A stretch of DNA of 64,000 nt from Streptomyces spiramyceticus (GTDB lineage: Bacteria; Actinomycetota; Actinomycetes; Streptomycetales; Streptomycetaceae), in assembly GCF_028807635.1 (NCBI RefSeq), contig NZ_JARBAX010000001.1, positions 1,067,001 to 1,131,000 on the forward strand, read 5' to 3'. The notes under the pieces were generated by a model. The model ran no database searches. It was given only the letters and a program-made list of their open reading frames with translations, and had not been told where the DNA came from. The position numbers were made by a program, and so were the translations under genes. Shown here piece after piece: positions 1 through 64,000 of this stretch (the stretch's first letter is position 1; every line of letters starts with the position of its first letter).

Positions 1-12
1 CGTCGTGCTCAG

Positions 13-2058
13 TCATTCCTGCTGCCCCCGTTCCGGCGGGGAGGCCACGGGTGCGGCTCCCGCGGTTCCCGCAGCTTCCTCGTCGTTTTCAATGATCTCT
101 CCTGTCGCCGTGTTCACGGCGGGTGCGGCCGGTGCCGCCTGTGCGAGGGCCGCGGCGACGGTCTCGGCCGTCTTGCGGCCTATCCCCGGCACCTCGCAGA
201 TCTGGTCGATTGTCGCGGATCGGAGCTTTTTCACCGAACCGAAGTGCTTGACCAGGGCCTGCTTGCGTGTGTCTCCGAGGCCGGGGACCTCGTCGAGCGG
301 ACCTGCCCTGAAGCGCTTGGCGCGCTTGGTGCGCTGGTAGCGGATGGCGAAGTCGTGGGCCGTGTCGCGGACGCGCTGCAGGAGGTAGAGGCCCTCGCTG
401 CTGCGGGGCAGGACCACCGGGTCGTCCTCGCCGGGCACCCAGACCTCTTCGAGGCGCTTGGCGAGGCCACAGACGGCGATGTCGTCGATGCCGAGCTCGT
501 CGAGGGCACGCTGGGCGGCGGCCACCTGGGGCTGTCCGCCGTCGACCACGACGAGCTGGGGCGGGTACGCGAAACGCTTCGGCCTGCCGTCGTCCTCCAC
601 CTGCGGCTCGGCAGGCACCTCCGTGGCCCCGTTCGCCTCGATCCACTCCCCCGTCCTCTCCTTCTCCTGGAGATAGCGCTTGAAGCGGCGGGACAGCACT
701 TCGTGCATGGACCGGACGTCGTCCTGTCCCTCGAAGCCCTTGATCTGGAAGCGGCGGTACTCGCTCTTGCGGGCCAGCCCGTCCTCGAAGACGACCATGG
801 AGGCCACCACGTCGTCGCCCTGGAGGTGGGAGATGTCGAAGCACTCGATGCGCAGGGGGGCGGAGTCCAGGTCGAGAGCCTGCGCGATCTCCTCCAGGGC
901 GCGGGAGCGGGTGGTCAGGTCGGACGCGCGCTTGGTCTTGTGCAGGACGAGGGCCTGCTGTGCGTTGCGCTGGACCGTCGCCATCAGGTCCTTCTTGTCG
1001 CCGCGCTGCGGGATGCGCAGCGACACGTTCGAGCCACGGCGGTCGGCGAGCCACTGGGACACCGCCGTGCTGTCCTCGGGGAGGGCCGGTACGAGGACCT
1101 CCTTGGGGACGGCGTCGCCCTGCTCGTCGCCGTACAGCTGCTGGAGCGCGTGCTCGACGAGGCCCGCCGTGTCGACGGCCTCGACCTTGTCGGTGACCCA
1201 GCCGCGCTGGCCGCGCACCCGCCCGCCGCGTACGTGGAAGATCTGGACGGCGGCTTCCAGCTCGTCCTCGGCGACCGCGACCAGGTCGGCGTCGGTGGCG
1301 TCGTTGAAGACCACCGTGTTCTTTTCCAGGGCGCGGCGCAGGGCTCCTATGTCGTCGCGCAGGCGGGCCGCCTTCTCGTACTCCATCTCCTCGGCGGCCT
1401 CGTGCATCTGCTGCTCGATGCGCTTGAGGTACGTGCCGGTGCGGCCGGCCATGAAGTCGCAGAATTCCTCGGCCAGTTCGCGGTGCTCCTCGGGAGTGAC
1501 GCGGCCGACGCAGGGCGCGGAGCACTTGCCGATGTAGCCGAGGAGGCAAGGGCGTCCGGTCCTGGCGGCGTTCTTGAAGACACCGGCGGAGCAGGTGCGT
1601 ACGGGGAAGACGCGGAGCATCAGGTCGACGGTCTCGCGGATCGCCCAGGCGTGTCCGTACGGACCGAAGTAGCGCACGCCTTTCTTCTTGGGGCCGCGCA
1701 TGACCTGGACCCTGGGGAACTCCTCATTGAGGGTCACGGCGAGGGACGGATAGCTCTTGTCGTCGCGGTACTTGACGTTGAAGCGGGGGTCGAACTCCTT
1801 GATCCAGGAGTACTCCAGCTGGAGCGCCTCGACCTCGGTGGAGACGACCGTCCACTCGACGGACGCGGCGGTGGTGACCATGCTCCGGGTGCGCGGGTGG
1901 AGATTGGCCAGGTCCTGGAAGTACGAGGAGAGGCGCGGGCGCAGGCTTTTGGCCTTCCCGACGTAGATCACCCGGCGGTGCTCGTCGCGGAATTTATAGA
2001 CCCCCGGCGAGTCGGGGATCTGTCCCGGCTTGGGGCGGTAGCTGGAGGGGTCGGCCAT
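13..2058 (-). CDS. uvrC: UvrABC excinuclease subunit C
   Basis: 681-aa UvrC, the nuclease subunit that makes both incisions around DNA lesions after UvrA/UvrB recognition. An N-terminal GIY-YIG domain is visible (GVYKF near residue 20, then [13 protein letters not shown]), followed by a UVR motif ([14 protein letters not shown], about 215-250). Next comes the UvrC homology/RNase H-like region ([21 protein letters not shown]), and two helix-hairpin-helix motifs end the protein ([24 protein letters not shown]). Length and domain order are typical. I chose the ATG at 2058 ([15 protein letters not shown]); an in-frame extension to 2136 adds 26 low-complexity residues. uvrA and uvrB lie in the same window but in separate transcription units. 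Confidence 0.97.
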
Positions 2059-2146
2059 GTCACACACCCTACTGGCGGGCAGTGACAGTGCGGGGTCGCC
2101 CGGGGGTGGGAGGTGTGCGTGGGGCCTCCCTCCCACCCCCTCGTGG

Positions 2147-2968
2147 CTACCCGCCCTGGGCTGTGCGGCGGCGTATCCGGAACGCTGTCGTGATCAGGGC
2201 AAGGGCAGCGATGCCCCCCGCGCCTGCGGCCAGTGGGGCGACGAGTGACGGCTCGGGAGCGGCTGTGGCGGCAGCCTTTGCCGCGTAGCCCCCCGCCTTG
2301 CCCTTCTTCGCGTACGCCGAACCGGGGAGCTTGTCGCCGTACGCCTTCTCAACGCGGTCCTGGTAGGCGGCGAGCGTGGTGCCGCCGGCGCCCACGGCCC
2401 GTACCGCGTCCTCGTCCAGAGGCAGCACGCGCGCCTTGCGCTGCACGTACCAGGCGTCGGTCTGCGGCTCGTGGAAGACGGTGCCGCCGGGGAGCTTGCG
2501 GGCGCCCTGTGCGGCGTAGCGCGTTTCGTCGTCGCCGGTGGCGATGTTCACCACCTGCCAGGAGCTGTCGTTCTTGGGCACCATCCACAGGGATGCCTTC
2601 TGGCCGTCGGACGAGACGGCCTTGCCCGCCAGGTACTCCAGCCGCGCGACCGGGGCGCCCTTGCGGCCCGCGACGAAATCGGGGGCGAGGGTGTAGACGG
2701 GCACGGTGACGGCCTCGACCCGGGGGTCGGCCGCCGCCCTGGTGACCGCGCCCTCGCGGGCGAAGAAGCGGGCCAGTGTGTCGAGGGTGGCGGGGGCTGC
2801 TGCCGCCTTGTGTGCGGCGGCGCGGTGCTCGGCAGAGGGGGCGGCTGGAACGGCGGGAGGGGTCGGGTTCTCGACGGCGGTGGCCTGTGGGGCGAGGCCG
2901 AGGAGGAGGGTCGCGGCGGCCGCGGCGACAATCGCCCGTGAGAGCGCCCGGGTGGCGTGTCCGGTCAT
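2147..2968 (-). CDS. secreted, C-terminally membrane-anchored hypothetical protein
   Basis: 273-aa protein of unknown function. It opens with a basic stretch and a hydrophobic signal sequence ([24 protein letters not shown], split here for length: [18 protein letters not shown] then QATA). It ends with one transmembrane helix and a basic tail ([16 protein letters not shown]), so the body should face outside the membrane. The ATG at 2968 lies only 5 bases after the stop of the upstream protease gene, so the two are almost certainly one translationally coupled operon. The middle contains a segment about wanting values and residues ([24 protein letters not shown]) but no catalytic motif I recognise. 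The pairing suggests it is a partner, anchor or substrate of the protease; that is inference. Confidence 0.8.
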
Positions 2969-2973
2969 CGCTG

Positions 2974-3603
2974 TCACGCCCCTATCCGGTAGAGCGAGTG
3001 GGTCCACGAGAAGGAGTTGTTGTTGACGTACCAGCTGTGGGAGGCCCAGTTGTAGCGGTCGCTCGTGGCCCATGGATCGCCCCAGTAGACCCAGCTGTTG
3101 GCGGTGTCGTAGCCGTAGATGACGTGCATGTGTCCGCCGCCGCTCTGCCACTGGATGCGGGTCTCTATGGGCCGGTCGGCGTTGACCTCGGTCTGCACGG
3201 TCGGGTAGCGGAGCCAGCCTGTGACGTACGAACCGGGGTTGATGCCCGCCCATGCAAGACCGTTTTGGACGTTCCCGAGGGTGGCCTGGTTGTTGGGGCA
3301 TTCGGTGCCTTGCTGGCGGCCGAAGGCGGCGTTGCAGAACTGGTTCTGGCTGTAGTTCCTGCCGAACCATGCGGCGATGGTGTTGCCGCCTGCCGCCCAG
3401 CACCAGTTGGTCTTCTGCTGGGCCTGCATGGTGATGTTCAGGCGCTTGGAGGCGAGCGTCACCGATGGGTTGTCGGTGACGGTCGTGGTGGTCGGGGTGG
3501 CGGTGGTGGTTGCGGCGGCGGCTGTTGTGGCGGTGGCGGGCACGCTGAGCAAGGCTGCGGCAATCCCGGCGGCGAGGGAGAGCCGTCTCTTTCGGTTACG
3601 CAT
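2974..3603 (-). CDS. secreted papain-like cysteine protease
   Basis: 209-aa protein with an N-terminal signal peptide (basic start, then AAGIAAALLSVPATATTAAAA). The mature domain has the papain/C39-like triad: a Cys in NWCWAAGGNT, a His in GGGHMHVIYGYD and an Asp/Asn-type residue in VYWGDPW. A tryptophan-rich C-terminus follows. The QQKTNWCWAA pattern is characteristic of AvrRpt2-type papain-like cysteine proteases. Expected role: extracellular peptide-bond cleavage. It heads a two-gene operon with a membrane-anchored protein 5 bases downstream. An imperfect inverted repeat and a perfect palindrome lie in the 236-bp gap shared with the divergent HTH gene. Family assignment is strong; substrate unknown. 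Confidence 0.85.
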   Translation of the reverse strand: MRNRKRRLSLAAGIAAALLSVPATATTAAAATTTATPTTTTVTDNPSVTLASKRLNITMQAQQKTNWCWAAGGNTIAAWFGRNYSQNQFCNAAFGRQQGTECPNNQATLGNVQNGLAWAGINPGSYVTGWLRYPTVQTEVNADRPIETRIQWQSGGGHMHVIYGYDTANSWVYWGDPWATSDRYNWASHSWYVNNNSFSWTHSLYRIGA

Positions 3604-3675
3604 CGCGTTCCTCCCGAAGCGGGGGGTGGGGGGTGGGGATTGGAGGAGCGCGTCCGGACGCTGTTGAAAGGAGCA

Positions 3676-3709
3676 TCAAGTGTTGTCGGGGACTGGTCAA
3701 CACGCTTGA
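3676..3709. promoter_or_regulatory. imperfect inverted repeat between divergent genes
   Basis: tcaagtgttg at 3676-3685 faces caacacgcttga at 3698-3709; the arms match apart from a 2-nt bulge. It lies between the divergent protease (start 3603) and HTH gene (start 3840), so it is a candidate operator. No −10/−35 pair is convincing here. Confidence 0.35.
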
Positions 3710-3815
3710 ATGCGGGGTGGCACAGAGCTGTGAACGGTGTGGCCGCGGTGTGAACGCCCCCGCCCGCCCAACCTGGCCGAAAATCCCCGCAGGCGCACCG
3801 TCGCGCCGGCTCCTC

Positions 3816-3827
3816 GTGAACGTTCAC
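3816..3827. promoter_or_regulatory. perfect 12-bp palindrome just upstream of an HTH gene
   Basis: gtgaacgttcac is its own reverse complement and ends 2 bases before the ribosome-binding site (ggagg, 3830-3834) of the HTH gene starting at 3840. Its position suggests autoregulation by that protein. It lacks the 4-base spacer of an actinobacterial LexA box. Confidence 0.4.
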
Positions 3828-3839
3828 TGGAGGAATCCG

Positions 3840-4829
3840 ATGCCGCAGATCCTGAAGCCGGGGACGGACGCCGCGGGCACTGCGAGCACTGCTGAGACCG
3901 CGGGCCGTCCTGCGCAGGCCGATCTGGAGCAGGCGCTGCACACCGGCCCGTTCCACCTGGCCCTGCGCGCCGCCCTCGCGGTGCGCGGCCTGCCGTTGCA
4001 GCGCGTCCAGCACCACCTGGCGAGCCGCGGGATCAAGGTCGGTGTCACCAGCCTCAGTTACTGGCAGCAGGGCGCGCGGCGCCCGCAGCGCCCCGAGTCA
4101 CTGCGGGCCGTACGCGCCCTGGAGGAGCTGCTGAAGCTGCCCGGCGATTCGCTGATCCGGCTGCTCGGCACAGAGGGCTCGCGCGCAGACGTGGAGCGCC
4201 CCGCCGCGCGCTCGTACCGCACTCTTGTCGAGCCCTCCCACGCCCTGGAGCAGCTGCTCGCCGAGCTGGAGTCCCCGGCCGACGGCGGGCTGCACACCGT
4301 CGGCCACCATGAGCGCGTACGGATCGGAGCGGCGCGGGAGCTGCTGGGGCGCGAATCGCAGCACGTCGTGCGTTCCCACCGGGACGGCATCGACCGCTAC
4401 CTGGCCATCCACCACGGGGATCCGGGGTGCGACCCGGGGCGCGTCGTCGTGCGGGCCGGGGAGAACTGCCGGACCGGGCGTGTGCGGTGGGACAAAGAGA
4501 CCGGGGTTCTCGTGGCCGAGCTGCTCTTCGACGCCCGGCTGAGGGCCGGTGAGACGTACCTCTTCGGTTACGCCGTCGAGGACGGCACCGGCGGCCCCAG
4601 CAGCGAGTACGTCCGCGGCTTCAGCTACACCGGCGGCCAGTACGTACTCCAGGTCCGCTTCGACGAGCGGGCGCTGCCCGTGCGGTGCCACCGCTTCACG
4701 CAGACCTCGGCGGGTGCGGCGCGCGGTGCCCGGAAGGACCTGACGCTGAGCGGACGGCACGGGACGGTGCACCTGGTCGAGCAGGGGGTGCGGGCCGGGA
4801 TCCTCGGAATCGACTGGGACTGGGAGTGA
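3840..4829 (+). CDS. XRE-like helix-turn-helix protein
   Basis: 329-aa protein, probably a transcriptional regulator. Residues about 35-110 form a helix-turn-helix-like region (LALRAALAVRGLPLQRVQ, then a YWQQGARRPQRPES segment) resembling XRE domains that choose a strategy by number of arguments. The rest is a mixed alpha/beta domain ending in a beta-rich stretch (TYLFGYAVEDG, YVLQVRFDERALPVRCHRF). The ATG at 3840 has a ggagg site 5-6 bases upstream and a perfect palindrome just before that. The stop lies 2 bases from the stop of the convergent Rieske gene. No ligand is evident. Confidence 0.75.
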   Translation: MPQILKPGTDAAGTASTAETAGRPAQADLEQALHTGPFHLALRAALAVRGLPLQRVQHHLASRGIKVGVTSLSYWQQGARRPQRPESLRAVRALEELLKLPGDSLIRLLGTEGSRADVERPAARSYRTLVEPSHALEQLLAELESPADGGLHTVGHHERVRIGAARELLGRESQHVVRSHRDGIDRYLAIHHGDPGCDPGRVVVRAGENCRTGRVRWDKETGVLVAELLFDARLRAGETYLFGYAVEDGTGGPSSEYVRGFSYTGGQYVLQVRFDERALPVRCHRFTQTSAGAARGARKDLTLSGRHGTVHLVEQGVRAGILGIDWDWE

Positions 4830-4831
4830 CG

Positions 4832-5281
4832 TCAGGCCTTGGGACCAGCCTTCGAACCGCCCTCCGGGTTGGCGACCAGCTTGCCGCCCTGGACCTTGAC
4901 CGGGATCGCGGGCAGCGGCACGGTGGCCGGGCCCTGCAGCACCTCGCCGGTCGCCACATCGAAGAGGCTGCCGTGGCAGGGGCAGTTGCCCACGTCCTTC
5001 TCGATCTTGTCGAGGACGCAGCCCGCGTGCGTGCACTGCGCGCTGAACGCCTTGAACTCACCCTTGGCCGGGCAGCTCACGAGGATGCGCTGCTCGCGGT
5101 AGAGCTTGGCGCCACCGACAGGAACCTCGTCCGCCGCACCCAGATCCACGGGCGTGCTCGGCAGCGGCTTGGCGTGACCGAGCTTCGATTCGGTGGAGCA
5201 GGCCGCCACGCCCAGTCCGGCCGCGCCGGCGAGGACGACGCCCTTCAGCACGGTACGGCGGGGGGCTGGCTGGCCGGACAT
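4832..5281 (-). CDS. Rieske (2Fe-2S) iron-sulfur lipoprotein
   Basis: 149-aa exported Rieske protein. The N-terminus has a twin-arginine (RRT) motif, a hydrophobic core and a lipobox (GVAACS), so it is probably a Tat-exported lipoprotein. Both cluster-binding motifs are present: CTHAGC (about residue 82) and CPCHGS (about 100), supplying the two Cys and two His ligands. Expected role: one-electron transfer at the outer membrane face. It is much shorter than the cytochrome bc1 Rieske subunit and has no quinol oxidase neighbours, so its partner is unknown. It converges on the HTH gene. Confidence 0.9.
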   Translation of the reverse strand: MSGQPAPRRTVLKGVVLAGAAGLGVAACSTESKLGHAKPLPSTPVDLGAADEVPVGGAKLYREQRILVSCPAKGEFKAFSAQCTHAGCVLDKIEKDVGNCPCHGSLFDVATGEVLQGPATVPLPAIPVKVQGGKLVANPEGGSKAGPKA

Positions 5282-5392
5282 GCGGTCTCCACTGGTCAGA
5301 GGGTTCGGTGACAGACCCGACGATACCGGCGGAGATCGGAGCCCCTCGCGCGGGCTGTCGTAATCGAACGGCGATGGGTTACGTTCTGGCCC

Positions 5393-6307
5393 GTGATCGT
5401 CGTCGCCGGAGAGTCGCTGATCGACCTGGTGCCGCAGGGGCAGGACACGGGCCCGCTGGCGCCGCTGCTGCCGCGCCTGGGCGGCGGACCGTACAACACC
5501 GCTGTCGCGCTGGGCCGGCTCGGCGCCCCTGCGGCGTTCTGCTCGCGCATCTCGACGGACGGCTTCGGCGAGGCTCTCGTCGACGGGCTGCGGAAGGCGG
5601 GGGTGGACACCTCGCTCGTCCAGCGCGGTCCGGAGCCGACGACGCTGGCGGTGGCGACGCTGGGCGCGGACGGGTCGGCCGGATACGGCTTCTACGCGCA
5701 GGGCAGCGCGGACCGTCTCTTCGAGCTGCCGCCCGAACTTCCTTCGATGGTACGTGCCTTGGCGCTGGGCACCTGCTCTCTGGTGCTGGAGCCGGGGGCG
5801 AGTGCGTACGAGGCGCTGCTGCGGCAGGAGGCGGGGCGCGGGGTGTTCACCCTGCTCGACCCGAACATCCGGCCCGGCCTGATCCCGGACCCGGAGGCCT
5901 ACCGGGCCCGCTTCCGGAGCTGGCTGCCGTACGTCACGCTGCTGAAGCTGTCGGAGGACGACGCGGAGTGGCTCGGCGGGGCGGTGGAGGAGTGGCTGGC
6001 GGAGGGCCCTGCGGCGGTGGTGCTGACGCGGGGCGCGGGCGGGCTGGCGGTACGGACGCGGACCGGGGCGAAGGCCGACGTCCCGGCGGTACGGGTCGCC
6101 GTCGCGGACACGATCGGCGCGGGCGACACGGTGAACGCGGCGCTGCTGCACCGGCTTTCGGCCCACGGTGCGCTGTCGGCGGGCGCGCTGGATGCGCTGG
6201 GCGCGGGCGCCTGGGCCGACACGCTGGGCTACGCGGCGATGGCAGCCGCGATCACCTGCTCCCGCCCGGGAGCGCAGCCACCGTACGCAGGGGAACTCAC
6301 CCCCTGA
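5393..6307 (+). CDS. PfkB-family carbohydrate kinase (fructokinase-like)
   Basis: 304-aa ribokinase/PfkB-family sugar kinase. The N-terminal substrate region (GESLIDLVP, then GGGPYNTAVALGRLG) and the C-terminal ATP/anion-hole signature with the catalytic Asp (DTIGAGDTVNAALL) are intact. Likely reaction: ATP-dependent phosphorylation of a sugar such as fructose at the 6-position; the exact sugar cannot be read from sequence. It starts at GTG 5393. It stands alone between the divergent Rieske gene and convergent uvrA; a strong hairpin at 6329-6353 follows the stop. Confidence 0.88.
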   Translation: MIVVAGESLIDLVPQGQDTGPLAPLLPRLGGGPYNTAVALGRLGAPAAFCSRISTDGFGEALVDGLRKAGVDTSLVQRGPEPTTLAVATLGADGSAGYGFYAQGSADRLFELPPELPSMVRALALGTCSLVLEPGASAYEALLRQEAGRGVFTLLDPNIRPGLIPDPEAYRARFRSWLPYVTLLKLSEDDAEWLGGAVEEWLAEGPAAVVLTRGAGGLAVRTRTGAKADVPAVRVAVADTIGAGDTVNAALLHRLSAHGALSAGALDALGAGAWADTLGYAAMAAAITCSRPGAQPPYAGELTP

Positions 6308-6327
6308 CGGACGCTGCGCGATGCCGC

Positions 6328-6490
6328 CGCGGGGGCTGCGCCCCAGCCCCCGCGCCTTCAGCCCGTCTGGCGTTTGAGGACATTCCCCCAGACTTCGTCC
6401 GGGGGACCCCAAGGGGCGTCTGGGGGTCTGGGGGCTTGCCCCCCACGCGGCGGAGCCGCAAATGTCACAGCCGGGAAGGGGCGGGGTGGG
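6328..6490. repeat. dispersed GC-rich intergenic repeat, copy A
   Basis: A block containing a ggggctgcgcccc-type hairpin, gcgtttgaggacattccccc and a gggggcttgcccccc hairpin. Close relatives occur at 61985-62160 in the same orientation and at 27820-27935 inverted. All three copies sit in intergenic DNA beside gene ends, consistent with a Streptomyces terminator-associated repeat. Confidence 0.7.
6329..6353 (+). terminator. hairpin terminator after the PfkB kinase
   Basis: gcgggggctg (6329-6338) pairs perfectly with cagcccccgc (6344-6353) around a 5-nt loop, 21 bases after the kinase stop. There is no T-tract, as is common in Streptomyces. Confidence 0.7.
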
Positions 6491-6520
6491 GAACAAGCCG
6501 GCTGCAGGCGCCCCACGAAC

Positions 6521-6554
6521 GCGGCCCCCCACCCAAGGTCGGGTGAGGGGCCGC
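6521..6554 (-). terminator. hairpin terminator after uvrA
   Basis: gcggcccc (6521-6528) pairs with ggggccgc (6547-6554), and the inner caccc (6530-6534) pairs with gggtg (6541-6545) around a 6-nt loop. It lies about 25 bases beyond the uvrA stop on the minus strand. Confidence 0.75.
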
Positions 6555-6579
6555 AGCAAACTACGTACCGGGGTCAGGC

Positions 6580-9570
6580 TCAGCGGGAGCGGGCCGCCTT
6601 CGCCGGCGCCTTCTTGACCGGCGCCTTCGCCGTCTTCCGCGAGGACGCCGACTTCGCCGCCACCGCCTTCTTGACCGCGACCTTCTTCGCCACCGCCGCC
6701 GCCTTCTTCACCGGCGTCGCGTCGCTCACCCGGTCGCCCAGGATGTCCCGGAGGAACTTGCCCGTATGGCTGGCCGGTACGCCCGCCACCTGCTCGGGCG
6801 TGCCCTCGGCGATGACGAGACCGCCGCCGTTGCCCCCCTCCGGGCCCATGTCCACGACCCAGTCCGCCGTCTTGATGACGTCCAGGTTGTGCTCGATGAC
6901 GATCACCGAGTTGCCCTTGTCGACCAGTCCGGACAGGACCGAGATGAGCTTCGAGATGTCCTCGAAGTGCAGACCCGTGGTGGGCTCGTCCAGGACGTAC
7001 ACCGTGCGCCCCGTGGACCGCTTCTGGAGCTCCGAGGCGAGCTTCACGCGCTGCGCCTCGCCGCCCGAGAGCGTCGGCGCGGACTGACCGAGCCGGACGT
7101 AACCGAGGCCCACCTCGGTGAGCGTCCTCAGATGACGGGCGATCGTCGGTACGGCCTCGAAGAAGTCCAAGGCCTCCTCGATCGGCATGTCCAGCACCTC
7201 GGCGATGGACTTGCCCTTGTAGTGGACCTCCAGGGTCTCCCGGTTGTAACGCGCCCCGTGGCAGACCTCGCACGGAACGTACACGTCCGGCAGGAAGTTC
7301 ATCTCGATCTTGATCGTGCCGTCGCCGGAGCAGTTCTCGCAACGGCCGCCCTTGACGTTGAAGGAGAAGCGTCCCGGCAGATAGCCGCGAACCTTCGCCT
7401 CCATCGTCTCCGCGAACAGCTTCCGCACGTTGTCGAAGACGCCGGTGTACGTCGCCGGGTTCGACCGGGGCGTACGTCCGATCGGCGACTGGTCGACATG
7501 GACCACCTTGTCGACGAGGTCGTCGCCGTCCACCCGCGTGTGCCGCCCCGGCACCGTGCGGGCGCCGTTCAGTTCCCGCGCCAGGTGGGTGTAGAGGATG
7601 TCGTTGACCAGCGTCGACTTTCCGGAACCGGAGACGCCGGTGACGGCCGTCAGGACGCCGAGCGGGAACGACACGTCGATGTCCTGCAGGTTGTTCTCGC
7701 GGGCGCCGTGGACGGTCAGCTGCCGCGTGGGGTCTATCGGCCGGCGGATGTCCGGCATGGCGATGGCCCGCTTGCCGACCAGGTACTGACCGGTGATCGA
7801 CTCGTCGTTGTCCAGCAGCTCCTTGAGGGAGCCGCTGTGCACGACCCTGCCGCCGTGTTCGCCCGCGCCCGGGCCGATGTCGACGACCCAGTCGGCCACC
7901 TTGATGGTGTCCTCGTCGTGCTCGACGACGATCAGGGTGTTGCCCATGTCGCGCAGCCGGACCAGCGTCTCGATGAGGCGGTGGTTGTCGCGCTGGTGCA
8001 GACCGATGGACGGCTCGTCCAGGACGTACAGCACGCCGACGAGGCCGGAGCCGATCTGGGTGGCGAGCCGGATGCGCTGCGCCTCGCCGCCGGACAGGGT
8101 GCCCGCCGCGCGGTTGAGCGACAGATAGTCGAGGCCGACGTCGACGAGGAACCTCAGCCGCTCGTTGACCTCCTTGAGCACGCGCTCGGCGATCTTCTTG
8201 TCACGGGCGTTCAGCGTCAGGCGGCCCAGGAACTCGGCGCACTCGCTGATCGACATCGCGGCGACCTCGGCAATGGACTTCTCCATGACCGTGACCGCGA
8301 GGACGAGAGGCTTCAGCCGCGTGCCGTTGCAGGTCGGGCAGTGCACCTCGCGCATGTACCCCTCGAAGCGCTCCCGGCTGGAGTCGCTCTCGGCCTCGGA
8401 GTGCCGGCGCTTGACGAACGGCACGGCGCCCTCGAAGGACGTGGTGTACGCCCGCTCGCGCCCGTACCTGTTCCGGTAGCGGACCTCGATCTGGGTCTTG
8501 TGGCCGTGCAGCAGGGCCTTCTTCGCGCGCTGCGGCAGCCCGGCCCACGGGATGTCCGTACGGAAGCCGAGGGCGTCGGCGAGGGCGCCGACCAGGCGTG
8601 CGAAGTAGTCCTTGGTGTGCCCGTGGGACCACGGGTTGATCGCGCCCTCGTCGAGGGATTTCTCCTCGTCGGGGACGATCAGGTCCGGGTCGACCTCCAT
8701 GCGCGTGCCGATGCCCGTGCAGTCCGGGCAGGCGCCGAAGGGCGAGTTGAAGGAGAAGGACCGGGGCTCAAGCTCCTCGAACGACAGGTCGTCGTACGTG
8801 CAGTAGAGGTGCTCGGAGTACATCCGCTCACGCTCGGGGTCGTCGGCGGGGAGGTCGACGAAGTCGAGGATGACCATGCCGCCGGCCAGCCCGAGGGCGG
8901 TCTCCACCGAGTCGGTGAGCCTGCGCTTGGCGCTGTCCTTCACCGTCAGGCGGTCGATGACCACCTCGATGGTGTGCTTCTCCTGCTTCTTGAGCTTGGG
9001 CGGCTCGCTCAGCTGGATGGTCTCGCCGTCCACCCGTGCACGGCTGTAGCCCTTGGTCTGGAGATCGGCGAAGAGGTCGACGAACTCGCCCTTGCGCTCA
9101 CGCACGAGCGGCGACAGGACCTGGAAACGGCTGCCCTCGGGCAGCTCGAGCACCTTGTCGACGATGGCCTGCGGCGACTGGCGCGCGATGGGCCGGCCGC
9201 ACTCGGGACAGTGCGGCTTGCCGATACGGGCGAACAGCAGCCGGAGGTAGTCGTAGACCTCGGTGATGGTGCCGACCGTGGACCGGGGGTTGCGCGAAGT
9301 CGACTTCTGGTCGATGGACACCGCGGGCGACAGGCCCTCGATGAAGTCCACATCGGGCTTGTCCATCTGGCCCAGGAACTGCCGGGCGTAGGAGGAGAGC
9401 GACTCGACGTACCGGCGCTGCCCCTCGGCGAAGATCGTGTCGAACGCGAGGGAGGACTTGCCCGACCCCGACAGCCCGGTGAAGACGATGAGGGAGTCAC
9501 GCGGGAGGTCGAGCGAGACGTTCTTGAGATTGTGCTCGCGAGCGCCACGAACGATAAGACGGTCGGCCAC
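6580..9570 (-). CDS. uvrA: UvrABC excinuclease ATPase subunit A
   Basis: 996-aa UvrA, the damage-recognition ABC ATPase that loads UvrB in nucleotide excision repair. Two ABC modules are visible: Walker [10 protein letters not shown] near residue 34 and GVSGSGKST in the second half, with two LSGGEAQR signatures. Zinc-binding CxxC pairs are present ([22 protein letters not shown]). The last ~40 residues are an Ala/Lys-rich basic tail, common in Streptomyces UvrA. I chose GTG 9570 ([14 protein letters not shown]), which sits 11 bases after aaagg; the earlier GTG at 9582 overlaps that site. A terminator hairpin follows the gene. I saw no GAAC-N4-GTTC LexA box upstream. Confidence 0.98.
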
Positions 9571-9759
9571 GCCGGTCCGCACCTTTCTTGTAGAGAGGCA
9601 GAGTGGACAGAGCCCCCGGTTCTTCAGACTACGGGGGTAACCACACCGATCTTGTATGGATTCCTGGATGCCTCTGACGAGCGTATAGCACGTGCATTCG
9701 ATTTACGGCCATCAGCAAACGGCTTCACCCGATCGAGTGGCCGGACTATCGTCGGCGCC

Positions 9760-10446
9760 ATGAACGATCACGTGCGCGACCTGGCCTCTGTACGCGAAGC
9801 AACCGACCGGCTCCTTGCTGCGACGGGCAAACTGGACAACGCCGCTGTGGCGCAACCGTCACTGCTCCCCGGCTGGACCCGCGGTCATGTGCTGGCCCAC
9901 CTCGCCCGTAACGCGGACGCTCTCGTGAACGTCCTGAGCGGCCTGCCCATGTACGCGAGCGCCGAAGTCCGCGACGCCGACATCGAGCGCGACGCCCCCC
10001 GCCCGCTCGCCGTACAGCTGGACGACGTACGCGACAGCGCGGCGCGCTTCCAGGAGACGGCCGCCGCCCCCGCCGACTGGAACCGTACGGTCGCCCTGCG
10101 CAACGGCGTCACGGATTCGGCGTCCCGCATCCCCTTCCGCCGCCTGGTCGAGGTCGAGCTGCACCATGTCGACCTGGGCATCGGCTACGAACTGGAAGAC
10201 CTGCCGGAGGACTTCACGGGGCGCGAGATCGCGTTCCTCGCCGACCGTTTCGCCGGAAACCCCGACGTGCCCGCGACGCTGCTGACCGCCACCGACGGAC
10301 AGCAGTGGCGCACGGGCCGCGCGGAGGGCGACCCCGTGACGGTCGCCGGCTCCGCTCCCGACCTGCTGGGGTGGCTCGCCGGTCGCCGCGACGGCGCCGG
10401 TCTCGAAACCGCCGGAGCCCCGCTTCCCGTACTGCCGCCGCTATAG
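9760..10446 (+). CDS. maleylpyruvate isomerase family mycothiol-dependent enzyme
   Basis: 228-aa DinB-fold protein of the mycothiol-dependent maleylpyruvate isomerase family. The N-terminal helical bundle carries the metal-binding pattern (a first His in GHVLAHLARN, and ELHHVDLG for the later histidines). Family role: mycothiol-dependent isomerisation or thiol transfer in the cytoplasm; the substrate of this copy is unknown. The ATG at 9760 is the natural start: longer in-frame readings run antisense through uvrA. It is followed after 9 bases by the metallo-hydrolase gene, so the two probably form an operon. Confidence 0.87.
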   Translation: MNDHVRDLASVREATDRLLAATGKLDNAAVAQPSLLPGWTRGHVLAHLARNADALVNVLSGLPMYASAEVRDADIERDAPRPLAVQLDDVRDSAARFQETAAAPADWNRTVALRNGVTDSASRIPFRRLVEVELHHVDLGIGYELEDLPEDFTGREIAFLADRFAGNPDVPATLLTATDGQQWRTGRAEGDPVTVAGSAPDLLGWLAGRRDGAGLETAGAPLPVLPPL

Positions 10447-10455
10447 GCTGAACCC

Positions 10456-11112
10456 ATGACGTACAGCGGAGCGGTGAAGGTCGGCGGTCCTGCGGCGGTG
10501 CACGAGCTCACGGACCTGATGATCTCCAAGGTCGCGGTCGGGTCCATGGACAACAACGCGTACCTGCTGCGCTGCCGGGACACCGGCGAGCAGCTCCTGA
10601 TCGACGCGGCCGCCGAGCCGCAGACCCTGCTCCGGCTGATCGGCGCCGACGGCATCAGGTCCGTCGTCACCACCCATCGCCACGGCGACCACTGGCAGGC
10701 TCTTGCCGAGGTCGTCGAGGCGACAGGGGCCCGTACGTACGCGGGCAAGTACGACGCCGCGGGGATCCCCGTCCCGACCGATGTCCTGCTGGAGGACGGC
10801 GACACCCTCCAGGTCGGGCACGTCACCCTCTCCGCGGTGCACCTGGTCGGCCACACTCCCGGCTCCATCGCCCTCGTCTACGACGACCCGCACGGACCCC
10901 CGCACGCCTTCACGGGGGACTGCCTCTTCCCGGGCGGGGTGGGCAACACATGGAAGGACCCGAAGGCCTTCGCGAGCCTGATCGACGACGTCGAGAAGAA
11001 GCTCTTCGGCCGGCTGCCCGACGAGACCTGGATCTACCCGGGGCACGGTCACGACACCACCCTCGGCAACGAGCGCCCGCACCTGCCGGAGTGGCGCGAA
11101 CGCGGCTGGTAG
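10456..11112 (+). CDS. MBL-fold metallo-hydrolase (glyoxalase II-like)
   Basis: 218-aa metallo-beta-lactamase-fold hydrolase. The metal-binding HxHxDH motif is intact (THRHGDHW, about residue 75), followed by the later His (VGHTPGS), Asp (FTGDCLF) and His (YPGHGHDT) ligands. Family members hydrolyse thioesters such as hydroxyacyl-glutathione or its mycothiol counterpart. The gene lies 9 bases behind a mycothiol-dependent enzyme gene, which makes a role in mycothiol-linked detoxification plausible; that is inference from context. Confidence 0.88.
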   Translation: MTYSGAVKVGGPAAVHELTDLMISKVAVGSMDNNAYLLRCRDTGEQLLIDAAAEPQTLLRLIGADGIRSVVTTHRHGDHWQALAEVVEATGARTYAGKYDAAGIPVPTDVLLEDGDTLQVGHVTLSAVHLVGHTPGSIALVYDDPHGPPHAFTGDCLFPGGVGNTWKDPKAFASLIDDVEKKLFGRLPDETWIYPGHGHDTTLGNERPHLPEWRERGW

Positions 11113-11210
11113 GCCGGGTCCCCCTGTCGGGTGACGTGCGCCCCGGCCGGCCGCTCCGACTGCTTCCGTACGCCCCGTAACCGCCGGTAGGGGCGGGTAG
11201 TTGTGGCGGC

Positions 11211-12512
11211 ATGCGTGATCAACCACCTCCCTCCATGGCCCGCCTCGCCACCGCCTCGCTCGCCGGAACGGCAATCGAGTTCTACGACTTCTTCGTCTAC
11301 GGGACGGCCGCCGCGCTCGTCCTCGGGCCGCTCTTCTTCCCGACGTTTTCACCACTCGCGGGGACGCTCGCGGCCTTCGGCACCTTCGGGGTCGGTTTCA
11401 TTTCGCGGCCGCTCGGATCTGCCATCTTCGGGCACATCGGTGACCGTTACGGTCGCCGTCCTGTCCTTTTCGCCTCACTGTTGCTCACGGGAATCGCGAC
11501 CGTCGCGGTCGGCTGCGTACCGACGTACGGATCGATCGGGGTGGCAGCGCCCGTACTCCTGCTGGTGCTGCGCTTTCTCCAGGGTCTGGGGCTCGGTGGC
11601 GAGTGGGGCGGCGCCGTGCTGTTGACCGCAGAGCACGCCCCTGCCGACCGGCGCGCACTGTGGGCCAGTTTCCCGCAGGTCGGCCCCGCCGTCGGCTTCC
11701 TGCTCGCCAACGGCGTGATGCTCGCCCTCTCGGCCGGTCTGACCGACGCGCAGTTCGCGGCGTGGGGGTGGCGGGTGCCGTTCTGGGCGGCGGGCCTGCT
11801 GGCGGCCGGCGGACTGCTGCTGCGTACGTCCCTGGCCGAGACACCGCAGTTCAAGGAGCTCGCCGCCACGGGCGAGCGCGCGAGTGTGCCGCTCGCCGAG
11901 GTCGTACGGGGGCACTGGCGGCTGGTCCTGCTCACCGCCGGTGCCCTCGCGATCGGTTACGCCGTCTTCTACGCCGTGACGACGTGGTCCCTCGCGTACG
12001 CGACAGAGCGGCTCGATGTCAGCCGTACGGTGATGCTCACCTGCATCATGGCGGCCGTGGCGATCAAGGGCGCGGCAACTCCGTTCGCCGCGATGCTCGG
12101 TGACCGATACGGGCGCAGGCCGCTGTGCCTGCTGGGCTGCGCGGCGACCGCGCTGTGGATGTTCCCGATGATCGCGCTGCTGCAGACCGCCGAGCCGCTG
12201 CTGATGTTCCTCGGCTTCCTGGGAGCAATGCTTTCGTTCATCACCATGTTCGCGGTGGTGGCCGCGTATCTGCCGGAGCTGTACGAGCCGAGAGTGCGCT
12301 GCACGGGCGCGGCCGTCGGCTACAACTTGGCGGGGGTGCTGGGCGGGGCGCTGACCCCGCTCGTCGCGACGGCGGTGGCGCAGGGCGAAGGGCCGCCGTG
12401 GGGTGTCGCGGCGTATCTGACCGCGATCGCGCTGCTCAGCCTGGGGTGTTTCGCGCTGCTGCCGGAGACGAGGCCGGTGCCTGCGGCGACGCCGGAGGCG
12501 GCGACGGTCTGA
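11211..12512 (+). CDS. MFS transporter, metabolite:H+ symporter family
   Basis: 433-aa integral membrane protein with about 12 hydrophobic segments. The MHS-family signature is clear: EFYDFFVYGTAAA in helix 1, GHIGDRYGRRPVL in the first cytoplasmic loop and GLGLGGEWGGAVLL in helix 4, with a second DRYGRRP loop in the C-terminal half. Relatives import carboxylates such as shikimate, alpha-ketoglutarate or proline with protons; the substrate here is unknown. ATG 11211 was used; ATG 11235 is an alternative. A strong bidirectional terminator separates it from convergent terC. Confidence 0.9.
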   Translation: MRDQPPPSMARLATASLAGTAIEFYDFFVYGTAAALVLGPLFFPTFSPLAGTLAAFGTFGVGFISRPLGSAIFGHIGDRYGRRPVLFASLLLTGIATVAVGCVPTYGSIGVAAPVLLLVLRFLQGLGLGGEWGGAVLLTAEHAPADRRALWASFPQVGPAVGFLLANGVMLALSAGLTDAQFAAWGWRVPFWAAGLLAAGGLLLRTSLAETPQFKELAATGERASVPLAEVVRGHWRLVLLTAGALAIGYAVFYAVTTWSLAYATERLDVSRTVMLTCIMAAVAIKGAATPFAAMLGDRYGRRPLCLLGCAATALWMFPMIALLQTAEPLLMFLGFLGAMLSFITMFAVVAAYLPELYEPRVRCTGAAVGYNLAGVLGGALTPLVATAVAQGEGPPWGVAAYLTAIALLSLGCFALLPETRPVPAATPEAATV

Positions 12513-12551
12513 GGCTGCGGGACCGTACAAGCTGCGGCTGTACAAGCAGAA

Positions 12552-12596
12552 CACCGGCCGGCGCGGGCGGAATCGCTCCGCTCGCGCCGGCCGGTG
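12552..12596. terminator. bidirectional terminator between MFS gene and terC
   Basis: caccggccggcgcg (12552-12565) is the exact reverse complement of 12583-12596, and the helix extends inward by six more pairs to a 5-nt loop. It sits between two convergent genes and can serve both. Confidence 0.85.
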
Positions 12597-12608
12597 CCGG
12601 AAGTGCGG

Positions 12609-13628
12609 TCAGGACTCGACGCTCTCCTTGTCGGCGGTCTTGTCAGCCGCCTCCGCCGCGTCGGCTGCCTCGGCCGCCTCGCGCTGTTCCGTCTTCTTGT
12701 TGGCGATGAGGCTGGTGATCGTGGTGACGATCAGCACGCCGCAGATGACTGCCAGCGAGAAGGGGATGGAGATCTCGGGGACGTGCACCCCGGACTCGTG
12801 CAGCGCGTGGAGCACCAGCTTCACGCCGATGAAGCCCAGGATGACCGACAGGCCGTAACTCAGGTGGACCAGCTTCTTGAGCAGTCCGCCAATGAGGAAG
12901 TACAGCTGACGCAGCCCCATGAGGGCAAAGGCGTTGGCGGTGAACACGATGTACGGGTCCTGCGTCAGGCCGAAGATCGCGGGGATCGAGTCCAGCGCGA
13001 AGAGCACATCGGTAGTGCCGATGGCGAGCATGACGACCATGAGGGGCGTCAGGACGCGCTTGCCGTTCCGCTGGATGAAGAGCTTGGTGTCGTAGTACTT
13101 GTCGGCGACGCCGAAGCGGTTCTCGATCGACTTGAGGAGGCGGTTCTCCTCGAACGCCTCTTCCTCCTCCTCGGCACGGGCCTCCTGGATGAGCTTCCAG
13201 GCGGTGTAGATCAGGAATGCACCGAAGATGTAGAAGATCCACGAGAAGTTGGCGATGACCGCCGCGCCTGCCGCGATGAATATCGCCCGCAGGACCAGGG
13301 CAATCAGCACGCCGACGAGCAGGACTCGCTGCTGGAGGTGGGACGGCACCGAGAACTTCGCCATGATCAGCACGAAGACGAAGAGGTTGTCGACGCTGAG
13401 CGATTTCTCGGTGATGAAGCCCGCGAAGAACTCGCCGGATGCCTGGGCGGTGCCGAATATCAGCAGACCGAGCCCGAAGAGCGCGGCCAGGACGATCCAC
13501 ACGACCGTCCACGTTCCGGCTTCCTTGATCGACACGTCATGGGGCTTGCGCCCGATGAGGAAGTCGACAGCGATCAGGGCGGCCAGACCAAGAATGGTCA
13601 GCACCCAAAGGGTCAAAGAAACGTCCAC
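12609..13628 (-). CDS. TerC family integral membrane protein
   Basis: 339-aa membrane protein with about nine helices and the family acidic motifs inside helices (DFLIGRKPHD; SLSVDNLFVFVLI; GTTDVLFALDSIPAI). TerC-family proteins have been linked to metal export, notably Mn2+ (MntP/Alx-type regulation), and to tellurite resistance. The C-terminal tail is Ala/Asp/Glu-rich and cytoplasmic. The GTG at 13628 has GGAGG 4 bases upstream, and that site lies inside a hairpin fed by a yybP-ykoY riboswitch. Expression is therefore likely Mn2+-dependent at the translation step. It lies downstream of two TerD-family genes but has its own promoter candidate. Confidence 0.93.
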   Translation of the reverse strand: MDVSLTLWVLTILGLAALIAVDFLIGRKPHDVSIKEAGTWTVVWIVLAALFGLGLLIFGTAQASGEFFAGFITEKSLSVDNLFVFVLIMAKFSVPSHLQQRVLLVGVLIALVLRAIFIAAGAAVIANFSWIFYIFGAFLIYTAWKLIQEARAEEEEEAFEENRLLKSIENRFGVADKYYDTKLFIQRNGKRVLTPLMVVMLAIGTTDVLFALDSIPAIFGLTQDPYIVFTANAFALMGLRQLYFLIGGLLKKLVHLSYGLSVILGFIGVKLVLHALHESGVHVPEISIPFSLAVICGVLIVTTITSLIANKKTEQREAAEAADAAEAADKTADKESVES

Positions 13629-13632
13629 TGCG

Positions 13633-13682
13633 CCTCCGGCAGATAGCTACGGCAACTCGTTCAGCGTCGTCGCTGCCGGAGG
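13633..13682 (-). promoter_or_regulatory. Shine-Dalgarno-sequestering hairpin of the terC leader
   Basis: In the RNA, CCUCCGGCAG (13682-13673) pairs perfectly with CUGCCGGAGG (13642-13633). The second arm contains the terC ribosome-binding site GGAGG (13637-13633). The first arm overlaps the 3' strand of riboswitch helix P1, so the two structures exclude each other. This predicts translation OFF without ligand and ON with it. Confidence 0.75.
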
Positions 13683-13788
13683 TCTCTTCCACCCGAGCGC
13701 CATCAGCGCCCCTGGGCCGACGCCCCGGGACCGATGGCGGTCCGTATTGACGGGTACGTCGCAGTCGGGAGTACTCCCCTCCGCTCCA
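13677..13788 (-). ncRNA. yybP-ykoY manganese riboswitch aptamer
   Basis: The terC leader carries the hallmarks of a yybP-ykoY aptamer. The conserved AGGGGAGUA (13780-13772) follows the P1 5' strand, and a GUCAAUACGGACC segment lies centrally. GAGACC then leads into the P1 3' strand. P1 is CGGAGG (13783-13778) with CCUCCG (13682-13677), 6 bp. The class binds Mn2+ and is known upstream of TerC-family and MntP genes. The predicted transcription start (about 13786) falls right at the aptamer edge. Ligand and mechanism are from family knowledge; the pairing is seen in the sequence. Confidence 0.85.
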
Positions 13789-13791
13789 CGT

Positions 13792-13821
13792 AGGGTACAG
13801 GAATGGCCAAGAAAAGGTAAA
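13792..13821 (-). promoter_or_regulatory. candidate promoter of the terC leader
   Basis: Reading the minus strand, TTTACC (13821-13816) and TACCCT (13797-13792) are separated by 18 bases, matching the Streptomyces housekeeping pattern. Initiation would fall at the first bases of the riboswitch. Confidence 0.5.
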
Positions 13822-13852
13822 GGAAATGGTAAAGCACTCCCAAGAGCGCAGG

Positions 13853-15847
13853 TCAGCGTCCCAGTGAGCGCCTCGCCGCAGCCACCTGTGCGAGCACCTG
13901 ACGCACCACCTGGCTGCCCGTCGGCGGCAGTTGCGGCTCGTACGTCCACGCGTGGCCGACCCATGGGTCGGCCAGGTGGTCGTCGGGCACCGGGGTCACA
14001 CGGAGGAGCGCGCGCCACAGTGGGTCGAGGACCGGTCCGTAAGCGCTCGCGTCCTCGCGGTCGGCGACCATCATGAGATGCACGCCCACGGACGGGCCCT
14101 CGTCCGCCAGGTAGCGCAGCTGGGTGACCGCGCGGTCGTCGAAGCCGTGCGGGAAGTCGTTGACGATCAGGAGCTGCTCGGCCGTGTCCAGGTCGGGCGG
14201 AAGCGCGTCTGCGGCGCCGCCCCGGACGGCCATCTGGACGAGGTCCACCCGCTCCGTCAGTTTGGCCAGCACGGCGGTCACGCCCTGCACGCCGGCCGCG
14301 GGCGGCGCAGCCAGCACCCCGGACTCGGTCAGCGGGGCCAGCGCGAGCGCGCCCGAGCCCGCCGGGTCGATGACGTGGACCGTGAACTCGCCCGCCGGGT
14401 AGGCCGCCAGAAGGCGCGCGGCGTGCGCGACGGCGGTGTCCATGGCGGCGCTGCGCAGCTGGTCGGACTCCATCATCAGGGCGGCCTCGGATCCGGACCG
14501 GCCGCTGTCGATCCACAGTCCGCGCTCCAGCGGCAGCCTCACCAGCATGGGGATGCGCAGGTCGGGGCTCTCGGGCAGATGCAGATCGCCGACGCGCAGC
14601 GCCATCGGAATCTCCATGGGGACCCGGTAGCCGTGCCATGCCGGGTTGCTCCAGGCGGCGAAGGCCGGCGGCAGGGCGGGCTCGACGACCTCGGCCTCGG
14701 CGACGAGCTGGGCCAGGTCCCGCTCCAGGACCGTGCGGGCCTGGTCGACGAGCTGGTCGTGCTTGGCGCGGGCCGCCTCGCGGGCGGTGTCGCCCGCGGT
14801 GCCGATCCGGCTGCGCGGGTCGGAGAGGACCTTGTCGAGCTCCTGCTCCAGGCGGGATTCGGCGAAGTCCACCGCGCTGCGGTACGCCGCGGTGGTGCGG
14901 GCCAGGTCCTCGAACATGCCCCACACCTGGTTGTACAGGCGCTCTTCCATGGACCAGCCGGTCGCGTCGCCCGCGACAGGCTGCGGGGCCTGCCCCGGCG
15001 GGGCGGGTGACGCGGTGGGGGGCGGCGGCGGGGGTGCAGTCGTTTGGCGGCGCGGGTGGGCGTAGTCGATGGGGCCCACGGAGGCCTGCGGAGCGGTGTC
15101 TTCGGGGGCGTTCGGAGGTTCCGGGGTGTTCGGCGCTCCTGACACGGGCGAAGACGAATGGGTGGTGGCGGACTGGGCGTCCCGCCCGGTGGATCCGCCG
15201 GCCGTCCGGTCCTGGGCGCCGGTCGTCCTGGATGCCGTACGCCGCGTCCGCTCGTCGTCCGGGGTACGGGGCGGTGGCGCCGCGACGGAGCGGGCCATGC
15301 CGCTGCTGACGGCGTCCTGGATGGCGGCCGCGAGCTCGTGTGCCTGCGGGAGGCCCTGGTCGCCGAGCATCTCGGCGAGCCCGCCCGCGTAACCCTGGCC
15401 GACGGCGCGCACCTTCCAGATGCCCTGGCGGCGGTAGAGCTCCAGTGCGACGACCGCGGACTCGCGATCGAGCCCGGTAACGGTGTAGCTGGCGACCTCG
15501 GAGCCGTCGAGTCCGGTGACGGAGACGAAGGGGGCGGCGAGAGCGCCGAAACGGGCCGGGCCGCCTACGCCCACGGGGAGGGCAAGCAGGACGCTCACCC
15601 GGTGCACGGAGTCGGGCAGGGCCCCGAGATCCACGGCGAGCCGGTGATCGGCGGCGGCCTGCTTGGACACTTCGAGCCCGGGGAGGTTCGGCGAGCCGGG
15701 GTGGGCGACCCACTCCGTGCCGCGTACGGTGCCCTGCTCGTCGCCGAGCGTGGCACCGGCCACGATCGGCTTGCCGGCCGACACCCTGATCTCCAAACGG
15801 GCCTGGGGCAGCGGGTGGTTCTGCCCCCGGACCAGCTCGGCCGTCAT
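13853..15847 (-). CDS. TerD-domain protein with C-terminal FtsK-like domain
   Basis: 664-aa multidomain cytoplasmic protein. Residues about 1-165 form a TerD domain (LPDSVHRVSVLLALPVG; WKVRAVGQGYAGGLAEM). A Pro/Ser/Thr-rich linker (about 170-310) follows, with a helical segment (MEERLYNQVWGMFEDLART) after it. The remaining ~330 residues resemble FtsK/SpoIIIE-type or vWA-like alpha/beta folds (EQLLIVNDFPHGFDDRAV, GVHLMMVADREDAS), but I see no clear Walker A. TerD proteins act in calcium-linked stress signalling complexes. ATG 15847 has gggggag 7 bases upstream. A strong hairpin and a direct repeat separate it from the upstream terD gene, suggesting a partly independent transcript. Confidence 0.8.
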   Translation of the reverse strand: MTAELVRGQNHPLPQARLEIRVSAGKPIVAGATLGDEQGTVRGTEWVAHPGSPNLPGLEVSKQAAADHRLAVDLGALPDSVHRVSVLLALPVGVGGPARFGALAAPFVSVTGLDGSEVASYTVTGLDRESAVVALELYRRQGIWKVRAVGQGYAGGLAEMLGDQGLPQAHELAAAIQDAVSSGMARSVAAPPPRTPDDERTRRTASRTTGAQDRTAGGSTGRDAQSATTHSSSPVSGAPNTPEPPNAPEDTAPQASVGPIDYAHPRRQTTAPPPPPPTASPAPPGQAPQPVAGDATGWSMEERLYNQVWGMFEDLARTTAAYRSAVDFAESRLEQELDKVLSDPRSRIGTAGDTAREAARAKHDQLVDQARTVLERDLAQLVAEAEVVEPALPPAFAAWSNPAWHGYRVPMEIPMALRVGDLHLPESPDLRIPMLVRLPLERGLWIDSGRSGSEAALMMESDQLRSAAMDTAVAHAARLLAAYPAGEFTVHVIDPAGSGALALAPLTESGVLAAPPAAGVQGVTAVLAKLTERVDLVQMAVRGGAADALPPDLDTAEQLLIVNDFPHGFDDRAVTQLRYLADEGPSVGVHLMMVADREDASAYGPVLDPLWRALLRVTPVPDDHLADPWVGHAWTYEPQLPPTGSQVVRQVLAQVAAARRSLGR

Positions 15848-15863
15848 CGTGTGTCTCCCCCGT

Positions 15864-15900
15864 GTCGAATCAAGTGTCGAGTCGAAAGTCGAATCAAGTG
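15864..15900. repeat. 13-bp direct repeat in the leader of the TerD-fusion gene
   Basis: gtcgaatcaagtg occurs at 15864-15876 and 15888-15900 (24-bp period), with a related gtcgagtcgaaa between. It lies just upstream of the ATG at 15847 and could be a two-site operator, or simply a small duplication. Confidence 0.4.
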
Positions 15901-15902
15901 AT

Positions 15903-15937
15903 GCAGCTCCCGGCGGCACCATGCCTCCGGGAGCTGC
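15903..15937 (-). terminator. hairpin downstream of terD
   Basis: gcagctcccgg (15903-15913) pairs perfectly with ccgggagctgc (15927-15937) around a 13-nt loop, 19 bases beyond the TerD stop. It is probably a terminator or attenuator before the TerD-fusion gene. Confidence 0.7.
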
Positions 15938-15955
15938 GCGTACTGAATGTCCTGC

Positions 15956-16534
15956 CTAGAGGTGCGGCAGGATCGACGGCATCAGGTCCTGGAAGGTGCG
16001 GCCGTTGGCCGGGTTTCCAAGGGCTGTCATCTGCCAGCCGGTACCGGACCTGTGCACCTTGGCCATGATCTGGGCGGTGTACTGGCCGCCGCCGTCGAGC
16101 GTGTAGCGGGCCATTTCCTGGCCGTTGGTCTCGTCGACGATGCGGCAGAACGCGTTCTGCACTTCCTGGAACGTCTGGCCGGTGAAGGAGTTCACCGTGA
16201 AGACGATCTGGTCGATGTGGACCGGCACGCGCTGGAGGTCGACGAGGATCGACTCGTCGTCGCCGCCCTGACCGGCTCCGCCGACCAGGTTGTCGCCGGT
16301 GTGCTTGACCGAGCCGTCGTCGCTGACGAGGTGGCGGAAGAAGACGACGTCGACCGGCTGCTTGTCCGCGAAAAGCACCGCCGACGCGTCGAGGTCTACT
16401 TCTCGTGTGCGCGAGCCGAACAGACCGCGACGAGGCGCCGCCTGCCAGCCCAGCCCCATGCGCACAGCGGTCAGGGTTCCCCCGTCGCTCTTCTGCAGGC
16501 TGATGGCCTGACCCTTGGTCATGTTGACCGTCAC
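15956..16534 (-). CDS. TerD family protein (calcium-binding stress protein)
   Basis: 192-aa stand-alone TerD-domain protein. The N-terminus (VTVNMTKGQAISLQKSDGG) and the acidic loops (DLDASAVLF; GDNLVGGAGQGGDDE) match the family, whose members bind Ca2+ through paired acidic loops and associate with Ter membrane complexes. I chose GTG 16534, which has gagagggg 7 bases upstream, over the earlier in-frame ATG 16558. The 133-bp gap to uvrB holds a weak −10-like TAGGGT (16594-16589, minus strand). The gene probably functions with the TerD fusion and TerC downstream. Confidence 0.9.
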   Translation of the reverse strand: MTVNMTKGQAISLQKSDGGTLTAVRMGLGWQAAPRRGLFGSRTREVDLDASAVLFADKQPVDVVFFRHLVSDDGSVKHTGDNLVGGAGQGGDDESILVDLQRVPVHIDQIVFTVNSFTGQTFQEVQNAFCRIVDETNGQEMARYTLDGGGQYTAQIMAKVHRSGTGWQMTALGNPANGRTFQDLMPSILPHL

Positions 16535-16667
16535 GCGCTGTCCCCTCTCCACAAACACAACCGCCGCCCGTGTGTGCGGCTGCCCAGCACCCTACGCAGT
16601 CGTGCCGGGACTGCCACAGCCCAGGGGTAATTTGTGTCGGTCCTGAAACACACCAGGTGCCGGCCCG

Positions 16668-18797
16668 TCAGGCCTGCCCCGCCTCCCTCATCTGCCGCAG
16701 CTCCTTCTTGAGCTCGCCGACCTCGTCACGCAGTCTCGCTGCCACCTCGAACTGCAGCTCCGCGGCCGCGCCCCGCATCCGCTCGGTCATCTCCTCAATG
16801 AGCACGGCCAGTTCGGCGGCGGGGCGGTCGGTGAGCGTCTCGCCCTTCTTGCCCGCCTTGCCTCCCTTGACCGCCTTGGCGCCGAGCACCGGCACCGGGG
16901 CCTTGGCGCCCTTGCCGTCCTTCGACTGCCGGTAGCCGGAGCCCAGGAGCTGCTCGGTGTCGACCTGCTCGCGGGCGATCGTGGCGACGATGTCGTTGAT
17001 CTTCTTGCGCAGCGGCTGCGGGTCGATCCCGTGCTTGGTGTTGTACGCGATCTGCTTCTCCCGGCGCCTGTTGGTCTCCTCGATGGCCTTCTCCATCGCC
17101 GCCGTGACCTTGTCGGCGTACATGTGGACCTGGCCGGAGACATTGCGCGCCGCGCGGCCGATGGTCTGGATCAGGGAGGTGCCGGAGCGCAGGAAGCCTT
17201 CCTTGTCGGCGTCGAGGATCGCCACCAGCGACACCTCGGGCAGGTCGAGGCCTTCGCGCAGCAGGTTGATGCCGACCAGGACGTCGTACTCACCGGCGCG
17301 CAGTTCGCGCAGCAGCTCGACGCGGCGCAGCGTGTCGACGTCACTGTGCAGATAGCGGACCTGGATGCCCAGTTCGAGGAAGTACTCGGTGAGGTCCTCG
17401 GCCATCTTCTTGGTGAGCGTGGTGACCAGGACCCGCTCGTCCTTCTCGGTGCGCTTCCTGATCTCGTGCACCAGGTCGTCGATCTGGCCCTCGGTGGACT
17501 TGATGACGACTTCGGGGTCGATGAGGCCGGTGGGGCGGATGATCTGTTCGACGAAGCCGTCGGAGCGGGAGAGTTCGTACGTCCCGGGGGTCGCGGAGAG
17601 ATAGACCGCCTGGCCGACGCGCTGCTGGAACTCCTCCCACTTCAGCGGGCGGTTGTCCATCGCGGACGGCAGCCGGAAGCCATGCTCGACCAGGGTGCGC
17701 TTGCGGGACGCGTCACCCTCGTACATGGCGCCGATCTGGGGCACGGTTACGTGCGACTCGTCGATGACGAGCAGGAAGTCCTCGGGGAAGTAGTCGATGA
17801 GGGTGTGCGGCGCGGTGCCGGGCTCGCGGTCGTCCATGTGCATCGAGTAGTTCTCGATGCCGGAGCAGCTGCCGATCTGGCGCATCATCTCCAGGTCGTA
17901 CGTGGTGCGCATGCGCAGGCGCTGGGCCTCCAGCATCTTGCCCTGCTTCTCCAGCTCGGCGAGCCGCTCCTCCAGCTCCTTCTCGATGCCCCGGACGGCC
18001 TTCTCCATGCGCTCGGGCCCGGCGACGTAGTGGCTGGCCGGGAAGACGTACAGCTGCTCGTCCTCGCTGATGATCTCGCCGGTGAGCGGGTGGAGCGTGG
18101 AGAGTGCCTCGATCTCGTCGCCGAACATTTCGATGCGGACGGCCAGTTCCTCGTAGACCGGAAAGATCTCGATGGTGTCACCGCGGACCCGGAAGGTGCC
18201 GCGCGCGAAGGCCACGTCGTTGCGGGTGTACTGGATGTCGACGAAGCGGCGCAGCAGCTGGTCCCGGTCGATCTCCTCACCGACCTTGAGCGACACCATG
18301 CGGTCGACGTACTCCTGCGGCGTACCGAGGCCGTAGATGCAGGAGACGGAGGCGACCACGATGACATCGCGGCGGGTGAGCAGCGAGTTCGTCGCGGAGT
18401 GGCGCAGCCGCTCGACCTCCTCGTTGATCGAGGAGTCCTTTTCGATGTACGTGTCCGACTGCGGGACGTACGCCTCTGGCTGGTAGTAGTCGTAGTACGA
18501 GACGAAGTACTCGACGGCGTTGTTGGGCAGGAGCTCGCGGAACTCGTTCGCCAGCTGGGCTGCGAGGGTCTTGTTCGGCGCCATGACGAGCGTGGGGCGC
18601 TGGAGCTTCTCGATCATCCAGGCGGTGGTCGCCGACTTGCCGGTCCCGGTCGCACCGAGCAGGACGACATCCTTCTCACCTGCGCGAATGCGCCGCTCCA
18701 GCTCGGCGATGGCCGCCGGCTGGTCACCGCTGGGCTGGTAGGAACTGACGACCTCGAAGGGCGCCACCGTACGTTCGATCTTGGAAACGGGCCGCAT
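16668..18797 (-). CDS. uvrB: UvrABC excinuclease subunit B
   Basis: 709-aa UvrB, the helicase-like subunit that verifies DNA damage and recruits UvrC. Visible features are Walker A GATGTGKS (about residue 45), the beta-hairpin motif [12 protein letters not shown] (about 95), DEAD-like box [11 protein letters not shown], helicase motif VI region (QTIGRAARN) and a C-terminal UVR motif ([16 protein letters not shown]). Length is normal, with a Lys/Gly-rich insertion before the UVR motif (about 620-650). ATG 18797 ([10 protein letters not shown]) was chosen; an upstream in-frame ATG 18830 would add 11 residues. The uvrB-TerD adjacency suggests read-through transcription. Confidence 0.98.
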
Positions 18798-18868
18798 GCA
18801 TCCACCGTACGACCAGGCACTGACACTCACGTGGCGATCACGGCGGATCAGCGACGGTCAGCGGCGGG

Positions 18869-19669
18869 TCAGCGGCGCTGCGAGGTTTCGCGGGCCGGCC
18901 GCGGGACGCCGGCTTCGGCGGGGCGCTGCCAGTCGGGGCGGCCCGCGACCAGCAGCGGGTCGAACATCACCACGACGCCGGCGAGCACCAGGAAGACCAC
19001 CGGGCCGACCAGCATCGGGGCGAGGAGCATGGTGGACGGCTGCCCGCCGGTAGGGCCCGTGGACCCGTGCAGGTGGACGCTGAGCGCCGCCATGCCCGTG
19101 TAGTGCATGCCGCTGACCGCGAGGCCCATGACCAGGCTGGCGCCCAGGCTCGGCAGGAAGCCGCGTATCGACACGGCAGCCCATAGTGCGGCAGTGGCCG
19201 CGACCACTGCGATCACCACGGAGAGTGCCACGGTGGGGGTGTCGTACAGAAGCTGCCCGCGCAGTCGCATTCCGGCCATGCCGAGGTAGTGCATGGAAGC
19301 GACGCCCAGGCCGGTGATCGTGCCGCCGGTGACCAGGGCCATCGGGGTGACCCCGTGGTATCCGACGATGAAGACGCCGATCCCGACCATCACGATGGCG
19401 ACGCCCAGGCTGGCGAACGTCAGGGTCGTGTCGTAGCTGACCGGGGTCTCTTCGACCGCGAAGCCCATCATCGCGATGAAGTGCATGGTCCAGATGCCCG
19501 AGCCTATGGCTGTCGCGCCGAGTGCGAGCCAGGCGGTCTTCCGGGTGCGCCCGCCCATGAGGGACCTCGCGGTGCAGCGGAGTCCGAGGGCGCCTCCGAG
19601 GCACGCCATGAGGTACGCCGCGACGGGGGTGACGAGCCCGTAACTGAATCCGTCCACAGTGCCCTGCAT
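18869..19669 (-). CDS. MHYT-domain integral membrane sensor protein
   Basis: 266-aa membrane protein with seven predicted helices. Three MHYT repeats are plain: TMHFIAMMGF, SMHYLGMAGM and GMHYTGMAAL. In this family the conserved Met, His and Tyr residues are proposed to bind copper and sense O2, CO or NO. There is no attached GGDEF or EAL output domain, so the output partner is unknown. ATG 19669 (MQGTVDGFSYG) was chosen; an in-frame extension to 19810 has poor coding character. It is divergent from the phosphodiesterase gene. Confidence 0.88.
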   Translation of the reverse strand: MQGTVDGFSYGLVTPVAAYLMACLGGALGLRCTARSLMGGRTRKTAWLALGATAIGSGIWTMHFIAMMGFAVEETPVSYDTTLTFASLGVAIVMVGIGVFIVGYHGVTPMALVTGGTITGLGVASMHYLGMAGMRLRGQLLYDTPTVALSVVIAVVAATAALWAAVSIRGFLPSLGASLVMGLAVSGMHYTGMAALSVHLHGSTGPTGGQPSTMLLAPMLVGPVVFLVLAGVVVMFDPLLVAGRPDWQRPAEAGVPRPARETSQRR

Positions 19670-19832
19670 GCGCTGTATGCCCTTCGACCTTGCCCGCTGG
19701 GTGTCCGAGCCCGACTGGTGGTACGGAAGCCCTGGTTCGGGGCGAGAGTAGGCCGAACCGGGTGATCCGCACACGCTTTCTCGGCAAATTATCGACTCGG
19801 AGACTGACACGTGACGCCACGCGGGCGGTTTC

Positions 19833-19854
19833 GTTCATTTCGTGGCCATCCTTC
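19833..19854 (+). promoter_or_regulatory. possible PHO box upstream of the glycerophosphodiesterase
   Basis: gttcatttcgt followed directly by ggccatccttc resembles two imperfect 11-nt PhoP direct-repeat units (G[T/G]TCAYYY...). Only the first unit matches well. Regulation by phosphate would suit the gene product, but the match is weak. Confidence 0.3.
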
Positions 19855-19923
19855 GCCTGTCGAAAGTTGGCCGATCACTGTCACTCTCGGAGCGTCTTTG
19901 ATCACTCAATGCGAGGAGTCCCT

Positions 19924-20814
19924 GTGTACGCACGCACCGTCTCGGCCACGGCCGCCGCGCTCCTGGGCGTCACCGCACTGCTGCTGCCCGGCTCCGCCAC
20001 CCAGGCCGCCGCTCCCGCGACACCGGCCTGGGCCAAAGACGGGCCCGCCGTCATCGCCCACCGAGGAGCCTCCGCGTACGCGCCGGAGAACACCCTGGCA
20101 GCGATCGACCTGGCCGCCCGGATGGGCTTCGCATGGGTGGAGAACGACGTCCAGCGGACCAAGGACGGCGAGCTGGTGGTCGTCCACGACGACAGCCTCG
20201 CGCGGACCACGAACGTCGAGCAGCTCTTCCCCGGCCGGTCACCGTGGAAGATCAAGGACTTCACCGCGGCGGAGATCGCCACACTCGACGCGGGCAGCTG
20301 GTTCGGATCCGATTTCGCAGGCGCGCGCGTGCCGACGCTGAAGCAGTACGTGAACAGGGTCGAGCGCAACCACCAGAAGCTCCTCCTGGAGATCAAGAAG
20401 CCCGAGCTCTACCCGGGCATCGAGAAGGACACCCTGCGCGTGCTCGGCCGGGAGGGCTGGCTGAACCGTCATCACGTCAAGCACAAGCTTGTCATCCAGA
20501 GCTTCGGCGCGGACAGCGTGAAGGCCGTCCACGTGCAGCGGCCCGACATCACGACCGGCTTCCTGGGGACGCCTGCTGTCGCGGACCTGCCGAAATACGC
20601 GGCGTTCACCGACCAGATCAACCCCACGCACACGTCCCTCACGGCCGACTACGTCGCCGCGGTTCACCAGCTGAAGGGCGCGCACGGCAAGCAGCTCAAG
20701 GTCAACACGTGGACCGTGAACACCACGGCTGCCGCGGTGCGCGTGAATGACTTCGGCGTCGACGGGATCATCACGAACAACCCCGATGTCGTACGGGACG
20801 CGGTCGGCCGGTAG
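19924..20814 (+). CDS. secreted glycerophosphodiester phosphodiesterase
   Basis: 296-aa exported GDPD-family enzyme that hydrolyses glycerophosphodiesters to glycerol-3-phosphate and an alcohol. A signal peptide (ATAAALLGVTALLLPGSATQ) precedes the catalytic TIM barrel. Metal and catalytic motifs are present: IAHRGASAYAPENT (His and Glu), ENDVQRTKDGELVVVHDD (Glu/Asp and second His), LLLEIKKPE and the terminal GVDGIITNNPD. I chose GTG 19924 because gaggag lies 5 bases upstream; ATG 19909 is the alternative. A PHO-box-like repeat lies about 70 bases upstream. Confidence 0.93.
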   Translation: MYARTVSATAAALLGVTALLLPGSATQAAAPATPAWAKDGPAVIAHRGASAYAPENTLAAIDLAARMGFAWVENDVQRTKDGELVVVHDDSLARTTNVEQLFPGRSPWKIKDFTAAEIATLDAGSWFGSDFAGARVPTLKQYVNRVERNHQKLLLEIKKPELYPGIEKDTLRVLGREGWLNRHHVKHKLVIQSFGADSVKAVHVQRPDITTGFLGTPAVADLPKYAAFTDQINPTHTSLTADYVAAVHQLKGAHGKQLKVNTWTVNTTAAAVRVNDFGVDGIITNNPDVVRDAVGR

Positions 20815-20858
20815 CCATCCGCGCCCGGCTGTCAGTGCCCGGTCGTACGGTGGTGCGC

Positions 20859-21413
20859 ATGGACAGCGATGGGCAGTTCGTGGACTGGGCCGTCATCGGC
20901 AGCGGCGGCGCCGGTATCGGGCCGCTGCTGCTCGCCGCCACCCGTGAGGGCCTGGTGAGCGTGGTCTTCCATGCCGGTCCAGCGGTACGGGAGAGGGCGC
21001 TGGAGCAACTGCGGGCGCGTCTCGGCGCCGAGGTGACCGAAGCGCCGGGATCCGTCCGGCTGGCCGAGCCCATACGGCGGTTGGCGGCGTACTTCGAGGG
21101 CGAGCTGCGCGACTTCGACCTGCCGCTGGACTGGTCGCTGACGTCCGGATTCAATCGGCAGGTGCTGCGCGAGCTGGCAACCGGCGTTCCGTACGGCACG
21201 GTCGTCGGGTATGGCGATCTGGCGGGGCGGGTGGGTCAGCCGGGGGCCGCCCAGGCGGTGGGTGCGGCGATGGGGTCGAACCCGCTGCCCGTGGTGGTGC
21301 CCTGCCACCGGGTGGTGGAGAGCGACGGCGGCCTCGGCGGATTCGGCGGCGGCCTGGAGACCAAGAGGGCGCTGCTGGCGCTCGAAGGGGTGCTGCCCCA
21401 GCCGCTGTTCTGA
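20859..21413 (+). CDS. ogt: methylated-DNA--[protein]-cysteine S-methyltransferase
   Basis: 184-aa suicide repair protein that transfers alkyl groups from O6-alkylguanine in DNA to its own cysteine. The active-site motif PVVVPCHRVV is intact (Cys about residue 148), preceded by the helix-turn-helix segment (GTVVGYGDLAGRVGQPGAAQ) and the asparagine hinge (GSNPLP). ATG 20859 was chosen over an in-frame upstream start. It lies 44 bases after the phosphodiesterase and may be cotranscribed. Confidence 0.93.
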   Translation: MDSDGQFVDWAVIGSGGAGIGPLLLAATREGLVSVVFHAGPAVRERALEQLRARLGAEVTEAPGSVRLAEPIRRLAAYFEGELRDFDLPLDWSLTSGFNRQVLRELATGVPYGTVVGYGDLAGRVGQPGAAQAVGAAMGSNPLPVVVPCHRVVESDGGLGGFGGGLETKRALLALEGVLPQPLF

Positions 21414-21497
21414 CTCCGCCGGGCTCTGCCAAGCTCCGCCGGGCATACCTGAGCTTTCTCAGTTTCGCCCGCCCGTAAGGACTGGCACACTGCGGCG

Positions 21498-22124
21498 GTG
21501 ACTACCACGCCTGCCGCGCCCCAGCCCGGATCCGACGCCTTTGTCGCCCGCCTGCCGATCGGCGAGAGCCTGCCGATACCCGACGACTCACTTGTGACCT
21601 GGGACATCTTCCCGCTTGAGGGCGAGATGCGGGTCAAGCCGCTCCAGGCACCCGTACTGCCCGAGCCGCCGCGCAACGGCGAGGACGGCCCCGAGGGCTG
21701 TGACGTGTGTGACGAGCCGCTGGAAGACGCGCTGTGGGCGGACGAGCACTGGCGGGTGGACGCGGCGACGGATCCCTCCGGGCTGCCCGCACTTGTGCAG
21801 CTCAAGCCACGCGGCCACTACGACCTGTCCGATCTGCCTCCCGAGCGGGCTGCGGAAATCGGGCCGATGCTGCAGCGCGTGGAGCGCGCGATCATGTCGC
21901 TGGGCGGCATCGCGCGCGTACACATCAACAAGTGGGGTGACGGCGGGGCCCACTTGCACTTCTGGCTGCTCGGCCGCCCGGCCGGAATGATGCAGCTGCG
22001 CGGCACCGTGCTCTCCATCTGGGACGACCTGCTCCCCCACGTCCCCGACGGGGAACGGCATCTGGCGAACCGGCGGATCGCCGCGGCGCTCGCCACCGAC
22101 GGCGGAAAGGCGTACGCACTGTGA
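21498..22124 (+). CDS. HIT-family protein
   Basis: 208-aa protein with a histidine-triad-like nucleotide hydrolase/transferase region near residue 150 (HINKWGDGGAHLHFWLLG). The pattern HxHxW replaces the classic HxHxH, so the third His is absent or shifted and catalysis is uncertain. An N-terminal CDVCDEPLED segment gives a CxxC pair. It starts at GTG 21498. Its stop overlaps the start of the MFS gene by 4 bases (GTGA), so the two are translationally coupled. Confidence 0.78.
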   Translation: MTTTPAAPQPGSDAFVARLPIGESLPIPDDSLVTWDIFPLEGEMRVKPLQAPVLPEPPRNGEDGPEGCDVCDEPLEDALWADEHWRVDAATDPSGLPALVQLKPRGHYDLSDLPPERAAEIGPMLQRVERAIMSLGGIARVHINKWGDGGAHLHFWLLGRPAGMMQLRGTVLSIWDDLLPHVPDGERHLANRRIAAALATDGGKAYAL

Positions 22125-23482
22125 CCACGACCGGCAAGGCAACGGGCAAGGCAACCGGCAAGGCAAGCAGCAAGGCAAGACCGGCAGCGGCCCCGCCCGG
22201 TCCGGAAGCGCAGCGGACACTCCAGCGGCGTACGTCGGCCGTGCTCGTCGTGAGTCAGATCCTGGGCGGCCTCGGCGTCCCCATCGGCATCGCCCTCGCC
22301 CCCGTACTGGCGACCGAGGTGAGCGGCACCGAGGCACTGTCGGGGCTGGCCCCGACCGCGTCCGTCGCTGGTACGGCCCTGCTGTCGATCCCGCTGGCGG
22401 CCCTGATGACCTCGCGCGGCCGCCGCCCGGGGCTTGTCCTGGCCTATCTGATCGGGGCACTGGGCGCGGGACTTGTGGTTCTTGCCGCCGTCATCGAGAA
22501 CTTCCCGCTGTTGCTGCTCGGCATGGCGGGGTTCGGTGCGGCGTCCTCGGCCAACCTCCAGGCCCGTTTCGCCGCCGCCGATCTGGCCGAGCCGGACCGG
22601 CGGGCCCGCGCGATCTCGACGGTCGTGTGGGCCACGACGATCGGCGCGGTCCTCGGCCCCAACATCGCGGCCCCCGCGGGCCGCGGCTTCGCCGGGACCT
22701 CCATACCCGTGATGGCGGGCCCGTTCGTGTGGGCCGCCGGAATCTTCCTCGTCACCGGACTCGTGGTCGCCGTCCTGTTGCGCCCCGACCCGCTCCTCAC
22801 CGCCCGAGCCCTGGCTCCGCAGGAATCACAGTCGGCACAGAGCCGCTCCCTGCGCGCCGGCATCGAGGCGGTCGCCGCCTCGTCACGGGCCAGACTCGCC
22901 CTTGTGACGGTGGCCGTCAGCCACACCGTGATGGTCTCGATCATGGTGATGACCCCGGTCGACCTGGGCCACCACGGCGCCGATCTCGAACTGGTCGGCC
23001 TGGTCATCAGCGGTCACATCGCCGGCATGTACGCGTTCTCGCCGGTCATGGGCTGGTTGTCCGACCGCGTCGGCCGCCTTGCGGTCATCGGCCTCGCGGC
23101 CGGCCTGCTGTGCTTCGCGGCCCTGCTGGCCGGCACGGCGGGCCCGAGCCATACCCAGACCGCCGCCGGCCTCTTCGTCCTCGGACTCGGCTGGTCCGCG
23201 GGCCTCGTCTCGGGCTCGGCTCTGCTCACCGACTCGGTGCCGCAGCCCGCCCGTGCCGCCGTCCAGGGTCTGTCGGACCTGACCATGAACACCGCGGCGG
23301 GCATCGGCGGTGCGGCAGCCGGTCTGATCGTCTCGCAGGCGAGCTACGGCTGGCTCAACGCGATCGGCGCCTGCCTGCTGCTGCCGATGGCCGCGCTCGC
23401 CCTGCTCGCCACCCGCCGCCCTGCGGAGTCTGCCGAGTCTGCCGAGTCTGCCGAGTCTGCCGAGTCTGCCGCTAAAGGCTGA
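22121..23482 (+). CDS. MFS transporter
   Basis: 453-aa major facilitator superfamily permease with about 12 membrane helices, including the intracellular loop SDRVGRLAVIGL between helices of the second half. Substrate unknown; drug efflux is the commonest function of such Streptomyces MFS proteins. The N-terminus is a Lys/Thr/Gly/Ala repeat tail (TTGKATGKATGKASSK). The C-terminus is encoded by five perfect copies of a 9-bp unit, giving an (ESA)n tail. The gene overlaps the HIT gene by 4 bases and the end of the convergent cupin gene by 11 bases. Confidence 0.87.
   Translation: MTTTGKATGKATGKASSKARPAAAPPGPEAQRTLQRRTSAVLVVSQILGGLGVPIGIALAPVLATEVSGTEALSGLAPTASVAGTALLSIPLAALMTSRGRRPGLVLAYLIGALGAGLVVLAAVIENFPLLLLGMAGFGAASSANLQARFAAADLAEPDRRARAISTVVWATTIGAVLGPNIAAPAGRGFAGTSIPVMAGPFVWAAGIFLVTGLVVAVLLRPDPLLTARALAPQESQSAQSRSLRAGIEAVAASSRARLALVTVAVSHTVMVSIMVMTPVDLGHHGADLELVGLVISGHIAGMYAFSPVMGWLSDRVGRLAVIGLAAGLLCFAALLAGTAGPSHTQTAAGLFVLGLGWSAGLVSGSALLTDSVPQPARAAVQGLSDLTMNTAAGIGGAAAGLIVSQASYGWLNAIGACLLLPMAALALLATRRPAESAESAESAESAESAAKG
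23426..23470 (+). repeat. 9-bp tandem repeat (gagtctgcc x5) in MFS C-terminus
   Basis: Five perfect copies of gagtctgcc encode ESA repeats at the cytoplasmic tail of the transporter. The unit is a multiple of three, so copy change alters tail length without changing frame. Confidence 0.9.
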
Positions 23483-23834
23483 TGTGGTAGGCCTTGCGCA
23501 GCGTCTCGTGAACGGTCCAGGTCGTACGGTCCCCCTCGCGCAGCACACACGCGTCACCGGGCCCGATCTCCAGGATGTCGCCGCCGTCCACCTCGACGGT
23601 GGCGCGTCCGCTGACCACCACGAAGAGCTCGTTGGCCTCGGTGTCGGTGACCACGCCGGGCGTGATCTGCCAGATTCCGCGCAGCTGCTTGCCGTCGGGC
23701 GACTCCCACAGCACCTTGCCCGTCACCACCGGTTCGCCGGAGACGATCTGCTCCGGATCGAGCGGCTCCGGCTCCAGGTCGGCGTCCGGAATACGTACGG
23801 CAAAGGAGGCGGGGGCTTGATCAGTTGTCGTCAT
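23472..23834 (-). CDS. cupin-domain protein
   Basis: 120-aa single-domain cupin of the small cupin_3/DUF861 type, with the second-half pattern GDGEILEI-like GGDILEIGPGDACVL and an ELFVVVSGRATVEV strand pair. The metal-binding His set is incomplete, so catalysis is doubtful and a ligand-binding role is possible. It converges on the MFS gene, overlapping its last 11 bases. ATG 23834 starts it; no operon partner is evident. Confidence 0.8.
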   Translation of the reverse strand: MTTTDQAPASFAVRIPDADLEPEPLDPEQIVSGEPVVTGKVLWESPDGKQLRGIWQITPGVVTDTEANELFVVVSGRATVEVDGGDILEIGPGDACVLREGDRTTWTVHETLRKAYHISL

Positions 23835-23973
23835 GGCGCGTCACCCTAGCCGGGAGCCCGGCGGCCGCGCGTACCGCCCGTCGCCTGGGAGAAAGCCCGT
23901 TGTCAGTGGTGGCCTCTACTTTGGGATCAGTGGAGATCGGCCACCTCGGCCGGTCCTTGGGGAGGGGTGTGCC

Positions 23974-25413
23974 ATGTCGCGAGAGACCACGTATCTGGAG
24001 CTGTCCCAGGAGGACGGCGGCGCGCACAAGTTCTACGAGGTGACCGTCGACGGTACGACAGTTGCCGTGCGGTACGGGCGGATCGGCGCGGACGGACAGC
24101 GGCAGACATCGACCTTCCCCAGCATCGAGAAGGCGAAGGCCGCGGCCGCGAAGAAGGTCGGCGAGAAGGTCCGCAAGGGGTACGCGACGGCGGTGCAGGG
24201 CCAGCGCGCGGCCCGCTCGGTGACACGGCGTCAGGTGACGTCGGCTCCGTCGACGGCACGCGCGACGGCTCCGGTGCTCTGGCGTTTCCGTACGGGCGCG
24301 ACAGCTCTGGGCATCCATATCGAGGAGGACCGCTGCTGGGTGGGCAATCAGCGCGGAGATGTCTACACGCTGGGTCACGACGGTGAGGTGCTGGCCAGGT
24401 ATCAGCTGCCGGACGGCGTGAAGTGCCTGGTCGCGGACGACTTCTGGATCTACGCGGGCTGTGACGACGGCCGGGTGTACGACCTGTCGTCCAAGCTGCC
24501 GTTCGCCGCGTACGAGATCGCGGAGGACGTCGACATCTTCTGGCTGGACATTCACGAGGGTGTGCTGAATGTCGCGGACCGCAGTGGCGGGCTGACGGTG
24601 ATCGACCACGAGGACGAGTTCCAGTGGTCGCGCCGCTCGACCGGTGGCAGTGCCTGGATGGTGCGGGCGGACGAGGACGCGGTCTACCACGGTCACACGC
24701 GTGGTGTGACGGCCTACGCGACCGACGGCAGCGGGGAGTTGTGGCACACCGCCACGACGGGGAACGTCCTGTTCGGCTGGCAGGAGGACACCGCCGTGTA
24801 CGCGGGCACCGGCAGGCGCGTCGTCGAGCGGCTGAACAAGAGGTCCGGCCGTATCGAGGCGACGTACCGGTGCGACGCCTCGGTGTACTCCTGCGCCACC
24901 TCCCCCGGAGGCCGCTACGTGTTCGCGGGCGACTCGTCCTCGTCGGTGTACTGCTTCGACGCGGACGGCACCCGGCTGTGGAAGCTCGGCACGGGCGGCG
25001 GCTCGGCCCTGTCCATGCAGTACCGCGGCGAGAAGCTGTACATCGTCACCACCGACGGCTCACTGGCCTGCATAGACGCGAGCGAGACGGCGATCTCGGC
25101 GGCCCAGTCCGGCTCGGTGCCGGTCGCCCTGGACATCAAGCAGGCCGCTGCGCTGCCCACTTATGTGCCGACGGCAACGGTCGCCACGGTCAGCGCCGTG
25201 CCTGCCCCTGGGGCTGGTGTGGTCGTCGAGTGCATCCAGGAGGCGGGCGGCCGACTGCGAGTCCATGTGGTGTCGGAAGGCTACGAGCCGTCCTGGAACG
25301 TCCAGTTCCCGCGTGCCATCCGGCAGGCGGGCGCCCGCTATGTCGTGGACGCTCTGCACACATCGCAAGGTGGCTTCTACCGGGTGCGTGGCGAGATAAA
25401 GCGCCTGGTCTAG
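23974..25413 (+). CDS. WGR-domain protein with beta-propeller
   Basis: 479-aa cytoplasmic protein. Residues about 1-85 form a WGR domain (YLELSQEDGGAHKFYEVTV, then VAVRYGRIGADGQ with the Gly-Arg signature), known from PARPs as a nucleic-acid-binding domain. A basic linker follows, then about seven blade-like repeats of PQQ/WD type (GDVYTLGHDGEVL, GRVYDLSSKLPF, SSVYCFDADGTRLWKL, GSLACIDASE) as a propeller. ATG 23974 has ggggaggg upstream. A WGR-propeller protein without catalytic domain suggests a scaffold or nucleic-acid reader; the function is not known to me. Confidence 0.83.
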   Translation: MSRETTYLELSQEDGGAHKFYEVTVDGTTVAVRYGRIGADGQRQTSTFPSIEKAKAAAAKKVGEKVRKGYATAVQGQRAARSVTRRQVTSAPSTARATAPVLWRFRTGATALGIHIEEDRCWVGNQRGDVYTLGHDGEVLARYQLPDGVKCLVADDFWIYAGCDDGRVYDLSSKLPFAAYEIAEDVDIFWLDIHEGVLNVADRSGGLTVIDHEDEFQWSRRSTGGSAWMVRADEDAVYHGHTRGVTAYATDGSGELWHTATTGNVLFGWQEDTAVYAGTGRRVVERLNKRSGRIEATYRCDASVYSCATSPGGRYVFAGDSSSSVYCFDADGTRLWKLGTGGGSALSMQYRGEKLYIVTTDGSLACIDASETAISAAQSGSVPVALDIKQAAALPTYVPTATVATVSAVPAPGAGVVVECIQEAGGRLRVHVVSEGYEPSWNVQFPRAIRQAGARYVVDALHTSQGGFYRVRGEIKRLV

Positions 25414-25440
25414 CTCACGCGTCCGGCTCAGTCGTCCGGC

Positions 25441-25866
25441 TCATTCCTCATAGTGGCGGGCCTCGATGATGTTCCCGTCGGGATCGCGGAAGTAGAAGGA
25501 GCGGGGAGCGGCTCCGCGGGCTCCGAAGAGGTTGTGGGAGTACGGGCTGACAGGGACTCCCCGGTCCTCCAGGCGGCTGCGCAGGGCGTCGAAGGCCGGC
25601 TTGTCCATGGCGAGGCAGACATGGTTGACCGGGTGTCCGGCGCTTCCTTCGGCGCCGGGGACGGCGTTCATGGACCCGGCCATGGTGAGCGGAGCGAGGT
25701 CGAGCAGGGAGCCGGCGGAGATCCGCACGGACGGGAAGGACACTTTGCCCTCCGCGAACTCTGCCGAACGCACGCCGGTCAGGCCGACGGCCTGCTCGTA
25801 GAACTCCACCGAGGCGAGGGGGTCGCTCACCCACAGCACAACGTGATCGAGATGTGTTTCCGTCAT
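25441..25866 (-). CDS. VOC-family (glyoxalase/dioxygenase-fold) protein
   Basis: 141-aa vicinal-oxygen-chelate fold protein with two babb halves. Likely metal ligands are the His in THLDHVVLWV, His in HPVNHVCLAM and Glu in DGNIIEARHYEE. Such single-domain proteins include glyoxalases, extradiol dioxygenases and fosfomycin- or bleomycin-type resistance enzymes; the reaction here is unknown. ATG 25866 (MTETHLDHVV) was chosen. It is divergent from psuG with an 89-bp gap. Confidence 0.87.
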   Translation of the reverse strand: MTETHLDHVVLWVSDPLASVEFYEQAVGLTGVRSAEFAEGKVSFPSVRISAGSLLDLAPLTMAGSMNAVPGAEGSAGHPVNHVCLAMDKPAFDALRSRLEDRGVPVSPYSHNLFGARGAAPRSFYFRDPDGNIIEARHYEE

Positions 25867-25955
25867 CCGAACAGGCTGAGGTGCGAGGGCGGACGGAGAC
25901 AAGGGACGCGCCGGTGCACGTTTGCGGACCCGTCCGATGCGCCAGGAATTTGGGC

Positions 25956-26873
25956 ATGCCTGACACCACGCTGCTGCTGTCCGAGGAGGTGCGGGACGCG
26001 CTGGAGCGGCGTAGTCCCGTTGTCGCCCTGGAGTCGACGATCATCGCGCACGGTCTGCCGCGCCCGCGCAACCTGCGCGTCGCGGAGGAGCTTGAGGAGG
26101 TGGTACGCACGGGCGGGGCCGTTCCCGCCACCGTCGCGGTCCTGGACGGCAGAGCCCATATCGGCCTGGACAAGGCGCAGTTGGAGAGGGTCGCGAACGA
26201 CGACACGGTGCGCAAGCTGGGGCACCGCGATCTCGCACCGGCCCTGGCGGCGGGCGCGAGCGGCGCCACGACCGTGTCGGCGACGGCGTTCCTGGCCGCC
26301 CGTGCCGGCCTGCGCGTCTTCGCCACGGGTGGGCTCGGCGGCGTACACCGGGAATGGACACAGACGCAGGACGAATCGGCAGACCTGGGGCTGCTCGCGC
26401 GGACCCGGATCACGGTGGTGTGTGCGGGGGTCAAGTCGATCCTGGACGTACCGGCGACGTTGCAGCGGCTGGAGACCCTCGGTGTCGGCATCCTCGGGTA
26501 CGGCACGGAGTATTTCCCCGGTTTCTATCTGAGCAGCTCGGGCGAACCGGTCGACTGGACGGTGCGTACGCCCGGCGAAGTGGCGGCGGTGATGCGTGCG
26601 CAGGACGCGCTCGGCGGTCCGGAAGCGGCGCTGATCGTCGCCAATCCCGTACCGGAGTCCGAGCAGCTCGACCCGGCGCTGCACGACCGGGTGCTGGCGG
26701 AGGCACTGGAGGAGTGCGGGAAGCGCGGCATCGTGGGACAGGCCGTGACGCCGTTCCTGTTGGACTACTTGGCGCGGGGCACCGAGGGAGCGTCCTTGGA
26801 GGCCAACTTGGCGGCGGTGCGGGGGAACGTACGACTGGCGGCGCCGATCGCGGCCGCGTGGGCGGAGGTGTGA
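25956..26873 (+). CDS. psuG: pseudouridine-5'-phosphate glycosidase
   Basis: 305-aa PsuG, which reversibly splits pseudouridine 5'-phosphate into uracil and ribose 5-phosphate by breaking a C-glycosidic bond. Family motifs are strong: ALESTIIAHGLPRPRN near the N-terminus, GATTVSATAFLAARAG, the metal/phosphate region FATGGLGGVHR and GYGTEYFPGFY. ATG 25956 (MPDTTLLLSEEV) was chosen over an in-frame upstream start. The stop overlaps the GTG of the next kinase gene (GTGA), matching the psuG-psuK arrangement. Confidence 0.95.
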   Translation: MPDTTLLLSEEVRDALERRSPVVALESTIIAHGLPRPRNLRVAEELEEVVRTGGAVPATVAVLDGRAHIGLDKAQLERVANDDTVRKLGHRDLAPALAAGASGATTVSATAFLAARAGLRVFATGGLGGVHREWTQTQDESADLGLLARTRITVVCAGVKSILDVPATLQRLETLGVGILGYGTEYFPGFYLSSSGEPVDWTVRTPGEVAAVMRAQDALGGPEAALIVANPVPESEQLDPALHDRVLAEALEECGKRGIVGQAVTPFLLDYLARGTEGASLEANLAAVRGNVRLAAPIAAAWAEV

Positions 26874-27817
26874 GTGCGGGGGTCAGTAGGGACGTAAGCA
26901 CGAATGGAGGTGGGACTGGGGGTGCGCGTGAGGCGCTGCTGGTGGTCGGTGATGTGGTCACCGATGTCGTGGCCCGGCATCGCGCACCGCTCGCGCCGGG
27001 GACCGACACGGCGGCGGACGTCAGGACGCTGCCGGGCGGGGCGGGAGCCAATGTGGCGTGCTGGGCGGCGTACGAGGGGCTGGCAGACGTACGCATCCTG
27101 GCGCGGGTCGGCACGGACTCGGGCGACTGGCACGAGGAGCAGCTCCGGCGTGCCCGCGTGCACGCTCAGGTCGTACGCGACGACGAGGTGCCGACCACCA
27201 CCGTCATCTCGCTGGTCGACGCCGCCGCCGAGCGCACGTTCCTCACCGGCAGCGGCGCCGCACTGTGCCTCTCGCCGGGGGACTGGTCTCCGTCGCTGCT
27301 GGACGGCGTCGCTCATCTCCACCTGTCGGGGTATCTCTTCTTCGCCGATACGAGCCGGGAGACGGCCCTGATCGCGCTGCGGGCGGCCCGGGAACGGTCG
27401 GTGACCGTGAGCGTGGATCCGGCGTCCGCGGGGTTCATCGCCGGGATGGGCGTGGGGCGTTTCCTGGAGGTGTTGGCGGGGGTGGACGTATTGCTGCCCA
27501 ACGCCGATGAGGCCCGGCTGTTGACCGGGCTGCCCGAAACGGCTGACGCAGCGGCCAAGTTGAGCCGCCAGTTTCCGCTCGTCGCAGCGACTTTGGGCGC
27601 CGGTGGAGCGCTGGTCGCCGCGTCGGGCAGCCTGCGGGCCCGGGTTCCGCCCGCCTCGGCGAGGGCGGTGGACTCGACGGGGGCGGGGGACGCGTTCACG
27701 GGCGCCTTCCTCGCGGCACGTCTCGCCGGAGCTGACGTAGCGCAGGCTGCGGCGGCGGGGTGCCGGGCGGGGGCGCATGCGGTGACGGTGATGGGCGGGA
27801 GGCCACCGTTCCGGTGA
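26870..27817 (+). CDS. psuK: PfkB-family kinase, probable pseudouridine kinase
   Basis: 315-aa ribokinase-family kinase. The N-terminal GDVVTDVVARH and GGAGANVACWAAYEG motifs and the C-terminal STGAGDAFTGAFLAARL (catalytic Asp) are intact. The start is GTG 26870, overlapping the psuG stop by 4 bases. The coupling with psuG makes pseudouridine the likely substrate (pseudouridine to its 5'-phosphate); sequence alone would only say sugar/nucleoside kinase. A strong hairpin follows the stop before the convergent uridine-kinase-like gene. Confidence 0.87.
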   Translation: MSAGVSRDVSTNGGGTGGAREALLVVGDVVTDVVARHRAPLAPGTDTAADVRTLPGGAGANVACWAAYEGLADVRILARVGTDSGDWHEEQLRRARVHAQVVRDDEVPTTTVISLVDAAAERTFLTGSGAALCLSPGDWSPSLLDGVAHLHLSGYLFFADTSRETALIALRAARERSVTVSVDPASAGFIAGMGVGRFLEVLAGVDVLLPNADEARLLTGLPETADAAAKLSRQFPLVAATLGAGGALVAASGSLRARVPPASARAVDSTGAGDAFTGAFLAARLAGADVAQAAAAGCRAGAHAVTVMGGRPPFR

Positions 27818-27819
27818 CG

Positions 27820-27935
27820 GCCGGCCCCGGCTCCGCCTCCGGTACCGCGGGGAGCCGGAGGCCCTTCGCCCTTCTGGGGGTCCCCCACGCCCGCAGGGCG
27901 TAGGGGGAGTGTCCTCGAACGCGGGACGCGCTGGA
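27820..27935. repeat. dispersed GC-rich intergenic repeat, copy B (inverted)
   Basis: Read on the minus strand this block contains gcgttcgaggacactccccc and gggggacccccagaagggcg, matching copies at 6328-6490 and 61985-62160. Several nested inverted repeats are present, for example ccggctcc (27827-27834) with ggagccgg (27851-27858). Confidence 0.65.
27881..27907. terminator. hairpin terminator between psuK and uridine-kinase-like gene
   Basis: acgccc (27887-27892) pairs with gggcgt (27896-27901) around a 3-nt loop, flanked by ccccc (27882-27886) facing ggggg (27903-27907) with one mismatch. It serves both convergent genes. Confidence 0.75.
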
Positions 27936-27956
27936 AGATCTGGAAGATCCACCCCC

Positions 27957-28598
27957 CTATCCGCGGAGCCCCGTCCAGGCCGGATGCCGCGGATCGTCCG
28001 CCCGTACAACAACATCGGCGGCCTCCCCCGGCCCCACCTCCGCCTCGTAGCGCGCAAAGGCAGGCAACGTCCACCTCTCCCCCTCGCCGGTCCTGCGAGC
28101 CAATGCCCCCGCTGACAACCGCACATGCACCGTCAGGTCGAACGGAAACCAGTGCCCGAGCAGCAGCGGACCGTGCAGCAACAGCACACCACCGGGCGGG
28201 AGTTGTACGTACGGGCTGCGCGTCGCCCGGTCGGTGACCGGGTCCCACAGGTCGGGCAGGACGCGCCCGGTTCCGTCCGGCTCCAGCGGCCCGAAGATCT
28301 CGCGCCGCAGAGCACCGGTGTCGAACCAGCCGTCGAAGTACGAGTCGGGGTCGCGCTTGCCGAACTCGTAGCGCAGCGAAGCGGGGCGCAGGAATCCTTC
28401 CGTACTGACGACGAGGACGGTACGGCCGCGCTGCCGCAGCGCTTCGGCGACGCGCTCGGCGATCTCGCCTGTGCGGGCGGCCGGGGCCCCGTCGACGCCT
28501 GCCCTGAGCCAGGCACCGCCCTCCGCCGGTTTCTGGCCGTCAAGGTGGTCAGCGAGGGCGTCGGCGAGCCGCGCCCAAGTGATCGCTTCGAATTGCAC
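27957..28598 (-). CDS. uridine-kinase-like protein with degenerate P-loop
   Basis: 213-aa protein aligning in pattern to uridine kinase-like P-loop proteins (VLVVSTEGFLRPASLRYEFG; DSYFDGWFDTGALRREIFGPL; GGVLLLHGPLLLGHWFPFDLTVHVRLSAGAL split for length: GGVLLLHGPLLLGHW and DLTVHVRLSAGAL). The expected Walker A GxxxxGK[ST] is missing; the equivalent place reads AGVDGAPAARTGEI. It therefore may bind nucleotide without classic catalysis, or use another sugar. It converges on psuK and follows the hypothetical gene by 12 bases in an operon. A link to pseudouridine/uridine salvage is inference. Confidence 0.72.
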   Translation of the reverse strand: MQFEAITWARLADALADHLDGQKPAEGGAWLRAGVDGAPAARTGEIAERVAEALRQRGRTVLVVSTEGFLRPASLRYEFGKRDPDSYFDGWFDTGALRREIFGPLEPDGTGRVLPDLWDPVTDRATRSPYVQLPPGGVLLLHGPLLLGHWFPFDLTVHVRLSAGALARRTGEGERWTLPAFARYEAEVGPGEAADVVVRADDPRHPAWTGLRG

Positions 28599-28610
28599 GG
28601 CGCCGCCACG

Positions 28611-29204
28611 TCACCCTGGCAGAACAGGCGGCACGGGCGAGCCGGGCGAGAGGGGCGAGACCGGCGGCTCAGGCACCTCGGGCCCACCCGAACCGTCGAA
28701 CCGGAACGGCACCCCGAAACGCTCAGCAAGCGCCCGCCCCACAGCCACCGCCTCCCCCTGCTCGGGCCACGGCGGCGCCTCCCCGTCGAAGTCGCGCAGG
28801 TCATCGCCGGGCCGCAGGTGCGCCAGAACATGCGGGTCCGCCGGTCCAGCCTGGCCCCCCGGACCCGCCGTGACCGCCGTGACCGCCGTAACCGCCAGCA
28901 GCCGCACGAACCGCCCCCGCGTATCCCCGTCCCAGTCCGCCTGGATGGCAACCACCGGCCTCGGCAGCGCAGCGACCTCGGCGGCCAGCGTCTCCAGATC
29001 GCGCAGCGGCGGCGGCCCGATCCGCCCGGCGAGCGCGGCACCCCGCTCGGCGATCAGCTCCTGGCAGGCACGCAGTCCCGGCCGTGGCGCGACCCCGGAG
29101 GAGCGGATGGCGAAGACGGCCTGGACCGACCGCCCCTGGACGACGAGTTCGTCGACGTTCTCGCGTACGGCGGCGGGCAGCGCGGCCCAGAGGTCGGAAG
29201 TCAT
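28611..29204 (-). CDS. hypothetical protein
   Basis: 197-aa cytoplasmic protein I do not recognise. It is mostly alpha-helical at the start (MTSDLWAALPAAVRENVDEL). A middle part (VVAIQADWDGDTRGRFVRLLAV) is followed by VTAVTAVTA, encoded by three 9-bp near-repeats at 28870-28896. A proline-rich tail ends the protein (VPEPPVSPLSPGSPVPPVL). ATG 29204 was chosen; an in-frame extension to 29339 has poor coding character. It precedes the uridine-kinase-like gene by 12 bases, so the two probably share a transcript. Confidence 0.65.
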   Translation of the reverse strand: MTSDLWAALPAAVRENVDELVVQGRSVQAVFAIRSSGVAPRPGLRACQELIAERGAALAGRIGPPPLRDLETLAAEVAALPRPVVAIQADWDGDTRGRFVRLLAVTAVTAVTAGPGGQAGPADPHVLAHLRPGDDLRDFDGEAPPWPEQGEAVAVGRALAERFGVPFRFDGSGGPEVPEPPVSPLSPGSPVPPVLPG

Positions 29205-29303
29205 GGAGCCGACCCTAGCCGCAGCAGCCACCGAAGCCGGTTGACCTTGCCATGTTCGCCGACGCGGGCGCACGCGCGGTGGCGGAAGGGCCGCAGGTCG
29301 TAG

Positions 29304-29417
29304 ACGCTCGCTGAGACCGCGAAGGCACGCCACATCCATCCACTGGTGGCCGACATCACGGACGACGATGCGCCCTGGGAGATCGTCCGTACGACCGTCG
29401 AGGAGTACGCCCGCCTG
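29304..29417 (+). other. short codon-biased fragment, possible gene remnant
   Basis: After an in-frame TAG at 29301, the plus frame reads with strongly GC-rich third positions (VADITDDDAPWEIVRTTVEEY from GTG 29346) up to the end of the opposing cupin gene. There is no ribosome-binding site and no recognisable family. It may be the 5' stub of a lost gene. The rest of the 213-bp gap shows nothing clear. Confidence 0.25.
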
Positions 29418-29924
29418 TCAGCCCCGGTCGCACTCCGGTGCGTCGGCATCGACGGAGAGCGGACTTCCGGCGGGCAGCATGTAGGTCACGTACAGCACGA
29501 CCGGCTCACTCCCCAGATTGCGCCCGACATGCCGGTGCCCGGCTCCGGCCGGCTCGACGAAGGACTTGCCCGCGGTCGTCGTCTCGACGGAGCAGTCGTC
29601 GAGCGTCCGGGACAGCGTGCCCTTCTGTACGACGGCGATGACCTGGCCGCTGTGGTAGTGCCAGCCGGTGGTCCCGCCCGGCGCGATGGTGACGGTGCGT
29701 ACGACCACATCGGTGGGCCCCTTGGCCTTCACCTTCAGCGTTCCGGCGGAGGTGCCGGTGGCGAGCACCGTGCCGCTCACACCACTGCCGGGCGTCGCGA
29801 CCGCGGCGGACGGCACCAGGCCGAGCGCCGCCACACATGCCGCAAGGACCATGCCCTTGCGTATCCACCGCTGCTGCGCGCTGCCGCTCCCCATGAACCT
29901 GAATCCGAAACCCATAGACCTCAT
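29418..29924 (-). CDS. secreted cupin-domain protein
   Basis: 168-aa exported cupin. A long signal peptide (RKGMVLAACVAALGLVPSAAVA) precedes the barrel. The metal-binding first motif is GGTTGWHYHSGQVIAVV (His-x-His), and the second is AGAGHRHVGRNLGSEP. Extracellular cupins of this kind are usually of unknown substrate. ATG 29924 has ggaggg 6 bases upstream; longer in-frame readings upstream are not convincing. It is monocistronic. Confidence 0.85.
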   Translation of the reverse strand: MRSMGFGFRFMGSGSAQQRWIRKGMVLAACVAALGLVPSAAVATPGSGVSGTVLATGTSAGTLKVKAKGPTDVVVRTVTIAPGGTTGWHYHSGQVIAVVQKGTLSRTLDDCSVETTTAGKSFVEPAGAGHRHVGRNLGSEPVVLYVTYMLPAGSPLSVDADAPECDRG

Positions 29925-30072
29925 CGGAATCCCTCCAACTCCCGGGTCCTGTGAGGGGATTACGGCCTTCCGGTACGTACCCACCCCACAGCCGCTTCGC
30001 CAAAATCGCCCCACCGTATCGGACAGCCGCACTACCCGTACGGCGCGTACGACACATCCGATACAGGCGGGG

Positions 30073-30735
30073 TCATTCTCCGCGCAGCGCGGCGGCCAGC
30101 GCCCCGTCCCCCCGCACTTGAATACGCCCGTCCCGTACACCTTCCGCAACGGACAGGGCGCCGCCGCTCACAGCCAGACAAGTGTCGGCGTCCATTTCAA
30201 GGCGAGCGTCTGCCACGCCAGTTAGGCCGGCGGGCCTGTCGCCGTACGCCGCCAGCCCGCCCTTTCCCCTCAACCGCACATGAAACTCCCCCTCGTCGAG
30301 CCGGACGTCGACGACCCCATCCACACCCAGCCCCTCCAGCGCCCGCATCAGCGGTATCGCGAACCAGTGCGCGCGCACGGCGTCCGTGGGCTGCCGCTCC
30401 TCCAGCGCGGGCGCTCCCCACTCCGCCAGCGCCGCGATCACCGGGAGCAAGCCACGCCCCCGCTCGGTGAGTTCGTACACGTATGCGGCGGCGGGCGGCG
30501 GCAGCCGACGGCGGGTCGCCAGGGCGTCGCGCTCCATGTCCTTGAGGCGGGATGCGAGTACGTCCGTACTCACGCCGGGCAGATCGGCGTGGAGGTCGGT
30601 GTAACGGCGCGGCCCCGCCAGCAACTCCCGGACGATCAGCAGGGTCCAGCGGTCGCCGACGGCGTCGAGGGCCCGGGCGGCGGGACAGTACTGGTCGTAA
30701 CTCCGGCGGCGGGTCTCGGTACGGCGTGGTGGCAT
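30073..30735 (-). CDS. HxlR-family transcriptional regulator with C-terminal SCP2-like domain
   Basis: 220-aa regulator. The winged helix (CPAARALDAVGDRWTLLIV and VRELLAGPRRYTDLHADLPG) is typical HxlR (residues about 15-105). The C-terminal half (about 120-220) looks like an SCP2 sterol-carrier or similar ligand-binding fold (VRLDEGEFHVRLRGKGGL; ARLEMDADTCLAVSGG), so it may sense a hydrophobic ligand. ATG 30735 was chosen. It is divergent from the aminotransferase gene across a 95-bp gap with two overlapping inverted repeats, which it probably binds. Confidence 0.87.
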   Translation of the reverse strand: MPPRRTETRRRSYDQYCPAARALDAVGDRWTLLIVRELLAGPRRYTDLHADLPGVSTDVLASRLKDMERDALATRRRLPPPAAAYVYELTERGRGLLPVIAALAEWGAPALEERQPTDAVRAHWFAIPLMRALEGLGVDGVVDVRLDEGEFHVRLRGKGGLAAYGDRPAGLTGVADARLEMDADTCLAVSGGALSVAEGVRDGRIQVRGDGALAAALRGE

Positions 30736-30766
30736 GCGAAGCAGTCTATTCAAGTTGTTGGACTTT

Positions 30767-30792
30767 CCAAGCGAGAACTTGGTAAAACCAAG
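30767..30792. promoter_or_regulatory. overlapping inverted repeats between hxlR and aminotransferase genes
   Basis: ccaag (30767-30771) faces cttgg (30778-30782), and the same cttgg faces ccaag (30788-30792) across taaaa. The shared half-site in a divergent promoter region is a good candidate operator for the HxlR protein. Confidence 0.55.
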
Positions 30793-30830
30793 CAACACCG
30801 AGCAACACCACTTCTGGGGAGGCGCATCGC

Positions 30831-32042
30831 ATGGAGTTCCGGCAGTCGAGCAAGCTCAACGAGGTCTGTTACGAGATCCGCGGCCCGGTGATCGAACAAG
30901 CCAACGCCCTTGAGGAGGCGGGGCACAGCGTCCTGCGCCTCAACACAGGCAACCCGGCGCTCTTCGGCTTCGAAGCGCCGGAGGAGATCGTCCAGGACAT
31001 GATCCGGATGCTCCCGCGGGCACACGGCTACACCGACTCCCGCGGAGTCCTCTCCGCCCGCCGCGCAGTAGCGCAGCGCTACCAGGCCCTCGGACTGCCA
31101 GAGGTGTCGGTCGACGACATCTTCCTCGGCAACGGCGTGTCCGAACTGGTCTCCATGGCCGTGCAGGCCCTGCTCGAAACCGGCGACGAAGTCCTGATCC
31201 CCGCCCCCGACTTCCCCCTGTGGACCGCCGTCACCACCCTCTCCGGCGGCAAGGCCGTCCACTACCTCTGCGACGAGTCCGCGGACTGGTATCCGGACCT
31301 CGACGACATGGCGTCAAAGATCACCGACCGCACAAAAGCCGTCGTCATCATCAACCCCAACAACCCCACCGGCGCGGTCTATCCGCGCGAGATCATCGAA
31401 GGAATCCTGGACCTCGCCCGCCGCCACCAGCTGATGGTGTTCGCCGACGAGATCTACGACCAGATCGTGTACGACGACGCGGTCCACCACACCGCGGCCG
31501 CCCTCGCCCCCGACCTGGTCGTCCTGACCTTCAGCGGCCTCTCGAAGTCGTACCGCGTCGCCGGATTCCGGTCCGGCTGGCTGGTCGTCACCGGCCCCAA
31601 ACAGCACGCGAAGAGTTACCTGGAGGGCCTGACGATGCTCGCCTCCATGCGCCTGTGCGCGAACGCCCCCGCGCAGTACGCCATCCAGGCGGCGCTCGGC
31701 GGCCGCCAGTCCATCCACGAACTCACCGCCAAGGGTGGGCGCCTGAACGAGCAGCGCGAGGTCGCGTGGGCGAAGCTCAACGAGATCCCCGGAGTCTCGT
31801 GCGTCAAGCCGAAGGGCGCGCTGTACGCGTTCCCGCGCCTGGACCCGAAGATCCACAAGATCCACGACGACGAGAAGTTCGTCCTGGACCTGCTCCTCCG
31901 CGAGAAGATCCAGGTCGTACAGGGCACGGGCTTCAACTGGCCGCGCCCTGACCACTTCCGCATCCTCACCCTCCCGTACGCTGACGATCTGGATGCGGCG
32001 ATCAGCCGTATCGGCCGCTTCCTGAGTGGATACCGCCAGTGA
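30831..32042 (+). CDS. pyridoxal-phosphate aminotransferase, alanine-transaminase type
   Basis: 403-aa class I/II fold-I aminotransferase. The PLP-binding features are intact: YTDSRGVLSAR, the phosphate/substrate loop NPNNPTGAVY, DEIYDQIVYDD with the pyridine-N Asp, the Schiff-base lysine in SGLSKSYRVAGFR and the substrate-carboxylate Arg near the C-terminus (HFRILTLPY). Overall it resembles AlaA-type alanine:2-oxoglutarate transaminases. The start ATG 30831 has tctggggagg upstream. The stop overlaps the next gene by 4 bases (GTGA), so the C39-like gene is coupled. Regulation by the divergent HxlR protein is likely. Confidence 0.92.
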   Translation: MEFRQSSKLNEVCYEIRGPVIEQANALEEAGHSVLRLNTGNPALFGFEAPEEIVQDMIRMLPRAHGYTDSRGVLSARRAVAQRYQALGLPEVSVDDIFLGNGVSELVSMAVQALLETGDEVLIPAPDFPLWTAVTTLSGGKAVHYLCDESADWYPDLDDMASKITDRTKAVVIINPNNPTGAVYPREIIEGILDLARRHQLMVFADEIYDQIVYDDAVHHTAAALAPDLVVLTFSGLSKSYRVAGFRSGWLVVTGPKQHAKSYLEGLTMLASMRLCANAPAQYAIQAALGGRQSIHELTAKGGRLNEQREVAWAKLNEIPGVSCVKPKGALYAFPRLDPKIHKIHDDEKFVLDLLLREKIQVVQGTGFNWPRPDHFRILTLPYADDLDAAISRIGRFLSGYRQ

Positions 32043-32683
32043 CACCACCACCGCCAGTCACGTCTTCCCTCTGCCCCACCTGCCTCATCCCCATCCAGAC
32101 CCAGTTCGCGTCCCCGGACCTGATCGAGCAGATCGTGTACGGCGGCCTGGACCCGGCGTCGGACCCGGCATGGGAGTCCTCGGGTGCGGCAACGGTCGAG
32201 GAGTACGCACGGTGGTGCGGCCACCTGTGCGGCATGGCGTGCCTGCGCATGGCGCTGGGCCCGGACGCCCCCTCCCTCTTCGCGCTCCGCGACGGTGCGC
32301 TCGAGTACGGCGCGTACACGGACCACGAGGACGGTGCGATCCAGGGCCTGGTCTACGCCCCATTGGCGCAGTACGCAGAAGAGGCACACGCACTCCCCGC
32401 CACGGTTCACCGCCACCTGACCCCGCCCGAGATCCTCGAACTCCTTGACGCGGGCCGGACGGTGATGGCGTCGGTCCACTACGAAATCCGCAACCCGGAC
32501 CGCGAGGCCCCGGGGCGGGGCGGCCACCTGGTCCTCATCACGTCCCGCACACCGGACGGCAACGGCGTCCACTTCCACAACCCGTCGGGCACAACGCCGA
32601 ACACCCGTGCCGCGAACCTCCCCCTCGCGACCTTCGAGCGCTTCTTCGCAGGCAGAGGCATGTCGTTCGGCGCAAGGCGGTAA
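32039..32683 (+). CDS. C39-like cysteine peptidase family protein
   Basis: 214-aa protein with a papain-like peptidase_C39_2 pattern: candidate nucleophile region CGHLCGMACLRMAL (about residue 60), His in GRGGHLVLIT (about 165) and Asn/Asp in VHFHNPSGTTP. An N-terminal SLCPTC gives a CxxC pair. No signal peptide is visible, so it is probably cytoplasmic. It starts at GTG 32039 within the aminotransferase stop and is followed after 4 bases by a small membrane protein gene. Peptidase activity is plausible but unproven. Confidence 0.72.
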   Translation: MTPPPPVTSSLCPTCLIPIQTQFASPDLIEQIVYGGLDPASDPAWESSGAATVEEYARWCGHLCGMACLRMALGPDAPSLFALRDGALEYGAYTDHEDGAIQGLVYAPLAQYAEEAHALPATVHRHLTPPEILELLDAGRTVMASVHYEIRNPDREAPGRGGHLVLITSRTPDGNGVHFHNPSGTTPNTRAANLPLATFERFFAGRGMSFGARR

Positions 32684-32687
32684 CCCC

Positions 32688-33146
32688 ATGGGCACAGCGA
32701 TAATCGCCGTCATAGGCACGCTGCTCGGCTCGGTGGCGACGTACTACTTCCAGCGCCAGGCAGCGGAACGCACCGCCGCCCTGACCCGCGCCGAGCAGCT
32801 CCGCCAGGAGCGGATCTCGACCTACAGCGCCTTCGCCGGCGCGCTGGTGGACTACCGCCGCGCCCAGAACGACCGCTGGCACCGCAAGGCCGAAGCGCCG
32901 GACAGCGCCGACGCCAAGAGCTCGCGCTTGGAGTCGTACGCACAGCGCTCGGCCGCCCGACAGTCCCTGATCCGGGTCCAGCTGGTCTGCGCGGACAGGG
33001 AATCCGTGGAGCTGGCCCGTACAGCCTTCGAGTTGACGCACTGCATGCACGAGGCACCGAACGAGGCGGAGCGCGCCAGGCGCTCGGAACAGGCGGACGA
33101 GGCCCTGGCGAGCTTCATCGAGGCGGCGGCCCCGAGCGTCCGCTGA
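32688..33146 (+). CDS. small N-terminally anchored coiled-coil protein
   Basis: 152-aa protein with one N-terminal membrane helix (TAIIAVIGTLLGSVATYYF) and a long charged helical body (RTAALTRAEQLRQERISTY, then a YRRAQNDRWHRKAE stretch) suggestive of a coiled coil. This architecture is widespread in Streptomyces and its function is unknown. ATG 32688 lies 4 bases after the previous stop, so it belongs to the aminotransferase operon by position. Confidence 0.75.
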   Translation: MGTAIIAVIGTLLGSVATYYFQRQAAERTAALTRAEQLRQERISTYSAFAGALVDYRRAQNDRWHRKAEAPDSADAKSSRLESYAQRSAARQSLIRVQLVCADRESVELARTAFELTHCMHEAPNEAERARRSEQADEALASFIEAAAPSVR

Positions 33147-33177
33147 CACGCCACCACACCCCGCGTAAAATCCCCCC

Positions 33178-33831
33178 ATGGACCTGGTGGTGATCGAACC
33201 ACTCAAACAGCGGCACTGTGCCGAGTGCCACCAAGGCCCCCTACGCTTCCACATCCTCGAATTCAACGCCGTAATCTGCCTCGACTGCGCGGATCTGGCC
33301 CACCTGGTCTACCTCCCTCGGGGCAACGCGGCCCTGACGCGCAGAGCCCGCGAGGCCAGCTCGCTCTGGGCGGTGGTCATCCGCCACAGCAGACGCCGCA
33401 AGCGATACGAGCGCCAGGGCCTCCTGGTCGAGGAAACGGCCCTGGCCCGCGCTGAATCGGCCTGCCTTGCGGACGCCGATTCCCGAGCCCGCCGCCGGGC
33501 CCGCGACGCAGCCCGCCGCGCGGCCGAGGACGTACGCTTCACCGCCACCCTGACGACCAAAATCCTCCACCTCTACCCGTCCTGCCCACCGCAACGCGCC
33601 CACGCGATAGCAACCCACACCTCGGAACGCGGCAGCGGCAGGGTGGGCCGCAGCGCGGCGGGCCGGGCCCTGGACGAAGCGGCGGTGACGGCGGCGGTGC
33701 GGGCCGCAGTACGGCACGAGGACACGGCGTACGACGCGCTGCTGATGGACGGCGTACCGCGGAGGAAGGCGCGGGCGAGGGTGACGGCTGCGACAGAGGC
33801 GGTCCTCATTGCCTGGCAGGAGGAGCAATAA
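33178..33831 (+). CDS. DUF2293-domain protein
   Basis: 217-aa protein. Residues 14-40 have a CAECH ... CLDC zinc-ribbon-like pair. The C-terminal part carries the DUF2293 signature (HAIATHTSERGSGRVGRS) and helical Ala/Arg-rich flanks. The function of the family is unknown. It starts at ATG 33178, 31 bases after the previous gene, and is the last conserved-looking gene before the first heptamer-repeat gene. Confidence 0.82.
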   Translation: MDLVVIEPLKQRHCAECHQGPLRFHILEFNAVICLDCADLAHLVYLPRGNAALTRRAREASSLWAVVIRHSRRRKRYERQGLLVEETALARAESACLADADSRARRRARDAARRAAEDVRFTATLTTKILHLYPSCPPQRAHAIATHTSERGSGRVGRSAAGRALDEAAVTAAVRAAVRHEDTAYDALLMDGVPRRKARARVTAATEAVLIAWQEEQ

Positions 33832-33930
33832 CCTTGGGAACTCGCACGGGTCGCGCGCTGCCGTACGGTGTCGTGGGCGAGAGGCGGGGAACGACGGGAA
33901 CAATCTGACGCAAGGGGGTTGTGGGACGCG

Positions 33931-35874
33931 GTGATACGCGCTATCCGGACCATGATCGCGAGCCGCGAGCCGCGAGCCGCGAGCCGCGAGCCGCGAGCCG
34001 CGAGCCGCGAGCCGCGAGCCGCGAGCCGCGAGCCGCGAGCCGCGAGCCGCGAGCCGCGAGCCGCGAGCCGCGAGCCGCGAGCCGCGAGCCGCGAGCCGCG
34101 AGCCGCGAGCCGCGAGCCGCGAGCCGCGAGCCGCGAGCCGCACGGGAGCCGCACGGGAGCCGCACGGGAGCCGAGCTCCCTTGCTTCCGTCCCGGTCACA
34201 GCCGCTGTCCCTGTCCCTGTCGGCCACGACGCCTACCGCTGGCAGACCTTCCGGGGTGAACGCCTCCTCGTCGCTGTAGTCCGCACCGTCACCTCCGCAG
34301 TGCGCGTGCTCGACGTCCTCTCCCCCGTCCTGCGCGACGACCAGCGCGTCAATCTGGTCTTCGCGTACGACCCTGGCTCGGCCTTCGGCGAAGGCGTACT
34401 GCCCCTGCTGCAGACCCACGGCGCGCTCGTCATGCCCTGGAAACAGTTCCGGGAGAGCGCCCCGCACCTGATCGTTACGGCCACCGAGAACGCGGTCCTC
34501 ACCGACGCCGGCCATGACGCACCCGTGCTGGTCCTCCCGCACGGCGTCGGCTTTCACAAGCACGTACCGGACGCACGCGGCCCCGGCGACCGGCTGGCCG
34601 GTCTGGTCCCGGCCGAACTGCTGGCCAGCGGCCGCGCCCGTACAGCCATCTCGCACCCGGACCAGGCTGCCCAACTCCCCGCCTCCGCCAACCCCTTCTT
34701 CGTCGGCGACCCCTGTTACGACTCGCTGCTCGCCGGCCAGGACGTGCGCGACAGGTACCGCCGAGCCCTCGGCATACCCGCCAACCATCGCCTGGTGCTG
34801 ATCAGTTCGACCTGGCGGGACGAGTCCGCCGTGGGCCAGGACTCCACACTCCCCGCCCGGCTGCTGGCCCAGCTCCCCACGGACGCGTACGCCGTCGCAC
34901 TCGTCACCCACCCCAATGTGACTGCCGCACACGGCTCGCTTCACCTCGAACACATCCTGGGCTCCGCCCGCGCCTCCGGCCTGATCCGTATCCCGCCCGA
35001 ATCCGGCTGGCAGGCTGCCCTCCTCGCCGCCGATCTGCTCATCGGAGACCACGGTTCGGTGACCTTCTACGGTGCGGCGATCGGCATCCCCGTCCTGCTG
35101 GGCGCCTTCAGCGAGCAGGAGGCCGTCGCAGGGACGCCCATGGCGGAGCTGGGACGGCTCGCGCCGCACCTCGATCCGTACGCGCCACTGCTCGCCCAGG
35201 TCGAGCGCACCATCGAGTCGCACGACGCCGACCGGATGTGCAAACTCGGAGCGACGGCACTGGCCGAGCCGGGCTCGGCACTCGCCCGTCTGCGTACGGC
35301 GGTGTACGAGCTCCTGGACCTGCCGGAGCCGGCCACCGGTCCACCCACCCCGCTGGCACCCGAGGACCCGTGCCCGGTCCCGCCGAGGGACGTGAGCACC
35401 GCTCTGTCGGTCACGACCCGCGTTGATGCCGACCTCGAAGCCGGACCGCGAGTCCGGATCCACCGCGTACCGGCAGCCGCCGTCGCCCCCACCACAGCAT
35501 CCGAGGAACAGCACCTGAGCTGTACGGACGACGACCGCGAACTGTCCGCGAGGGAGAGCGCCTCTGTCCTCCTACGCCATTCCCCATGTTCCGCCACCGC
35601 CGCGACGGCATGGGCCCGCGACATCCTCGCCCGTTACCCCGGAGCCCTGCTCGCCGCGACCGCCGTGACGGCCGCGGGAACGTACCGGATCGCTCTGAGA
35701 GACGGCCGTACGGTCGAGGCCACCGTCACCGGCCCGCCGCCCGATCCTGGCCTACCCGCGGCGGTCGTCCACGCCTGCCTGATGAGCGGCCTCCCGCTGG
35801 ACGGCTTCGTCACCGCCGCCGTCGCCGACCGCTCCGACGAGGACGTATCCCTACGCGTCCTCCCCCAGCACTGA
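33931..35874 (+). CDS. GT-B-fold (CDP-glycerol glycerophosphotransferase-like) protein with heptamer array, copy 1
   Basis: About 647 aa. The N-terminus is the repeat-encoded (SREPRAA)n segment. After it, residues about 95-480 have two Rossmann-like halves: ERLLVAVVRTVTSAVRVLDVL, LVLPHGVGFHKH, a THPNV motif and LLIGDHGSVTFYGAAIGIPVLL. The last parallels the TagF/TagB donor-site region. A small C-terminal alpha/beta domain ends it. It is a paralogue of 49573-51438 and 53616-55423. The array lies between the start and the body, so unit number sets the frame; as sequenced it is open. The start is uncertain: GTG 33931, ATG 33952 and GTG 33868 are in frame, and none has an ideal ribosome-binding site. 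It converges on the STAND gene with a 24-base overlap. No donor or acceptor is known. Confidence 0.8.
   Translation: MIRAIRTMIASREPRAASREPRAASREPRAASREPRAASREPRAASREPRAASREPRAASREPRAASREPHGSRTGAAREPSSLASVPVTAAVPVPVGHDAYRWQTFRGERLLVAVVRTVTSAVRVLDVLSPVLRDDQRVNLVFAYDPGSAFGEGVLPLLQTHGALVMPWKQFRESAPHLIVTATENAVLTDAGHDAPVLVLPHGVGFHKHVPDARGPGDRLAGLVPAELLASGRARTAISHPDQAAQLPASANPFFVGDPCYDSLLAGQDVRDRYRRALGIPANHRLVLISSTWRDESAVGQDSTLPARLLAQLPTDAYAVALVTHPNVTAAHGSLHLEHILGSARASGLIRIPPESGWQAALLAADLLIGDHGSVTFYGAAIGIPVLLGAFSEQEAVAGTPMAELGRLAPHLDPYAPLLAQVERTIESHDADRMCKLGATALAEPGSALARLRTAVYELLDLPEPATGPPTPLAPEDPCPVPPRDVSTALSVTTRVDADLEAGPRVRIHRVPAAAVAPTTASEEQHLSCTDDDRELSARESASVLLRHSPCSATAATAWARDILARYPGALLAATAVTAAGTYRIALRDGRTVEATVTGPPPDPGLPAAVVHACLMSGLPLDGFVTAAVADRSDEDVSLRVLPQH
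33961..34141 (+). repeat. heptanucleotide tandem array agccgcg, 25 full units
   Basis: 25 perfect copies of agccgcg plus 6 further bases. Three units (21 bp) encode the heptapeptide SREPRAA, and every reading frame gives the same peptide in a shifted phase; no frame contains a stop. A single-unit change shifts the downstream frame by +1 or −1. Confidence 0.97.
34136..34168 (+). repeat. 11-bp repeat agccgcacggg x3 fused to the heptamer array
   Basis: Three perfect copies of agccgcacggg directly follow the heptamer array and share its agccgc core. It looks like a heptamer with a 4-base insertion that was itself duplicated. Eleven is also not a multiple of three. Confidence 0.9.
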
Positions 35875-37899
35875 CCGCACGACCGCGGCGCGCGGGCTGC
35901 CCCCGGCCTCGTAAATCTCCAGGGCGCGGCTCAAGTGATCGCGCACACCGGTGAGTTCGTACAACGTCTCGCGATGCCCAGCTTCATAGTGCACAGCACC
36001 CACCTCCTGCAACGCCGCCACCGCGTCCTCCAGCGCCACAGCAGCCTCCTCCGTACGCCCTAGGTGAATCAGCACGTTGCCCTCGGCGGCACGCGCGCGT
36101 GCACCCATGCGCCGGTCCTCGACCCCCGGCGCCGCGAAGCGCGCGCAGGCATCGCGCAGAGTCACCAGCGCCTGCTCACCCTCCCCCGCAGCATCCTGCG
36201 CGCACCCGAGGAAAAGGAGCCCGATCGCGGTCCCGCGCGGGTCTCCGGCCTGCTCGTACAGGGCGAGCGCCTCGCGATACACGCCCACGGCCCGCGCCGG
36301 CGCATACCTGTCGCACCACCGCCCGTAGAACTCCCGGACCGAAGCGCGCAGCAGCGTGTGATCGGTCCGGTCGGCGCAGACGATCGCGGCGTCGAGCTCC
36401 TCGCGGGCACGCTCACGCTCGCCGAGGTCCATGAGAGGACGCGAAAGAAGCGTACGCAACCGGGCCTCGGCGGCCGGATTACCGTCCGCCGCAGCGGCAA
36501 CCACACCAAGTTCACCGGACGCCAGCCAGTCCCCCACGTACCGGTGATTGAGATAGAGGGCAGTCAGTGCCTCGGCCAGCTCCCAGGTGACGCGGTGCAT
36601 CTCATGGGCGGCAGCCGCACGCAGTACGGCGAGGAGCTCGCCACGCTCGGCATCCAGCCACGCAAGCGCCGCCGCCTTGTCGGCGAACGGACCGGGCACA
36701 CCTCCAAGCCGCTCAAGCCGCTCGACGGCTCGCCCGATGCGCATCCGACCGCCCATCACGGCCAGGTCTGCATGCGCGGCCAGCCGCAGCACATGCACGG
36801 CCGCCCGCGCCACAATTCCCGCCGCGTCCTCACGCCCCGCCATCCGCAGCGCGTGGAGCCGCACCAGATCGTGGAAGGCGTAACGCTCGTCTTCCCCGTA
36901 CTCGACGAGACTCGCCTCATCGAGTACGTCGAGCAGCTCCTGCGCCCGTACGACATCGACTTCCGCGAGCGCGGCGGCGAGTTCGACATCCCATCGCCTC
37001 CCCGGGTACAGCCCCAGCAGCCGGTAGAGCCGCCGGGCATCGTCCGGCAGCCCCTCGTACGCCACCCCGAAGACCACGGTCACCACACCCTCCCCGCGCA
37101 CGCTCAGCGCATCCAGCCGCCGCTTTTCGTCCGCCAGTTCACCTGCCAGCCCGCTCAGTGTCAGCCTCCGGTACGTCGCCAGCCGGCCCGCAGCCACATG
37201 CAGCGCGACGGGCAGCCCGGCGCACCATTCGACGATCCGCCGGGCGGCCTCCGGCTCGGCGGCGACACGGGCGGCTCCGCAGAGCTTTTCCAGCAGCTGC
37301 CGCCCGTGCTCGAACCCCAGCGGATCCAGGGGCATCAACTGCGCCCCGTCCTGTAAGAGCTCTGCGAGCAGCCTCTGGCTGGTCGCCACCACCACGCTCC
37401 CGGTGCCCGGGATCAGCGCCCTGACCTGCGCAGGATCGGTGACATCATCCAGCACCACCAGCACGGGTGCCTTGGCCGTGCGAGTCCGGAACATGGCACT
37501 CAACTCGCCAAGGCTGCCCGGCAGGTACTCGTCCTGCACCCCGAGGGCCCTCAGACAGCTGCTCACCCCGGCGGATACGTCCGCGCCCACCTGCCCGCGC
37601 AGGGCGGCAAAGTCGACATACACATCCCCACCGGGAAACCGCTCGCGCACCTCCTCGACCCAGTGCCGTACGGCTTCGCTCTTCCCAATCCCCGGCAGCC
37701 CACTGACCACCCCGATGCCACAGCCATCAAGCGCAGCCAGTACGTCCACACGATCGACGAACTGCGGAACCGAGCGTGGCACTTGCCTGGGCACCACCCA
37801 CTCCGGCCGCTCACCCCGAAAGATCACGTCCCCATGAATCACCCCGGCCTGCACAACGGGCCCGTACGCATCCCCACCGAATTCATTACGCACGCCCAT
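35851..37899 (-). CDS. STAND/NB-ARC NTPase with amyloid-type N-terminal motif and TPR-like C-terminus, copy 1
   Basis: 682-aa NLR-like ATPase. Residues 5-27 carry an RHIM/BASS-like motif (core YGPVVQAGVIHGDVIF). The NTPase follows with Walker A GLPGIGKSE (67-75), Walker B VLVVLDDV (about 146-153), sensor VVVATSQR and GLPVAL (about 235). A winged-helix/AMP-like region (YAFHDLVRLHALRM) leads into TPR-like helices to the end (DAAGEGEQALVTLRDA; LIHLGRTEEAAVALEDA). I chose ATG 37899, ten bases after ggagg, over ATG 37908. The gene converges on copy 1 of the repeat-bearing GT-B gene. Expected behaviour by family: ligand-triggered oligomerisation and signalling through the N-terminal motif. Confidence 0.88.
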   Translation of the reverse strand: MGVRNEFGGDAYGPVVQAGVIHGDVIFRGERPEWVVPRQVPRSVPQFVDRVDVLAALDGCGIGVVSGLPGIGKSEAVRHWVEEVRERFPGGDVYVDFAALRGQVGADVSAGVSSCLRALGVQDEYLPGSLGELSAMFRTRTAKAPVLVVLDDVTDPAQVRALIPGTGSVVVATSQRLLAELLQDGAQLMPLDPLGFEHGRQLLEKLCGAARVAAEPEAARRIVEWCAGLPVALHVAAGRLATYRRLTLSGLAGELADEKRRLDALSVRGEGVVTVVFGVAYEGLPDDARRLYRLLGLYPGRRWDVELAAALAEVDVVRAQELLDVLDEASLVEYGEDERYAFHDLVRLHALRMAGREDAAGIVARAAVHVLRLAAHADLAVMGGRMRIGRAVERLERLGGVPGPFADKAAALAWLDAERGELLAVLRAAAAHEMHRVTWELAEALTALYLNHRYVGDWLASGELGVVAAAADGNPAAEARLRTLLSRPLMDLGERERAREELDAAIVCADRTDHTLLRASVREFYGRWCDRYAPARAVGVYREALALYEQAGDPRGTAIGLLFLGCAQDAAGEGEQALVTLRDACARFAAPGVEDRRMGARARAAEGNVLIHLGRTEEAAVALEDAVAALQEVGAVHYEAGHRETLYELTGVRDHLSRALEIYEAGGSPRAAVVRSVLGEDA

Positions 37900-37991
37900 A
37901 CCCTGCATCCCTCCGAACGACCGTCACCACAAGCTACTTGACGAAAATGCGGGCATGCGGCGGCACGAAACCATCGAACCGGCAGTGGTGA

Positions 37992-38981
37992 TCACTTGGC
38001 GATCCGGGGACACTCCACGTCACCAGCTCGAGAAGGTGCGAGGCTGATGTCCTCGAGACGGACGCTCGTGGCCGCCCAGCGCCCTTTGCCGTGGGCTGTG
38101 TCCTGAAGGCCCCACAGCCAGATCCGCTCTCCAGTGCTCCCAAAAGTGAGAACGGCGCGGTCCGTTATCAACGGGCCGTTGTAAACGGCTATGTCCTTGC
38201 TGTGCGGCGTTACGCACATGAGCGTGCCGTGCAGTCCGTAGTACCCGGCGGGGTTACGGCCGGAGCGAACCGCCTCCGCAGCGTCGCCCCAAGCCGACCC
38301 GGCGGTGATCAGGCCCACGATCAGGGCGGTCAGGATGTACTGGACAGCGACCACTGGGAAAATGAAGGACGGTATGCCACCGCCCGGAACCCTTCCCCAG
38401 TGGGCGTGGCGCGCCCACCCGGCGGCAGCTACGAAGAGGAGCGCGAAGCCGGCGGCCAGTCCCACGGGCTTCAGCGCGGCGTACATCATCGAGTAGGTGG
38501 TAACTGGTACAGCCTCAACGGGGATGCCGAACCCAACCGTGAGATACAGGGTGTAGAGCAGGCGCCCGAACCACGGCAGGAGGAAGTACAACGGCGCGAT
38601 GACGGCGGGAACAAGCCAGTTCGCATTCCGGCTGAACCAGGACGAAGCCAGAGCCCACCGGAGGCCGAGAACGGTCCACGCGGCTAGCCCGACGCCGAGA
38701 ACGGTAAGCGGGATTCTCCACAACAGCTCGGCACCGCTCGCCGGCAGCGCCAGGAGTAGCTGATAGCCGAGGTACTGGAAAAACGCGGAGGCACCGACGC
38801 CCACAGCCAGGTACCGGTAACGAGACCAGGTTCGGAAGCCGATGAGCGAGGGAAACGAGACGCCCAGTGCCAGACCGGGCAGGACTGCGGCCCACCGCCA
38901 AGCCGAGTCCAGCGCCTGCAGAGCACCCCCGATAGCCAAGCACACGAGTGCGCAGGCGCGGCCCGATGGGTGCCGCCTCAT
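37992..38981 (-). CDS. multi-pass membrane protein
   Basis: 329-aa protein with about eight hydrophobic segments (for example WAAVLPGLALGVSFPSLIGF, IPLTVLGVGLAAWTVLGLRW, GLAAGFALLFVAAAGWA, YILTALIVGLITAG) and a soluble C-terminal domain of about 95 residues with beta-strand character (AVYNGPLITDRAVLTFGS, ERIWLWGLQD). I do not recognise a family. ATG 38981 was chosen because a TAA lies in frame just upstream. The 5' end overlaps a small ORF in another frame, so the true protein may once have had an extra N-terminal domain. It shares orientation with the helicase upstream. Confidence 0.72.
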   Translation of the reverse strand: MRRHPSGRACALVCLAIGGALQALDSAWRWAAVLPGLALGVSFPSLIGFRTWSRYRYLAVGVGASAFFQYLGYQLLLALPASGAELLWRIPLTVLGVGLAAWTVLGLRWALASSWFSRNANWLVPAVIAPLYFLLPWFGRLLYTLYLTVGFGIPVEAVPVTTYSMMYAALKPVGLAAGFALLFVAAAGWARHAHWGRVPGGGIPSFIFPVVAVQYILTALIVGLITAGSAWGDAAEAVRSGRNPAGYYGLHGTLMCVTPHSKDIAVYNGPLITDRAVLTFGSTGERIWLWGLQDTAHGKGRWAATSVRLEDISLAPSRAGDVECPRIAK

Positions 38982-39111
38982 CGGCTGTCGCAGTACGAAC
39001 GAGATAGCCCTCGGCCGTTAGCAATTGCTCGGCCAGAGCCGTCTCGTCGGGGTCGTCGGTCACTTCGACGAGAAGCCGCACACGGCGGTTGAAGACGACA
39101 TTGGCGCCCAT
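38515..39111 (-). CDS. small ORF overlapping the membrane-protein gene (start region credible)
   Basis: From ATG 39111 the frame reads MGANVVFNRRVRLLVEVTDD and then ETALAEQLLTAEGYLVRTAT, a natural-looking alpha/beta sequence with GC-rich third positions. After about residue 44 it runs out of frame over the membrane gene and becomes Arg/Ser-rich, which is unlikely to be real protein. Either a short domain gene lost its stop, or a fusion with the membrane protein was broken by a frameshift near 38981. Only 38981-39111 is well supported. Confidence 0.35.
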   Translation of the reverse strand: MGANVVFNRRVRLLVEVTDDPDETALAEQLLTAEGYLVRTATADEAAPIGPRLRTRVLGYRGCSAGAGLGLAVGRSPARSGTGRLVSLAHRLPNLVSLPVPGCGRRCLRVFPVPRLSATPGAAGERCRAVVENPAYRSRRRASRVDRSRPPVGSGFVLVQPECELACSRRHRAVVLPPAVVRAPALHPVSHGWVRHPR

Positions 39112-39207
39112 ACGATTTCTCCCCCAATGGTCGCGCTTGCGGCGACCTCTGGATGATCGCAGGAACCACTGACAATCGGGCACGGCCTGCGGGCCGCGAC
39201 GGCGCGG

Positions 39208-42200
39208 TCAGCGGGCGAAGCGCTCCAGATTGCGGCCAAGTACCGAGAAGTGGCGCTGCCCACGCCACGATTCATGATTGCCGATCACAATCAGGCGCCG
39301 CTTGGCCCTGCTGACCGCGACATTGAGAAGGTTTGGTTTGGCGGCGGCCCATCGCCTCGATCCCGCCGCGTCAGGGTGCGTCCCCAACACAAGGATCACC
39401 ACGTCTGCCTCTTTGCCCTGCGCCGTGTGGACCGTGCCGACACGGTCGTACGGAACCAGACCCCGGAGTGTTTCGGCGGCGCGCTCAGCCACCTCCCTGA
39501 AGGGACTGATGACGTACAGCTCGCTGGGCGACAGCCCTTCGCCGAAGAGCCGGTTCACTGCATCAACCAGCGCCCGCCCCTCCGCCGGCACCCACTTGCC
39601 GGTCGCCTCCTGGGAACGCACGTCCCACCAGAAACTACGTGGCAGGGGACCGAACCCACCCCTGTCGCCGACGCCGTGCACCATCAGCCCGTCGTACGCG
39701 ATCGTGTTGCTGACCGTGAACATCGGGTCGTCACAACGCCGGTGGACCCGCAGCGGCGAGCCGACCCATACCTCGGTCGAGCCGTCGGCAAGATCCGCGG
39801 GCAGCGTCGTGCCCCAGCGCCCCAGCCGGTCCGCGACCTGCTGCGCGGAGGTCCATGAGGGCACCCATTCCTGCGCCACCCGGTGGTGCTCGCGCAGCTT
39901 CTGCTGGGCGGTCCACGGCAGTACGATGACAGGTTCGAGTTGCAGCGGATCTCCGACCAGCACACCTCGGCGACTGCGCCACAGCGCTCCCACCGGCATT
40001 TGCGGAGCGGCCTGCCCCGCCTCGTCGACAAACAGCCAGCCGAGATCCTCCCGGCCGAGACCGGTGAACAGCCGGTCGTACGATGCGAAGGTGGTGGAGA
40101 CCACCGGTACGGTCAGAAACAGGTTCTGCCAGGCAGCTCGTACCGCTGCAGGCTTCAGGTCCTTCGGGGCGTCCCCCGCCACCACCTCCATAGCAGCCTG
40201 CAAATTCTTCAGCATCGTGCCCCCGGCCGCGCTCAGGAAAGCCCGGTGCAGGCGCAGCGCTTCAAGGAAGAGCCGGGTCCTCGCGGCGGCGAATTCTTCG
40301 TCGGCCCAGGGGGCGGACTTCTCTCGCCGCTCCACGGTCGCCCGGTCCGCCACCGCGGTGAAATCGGCCGCGTCAGGCACGTGATCGCCCCACTGTTCAC
40401 GGGCCTGCCGCACAGTCCGCTCCAGGTCGCCTGTCCGCTCCCGCAAGCCCCGTATCGAGTCCACCACGCTCCGGGCGGTCGCCTCCTCGGCCCGCAGGTC
40501 CGCGAGTCGCCCGCGTGCCGTAGCAGCCGCGGTGGCCGCACCTTCGACGAGGGCCGTGAGCCGCTCGTACTCCTCTTGCCACGTGCGGTTTGTACGGCCT
40601 CCCGTAAAAAGGCTCTGCAGCATGCCCGGTTGAGTGCTCTGGTGGTCGTACCGGACGGCCCGATGGCCGCTCTCGGCCTCCTCCAGCCGCTCAACCTCTT
40701 GCAGCGCGAGTGCAACGTCCCGTGCCAGCCCGGGCAGTGCCGCGACGACGTCCGCAGCGCGCCGCTGGACAACATCGAGCTCCCGGCGCGCCCATTTCAG
40801 GTCCCGCAACGCGTATGCCGCACGCTGCCGTTCGTCGCGCAGCTGCTCCACCGTGCGCCGGGCCGCCTTGAATCGGCGTACGGCCTGCGCCCAGTCGGCC
40901 GGCTCCGCGCTCTGCTCTCCCCTGCCGGAGAGCACATGCCACAGCCCTTGATCCGTACGGGTACGCCGGGTGCCACCCCGCGCTGTTGTCTCCCGCAGAT
41001 TTCCCCACCAGAAGCTGTCGGTGAAGTCGCTCCGGTTCTTGCGATTGCCGAGCCGGGCCGCGACGGCCCCCCAGGCATCAGCCCCTCCCAGCATCAATCG
41101 CGCCTGCTCGGGCAGGTACGCAGCCTCGTCCCGCCACTGTTCCGCGATGGCCCCGAGGGAAGGGATTTCATCGGTGAGGTTCTGAACGGCCCCATTGTTG
41201 GCGGAGGCCACCACCATTTCGTAACCGGCAAGGTGAGGCTTCAGTTCACGCACAGTCCGCGAGAACTGCTCACTGCGCCAGGAATGGGTCTCGCCGAACG
41301 CCTGCTGCGGAGTGCGCAGTTCGGACAGGGCGCAAGCCCGGTCGGTGACCAGGGCAGCGATGACATCACGCAGCATGGTCGTCTTGCCTGTACCGGGCGG
41401 TCCGTTTACTGAGAAGATCCCGTCTCCGCCTCGGAGTTCGGCCAGGAGGCTGTTTACCGCGAACTGCTGGCTGAGGACCAACGACCGATCGGTGGCGGAC
41501 GGCCACCGGCCCAGCGGTATGCGCTCCGGCGCAACGCCCGCCAGAACAGCCTGAGGCTGTTCTCGCACATCCTGGCGGCGCCCGGTGTCGATACGGCCGG
41601 TGCCCGTCAGGTACGACTCCAGCGCCGTCCCTGCCCGGCCTTCGGCCAGCTCCCCCGACACCTTCTCCAGATCGTCGGCGATGAAGCTGTTGAGGAAGTC
41701 CGACCGTACGGCTTCGTCGTCCCGGTCCTCCCGGACTTGGACGCTCTTGATCCGGGCCGCGTCTGGCACCAGGTCCAAGGTCACACCAAAGCGTTCGGCG
41801 AGCCAGGCGGCGTAGGCCGCGATGGAGTCGAAGGTCAATGGCCTGGTACCGACATTCTCCGGCAGTTGCGGCTCCAGCTCGACCTCGCCACGGGTGGCAC
41901 CGACCGATGCTGTCACCACCGACTGGGCGACCCGCCCCGCGGCCGCCTGCGCCGCGCCCCCGACACCCCCGACAACCGCTTCCCCTGCTGCGCCTTGCAC
42001 CACGGCACCCACTGCGCTGACGGCACCGCCAGTCACCGCGTCGGCCACCAGCGTCCCCGCCAGTGCCAACAGCCCTCCAGAGCGGCCCGACCGGCCTCCC
42101 CGCACAGTGAGCCTTCCGTCACCCAGGTCCTGCATCTTCTGCTCGCAGGCCGCGGCCTCAACAGCGAATCCGTCCAGCCATCGCGCGTCCGAAGGGCCGG

Positions 42201-42603
42201 GTGATCGCGTACGCCCCACCGCCCAGGCGCAGGCGGACACAGACACGGAGTCCTTCAGCAGCAGACCGTTCTGGTTGACGGTGAACGCCATCAGCGCACT
42301 GTCGCCCCCGATCCGCCCGTCGCGGTCCTCCTCTGCGGCATCCGGAAAGACCTCCGCAAGCACGCCCCTTACCCGCTCGATGGCGAACACCCCGCAATAG
42401 ACGGTGTGCTGCCAGGTGTGCTTGGCCCTCAGCGCCGGCAGCCGCGCACTGTCCTGCCACGGCAGCGGCGTATCCGCCCGCACGGCGAACACCTGATCTG
42501 CGGGCTTCACAGCAGGGACCTTCTGCGGGCTGAACAACTCCACGGCCCGCCAGAACCTCACGATCTCTGCCCTGCCCCGCCGCTCCCCGGATGCTGTCGC
42601 CAC
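39208..42603 (-). CDS. SF1 (UPF1/Dna2-like) helicase with long N-terminal extension
   Basis: 1131-aa superfamily 1 helicase. Walker A GPPGTGKTTML (about 401-411), Walker B LFVDEAGQAAPQ, motif III VLVGDPLQLEPV, motif V/VI VGTVHTAQGKEADVVI and LNVAVSRAKRRLIVIG are all present. A ~280-residue insert between motifs I and II is helical and Arg/Glu-rich, likely coiled coil. The first 400 residues are unusual and include an Ala/Gly/Val-rich hydrophobic stretch (about 177-232) that might contact membrane or fold as a glycine-zipper. GTG 42603 follows ggaggggg and is preferred over earlier in-frame starts. Similar large helicases occur in defence islands; role inferred. Confidence 0.86.
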   Translation of the reverse strand: MATASGERRGRAEIVRFWRAVELFSPQKVPAVKPADQVFAVRADTPLPWQDSARLPALRAKHTWQHTVYCGVFAIERVRGVLAEVFPDAAEEDRDGRIGGDSALMAFTVNQNGLLLKDSVSVSACAWAVGRTRSPGPSDARWLDGFAVEAAACEQKMQDLGDGRLTVRGGRSGRSGGLLALAGTLVADAVTGGAVSAVGAVVQGAAGEAVVGGVGGAAQAAAGRVAQSVVTASVGATRGEVELEPQLPENVGTRPLTFDSIAAYAAWLAERFGVTLDLVPDAARIKSVQVREDRDDEAVRSDFLNSFIADDLEKVSGELAEGRAGTALESYLTGTGRIDTGRRQDVREQPQAVLAGVAPERIPLGRWPSATDRSLVLSQQFAVNSLLAELRGGDGIFSVNGPPGTGKTTMLRDVIAALVTDRACALSELRTPQQAFGETHSWRSEQFSRTVRELKPHLAGYEMVVASANNGAVQNLTDEIPSLGAIAEQWRDEAAYLPEQARLMLGGADAWGAVAARLGNRKNRSDFTDSFWWGNLRETTARGGTRRTRTDQGLWHVLSGRGEQSAEPADWAQAVRRFKAARRTVEQLRDERQRAAYALRDLKWARRELDVVQRRAADVVAALPGLARDVALALQEVERLEEAESGHRAVRYDHQSTQPGMLQSLFTGGRTNRTWQEEYERLTALVEGAATAAATARGRLADLRAEEATARSVVDSIRGLRERTGDLERTVRQAREQWGDHVPDAADFTAVADRATVERREKSAPWADEEFAAARTRLFLEALRLHRAFLSAAGGTMLKNLQAAMEVVAGDAPKDLKPAAVRAAWQNLFLTVPVVSTTFASYDRLFTGLGREDLGWLFVDEAGQAAPQMPVGALWRSRRGVLVGDPLQLEPVIVLPWTAQQKLREHHRVAQEWVPSWTSAQQVADRLGRWGTTLPADLADGSTEVWVGSPLRVHRRCDDPMFTVSNTIAYDGLMVHGVGDRGGFGPLPRSFWWDVRSQEATGKWVPAEGRALVDAVNRLFGEGLSPSELYVISPFREVAERAAETLRGLVPYDRVGTVHTAQGKEADVVILVLGTHPDAAGSRRWAAAKPNLLNVAVSRAKRRLIVIGNHESWRGQRHFSVLGRNLERFAR

Positions 42604-42644
42604 CAGGCCCCCTCCATCCGTACCCGCCGGATTGATCAGCGTAG

Positions 42645-44008
42645 TCACAGCCACCGAGCCCCGGCCAGCAGAACAGATGGTTCCCGCGCCGCATCCACCG
42701 TCCGGAGCGGTTTGACGGAAGCCACTGGCCAAGCCCGGGGCCGCCGCCGCGGTGGGAAGACTTCGAGCCGCGCGAGCCGGGTGCCCTGTCCGCCCTCTTC
42801 GGGGGACGACGACGGTACGAACAGCTGCTGGCAGAGGAGCGTGACCGGTTCCGCGAGGCCGAGGAGCATCACCGCAAGGCCGAGGCCAAGCACCGTGCGA
42901 AGCTCGTGCGAAAGCGAGCCGAACATCAGTCGGCGCAGGAGAGCGCGGCCAAGACCGTACGGGAGTTCAACGAGCAGCTGGACCAGCGGCGCTCTACATA
43001 CCAGGCCGGCGAGCCCGCGAGTGTCGAGTGGTTTCTCGCCCAGGCCCTGGATGCCTCGGACTATCCTCACGGCTTTCCGTCCCGCTACCGCGTGGCATAT
43101 CGGCCTGCCGACGCAAGCGTCCTCGTCGAGATCCAACTGCCCAGCGAGGACATCGTCCCGGCCGCCCGCGGCTACTCGTACGTGAAGTCCCGGGACGAGA
43201 CGAAGGCGTTGCCGCGTCCCGAGAAGGAGCGCAAGGAGCTCTACGCTTCGGTGCTCGCCCAGTGTGCACTGCGTACCGTCTACGAGATCTTCGGCTGTGA
43301 CCGGGAGAAGGTTGGTCGACAGCCGTACTCAACGGCCATGTCACCACCGTCGACCGGGCGACGGGACAGGAAGTCTCCCCCTGCCTGATCACCCTCAGCG
43401 CGGAACGCGAACAGTTCGCCGAGCTGCGGCTGAGCCAGGTCGACCCGGCGGCCTGCCTCAGGCATCTCAACGCCTTGGTCTCACCCAACCCGTACGATTT
43501 CGAACCGGTGCGGCCCATCATCGAGTTCGATCTCGACAAGTACCGCCTGATGGACAGCATGGACGTGGTGGCAGGCCTCGACAGCCGGACTGTACTGACC
43601 CAGTTGACGCCGACCGAGTTCGAGCATCTGGTACGTCAGCTCTTCGAGGCCATCGGGATGGAGGCGTGGAACACCCAGGCGTCGAAGGACGAGGGTGTGG
43701 ATGCCGTCGCTGTCAGCAGGGGCCCGGTCTTCAACGGCGAGTGCATCATCCAGGCCAAGCGCTACGCCAAGATCGTCGGTGTGGATGCGGTTCAGGCACT
43801 GGCCGGTGTCGTCGAGCACAAGCGGGCCGCCAAGGGCGTGTTGATCACCACGTCCTGGTTCGGGCAGGCCAGGCACACGTTCGCGGCCTCGCACGGCCGT
43901 CTCCAGCTGATCGAGGGGCCTGAACTCGTCTACCTCATCAAAGAACACCTGGGGAAGGACGTCATCGCCGGGTCGATTCCGCCGAAACGCCGCCCCAGGG
44001 CCCGATGA
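42645..44008 (+). pseudogene. Mrr-like restriction endonuclease family gene, frameshifted
   Basis: Two frames together make one protein. Frame 1 runs from just after a TAG at 42642 (RWEDFEPREPGALSALFGG; SVEWFLAQALDASDYP) to about 43310. Frame 2 runs from about 43322 (AVLNGHVTTVDRATG) to 44008 and contains the nuclease core: QLTPTEFEHLVRQLFEAIG, then KDEGVDAVAV and ECIIQAKRYAKIV, the D...QxK catalytic pattern. The break lies near 43305-43325 and needs a one-base change. There is no ATG/GTG/TTG before GTG 42906 in frame 1, although similarity clearly starts earlier, so the 5' end is also damaged. Either a decayed defence gene or two sequence errors. A C-terminal stub from TTG 43475 could still be made. 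Confidence 0.75.
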
Positions 44009-44344
44009 ACCGCACCGGGGGCCAGCAGGTCACCAGTAGCGCTGGAGGACGCCTGTCCTGGACGGGCAGGGTGTGGTGCTCCAGCGACAACCAGTACGCC
44101 GAGTGGTGCAGGATCAGGGCCTGTTCATCTTGAAACCGCTGCCGGTCGTGGTGAACTCGTCGACCCGGCGCGACTTCACCCGGAGCGCGATCTGCACATC
44201 CAGCTCCGGGACCTCGTCGTCCCGGGCCAGCATGAGGTCCTTGCCCATGTCCGGGTAGGGCACGACCACCTGAAAGCCGGCGGCCGCCGCGATGGCGGCC
44301 ACGAACGTCTCCCCGTACCAACCTTGGTGGTTGTTGAGCTCCAT
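43962..44344 (-). pseudogene. DUF4365-like gene remnant
   Basis: From ATG 44344 the frame reads MELNNHQGWYGETFVAAIAA and DMGKDLMLARDDEVPELDV, the start of a DUF4365-type nuclease-like protein, then stops at 44114. The continuation (LILHHSAYWLSLEHHTLPVQ; PPALLVTCWPP) lies in another frame to 43962. A frameshift near 44120 separates them. The remnant's end overlaps the restriction gene on the opposite strand, which fits decay of the locus. Confidence 0.55.
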
Positions 44345-44476
44345 GCGCCCCCGCGCTCCGGTCCGCAGGTCCCCCGTCACGCACCTACGCCCGGAGTGAC
44401 ACCCCGATCACTGTTCGCGCAGGCTACCCAGGCAGTGATCTTCCGAGGAAGGCCGAGAACCGGCCAGATCCCGACC

Positions 44477-47059
44477 TCAGAACATCGCCGACTCCCCACC
44501 CACTGGGCGCCGAGCCACAGCGAGTGCGACCGCGTGGACGAACCACTCCAGTACCGCGCAGAGCCCTTCACTCTGCTTGGCGAAGACCTCAATGGGGAAG
44601 GACGGGCGCAGATCCAATTTCGCCTCGGCCAGGCGGATGCCTTCGATCTCGTTCATCCGGGACATCAACTCGCGCCGCAGCGGCTCGTCGTCGAACGGCG
44701 GCCGCCGCTTCAGATGCTGGAACACGACCTCGACGGTGCCGGTCTCCGGGTAGATCGCGATCGGCCAGAGGGTGCGCTCCTGAAGGGCGTCGCCGACGTC
44801 AAGCATCGGGAAGCAGCTCGTCTCGCTCGCCTTGCCGTACACGCAGTGGCCGCCCTGCTGCTCCCAGAAGCGAAGTGCGGACCGTACGCCCTGGGCTGTC
44901 TCGGGCGTCTGGTTCTCGCCCAGCTGCGCCTCGAAGCGGATGGCCGCGGCCTGTTGCTCGTCCGGGGACTCCGGGGCAGGCGCAGTCTCCTCGGGGGCCT
45001 CCTGCCCAAGGAGGGCCGCCAGGTCCGATCCGGTCAGCTGGTGGGAACGGCGGGCTCGGCCCGCCTCGTCGAAGGGGACGCCTTCCGTCTCCAGCAGTGC
45101 CTGCGGATCTCCGGAGTGCTGGTCGTCGGCCCAGCGGAAGCCCGCCGAGATACGGCCGTCGGCGGTCAGAACGCGGTACGCCCCGTGGACACCTGGCTTG
45201 GACGCCAGATGGTTGCCGACCGAGATCGCGTGGGTGCCTATGAGAGCGGCCACATCCCCGTACGTGGTCCAGGTTCCGGCCGGCATGGCAAGGAGCGCCG
45301 CGCGCATCTCCTTCCAGCCATGCCATTCCTCGTCGGCCTGCAGCGCCCCGTCGAGGGGGCCCGGCCACAACTGAACTGCGCGCTCGGCAAGTTCATCAGC
45401 ACGCTTCAGGATTTCCGCCTTGCCCCAGCGTTCCTGTACCGCTATGGCCTGGTTCATCCGCAGGGCACTGAAGTCGAGAATCTCCTGCTTACGTCGGAAG
45501 GGGTGGTTCGACAGTCGGGCATTGTCCGCCGAGAGCGTGAGGTTGCCCAGGGTGTGTACCAGCTCGGAGTGGAGGTCGTCCGGACTCTGGCCGTCCTCGG
45601 CCTCTTCGGCAAGGAGGTCGAACCACTGCTGGGCCGGCCGCTGGGGCAGGACGTGCTCCACCGAGAGATTGGCCTTGACGTAGTCGACCGGTTCACTCGC
45701 CCTGTAGCTCTCCTCCAGCCGCCGCAGCACCTGGAATCGCTGATTGCTGCGGCCGGTCTTGTAGAAGGGCCTGGTACGGACGGCCTCGCGGACGGCTTGA
45801 TCGCCCGGCCAGACACGCGCTCCCGTCTTGGGCCGCGACAGGTGGCGGCGTACAGCCTCCGCCGGGGAGCCGTCCTTCTCCAGTTCCTTGGGGAGTTCCA
45901 TGAAGACGCGGTTGCTGCCGGTCGTCGAGAGCCCGCAGAGCAACCGCCGCACCATGTAGCTTTCGGCGTACGCAAGGGCCTCCGCGGCCTCGTGCGGCGT
46001 GGCCTGTCCGCCGTGAACCAGGTCGAGCAGATGAAGGGCGAGGGGGTAGTGGGTCTGGCCTCCCCAGCGGGAGAGCCGTACGAGCACTTCGCGCAGTTCG
46101 GCATCGGGCTCCCGCTCGGGCTCCAGGATCCGCATCAGCCGCTCGGCGCGCTCAGTGAGCGCTGAGATCTCCGATTCGAGCGCCGCTTCGTCATCGGTCA
46201 GCGGGTCCAGGCGCTTCTTCTGGTCGCGGTAGATCTCGCTCTGCTTGGCCCGGCTGTTGCCACCGACCACCAGGTCGAGCCAGACGAGAAGTTCGAGGTT
46301 CTCCGGGCCGAGGAGATCCTGCATGGGCAGCCAGAGATTGCGGTAGACCGACTCACCACGAGTCGGCAGATACATGAAGAGGTAGTTGCGCAGCAGGTCG
46401 CTCTGGCTGAGGCCGACACCGGTGTTGTTGATCGATTCGAAGATGCGGTAGACGTTGTCACCCTCCGCCGCGGTGATCTCGACGATCGACAGCAGACCGC
46501 TCAGTACGGCTTCCACCGCGTCGGCCCACTGGTCGCCGCCGCTCTCCTCGCCCTCGGCCAGCGCGCCCAGGAAGAACCGATAGGCGGCTCCGATGTTGCC
46601 GGGACCGCTCGCGCGTGGCGAGGACTCGACGCAGGCGGCGTACGCGTCACGGTCCGCCTGGGTCGGCAGCAGCCGGTAATGGTCCGCGCCGTCCCGGTAG
46701 TTGTTGACCAGCAGGAGGTCATGGATGCGGTCGGCCTTCTTCGTCTCCCCGCGCCCCCGGTGGCGGTCGCGTAGCGCGATGAAGGCGAGCATCAGCGTGG
46801 TGAGCCGTTGCTGTCCGTCGACCACGAGCCAGCGCTGCATGCCTCCCGCGGTGATCTTGCCGGGGGCCAGTACCACGGACCCGAGAAAGTGTGAGGCCGG
46901 ATCGGCGCCTTCCACTCGCTGATCGACCAGTTCCTGTACGTCGTCCCACAGCTGTTGCAACTCGTCCCGCTGCCAGCTGTAAGTGCGCTGGTAGAGCGGA
47001 ACCTGGAACTGCTTCTCGCCCTGGACGAGCTTGCTGAACGTGGTCTCCTGAGCGTGCAC
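44477..47059 (-). CDS. GmrSD-type DUF262/DUF1524 nuclease with alkyltransferase-like domain
   Basis: 860-aa protein related to type IV restriction GmrSD and SspE. The DUF262 NTPase/nuclease half has QVPLYQRTYSW (about 19-29) and the signature DGQQR at 81-85. The DUF1524 half has the HNH-like LSVEHVLPQ (465-473) with GNLTLSADNARLSN (about 505-518). Residues about 585-650 look like an alkyltransferase-like DNA-binding domain (PAGTWTTYGDVAALIG; GAYRVLTADGRISAGF) without the PCHR cysteine. A ~180-residue C-terminal domain of DUF5655-like appearance follows. Expected role: cleavage of modified (phage) DNA. It is divergent from the RelE-UvrD gene with a 101-bp gap. ATG 47059 is the start. Confidence 0.88.
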   Translation of the reverse strand: MHAQETTFSKLVQGEKQFQVPLYQRTYSWQRDELQQLWDDVQELVDQRVEGADPASHFLGSVVLAPGKITAGGMQRWLVVDGQQRLTTLMLAFIALRDRHRGRGETKKADRIHDLLLVNNYRDGADHYRLLPTQADRDAYAACVESSPRASGPGNIGAAYRFFLGALAEGEESGGDQWADAVEAVLSGLLSIVEITAAEGDNVYRIFESINNTGVGLSQSDLLRNYLFMYLPTRGESVYRNLWLPMQDLLGPENLELLVWLDLVVGGNSRAKQSEIYRDQKKRLDPLTDDEAALESEISALTERAERLMRILEPEREPDAELREVLVRLSRWGGQTHYPLALHLLDLVHGGQATPHEAAEALAYAESYMVRRLLCGLSTTGSNRVFMELPKELEKDGSPAEAVRRHLSRPKTGARVWPGDQAVREAVRTRPFYKTGRSNQRFQVLRRLEESYRASEPVDYVKANLSVEHVLPQRPAQQWFDLLAEEAEDGQSPDDLHSELVHTLGNLTLSADNARLSNHPFRRKQEILDFSALRMNQAIAVQERWGKAEILKRADELAERAVQLWPGPLDGALQADEEWHGWKEMRAALLAMPAGTWTTYGDVAALIGTHAISVGNHLASKPGVHGAYRVLTADGRISAGFRWADDQHSGDPQALLETEGVPFDEAGRARRSHQLTGSDLAALLGQEAPEETAPAPESPDEQQAAAIRFEAQLGENQTPETAQGVRSALRFWEQQGGHCVYGKASETSCFPMLDVGDALQERTLWPIAIYPETGTVEVVFQHLKRRPPFDDEPLRRELMSRMNEIEGIRLAEAKLDLRPSFPIEVFAKQSEGLCAVLEWFVHAVALAVARRPVGGESAMF

Positions 47060-47160
47060 GCGCGCCCTCTCTGCGAAGGATTACCGGGCCAACTCACTAT
47101 TCTCCACGCTCCGGGTACGGTGACCAGGGAAACTGACGGACTGTATGGGCGGGAGCGCCG

Positions 47161-49344
47161 ATGGCGACGCTGGGAATCCACAAGGACTTCCTGATGGAGT
47201 TCGCCAGGCTGGAGAAACCGGTTCAAAAGCGGGTCCACGAGGTCTTCGACAAGTTTCAGGAGCACCGGCATGCCGGGCTCCACCTCGAAAAACTCCAAAA
47301 TGCCCGCGACCCCCATATACGGACCATCCGGATCAGCTCGTTCATGCGGGGTGTCATCCTCGCCCCCGAGTCGGGCGACAGCTTCTTGCTGCTCAAGGTC
47401 ATGCCGCACGACGATGCCATCGCTTGGGCCGTCAAGCACCGGGCCACCGTCAACTCAGCCACTCAAGGCATCGAGTTGCGCAACGATGTCGCCCTTGAGC
47501 GCGCGACCGCCAGTGTGCGTCAGCTCGCCTCCGCGGACACCGAGCGGCTCTTCGTGCATGTCTCCGACAAGGAGCTGATCCGGCTCGGCATCGACGCCGA
47601 TCTGCTACCCCTCGTTCGGCATCTCAGTGACGAAGCCCATCTCGACGCCCTGCAGAAGATCCTGCCCGAGCAGCAGTACGACGTGCTGGCCGGTCTCGCC
47701 GCCGGGATGGAGCCGGAGGACGTCTGGCGCGAGGTGGTACAGGTCCAGCTGGAGCACTCGCCCGCGAACGTGTCTCAGCAGGTCAGCGTCGTACCGGCCA
47801 CAGATCAATCGGCATCACCGACAGGCCAGGACGAGCTCTCCGCCGCCATGGCCCACTCCCAGGGCAGAATCGCGCTTGTCTCCGGGCCCGCCGAACTGAT
47901 GGAGATTCTGGCCAGGCCCTTCGACGCCTGGCGGGTGTTCCTGCACCCGAGCCAGCGGCGGGTGGCTTACCGGCCGTCGTACAGGGGGCCTGCCCGGATC
48001 ATCGGCGGGCCCGGGACCGGCAAGACCGTTGTCGCTCTCCATCGCGCTCTGCACCTGGCGCGGCAGCTGCCTGCGGACTCTCCCGACGGGTCGATCCTGC
48101 TCACGACCTTCACCCGGGATCTTGCCTCTGATCTCCAGAGCAGCCTTGAACTACTGGTCACCGACGTGCAGTTGCGTGCAAAGATCCGCGTCATCAACGT
48201 CGACGCACTCGCCAACCAAATCGTACGAGACCATCACGGCACCGCTTTGACGATCGTCACCGGTCAGAAGGAGATCACCGCACGCTGGTCACGTATCGTC
48301 CGTCGGCTCGGCATCGACTTCACCGACGTGTTCCTCGACCAGGAGTGGCGGCACGTCGTGCTGGCGCAGGACCTGCGCTCCCCCGAGGCATATCTGAAAG
48401 CCTCACGCTCCGGACGAGGCACCGCCCTCGGGCCGTTGAAGCGAGCCCAGGTGTGGCGCGCGGTCAACGCCTTCACGGGCGAACTACGCCAGGCCGGAGA
48501 GTGGACTTTCCTCCAGGTGTGCGCGGAAGCTGCGCGGCTGCTGGACGAACGGGGCAGCAAACGCCCGTACCGCCATGTAGTGATCGATGAAGCCCAGGAC
48601 CTCCATCCCGCACAGTGGCGGTTGCTGAGGGCCTTGGTGGCCCCGAGCCCCGACGACATGTTCATCGCGGGCGACACCCATCAGCGGATCTACGGCAACA
48701 AGGTGTCGTTGCGCAGCCTCGGGATCTCGGTGACCGGCCGGTCCACCCGCCTCCGGATCAATTACAGAACCACCCAGGAGATCCTTGCCTGGTCCACCGC
48801 GCTGCTTACGGGCGAGCAGGTTGACGACATGGACGGCGGGACCGACTCGCTGACCGGATACCGGTCGGCGTTCCACGGCGCGCGCCCGGAGACGTACGGC
48901 TCAAGCAACAAGCATGAGGAAATAGCGAGCCTGGTCGCCCAGATCGAACAATGGACAGCTTCCGAGGTCGCCCCGAGCGAGATCGGTGTCGCGGTGCGCT
49001 TCATCCAGCTGGGCAAGGACATTGCGCAGGCGCTGGCACGGGCTGGTCTCCCGGCAGCGGTCCTCGGTACGCCGTCAGGGAGCGGTGATGGTGTGCGCAT
49101 CGGCACGATGCACCGCATGAAGGGACTGGAGTTCCGCTGCATGGCTGTCGCCGGCGTGAACGACGGTGTCGTACCGATGCGCAGTGCGGTCACGGCAGAG
49201 GAAGTGGACGCGCTGCAGCATCGAGAGGACCTTCGGAGCGAGTTGAGCCTGCTCTTCGTTGCCTGCACCCGGGCGCGTGAGGCTCTGCGAATCTCCTGGC
49301 ACGGCAGCTCCAGCCCGTTCCTCGTTGCGGTCGTGGCTGGCTGA
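47161..49344 (+). CDS. UvrD-family helicase with N-terminal RelE-like domain
   Basis: 727-aa SF1A helicase. Residues about 1-97 resemble a RelE/ParE-type toxin fold (VQKRVHEVFDKFQEHRHAGL; LHLEKLQNARDPHIRTIRIS; GDSFLLLKVMPHDDAIAWA). A helical linker follows. The helicase motifs are Walker A GGPGTGKTVV (282-291), Walker B YRHVVIDEAQDLHPAQW (about 465-480), motif III FIAGDTHQRIYG, motif IV NYRTTQEI and motifs V/VI GTMHRMKGLEF and LLFVACTRARE. It is probably a fusion in which the helicase acts on nucleic acid bound or cut through the RelE-like part; that is inference. ATG 47161 starts it. It is divergent from the GmrSD-type gene. Confidence 0.88.
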   Translation: MATLGIHKDFLMEFARLEKPVQKRVHEVFDKFQEHRHAGLHLEKLQNARDPHIRTIRISSFMRGVILAPESGDSFLLLKVMPHDDAIAWAVKHRATVNSATQGIELRNDVALERATASVRQLASADTERLFVHVSDKELIRLGIDADLLPLVRHLSDEAHLDALQKILPEQQYDVLAGLAAGMEPEDVWREVVQVQLEHSPANVSQQVSVVPATDQSASPTGQDELSAAMAHSQGRIALVSGPAELMEILARPFDAWRVFLHPSQRRVAYRPSYRGPARIIGGPGTGKTVVALHRALHLARQLPADSPDGSILLTTFTRDLASDLQSSLELLVTDVQLRAKIRVINVDALANQIVRDHHGTALTIVTGQKEITARWSRIVRRLGIDFTDVFLDQEWRHVVLAQDLRSPEAYLKASRSGRGTALGPLKRAQVWRAVNAFTGELRQAGEWTFLQVCAEAARLLDERGSKRPYRHVVIDEAQDLHPAQWRLLRALVAPSPDDMFIAGDTHQRIYGNKVSLRSLGISVTGRSTRLRINYRTTQEILAWSTALLTGEQVDDMDGGTDSLTGYRSAFHGARPETYGSSNKHEEIASLVAQIEQWTASEVAPSEIGVAVRFIQLGKDIAQALARAGLPAAVLGTPSGSGDGVRIGTMHRMKGLEFRCMAVAGVNDGVVPMRSAVTAEEVDALQHREDLRSELSLLFVACTRAREALRISWHGSSSPFLVAVVAG

Positions 49345-49346
49345 CC

Positions 49347-49574
49347 CACGGATTCGTGTTCGCGTTGGCCGCGGATGGGGGTGCCTGCGGCGCGTGGGTA
49401 CTCGTAGGACGCGAACGTGCGGATCACGCGGCCAGGGGTGGGGCGGCGGCCTGTGCGGTGGGCCTTGGACAGTTCCGCGTATGAGTAGCGGAGGTCCGTG
49501 AGGGCGTGGGCCGTCCACGGGCCGCCGGAGCCGGTGGAATTGTTGTCGAGCGCTTTATGTAGTGTCTCGGCCAT
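49347..49574 (-). pseudogene. possible gene fragment on the minus strand
   Basis: From ATG 49574 the minus frame has strong GC-rich third positions (ALTDLRYSYAELSKAHRTG; RVIRTFASYEYPRAAG) down to the end of the helicase gene. Beyond that point it would be antisense to the helicase, so the 3' part is lost or spurious. No family recognised. This coding signal weakens the case that the GT-B copy 2 starts at ATG 49573. Confidence 0.3.
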
Positions 49575-51438
49575 GCCGCCACCCAGCCCTGCCGAGAAAG
49601 GCCCGCTGATCTGCGGAAACGGCATACCTCAAGACCTGGGGCGAAGTAGGATTAACGATCCCATAGCGGGCAGCGGGCAGCGGGCAGCGGGCAGCGGGCA
49701 GCGGGCAGCGGGCAGCGGGCAGCGGGCAGCGGGCAGCGGGCAGCGGGCAGCGGGCAGCGGGCAGCGGGCAGCGGGCAGCGGGCAGCGGGCAGCCGAAGGG
49801 CGTGAGGGTGAGGCGTCCGTGCTCTTCGCCGTGCGGTCGGCCACCGCGCTGCATCGGTTGCTCGATGTCCTGCCCGTCTTTGCCGGGGACCCCCGCGTGG
49901 TACGCCGATTCACGCTCGTGCCCGGGTCTGATTTCGGGGTTGACGCACTCGCCGCCATTGAGCGTTACGGCGCTCGTACCATCCCCTGGACCGAGGCCGT
50001 CGCCCGTACGCACCAACTGATCCTCGCCTCCAGCCCCAAAGGCGACCTCGACCGGTTGCGCGGCGGGCCCCTCGTGCTTCTGCCCCACGGGGCCGGGTTC
50101 AACAAGGTGCTTGCCGGCGACGGCTCGGACGATTCGGCTTCCGGGCTCGACCGGGCGTACCTGGAGCGGGACGGGCGGCTGCTCGCAGGGCTTCATGCGC
50201 TCGCTCACCCAAGTCAGGTCTCCCGGCTCCGCGCCGAGTGCCCCGAAGCCGCCCGTCGTGCGGCTGTCGTCGGTGATCCCACCCTCGACCGGATGCTGGC
50301 CTCTCTCCCCCACCGCGACCGCTACCGTTCCGCGCTCGGCACAGGCGGGCGGAAACTGGTGGTGTTCACGTCCACCTGGGGGCCGGAGTCGCTGCTCGTG
50401 CGGCGCCCCGGGCTCATTGCCGATGTAGTGGGCGAATTGACTTATGACGGGTACCAGTTGGCGCTTGTCGCGCATCCCAACGTTCACAGCAAGCGTGGTC
50501 TTCTCGATCTGCAGGAGCGGCTCGCACCCGCCGTCCGTGCCGGGCTTGTTCTGGCGCGGCCTTACGAGGAGTGGGCAGCGCTGCTCGTAGCCGCGGATGC
50601 CGTGGTGACTGATCACGGGTCTACCGCTCTGTACGCCGCCGCCCTCGACCTCCCTATCCTCGCCGCCTGCGACGGGGGCGACGAGCTCATTGCCGGAAGT
50701 CCAATGGCCGAGCTGCTCGCGCATGTGCCGTGGCTGGAGTCGCCCGGAGACGTCGAGCGTGCCATCAGCGCTCACCGGGCCGGCTCGGGGCGCGCTCTTG
50801 CGTCCGCCGCCTTTGCCGCCGGCGAGCAGGGGCGGGCGGTGGAGCGCCTCAGGGGTGAGCTGTATGCGTTGCTGGGGATGGAGCCTCTTAGTGGCCCGCC
50901 CGACGAGCGGGCGTTGCCCGCCCCTATCGCGCGAGCTACGAAGCCTGCTGCCTTCGCCGTACGAGTCCGTCTCAGCGGCGGCGACGTACACGTGGAGCGG
51001 CGGCCGCCGTACGGTGCAAGCAGCTCTCACCACCTCGCCGCCGAGCACGGCCGTGCCACCGCCCAGCAGTCGCAGAGCGCCGCTGTCCTCTTCCACTCTC
51101 AGCAAGCTGGACGGCGTATCGGGTGGACCGTTAGCGGGTGGATTTCCGCGACGCTCGCCCAGTGCGGAGGGCGACGAACCGCCGGTGTCGTGCTCAGCGA
51201 GGACCGGTGTGTGGTCCGGAGGGGCGACGGGCCCCTCCTGTCGGTACACATCGCAGACTTCCGCGAGCGCGGGCGCGTATTCCGTGCCGATCCCGCCGCT
51301 GTCCTCTCCGCCGTTCATGCGTGGATGGGCGAGCACTCCGGCGCCGTAGGAGCTGGATTTCGTTGTCTCGTCGCCGGTCGCGCTTACACCGTACGGATCG
51401 CCACGGCGAGCCCCGCCGATGCCGAACGCGAGATCTAG
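49573..51438 (+). CDS. GT-B-fold (CDP-glycerol glycerophosphotransferase-like) protein with heptamer array, copy 2
   Basis: Up to 621 aa. A repeat-encoded (SGQRAAG)n stretch leads into the same fold as the other copies: VLFAVRSATALHRLLDVLPV, LLPHGAGFNKVL, VVGDPTLDRML, FTSTWGPESLL, AHPNVHSKRGLL and VTDHGSTALYAAALDLPIL. The small C-terminal domain follows (DPAAVLSAVHAWMGEH). Start uncertain: ATG 49573 is in frame but lacks a good ribosome-binding site and overlaps minus-strand coding. A −10-like TAGGAT lies at 49647-49652, just before the array. GTG 49819, after the array, has gagggtgagg upstream. If the last is right, the array is leader rather than coding. The stop overlaps the convergent STAND gene's stop by 4 bases. 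Confidence 0.75.
   Translation: MPPPSPAEKGPLICGNGIPQDLGRSRINDPIAGSGQRAAGSGQRAAGSGQRAAGSGQRAAGSGQRAAGSGQRAAEGREGEASVLFAVRSATALHRLLDVLPVFAGDPRVVRRFTLVPGSDFGVDALAAIERYGARTIPWTEAVARTHQLILASSPKGDLDRLRGGPLVLLPHGAGFNKVLAGDGSDDSASGLDRAYLERDGRLLAGLHALAHPSQVSRLRAECPEAARRAAVVGDPTLDRMLASLPHRDRYRSALGTGGRKLVVFTSTWGPESLLVRRPGLIADVVGELTYDGYQLALVAHPNVHSKRGLLDLQERLAPAVRAGLVLARPYEEWAALLVAADAVVTDHGSTALYAAALDLPILAACDGGDELIAGSPMAELLAHVPWLESPGDVERAISAHRAGSGRALASAAFAAGEQGRAVERLRGELYALLGMEPLSGPPDERALPAPIARATKPAAFAVRVRLSGGDVHVERRPPYGASSSHHLAAEHGRATAQQSQSAAVLFHSQQAGRRIGWTVSGWISATLAQCGGRRTAGVVLSEDRCVVRRGDGPLLSVHIADFRERGRVFRADPAAVLSAVHAWMGEHSGAVGAGFRCLVAGRAYTVRIATASPADAEREI
49647..49652 (+). promoter_or_regulatory. TAGGAT, −10-like hexamer before array 2
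   Basis: TAGGAT matches the Streptomyces −10 consensus and ends 12 bases before the heptamer array. No matching −35 (TTGACN) lies 17-19 bases upstream, so this is only a candidate. Confidence 0.3.
49665..49790 (+). repeat. heptanucleotide tandem array agcgggc, exactly 18 units
   Basis: 18 perfect copies of agcgggc (126 bp) followed by a partial agc. Three units encode SGQRAAG; all frames are open and give the same heptapeptide in a shifted phase. The unit differs from arrays 1 and 3. Confidence 0.97.
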
Positions 51439-53542
51439 GAAGAGCGCTCCCGGATCGCCCGGGCCGCCCCTCGGTGACTCTCGGCCCTTCCCTCGTCCCC
51501 CGTCTCCTCCGCCAGCGCTCCCAACGCGTCATGGATGCGCGCCTCGTCGAAGGTCGCTCCGCGACGCCGGGCGCTGGTCAGCGCAGCCTCGTACAGCTCC
51601 CTTGCCTCGCCCGTACGCCCGAGTCCCACGTGCAGCACCCGGCCCAGTTCGAAGCCGGAGCGCGCCGTCATTCGCTCGCGCCCCTGCTCGCGCGCCGTCG
51701 CATGGGCAGTCTCCAGCAGGGCTGCCGCACGCTCCGGCTGCCCCATACCGGCCGCCGACAGGCCCAGCAGGTACGTCTGGAGGAGTACGCCGTAGTCGTT
51801 GCCGATCTCGATGTGGATGCGCCTCGACCGCTCGAAGTACGGTTCCGCCGCTGCCCAGTCCCCCTGTACGGAGAGGAGCTTGCCGCGGAACTCGATGGCC
51901 GACGCCTGGAGTTTGCGTTCCTGGGGTGTCGTGCCGAGCGTCTGCGCGCCGTGCAGCGCGTGCTTCAGTTCCCGTTCCGCCTCGTCGTAACGCCCCTCTT
52001 CCCACAACGGGCGGGCCAGCTGGCAGCGCATCCGTACCAACGCCGGGATGTTTCCCGCCCGCGCCGCCGAGGCCACGCCCGCACCGAAGGATTCGATCGC
52101 GTCGGTGGGATGCGGGTGGTCCAGGAAATGTGTCCACAGTGGCTCGCACAGCGCCCACACCTCGGCATCGAGGCCGTGCGCATGAGCAGTTCGTACGCAG
52201 CCGTGGAGCGCGAGGCGCTCCGCCTCCAGCCAGTGCAACGCCTCCGGTTTTCCGGCGAAGGGTACGTCGGGGGCGTACGGCGGTAACTCCACCGTCTCCC
52301 CGAACGTCATCCGCTTCCCAGCCGCCAGTACGTCGGCGCGCTGTGCCTGTCGCAGATACCAACGGACGATACGCCGCCGCGCCTCGGCGGACTCCGCACC
52401 AGCCGCGTCGTCGCGGTCGGCGCAGCGGCGGGCGTGGGCGCGGACCAGATCATGCATGCGCAGCCGGGCTGCGGTGTCCGGCAGGAGCAGGCTCGCCGTT
52501 TCCAGCTCTTCCAGGGCGTCGTCGGCGGCCTCCGCGCCTGCACCGAGCAGGGCCGCTGCCGCTTCGGGGGCTATGAACGGGCCCGGGTGCACGGCGAGCA
52601 GCCGATAGAGGCGGGCGGCTTCGTCGGTCAAGTCCCGGTACGCGGCGTCCCAAACGCCTTCCACCATGGAGACACCCTTTCCCTGCAGTTCGGCGGCGAG
52701 TTCGTCGATCAGGCGGCGCAGCGGGCGGCGGCGGTGCTTGCGCACCCACTTGGCGGCGACATGGAGGGCGGCGGGCAGACCGCCGCACAGATCGGCGAGC
52801 CGGGCTGCCGCCTCGGGCTCTGCTGCCAGCCTCGGGTCGCTGACGATGCGGTGCAGCAGGCGTACGGCGTACTGCTCGTCCAGCGGCGCGAGGGGAGTTC
52901 GAGGAGGGCGTCGCCCTCGATGTCGTACAGGCGGCTGTGACTGATGACGACGGCTACGCTGCCGGCGGAGGACGGCAGCAGGGCTTCGGCCTCTGTCCCG
53001 TATCGCACGTTGTCGAGGATGACGACGAGTCGCTTGTGCTGCGTACGCTCCCAGAATTGCTTGCGGCGGCCGGGGAGAGAGGGGGCCAGCCAAGGCGTGC
53101 GGACGCCGAGGGGTCGGAGCAACTCCTCCAGGCAGTCGGTCAGTTCCGTGCCACCCTCACGCCGGTGGTCGTCCAGGTCGACGTAGAGGATGCCGTCCGG
53201 GCAGCGCTCACGCAGTCCGCGGGCCAGTTGGTGGGCGAGTGCGGTCTTGCCCACTCCGCCGATGCCACTGAGGGCGACGAGGAGCGGGCCTTCGCGGCCG
53301 GCCCCCGCTCCCTCGCAGGCTCCGTCACCGGCTCCGGGCGATGCTCCGGCCGACTGGAATACGGTCGCCTGCTCGGTCTCGCGGTCCTCGAAGTGGTGAG
53401 TTTGGGGTGGGAGTTGGCAGGGCGCGTGCTCGGCCTCCGGTGGGGGTGCCTCGTGCACGTGGAGTTCGCCGACACTCCCCGCCTGTACGAGAGTTCCGAC
53501 TCTGGCCTGCCCGCTCACCGTGTTCCGCGTCTCGTCGACCAC
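51435..53542 (-). pseudogene. STAND/NB-ARC NTPase with amyloid-type N-terminal motif, copy 2, frameshifted
   Basis: Read in two frames this is a ~700-aa NLR-like ATPase. The first frame (from 53542) has the RHIM-like motif at residues 7-29 (core VGTLVQAGSVGELHVH), Walker A LSGIGGVGKT (91-100), Walker B LVVILDNV and VAVVISHSRL. After GDALLELP, similarity continues in the second frame (LAPLDEQYAVRLL; CGGLPAALHVAA; HDLVRAHARRCADRD) through the TPR-like half to 51435. The frames join if one C is added to the CCCC run (GGGG at 52892-52895 on the plus strand). This may be a real knock-out, reversible homopolymer variation or a sequencing error. ATG 53542 starts it. Confidence 0.82.
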
Positions 53543-53615
53543 GGGACCACTCTAGGGGCGGGCACCGGCTATCGTGGCGCGGCCGAGCGCGAGAGGGAAG
53601 GGGGTGGGGTGGCCT

Positions 53616-55423
<1,808 letters not shown>

Positions 55424-55447
55424 CGTCAGCTGCCGGCCCGTGAGCCG

Positions 55448-57586
55448 TCAACCATCAGCGTCCAGAGCCTCCAACCGCGCCCGCACCTCTGCCGCGCCGG
55501 GCGCCCCCGTCCGCTCATGGAAGGCGAGCGCCTCGCGCAAGAAGCGACGGACGTCCGCCGGATCCGCCGCGGCGCGCGCCCGGAGCTCCGCGATGTCGGC
55601 CTGCTGGACCACCGCCTCCTCCGCCGCCATCTGCGCCGCCGCGAGGGCCAGCCACTCCTCCGCCTGCTCGGGCCGCCCGGCCGCCAGGGCGGTCTCGCCG
55701 AGGCTGGTCAGGACCCTCGCCTCGTTGTACGGATCGGGCAGCGCCCGCATCAGGCCCTGGGCCTGCGTCAGTTGCGCTGTCGCCTCCGCATGGCGGCCCT
55801 GACCGGTCAGGGCACGGCCAAGATGGTGTTCCAGCAGGGCGAGGGCCCGGGGGTCGGTGGACAAGCTCTTGGCACGTCGGAAGCAGTCGGCCGCCTCCTC
55901 GTACCGCTGCTGCTTCAGCCTCAGCAGGCCGAGGGACTCAACGGCCGTCGCCTCGCCTCGCGCATGTCCTGCACGGCCGTCCGCCTCAGCCGCTGCCGTG
56001 AATTCACGTTCTGCGTCCGCAAATTGGCCTATACCCAGGTACGCGAAACCGAGCTGAGTGTGCATGCGCCCCTCGGCCTCCGGCATGTCCGGGCAACGGG
56101 ATGCCGCCTCCACGCCCAGCCGGTGGGTGGCGATCCACTCCTGGTGGAAGCCCTGCTTCAGGTACAGACTCCACAGCGTCTCGCACAGCTGCCAGGTCAG
56201 CTCGTCGTGACCGTACTCCGCCGCCGTACGCACCGCTTCCTCCAGGTTCTCGCGTTCCGCAGCCAGCCAGGTCAGCGCCTGCGCGGGCGACGGGAACGCG
56301 GGCGACGGGGCGAGGCGCGCGTAAGCAGGACCCAGATGCCAACGCCCCGGAATCACACAGGCGTCGGCGGCCGCTCCGGCATCGACGTAATGGAGCAGCA
56401 GGCGTCGTACGGCCGCCGCCGACCGCGCCGGGCCCTCCTCGCGCAGGGCACGCTGCTCGGCGTGGGACCGGATCAGGTCGTGGAAGCGGTAGCGGCCGGA
56501 GGCGGTTTCGCCGATGAGGTGGATCTCCGCAAGCTCCTCAAGCAGCAGGGCTGCCTTCTGCTGCGATACGCCGACGAGCGCGGCGGCGGCCTGGGCAGTG
56601 AGCGTTGACCATGGGCGCAGGCCCGCGAGGCGGTAGAGGCGGGCCGCGTCCGGTGACAGGTCCGCGTACGAGGCGTCCGCAATGCCAGTCAGGGGCTCTT
56701 GATCATCCGTGTCCCGCCCGGCGTGGTCTGCCATGCCTCTCTCCATGTCCTGCCCCATGTCCCCCTCCATGTCCTGCCGCTGCTTCTCCCAGGTCAGGTG
56801 GGTCCGTACGGCCATGCGCTCGGCTGCGACGCACAGCGCGAGCGGCAGTCCGCCGCAGTGTCTCGCCACCGAATCCGCTCCCGTCATGTCGCGGCCGGGC
56901 ACGACACGGGCGAGGAGCTGCTCGGCGTCATCGGCCGTGAACGGGCCCAGTTCGATGTGGTGCGCTCCGCGTTCCCGTATCAGCCTGGAGAGCCGGTGGC
57001 GGCTGGTCACCACGGTGAGCGAGCCGGGTGCGGTGGTGAGCAGGGGCAGCACCTGGGCGACGGAATGCGCATTGTCGAGGATGGTCAGGATGCGCTGGCC
57101 GGCGGTCAGGCTGCGGAACAGGTCCGCCCTGTCCTCCTCGTCGGCCGGGATCCAACGTCCGTCGATGCCCAGTCTGCGGAGAAAACGGTTCAGGACCGCA
57201 GATGGGGCAAGGGCGGTGGCGGTGTTGTCGCCGCGCAGGTCGATGTGGAGCCGGGGGCCTTCGTAACGCCCGCTCAGCGACGCCGCCCAGTGCAGGGCGG
57301 TGGCCGACTTGCCGATACCACCCGGGCCGGAAAGTACGACGAGGTCCGGGACGTCGGCCCTCTCCTCCAGCAGGGCTGCGAGACGGGCGAGTTCGCGGCG
57401 CCGGTTGGTGAAGTACCGGGTGGGGGCGGGTAACTCGCGCGGCACGGGCCAGCCCGGGATGCGGACAGGCGCCGGGGCCTCGTGAAAGGAGACGCTGCCG
57501 ATGTGCTGGGCCTGCACACTGTGGCCGTACACGGTCCCGCCGAGCTCATTGCGTACGCTCGCCTCTGCCGCCAACTCGCTGTCCAT
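55448..57586 (-). CDS. STAND/NB-ARC NTPase with amyloid-type N-terminal motif and TPR-like C-terminus, copy 3
   Basis: 712-aa NLR-like ATPase, the only second fully open copy. The RHIM-like motif spans about residues 13-35 (core YGHSVQAQHIGSVSFH). Walker A GPGGIGKS is at 87-94, Walker B LTILDNA and sensor VVTSRHRL follow, then CGGLPLAL. An insert rich in Met/Asp (MEGDMGQDMERGMADHAGRD), encoded by imperfect short repeats near 56740-56775, is peculiar to this copy. The C-terminal half is TPR-like (LGFAYLGIGQFADAEREF; LRLKQQRYEEAADCFRRAK; ALTGQGRHAEATAQL). ATG 57586 has gaaggggg upstream. It converges on the phase-OFF GT-B copy 3. Confidence 0.88.
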   Translation of the reverse strand: MDSELAAEASVRNELGGTVYGHSVQAQHIGSVSFHEAPAPVRIPGWPVPRELPAPTRYFTNRRRELARLAALLEERADVPDLVVLSGPGGIGKSATALHWAASLSGRYEGPRLHIDLRGDNTATALAPSAVLNRFLRRLGIDGRWIPADEEDRADLFRSLTAGQRILTILDNAHSVAQVLPLLTTAPGSLTVVTSRHRLSRLIRERGAHHIELGPFTADDAEQLLARVVPGRDMTGADSVARHCGGLPLALCVAAERMAVRTHLTWEKQRQDMEGDMGQDMERGMADHAGRDTDDQEPLTGIADASYADLSPDAARLYRLAGLRPWSTLTAQAAAALVGVSQQKAALLLEELAEIHLIGETASGRYRFHDLIRSHAEQRALREEGPARSAAAVRRLLLHYVDAGAAADACVIPGRWHLGPAYARLAPSPAFPSPAQALTWLAAERENLEEAVRTAAEYGHDELTWQLCETLWSLYLKQGFHQEWIATHRLGVEAASRCPDMPEAEGRMHTQLGFAYLGIGQFADAEREFTAAAEADGRAGHARGEATAVESLGLLRLKQQRYEEAADCFRRAKSLSTDPRALALLEHHLGRALTGQGRHAEATAQLTQAQGLMRALPDPYNEARVLTSLGETALAAGRPEQAEEWLALAAAQMAAEEAVVQQADIAELRARAAADPADVRRFLREALAFHERTGAPGAAEVRARLEALDADG

Positions 57587-57709
57587 CAGGCCCCCTTCAG
57601 TCGGCACGTACTACCACCACCGGCCAGGAACACTACCTCTGCACCTGGCACGCAGTCAGGCGACAGTGAGGCGCAACCGGGCGCAGAGAGCGCAGGCACC
57701 GGCACACGG

Positions 57710-58890
57710 TCAGTCGTCGAGCAGCTCCGTCAGCGCGCCCACCGGGTCCTCGTCCGGGGTGCCCGTCGGCCACCAGTCGTCCGTGCCGGGGTCCGATTCG
57801 TAGGGGTACCAGCGGTCGTCGTGGCCCAGGCGCAGCTGTATGCCGCGTTCCGCGTCGCTGAGGCGGTTGCGGTGGGGGCGCAGGCGGGGGAGGTCGGCGG
57901 CGGCCAGGGCGGGGCGGGCTCGGTCGAAGGGGCCTGCCGGGGGGTCCCAGGGCGTTTCGAGTACGGACAGGCCGGTCAGGCCGCCCTGCTGCCAGGCGGC
58001 CACCGCGCGGGCCAGGTCGGTGGGGGTGCGGCCGTTCGCGGATGCGAGGCGGGCATAGAGCGTGCGGGTCGCGGCGGTGAGGCCCGAGCCGGGCTGGGCG
58101 GCGGCGAGGCGGACCGCGTCCTGCCAGGGGGTGAGGGTGGCGATGGGGTCCGTGCCGGTGGTGAGGAGGGTATGGGCGCGGGCGGCGGCGTCCGTGACGA
58201 GGAGGTCCAGGGCCAGTGGGTCGGGGGCGCCGCGCGTGCCTGGGTACGCGCCGGAGGCATGGCCGGCGTGCGGGGGGACCGGCAGCGGGCCCGGGAGCGG
58301 TGGGAGCGTACGCGGAGTCAGGGCGTTGGCGGCCGGGACGCCGGGGAAGGGCGGCGGCGCGGGCTTTTCGCGGGCTGAGTGGGCGGCGTTACGGCGGGCG
58401 AGGTCGTCGAGCAGGTCACGTTCGGCCCGGCCGCGCATGAGGAACAGCACGAACGGGTCGGCGTCCAGGAGGCGGGCGGTTTCGTAGCAGAGGGCGGCCG
58501 CGTGCTTGCAGGGGTGGCCGTGGTCCGGGCACGAGCATGACGGGATCAGGTCGCCGGGGGCGGGCAGCAGGCCCACGCCCACCTCGGCCGCCGACTCCAC
58601 CAGGGAGTGGGGCATGTCCTTGTCGAGCAGGGCCGCCATGTGCGCGGGATCGGCCGCCGCCATGGTCAGGAAACGGTCCCAGTCTTCGTCGGAGAGCACG
58701 CGCAGGCGGATTTCCGTACGGTACGGGCGGGGACGGCTGCCTCGTACGTACGTGATGATCCGGCCCGGCGTGACGCTGATCGCGCCGACGTTTCCCTCAC
58801 TGGCGTACGTACGGCCGCGGCCGAGGCGGGCGGGGTCCAGCGAGAGTGCTTCGAGCGCTTCGATCCAGGCGTTTCCCCACCAGGTCGTAC

Positions 58891-58894
<4 letters not shown>
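57710..58894 (-). CDS. SWIM zinc-finger protein
   Basis: 394-aa protein with a SWIM zinc finger near residue 130 (CSCPDHGHPCKHAAAL, CxCx6CxH). The N-terminal region (TTWWGNAWIEALEAL; GRTYASEGNVGAISVTPG) is typical of SWIM proteins paired with SNF2 ATPases. The ATG at 58894 overlaps the helicase stop by 4 bases (ATGA), with ggagg upstream, so the pair is coupled. SWIM-SNF2 pairs are widespread in Actinobacteria and are assumed to act on DNA or chromatin-like substrates; the exact role is unknown. Confidence 0.9.
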
Positions 58895-61806
<2,912 letters not shown>

Positions 61807-62237
61807 GGTGTCCCCCGTCCCGCTCGTGCGCTTGTGTCCTGTCAACGAGCGAGTCTACGGGCGGGGTCTGACAGCCGGTCTTGATGAGGCGGCGGGGGTA
61901 GGCGCGGGCGGCGCGACCTGCTGCGCTGTGTTCCCCTACCCTTCCCCAAGCTCTCAACTTCGTTCGAGCAGGGGAGACCCCATTCTTCCCGCTGTGACAT
62001 TTTGCGGCTGCCGCGCGTGGGGGCTCCGCCCCGGACCCCGGGTAATTCAGCCTGTCCGGCGTTTGAGGACACTCCCCCAGACTTCGTCCGGGGGGACCCC
62101 CAAGGGCGTCCGGAGGCTGGGGGTTGCCCTCAGTTTCGGGAAGGAGCGAGGAGGGGAGCCGCAGGCCCCGCACCGATGCCCGCACCCACCGCTGTGGCGA
62201 GGACGGGCATCCGGGGGCGCTGGCTCAGTGCACCTGC
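61807..62237. other. 431-bp intergenic region
   Basis: No credible gene. The first ~180 bp are the upstream region of the helicase without a clear promoter. The centre is copy C of the dispersed repeat (about 61985-62160), and the rest is downstream sequence of the small amyloid-motif gene. Confidence 0.6.
61985..62160. repeat. dispersed GC-rich intergenic repeat, copy C
   Basis: Contains gcgtttgaggacactccccc, agacttcgtccgggg and acccccaagggcgtc, nearly identical to copy A at 6328-6490. Like the other copies it lies between genes, here between two minus-strand genes. Confidence 0.7.
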
Positions 62238-62696
62238 TCAGGCCTCCGGACCAGGCCGCACCGCCGCCCCGAAGTTCAGCGACCCCACCGACCTCGCCTG
62301 AACAACAGGGCCGTACTGCACTCCCCCACTGATCGTGTTGTGTACGTCGCCCTCCCGCACCCCCGCCGCGCCCTCCGCCAGCTCGTCGAGAAGCGAGCGC
62401 AGCTCCGCCGCGGCGGCAGGATCGGCCGCCAGCGTCCGGCGCAGGCGCGTACGCCACTCCGACTCCACGTCTGCGGCCACCTGCTCGTCGCCGGCGTCCC
62501 GCGCCTCGGCCAGCTCGCCGCGCGAAACCTCCAGCTCGCCCTCGACCGTCTCCTCGTCGGCCGCCGCCCCGTCCCGCGCCCGGCGCGAGAGAAACGCGGC
62601 GACGCGCCCACGCGCGCTCGACCAGGAATCTGTCGCCATCTGCTGGACGAGTGCCGTGGCCCCCGCCGCCGCCAAAGCCATCAACTCGGCTTCCAC
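62238..62696 (-). CDS. small helical protein with C-terminal RHIM-like amyloid motif (candidate effector)
   Basis: 152-aa protein. Residues about 1-35 are a hydrophobic helix (LMALAAAGATALVQQMATDS), and residues to ~112 are charged amphipathic helices (ETVEGELEVSRGELAEARD; WRTRLRRTLAADPAAAAELR). The C-terminus (about 118-142) is NTISGGVQYGPVVQARSVG-type, with the same core as the N-termini of the three STAND proteins. The layout of a helical, possibly membrane-active domain followed by an amyloid motif matches Bell-domain/amyloid-motif effectors described with bacterial NLR-like proteins. Pairing with the STAND genes 5-27 kb away is inferred from the shared motif only. ATG 62696 starts it. 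Confidence 0.78.
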   Translation of the reverse strand: MEAELMALAAAGATALVQQMATDSWSSARGRVAAFLSRRARDGAAADEETVEGELEVSRGELAEARDAGDEQVAADVESEWRTRLRRTLAADPAAAAELRSLLDELAEGAAGVREGDVHNTISGGVQYGPVVQARSVGSLNFGAAVRPGPEA

Positions 62697-62760
62697 CGCG
62701 CTCCTTTCACCGATGTCTGCTCCTCACACCGTAAGGGACACCGTAAGGGCTCAAGTCCCG

Positions 62761-63228
62761 CTACGCAGGGCGGCGTACCAGCGCCACAAGCTCCGCGTTG
62801 TGGTGCCGGCGACCCCAGGCGATGGCCAGGAGGGGCACCATCACGATCAGCGGAGATGCGGCGTACTCCCCGTCGAACACGACGATTTGAGTCACGAACG
62901 CCCCGGCCATCAGAGCACTGAGGGCAAGCGCCGACACACCGGACAGGACGGGGATCAGCAGCGCCACCGCCCCGGCCAGCTCCAGGCCGCCGATGAGGTA
63001 CATGAACCAGTCTCCGAAGCCGATCTTGTCGAAGCTCTCCGCCGCCGAGGCGTGACCGATCAGCTTGGGGATCGCGCTGGGTACGGCGAAGAGCACGGCG
63101 AGCAGGATCTGGAGCACCCGCAGGGTGATGTGCGCGCGACGGCTCGGCGTTGCCCCGCCGAAGGACGAGCCGGTGGTGACAGTGGCGTCGGAGTGGGCGG
63201 CAGGGGCGTTGGTCGTTGCCTCGGACAT
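62761..63228 (-). CDS. DoxX-family membrane protein
   Basis: 155-aa protein with four membrane helices (VLQILLAVLFAVPSAIPKLI; FMYLIGGLELAGAVALLIP; ALALSALMAGAFVTQIVVF; PLIVMVPLLAIAWG). The family is associated with redox homeostasis and oxidoreductase complexes. ATG 63228 (MSEATTNAPAAHS) follows gggagaccacg; a longer in-frame start at 63294 is less likely. No operon partner is evident. Confidence 0.88.
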   Translation of the reverse strand: MSEATTNAPAAHSDATVTTGSSFGGATPSRRAHITLRVLQILLAVLFAVPSAIPKLIGHASAAESFDKIGFGDWFMYLIGGLELAGAVALLIPVLSGVSALALSALMAGAFVTQIVVFDGEYAASPLIVMVPLLAIAWGRRHHNAELVALVRRPA

Positions 63229-63400
63229 CGTGGTCTCCCAGGGGAATCGGTGCGCTGTGTGGTGTCCCAAGTAAGACCGCGCCGCGACGCACAACTCATC
63301 GCATCAGCGGCTCAGAGTTTGACCGGATCGCCAAGGGCCCGTGCCCGAGTCGGACACGGCCCGGCGGGTACACGCCCTCGTGGAAGTAGAGGCGACCATC

Positions 63401-63676
63401 ATGCGCACTGGGAGTGAACCCGCGACTGCACGCAGTCCCCTGCGGATGCGCCTCGCGCTGAGCGTATGGGGCCTGATCTGGACCGTTGCCGGAACGGTGG
63501 CCTTCGCCTTCGCCGACCGCCCCGGCTGGGCCATCGCCTGCGGCTGCCTCGCCGTCGTGGTTGCCGTGGACCTGGTCATGATCATCCGCCATATCCGCCA
63601 GGGCCCCCACTACCAGCCGGGCCGCGACGTCCCGCCGTACGACCCCCCGGCACAGGGCGGCGGCCACCGACCGTAA
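63401..63676 (+). CDS. DUF6343 family membrane protein
   Basis: 91-aa protein with two membrane helices (LALSVWGLIWTVAGTVAFAF and AIACGCLAVVVAVDLVMII) and the conserved tail RHIRQGPHYQPGRDVPPY. The family is a small Streptomyces membrane protein of unknown function. ATG 63401 has agagg 9 bases upstream; an in-frame ATG at 63341 is further upstream. Confidence 0.82.
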   Translation: MRTGSEPATARSPLRMRLALSVWGLIWTVAGTVAFAFADRPGWAIACGCLAVVVAVDLVMIIRHIRQGPHYQPGRDVPPYDPPAQGGGHRP

Positions 63677-63695
63677 ACAGGCGGCCCCAGCGCGG

Positions 63696-64000
63696 TCACT
63701 CGTCCGTTTCGAAGCGTGCCGCCGCCAGATACTCCGGCTTGGGGTCGAGTGCCGCCGCCAGTCGGAAGTGCCGCTTCGCCCGGTCGTCGCGGGCGCGACG
63801 CTCGTACGTACGCGCAAGCGCGAAGTGGGCGAAGGCATTGTCCGGCTCTCGCTCCAGGACCAGCTGGAACTCGAGCTCGGCGAGACGAAGTTGGGCGGAG
63901 GCGAAGAAGGCGCGGGCACGCAGCAAGCGGGCCGCCGTGTTCTCGGGATGCGCGGCGATGACCGAGTCGAGGAGCTTTACGGCTCCCTGCGGGTCCCGCG
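63696..64000 (-). CDS. tetratricopeptide-repeat protein (5' part beyond the window)
   Basis: At least 101 aa of TPR repeats (LLDSVIAAHPENTAARLLRA; FASAQLRLAELEFQLVLER; AHFALARTYERRARDDRAKR). The frame stays open to the window edge at 64000, so the start is outside. Role unknown; TPR proteins mediate protein contacts. The stop at 63696 is 19 bases from the convergent DUF6343 stop. Confidence 0.8.
   Translation of the reverse strand, partial: RDPQGAVKLLDSVIAAHPENTAARLLRARAFFASAQLRLAELEFQLVLEREPDNAFAHFALARTYERRARDDRAKRHFRLAAALDPKPEYLAAARFETDE

Follow-up and report, generated by a model that had tools for sequence, protein, structure and literature searches.

Once triggered, NLR-type receptors are believed to kill the cell that carries them or to arrest it, so the matter of which cells hold an armed NLR copy is central to multicellular bacteria. 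In filamentous actinobacteria, amyloid NLR signalosomes have been described in which BELL effectors bear C-terminal BASS motifs and the NLR bears an N-terminal motif (PMC7889193). A heptamer array associated with a promoter is documented for hmw1A of Haemophilus influenzae, where the repeats overlap the -10 box of P2, are transcribed within the 5' untranslated region, and lower expression as copy number rises (PMC8262952). Two further known or predicted systems are Pgl (phage growth limitation) of Streptomyces coelicolor, which is phase variable via a repeat tract in pglX (PMC4365076), and GT4-STAND fusions, which are predicted counter-invader systems (PMC8195603). Signalosomes of the amyloid NLR kind, phase variation driven by repeats, its use in Streptomyces phage defence (Pgl), and the GT4-STAND predictions are thus known separately; in the literature searched, which subscription papers mostly lay outside, no description of a GT-B protein, a repeat array, and an NLR in combination was found.

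Here we describe three pairs of convergent genes, each comprising a GT-B gene and an NB-ARC ATPase (NLR) gene and each carrying a perfect heptamer array, in a 64,000-nucleotide stretch of Streptomyces spiramyceticus DNA (contig NZ_JARBAX010000001.1, positions 1,067,001 to 1,131,000; hereafter the window). As in amyloid NLR signalosomes, the NLRs bear an N-terminal motif and a small protein, predicted to be helical, has a motif of this kind near its C-terminus; the names BASS and BELL apply by architecture rather than by model. Unlike those systems, a third gene is present, an often phase-variable GT-B gene paired with the NLR; moreover, NLRs often carry the effector-like domain as a fusion, and in this genome three NLRs share one candidate effector. 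The likeness to hmw1A is a 7-bp array at a promoter -10 box, but hmw1A encodes an adhesin and its array is untranslated, whereas the genes described here form an immune-type pair in which one class of array (type c) lies within the gene and shifts its frame. Pgl involves a mononucleotide G tract and different proteins, and the likeness is that of phase-variable defence in Streptomyces. GT4-STAND systems also join a glycosyltransferase with a STAND NTPase; the protein described here, however, is TagF-like by Pfam, is encoded by a separate convergent gene rather than a fusion, and is accompanied by a repeat array. At E values up to 0.01, PADLOC assigned none of the three GT-B proteins and neither of the first two ATPases to a family; the third ATPase had weak partial matches only.

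The features of the window, with positions counted from its first letter, are as follows.

33919..33947, plus strand: module 1 promoter-like element (TTGTGG at 33919, 17-nt spacer, TATCCG at 33942), ending 9 nt 5' of the array
33952..35874, plus strand: module 1 GT-B gene; ATG at 33952 immediately 5' of the array, frame open across the array, folded domain from 34231
33957..34141, plus strand: module 1 heptamer array, type a, CGCGAGC x26.4
35851..37908, minus strand: module 1 NB-ARC ATPase with N-terminal amyloid-like motif
49498..51438, plus strand: module 2 GT-B open frame (outer limit of the frame, start codon not fixed), domain from about 49819
49647..49652, plus strand: module 2 -10-like hexamer TAGGAT, beginning 18 nt 5' of the array
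49665..49793, plus strand: module 2 heptamer array, type b, AGCGGGC x18.4
51435..53542, minus strand: module 2 NB-ARC/TPR ATPase, now in two frames (52709-53542 and 51435-53093)
53574..53983, plus strand: module 3 GT-B N-terminal half
53967..53972, plus strand: module 3 -10-like hexamer TACAAT, within the HGVGYNK codons and beginning 17 nt 5' of the array
53984..54026, plus strand: module 3 heptamer array, type c, GATACCG x6.1, within the coding region
54029..55423, plus strand: module 3 GT-B C-terminal half, in a frame that differs from that of the N-terminal half
55448..57607, minus strand: module 3 NB-ARC/TPR ATPase with N-terminal amyloid-like motif
62238..62696, minus strand: candidate effector, 152 aa, predicted helical bundle with a matching motif near its C-terminus (62262-62342)

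A preliminary description of this DNA had reported the same convergent two-gene unit three times, with a perfect 7-bp array at every GT-B gene. The coordinates agree with it: stop codons overlap by 24 bp in module 1 (35851-35874) and by 4 bp in module 2 (51435-51438), those of module 3 are separated by 24 bp (55423/55448), and all three arrays are present. While its arrays and gene order stand, its picture of the units needs amending in two places. In module 3 the array interrupts the GT-B coding region, and the parts of the gene 5' and 3' of it are read in different frames, which identifies this copy as being in an OFF phase, and the module 2 ATPase is split near 52885, away from any array, by an apparent frameshift that is either real or a sequencing error. 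No further relatives of the GT-B gene were found in the 7.08 Mb genome. GmrSD and GajB-like genes sit between modules 1 and 2, a defence-island context; the GmrSD-type restriction enzyme (44480-47059, minus strand) carries an extra alkyltransferase-like DNA-binding domain (PF01035).

The GT-B proteins were assigned by a combination of profile and fold comparison. PF04464 matched module 1 with a score of 31.1 (cut-off 22.1) and module 2 with 10.6, and gave no match to the C-terminal half of module 3. Fold comparison, whose coverage leaves out residues 371-547, places the protein in the GT-B fold, close to TagF and UDP-GlcNAc 2-epimerase, and invariant H, K, HPN, and GDHGS columns are found in 63 aligned relatives. 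A PDB sequence search with the GT-B profile returned no match up to E 1, and none of the three GT-B proteins had a GT4 model among its listed matches up to E 1, bearing in mind that HMMER filters can miss weak matches. Among the 120 listed of 320 relatives, database names include hypothetical protein, CDP-glycerol glycerophosphotransferase, and Translation initiation factor 2, the last of which, applied to several GT-B relatives, is likely a misannotation.

The partner genes are innate-immunity-type ATPases, as had been proposed: NB-ARC scores above cut-off in modules 1 and 3 and below it in the C-terminal fragment of module 2, and TPR scores above cut-off in modules 2 and 3 and below it in module 1 (22.8 vs 30.1). 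The N-terminal motif that the preliminary description assigned to every ATPase is present in all three window ATPases (in module 2, within the upstream fragment), and a model built partly from them also recovers it, but it is not universal, since many type-c NLRs start with other domains. This model combines 15 N-terminal motifs of NLRs, including the three of the window, and 150 of 233 candidates were scored. Searched against the genome, it gave four strong matches. Three are the window NLRs themselves, which match by construction; the fourth, at 62262-62342 of the minus strand (E 1.8e-7), is not part of the model, and the next match had an E value of 1.1. The corresponding gene (62238-62696) lies 4.6 kb from an NLR in the window, is single copy in the genome, and belongs to a set of 436 database proteins, itself included, at E 1e-5 or better. 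Its predicted structure comprises five helices (residues 2-110) followed by an unstructured tail that holds the motif (mean pLDDT 76.1). We regard the protein, whose modelled architecture resembles that of BELL effectors, as a likely effector, one that is new here.

Effector-like domains recur in relatives of these loci and fall into two families that are mutually unrelated by profile (0.4%). Stand-alone effectors of family 2 gave a profile match of 97.9% to the N-terminal regions of seven NLRs of the type-c clade, with no column-shuffled control above 1%; for family 1, the match to two other type-c NLR N-termini was 98.1%, a figure obtained without a shuffle control. The domain is fused or adjacent to the NLR at 15/19 type-a loci, 30/50 type-c loci, 7/10 array-less loci of the type-c clade, 1/16 type-b loci, and 0/32 loci of an array-less clade (type d), and lies elsewhere in the locus in 5 type-c, 4 type-b, and 6 type-d cases; types b and d thus rarely have an effector in the locus (5/16 and 6/32). 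Some of these matches arise by construction because the sequences seeded the models (L119, L135, L153, L155, and L187, and the N-termini of L039, L059, L062, L107, L111, L123, and L133; L numbers denote loci), and L043, which has one type-a and one type-c gene, was scored as type a in both the effector-domain and the NLR-position counts. Including fused copies, family 1 occurs in 84/150 genomes vs 70/150 for the GT-B protein, which suggests that it also works with other NLRs or occurs on its own.

The GT-B/NLR pair is widespread in the genus and scattered beyond it. A GT-B relative was present in 70 of 150 Streptomyces genomes (an even sample) and, class-wide, in 27 of 296 genomes and 10 of 114 genera. 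Named relatives include Streptacidiphilus, Lentzea, Kribbella, Kineosporia, and Amycolatopsis. Together, the genus search (110 loci) and the class-wide search (38) yielded 148 loci with 150 GT-B places. Using the window NLRs as tblastn queries, a convergent NLR was found no more than 3 kb downstream of the GT-B gene at 129 of the 150 places; of the remainder, two have a same-strand downstream NLR, five an upstream NLR only, five reach a contig end, and at nine none was found. Where the contig was sufficient, an NLR lies directly downstream of 83/84 array-bearing GT-B genes and is convergent in 30/30 type-d loci. The proposal that the two genes form one functional unit is supported by these counts. 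Phase variation, on the other hand, is not essential to the pair, given how common array-less type-d pairs are. Homologues generally devoid of a STAND neighbour and of arrays, or arrays missing from close relatives, which the preliminary description had named as evidence against a single system, were not what we found, although an array-less clade with NLR partners does exist. The interpretation in the preliminary description is as a whole partly supported, its putative parts being a surface polymer made by the GT-B protein, the monitoring of that protein by the ATPase, and a role against phages or in kin discrimination. No third neighbour family recurred in more than 7 of the 148 loci (in a stricter set of 601 ORFs that left out NLR-overlapping ORFs and missed the effector). 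Three of ten array-less genes of the type-c clade (L072, L137, and L156) have no detectable NLR, vs 1 of 48 array-bearing genes with sufficient contig, as if array, promoter, and NLR had been lost together.

Arrays in the GT-B regions differ in kind from those in their surroundings. Unfiltered counts of perfect arrays of at least 28 bp in the GT-B regions of the 148 loci gave 74 of period 7, 7 of period 8, 3 of period 9, and 1 of period 10 (the unit tables cover periods 7, 8, and 10 only, and it is the unfiltered counts on which the statement of periods rests), so that 82/85 have non-triplet units. The flanks, totalling 1.25 Mb, held 22 perfect arrays of this length, of which 16 have triplet units and one has period 7. 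Array enrichment in GT-B regions exceeds chance. Three placements can be distinguished: type a (module 1), upstream of the domain and with a leader; type b (module 2), immediately upstream of the domain; and type c (module 3), inside the gene and 3' of the HGxGYNK motif. Units vary between clades, even at 85-87% identity (L046/L049, L160/L164), and are nearly T-free on the coding strand (A exceeds T in 81/90 arrays, T exceeds A in 6). Avoidance of stop codons within units was considered and dropped, as 0 units with a forward stop compare with about 1 expected. At 12/18 type-a loci, the GT-B frame contains a stop codon after the array and before the domain; frame switching cannot work there, and the array belongs to a leader. 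At L135, a second heptamer array (TGCCCAT x9.9; oriented positions 4073-4141) lies about 0.9 kb upstream of the GT-B gene. In two genomes (L217, L218), GCCGGGA arrays with an identical 45-nt stretch just upstream have no GT-B or NLR match within 7 kb; these represent a second, unrelated heptamer-array locus.

A promoter-like element ends where the array begins, and this element is new here. Judged from sequence, the case for it is strong for types b and c and weaker for type a. In type c, the Y-N/T codons of HGxGYNK spell the -10 hexamer TANNNT in 52/53 internal-array genes (the motif having been located by its amino acids), compared with 0/38 upstream-array genes (motif found in 36) and 1/62 array-less genes (motif found in 50). 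The array starts 9-21 nt past the first T of the hexamer in 50/53 type-c loci; exceptions include L131, in which no motif was found and which was left out of later counts, and L068, in which an imperfect array starts right at the motif end. Codon usage does not explain the hexamer, because AAT accounts for only 22/199 Asn codons and ACT for 40/1296 Thr codons elsewhere in the same genes. At L107, an insertion of about 0.9 kb separates the -10 hexamer from the array of a type-c GT-B gene.

Hexamer and array also disappear together. Ten array-less genes are nested in the type-c clade of the GT-B tree (clade support only 0.68), and nine of these lack the final T of the hexamer (Fisher p=4e-9, a statistic that ignores phylogeny); in seven of the nine the loss is synonymous, since N or T is still encoded there. 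The tenth, L081, keeps the hexamer together with a 2.3-copy remnant, and some others keep remnants of 2-2.6 copies; all ten continue in frame over the 50 residues inspected. In type b, TANNNT lies 13-19 nt 5' of the array in 13/14 evaluable loci. In type a, TTG precedes TA by 16-18 nt in 13/19 evaluable loci (a count without a chance estimate), position 6 of the hexamer is mostly not T, and most loci have no TANNNT; L043 went unscored in this spacing scan as its hexamer falls just outside the scanned distance. Among 21 control arrays of the same two units at 20 other loci of the genus, TANNNT, the only pattern sought, occurred in 0/21 within 50 nt upstream on the unit strand, and a general link between heptamer arrays and promoters is therefore unsupported. 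A short product of the type-c promoter was also considered and rejected: no conserved start codon was found downstream of the array, 10/40 loci have no in-frame start after it, and only 7/40 have a Shine-Dalgarno-like match.

Natural variation in copy number and frame between strains agrees with the earlier characterization of the GT-B gene as hypermutable. After removal of two arrays at L164 and one at L179 from the 53 type-c arrays, 29 of 50 are in frame and 21 are out of frame (12 and 9 in the other two frames); nine of these calls (L146, L153, L154, L155, L159, L163, L170, L173, and L188) rest on weak anchors (score of 5 or less), the L133 array contains an N gap, and draft assemblies may mis-size arrays. 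The in-frame share exceeds one third (p=4e-4), and the intact protein is therefore probably selected at least part-time. Arrays with fewer than 6 copies are in frame in 13/17 cases, and those with at least 6 copies in 16/33. Two S. anthocyanicus plasmids provide ready-made ON and OFF alleles: that of NBC_01372 (L201) has 9.6 copies, in frame, and that of NBC 01668 (L202) has 17.6 copies, out of frame; their array flanks share 99.3% identity over 4.9 kb and 99.6% over 5.8 kb. The NLR has decayed to fragments in both plasmids although the GT-B array still differs, which speaks against the pair being strictly required in these plasmids. Out-of-frame arrays are also seen in S. coelicoflavus NBC_00357 and NBC_00099 and an in-frame one in Streptomyces sp. 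SYP-A7193, and copy number differs in species pairs at about 90% DNA identity (e.g. 13.3 vs 6.4). Among loci fetched from genomes, the NLR match region occupies one open frame at 20/20 OFF loci and at 26/29 ON loci (interrupted in 1, not found in 2). As NLR genes stay open beside out-of-frame GT-B genes, the GT-B protein is unlikely to be an antidote.

Given these patterns, the reading that we favour, at somewhat better than even confidence, is that the GT-B/NB-ARC pair is an NLR-based immune module subject to phase variation: the GT-B protein would license the receptor, and array length can shift the GT-B gene out of frame. Transcription would start at the array; in type c, and probably in type b, copy number would set whether full-length GT-B protein is made, whereas in type a the array may mostly serve as a leader that tunes expression, by analogy with Haemophilus hmw1. 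A trigger sensed by the NLR in a GT-B-positive cell would cause the NLR to oligomerise and to engage a small helical effector, either in cis at its own N-terminus (many type-a and type-c loci) or in trans through the shared amyloid-like motif (as in the window), and the effector would then kill or arrest the cell or compartment. The GT-B protein would be needed for arming or sensing, and the array would make arming heterogeneous among cells. Licensing of the receptor is suggested by a single line of sequence evidence, namely the tolerated OFF states.

The same near-constant NLR adjacency, fold similarity to TagF and UDP-GlcNAc 2-epimerase, and invariant columns in the 63 relatives would also suit a GT-B protein that is guarded or acts as a sensor, either acting on or mimicking the target of an invader or competitor molecule, with the NLR reporting its state and phase variation evading attackers of the GT-B protein. 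We regard this as unlikely, but the data do not separate a guardee from a licensing factor. That the GT-B protein acts as the toxic effector, activated by the NLR and phase variable because it is costly, seems more improbable. Such a role has been proposed for GT4 domains, which are predicted effectors and in several cases are fused to STAND NTPases (PMC8195603); many NLRs described here, however, have a separate effector-like helical domain fused or adjacent to them, and no GT-B place is among the seven matches of the genome motif search. The database names of the 120 listed relatives might suggest a conventional pair of cell-envelope or regulatory genes whose repeats are incidental; the specificity of array and promoter, the NLR adjacency, and the effector link speak against this, and we consider it highly improbable.

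The promoter-like element admits a further explanation, in which the embedded promoter is mainly a mutator, transcription start at the array raising slippage and the ON/OFF frame being the sole functional output. The joint absence of hexamer and array fits this explanation, as do the greater length of these arrays (median 15.7 copies, n=24) than of promoter-less arrays of the same units (5.9 copies, n=21; p=5e-5) and a weak trend between copy number and -10 match (rho 0.28, p=0.053). It is important to note, however, that heptamer arrays also arise without such a promoter and that both the length and the trend statistics ignore phylogeny; we hold this explanation to be possible but doubtful.

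Returning to the phase-variable immune module, its wider meaning lies in an NLR whose partner gene, in several actinomycete families, is flipped by repeat slippage; heterogeneity would then be designed into bacterial NLR immunity. The -10 box embedded in coding codons, and gone where the array is gone, offers a clean, testable case of DNA-level selection within a gene. More speculatively, and with only tentative confidence, the promoter-array cassette may be a selected device in which RNA polymerase starts at the heptamer array, in one lineage from a promoter within enzyme-motif codons, and which runs a cell-to-cell lottery deciding which cells of the mycelium arm an amyloid/NLR death pathway. 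If true, the cassette would build into innate immunity a randomiser that is coupled to transcription.
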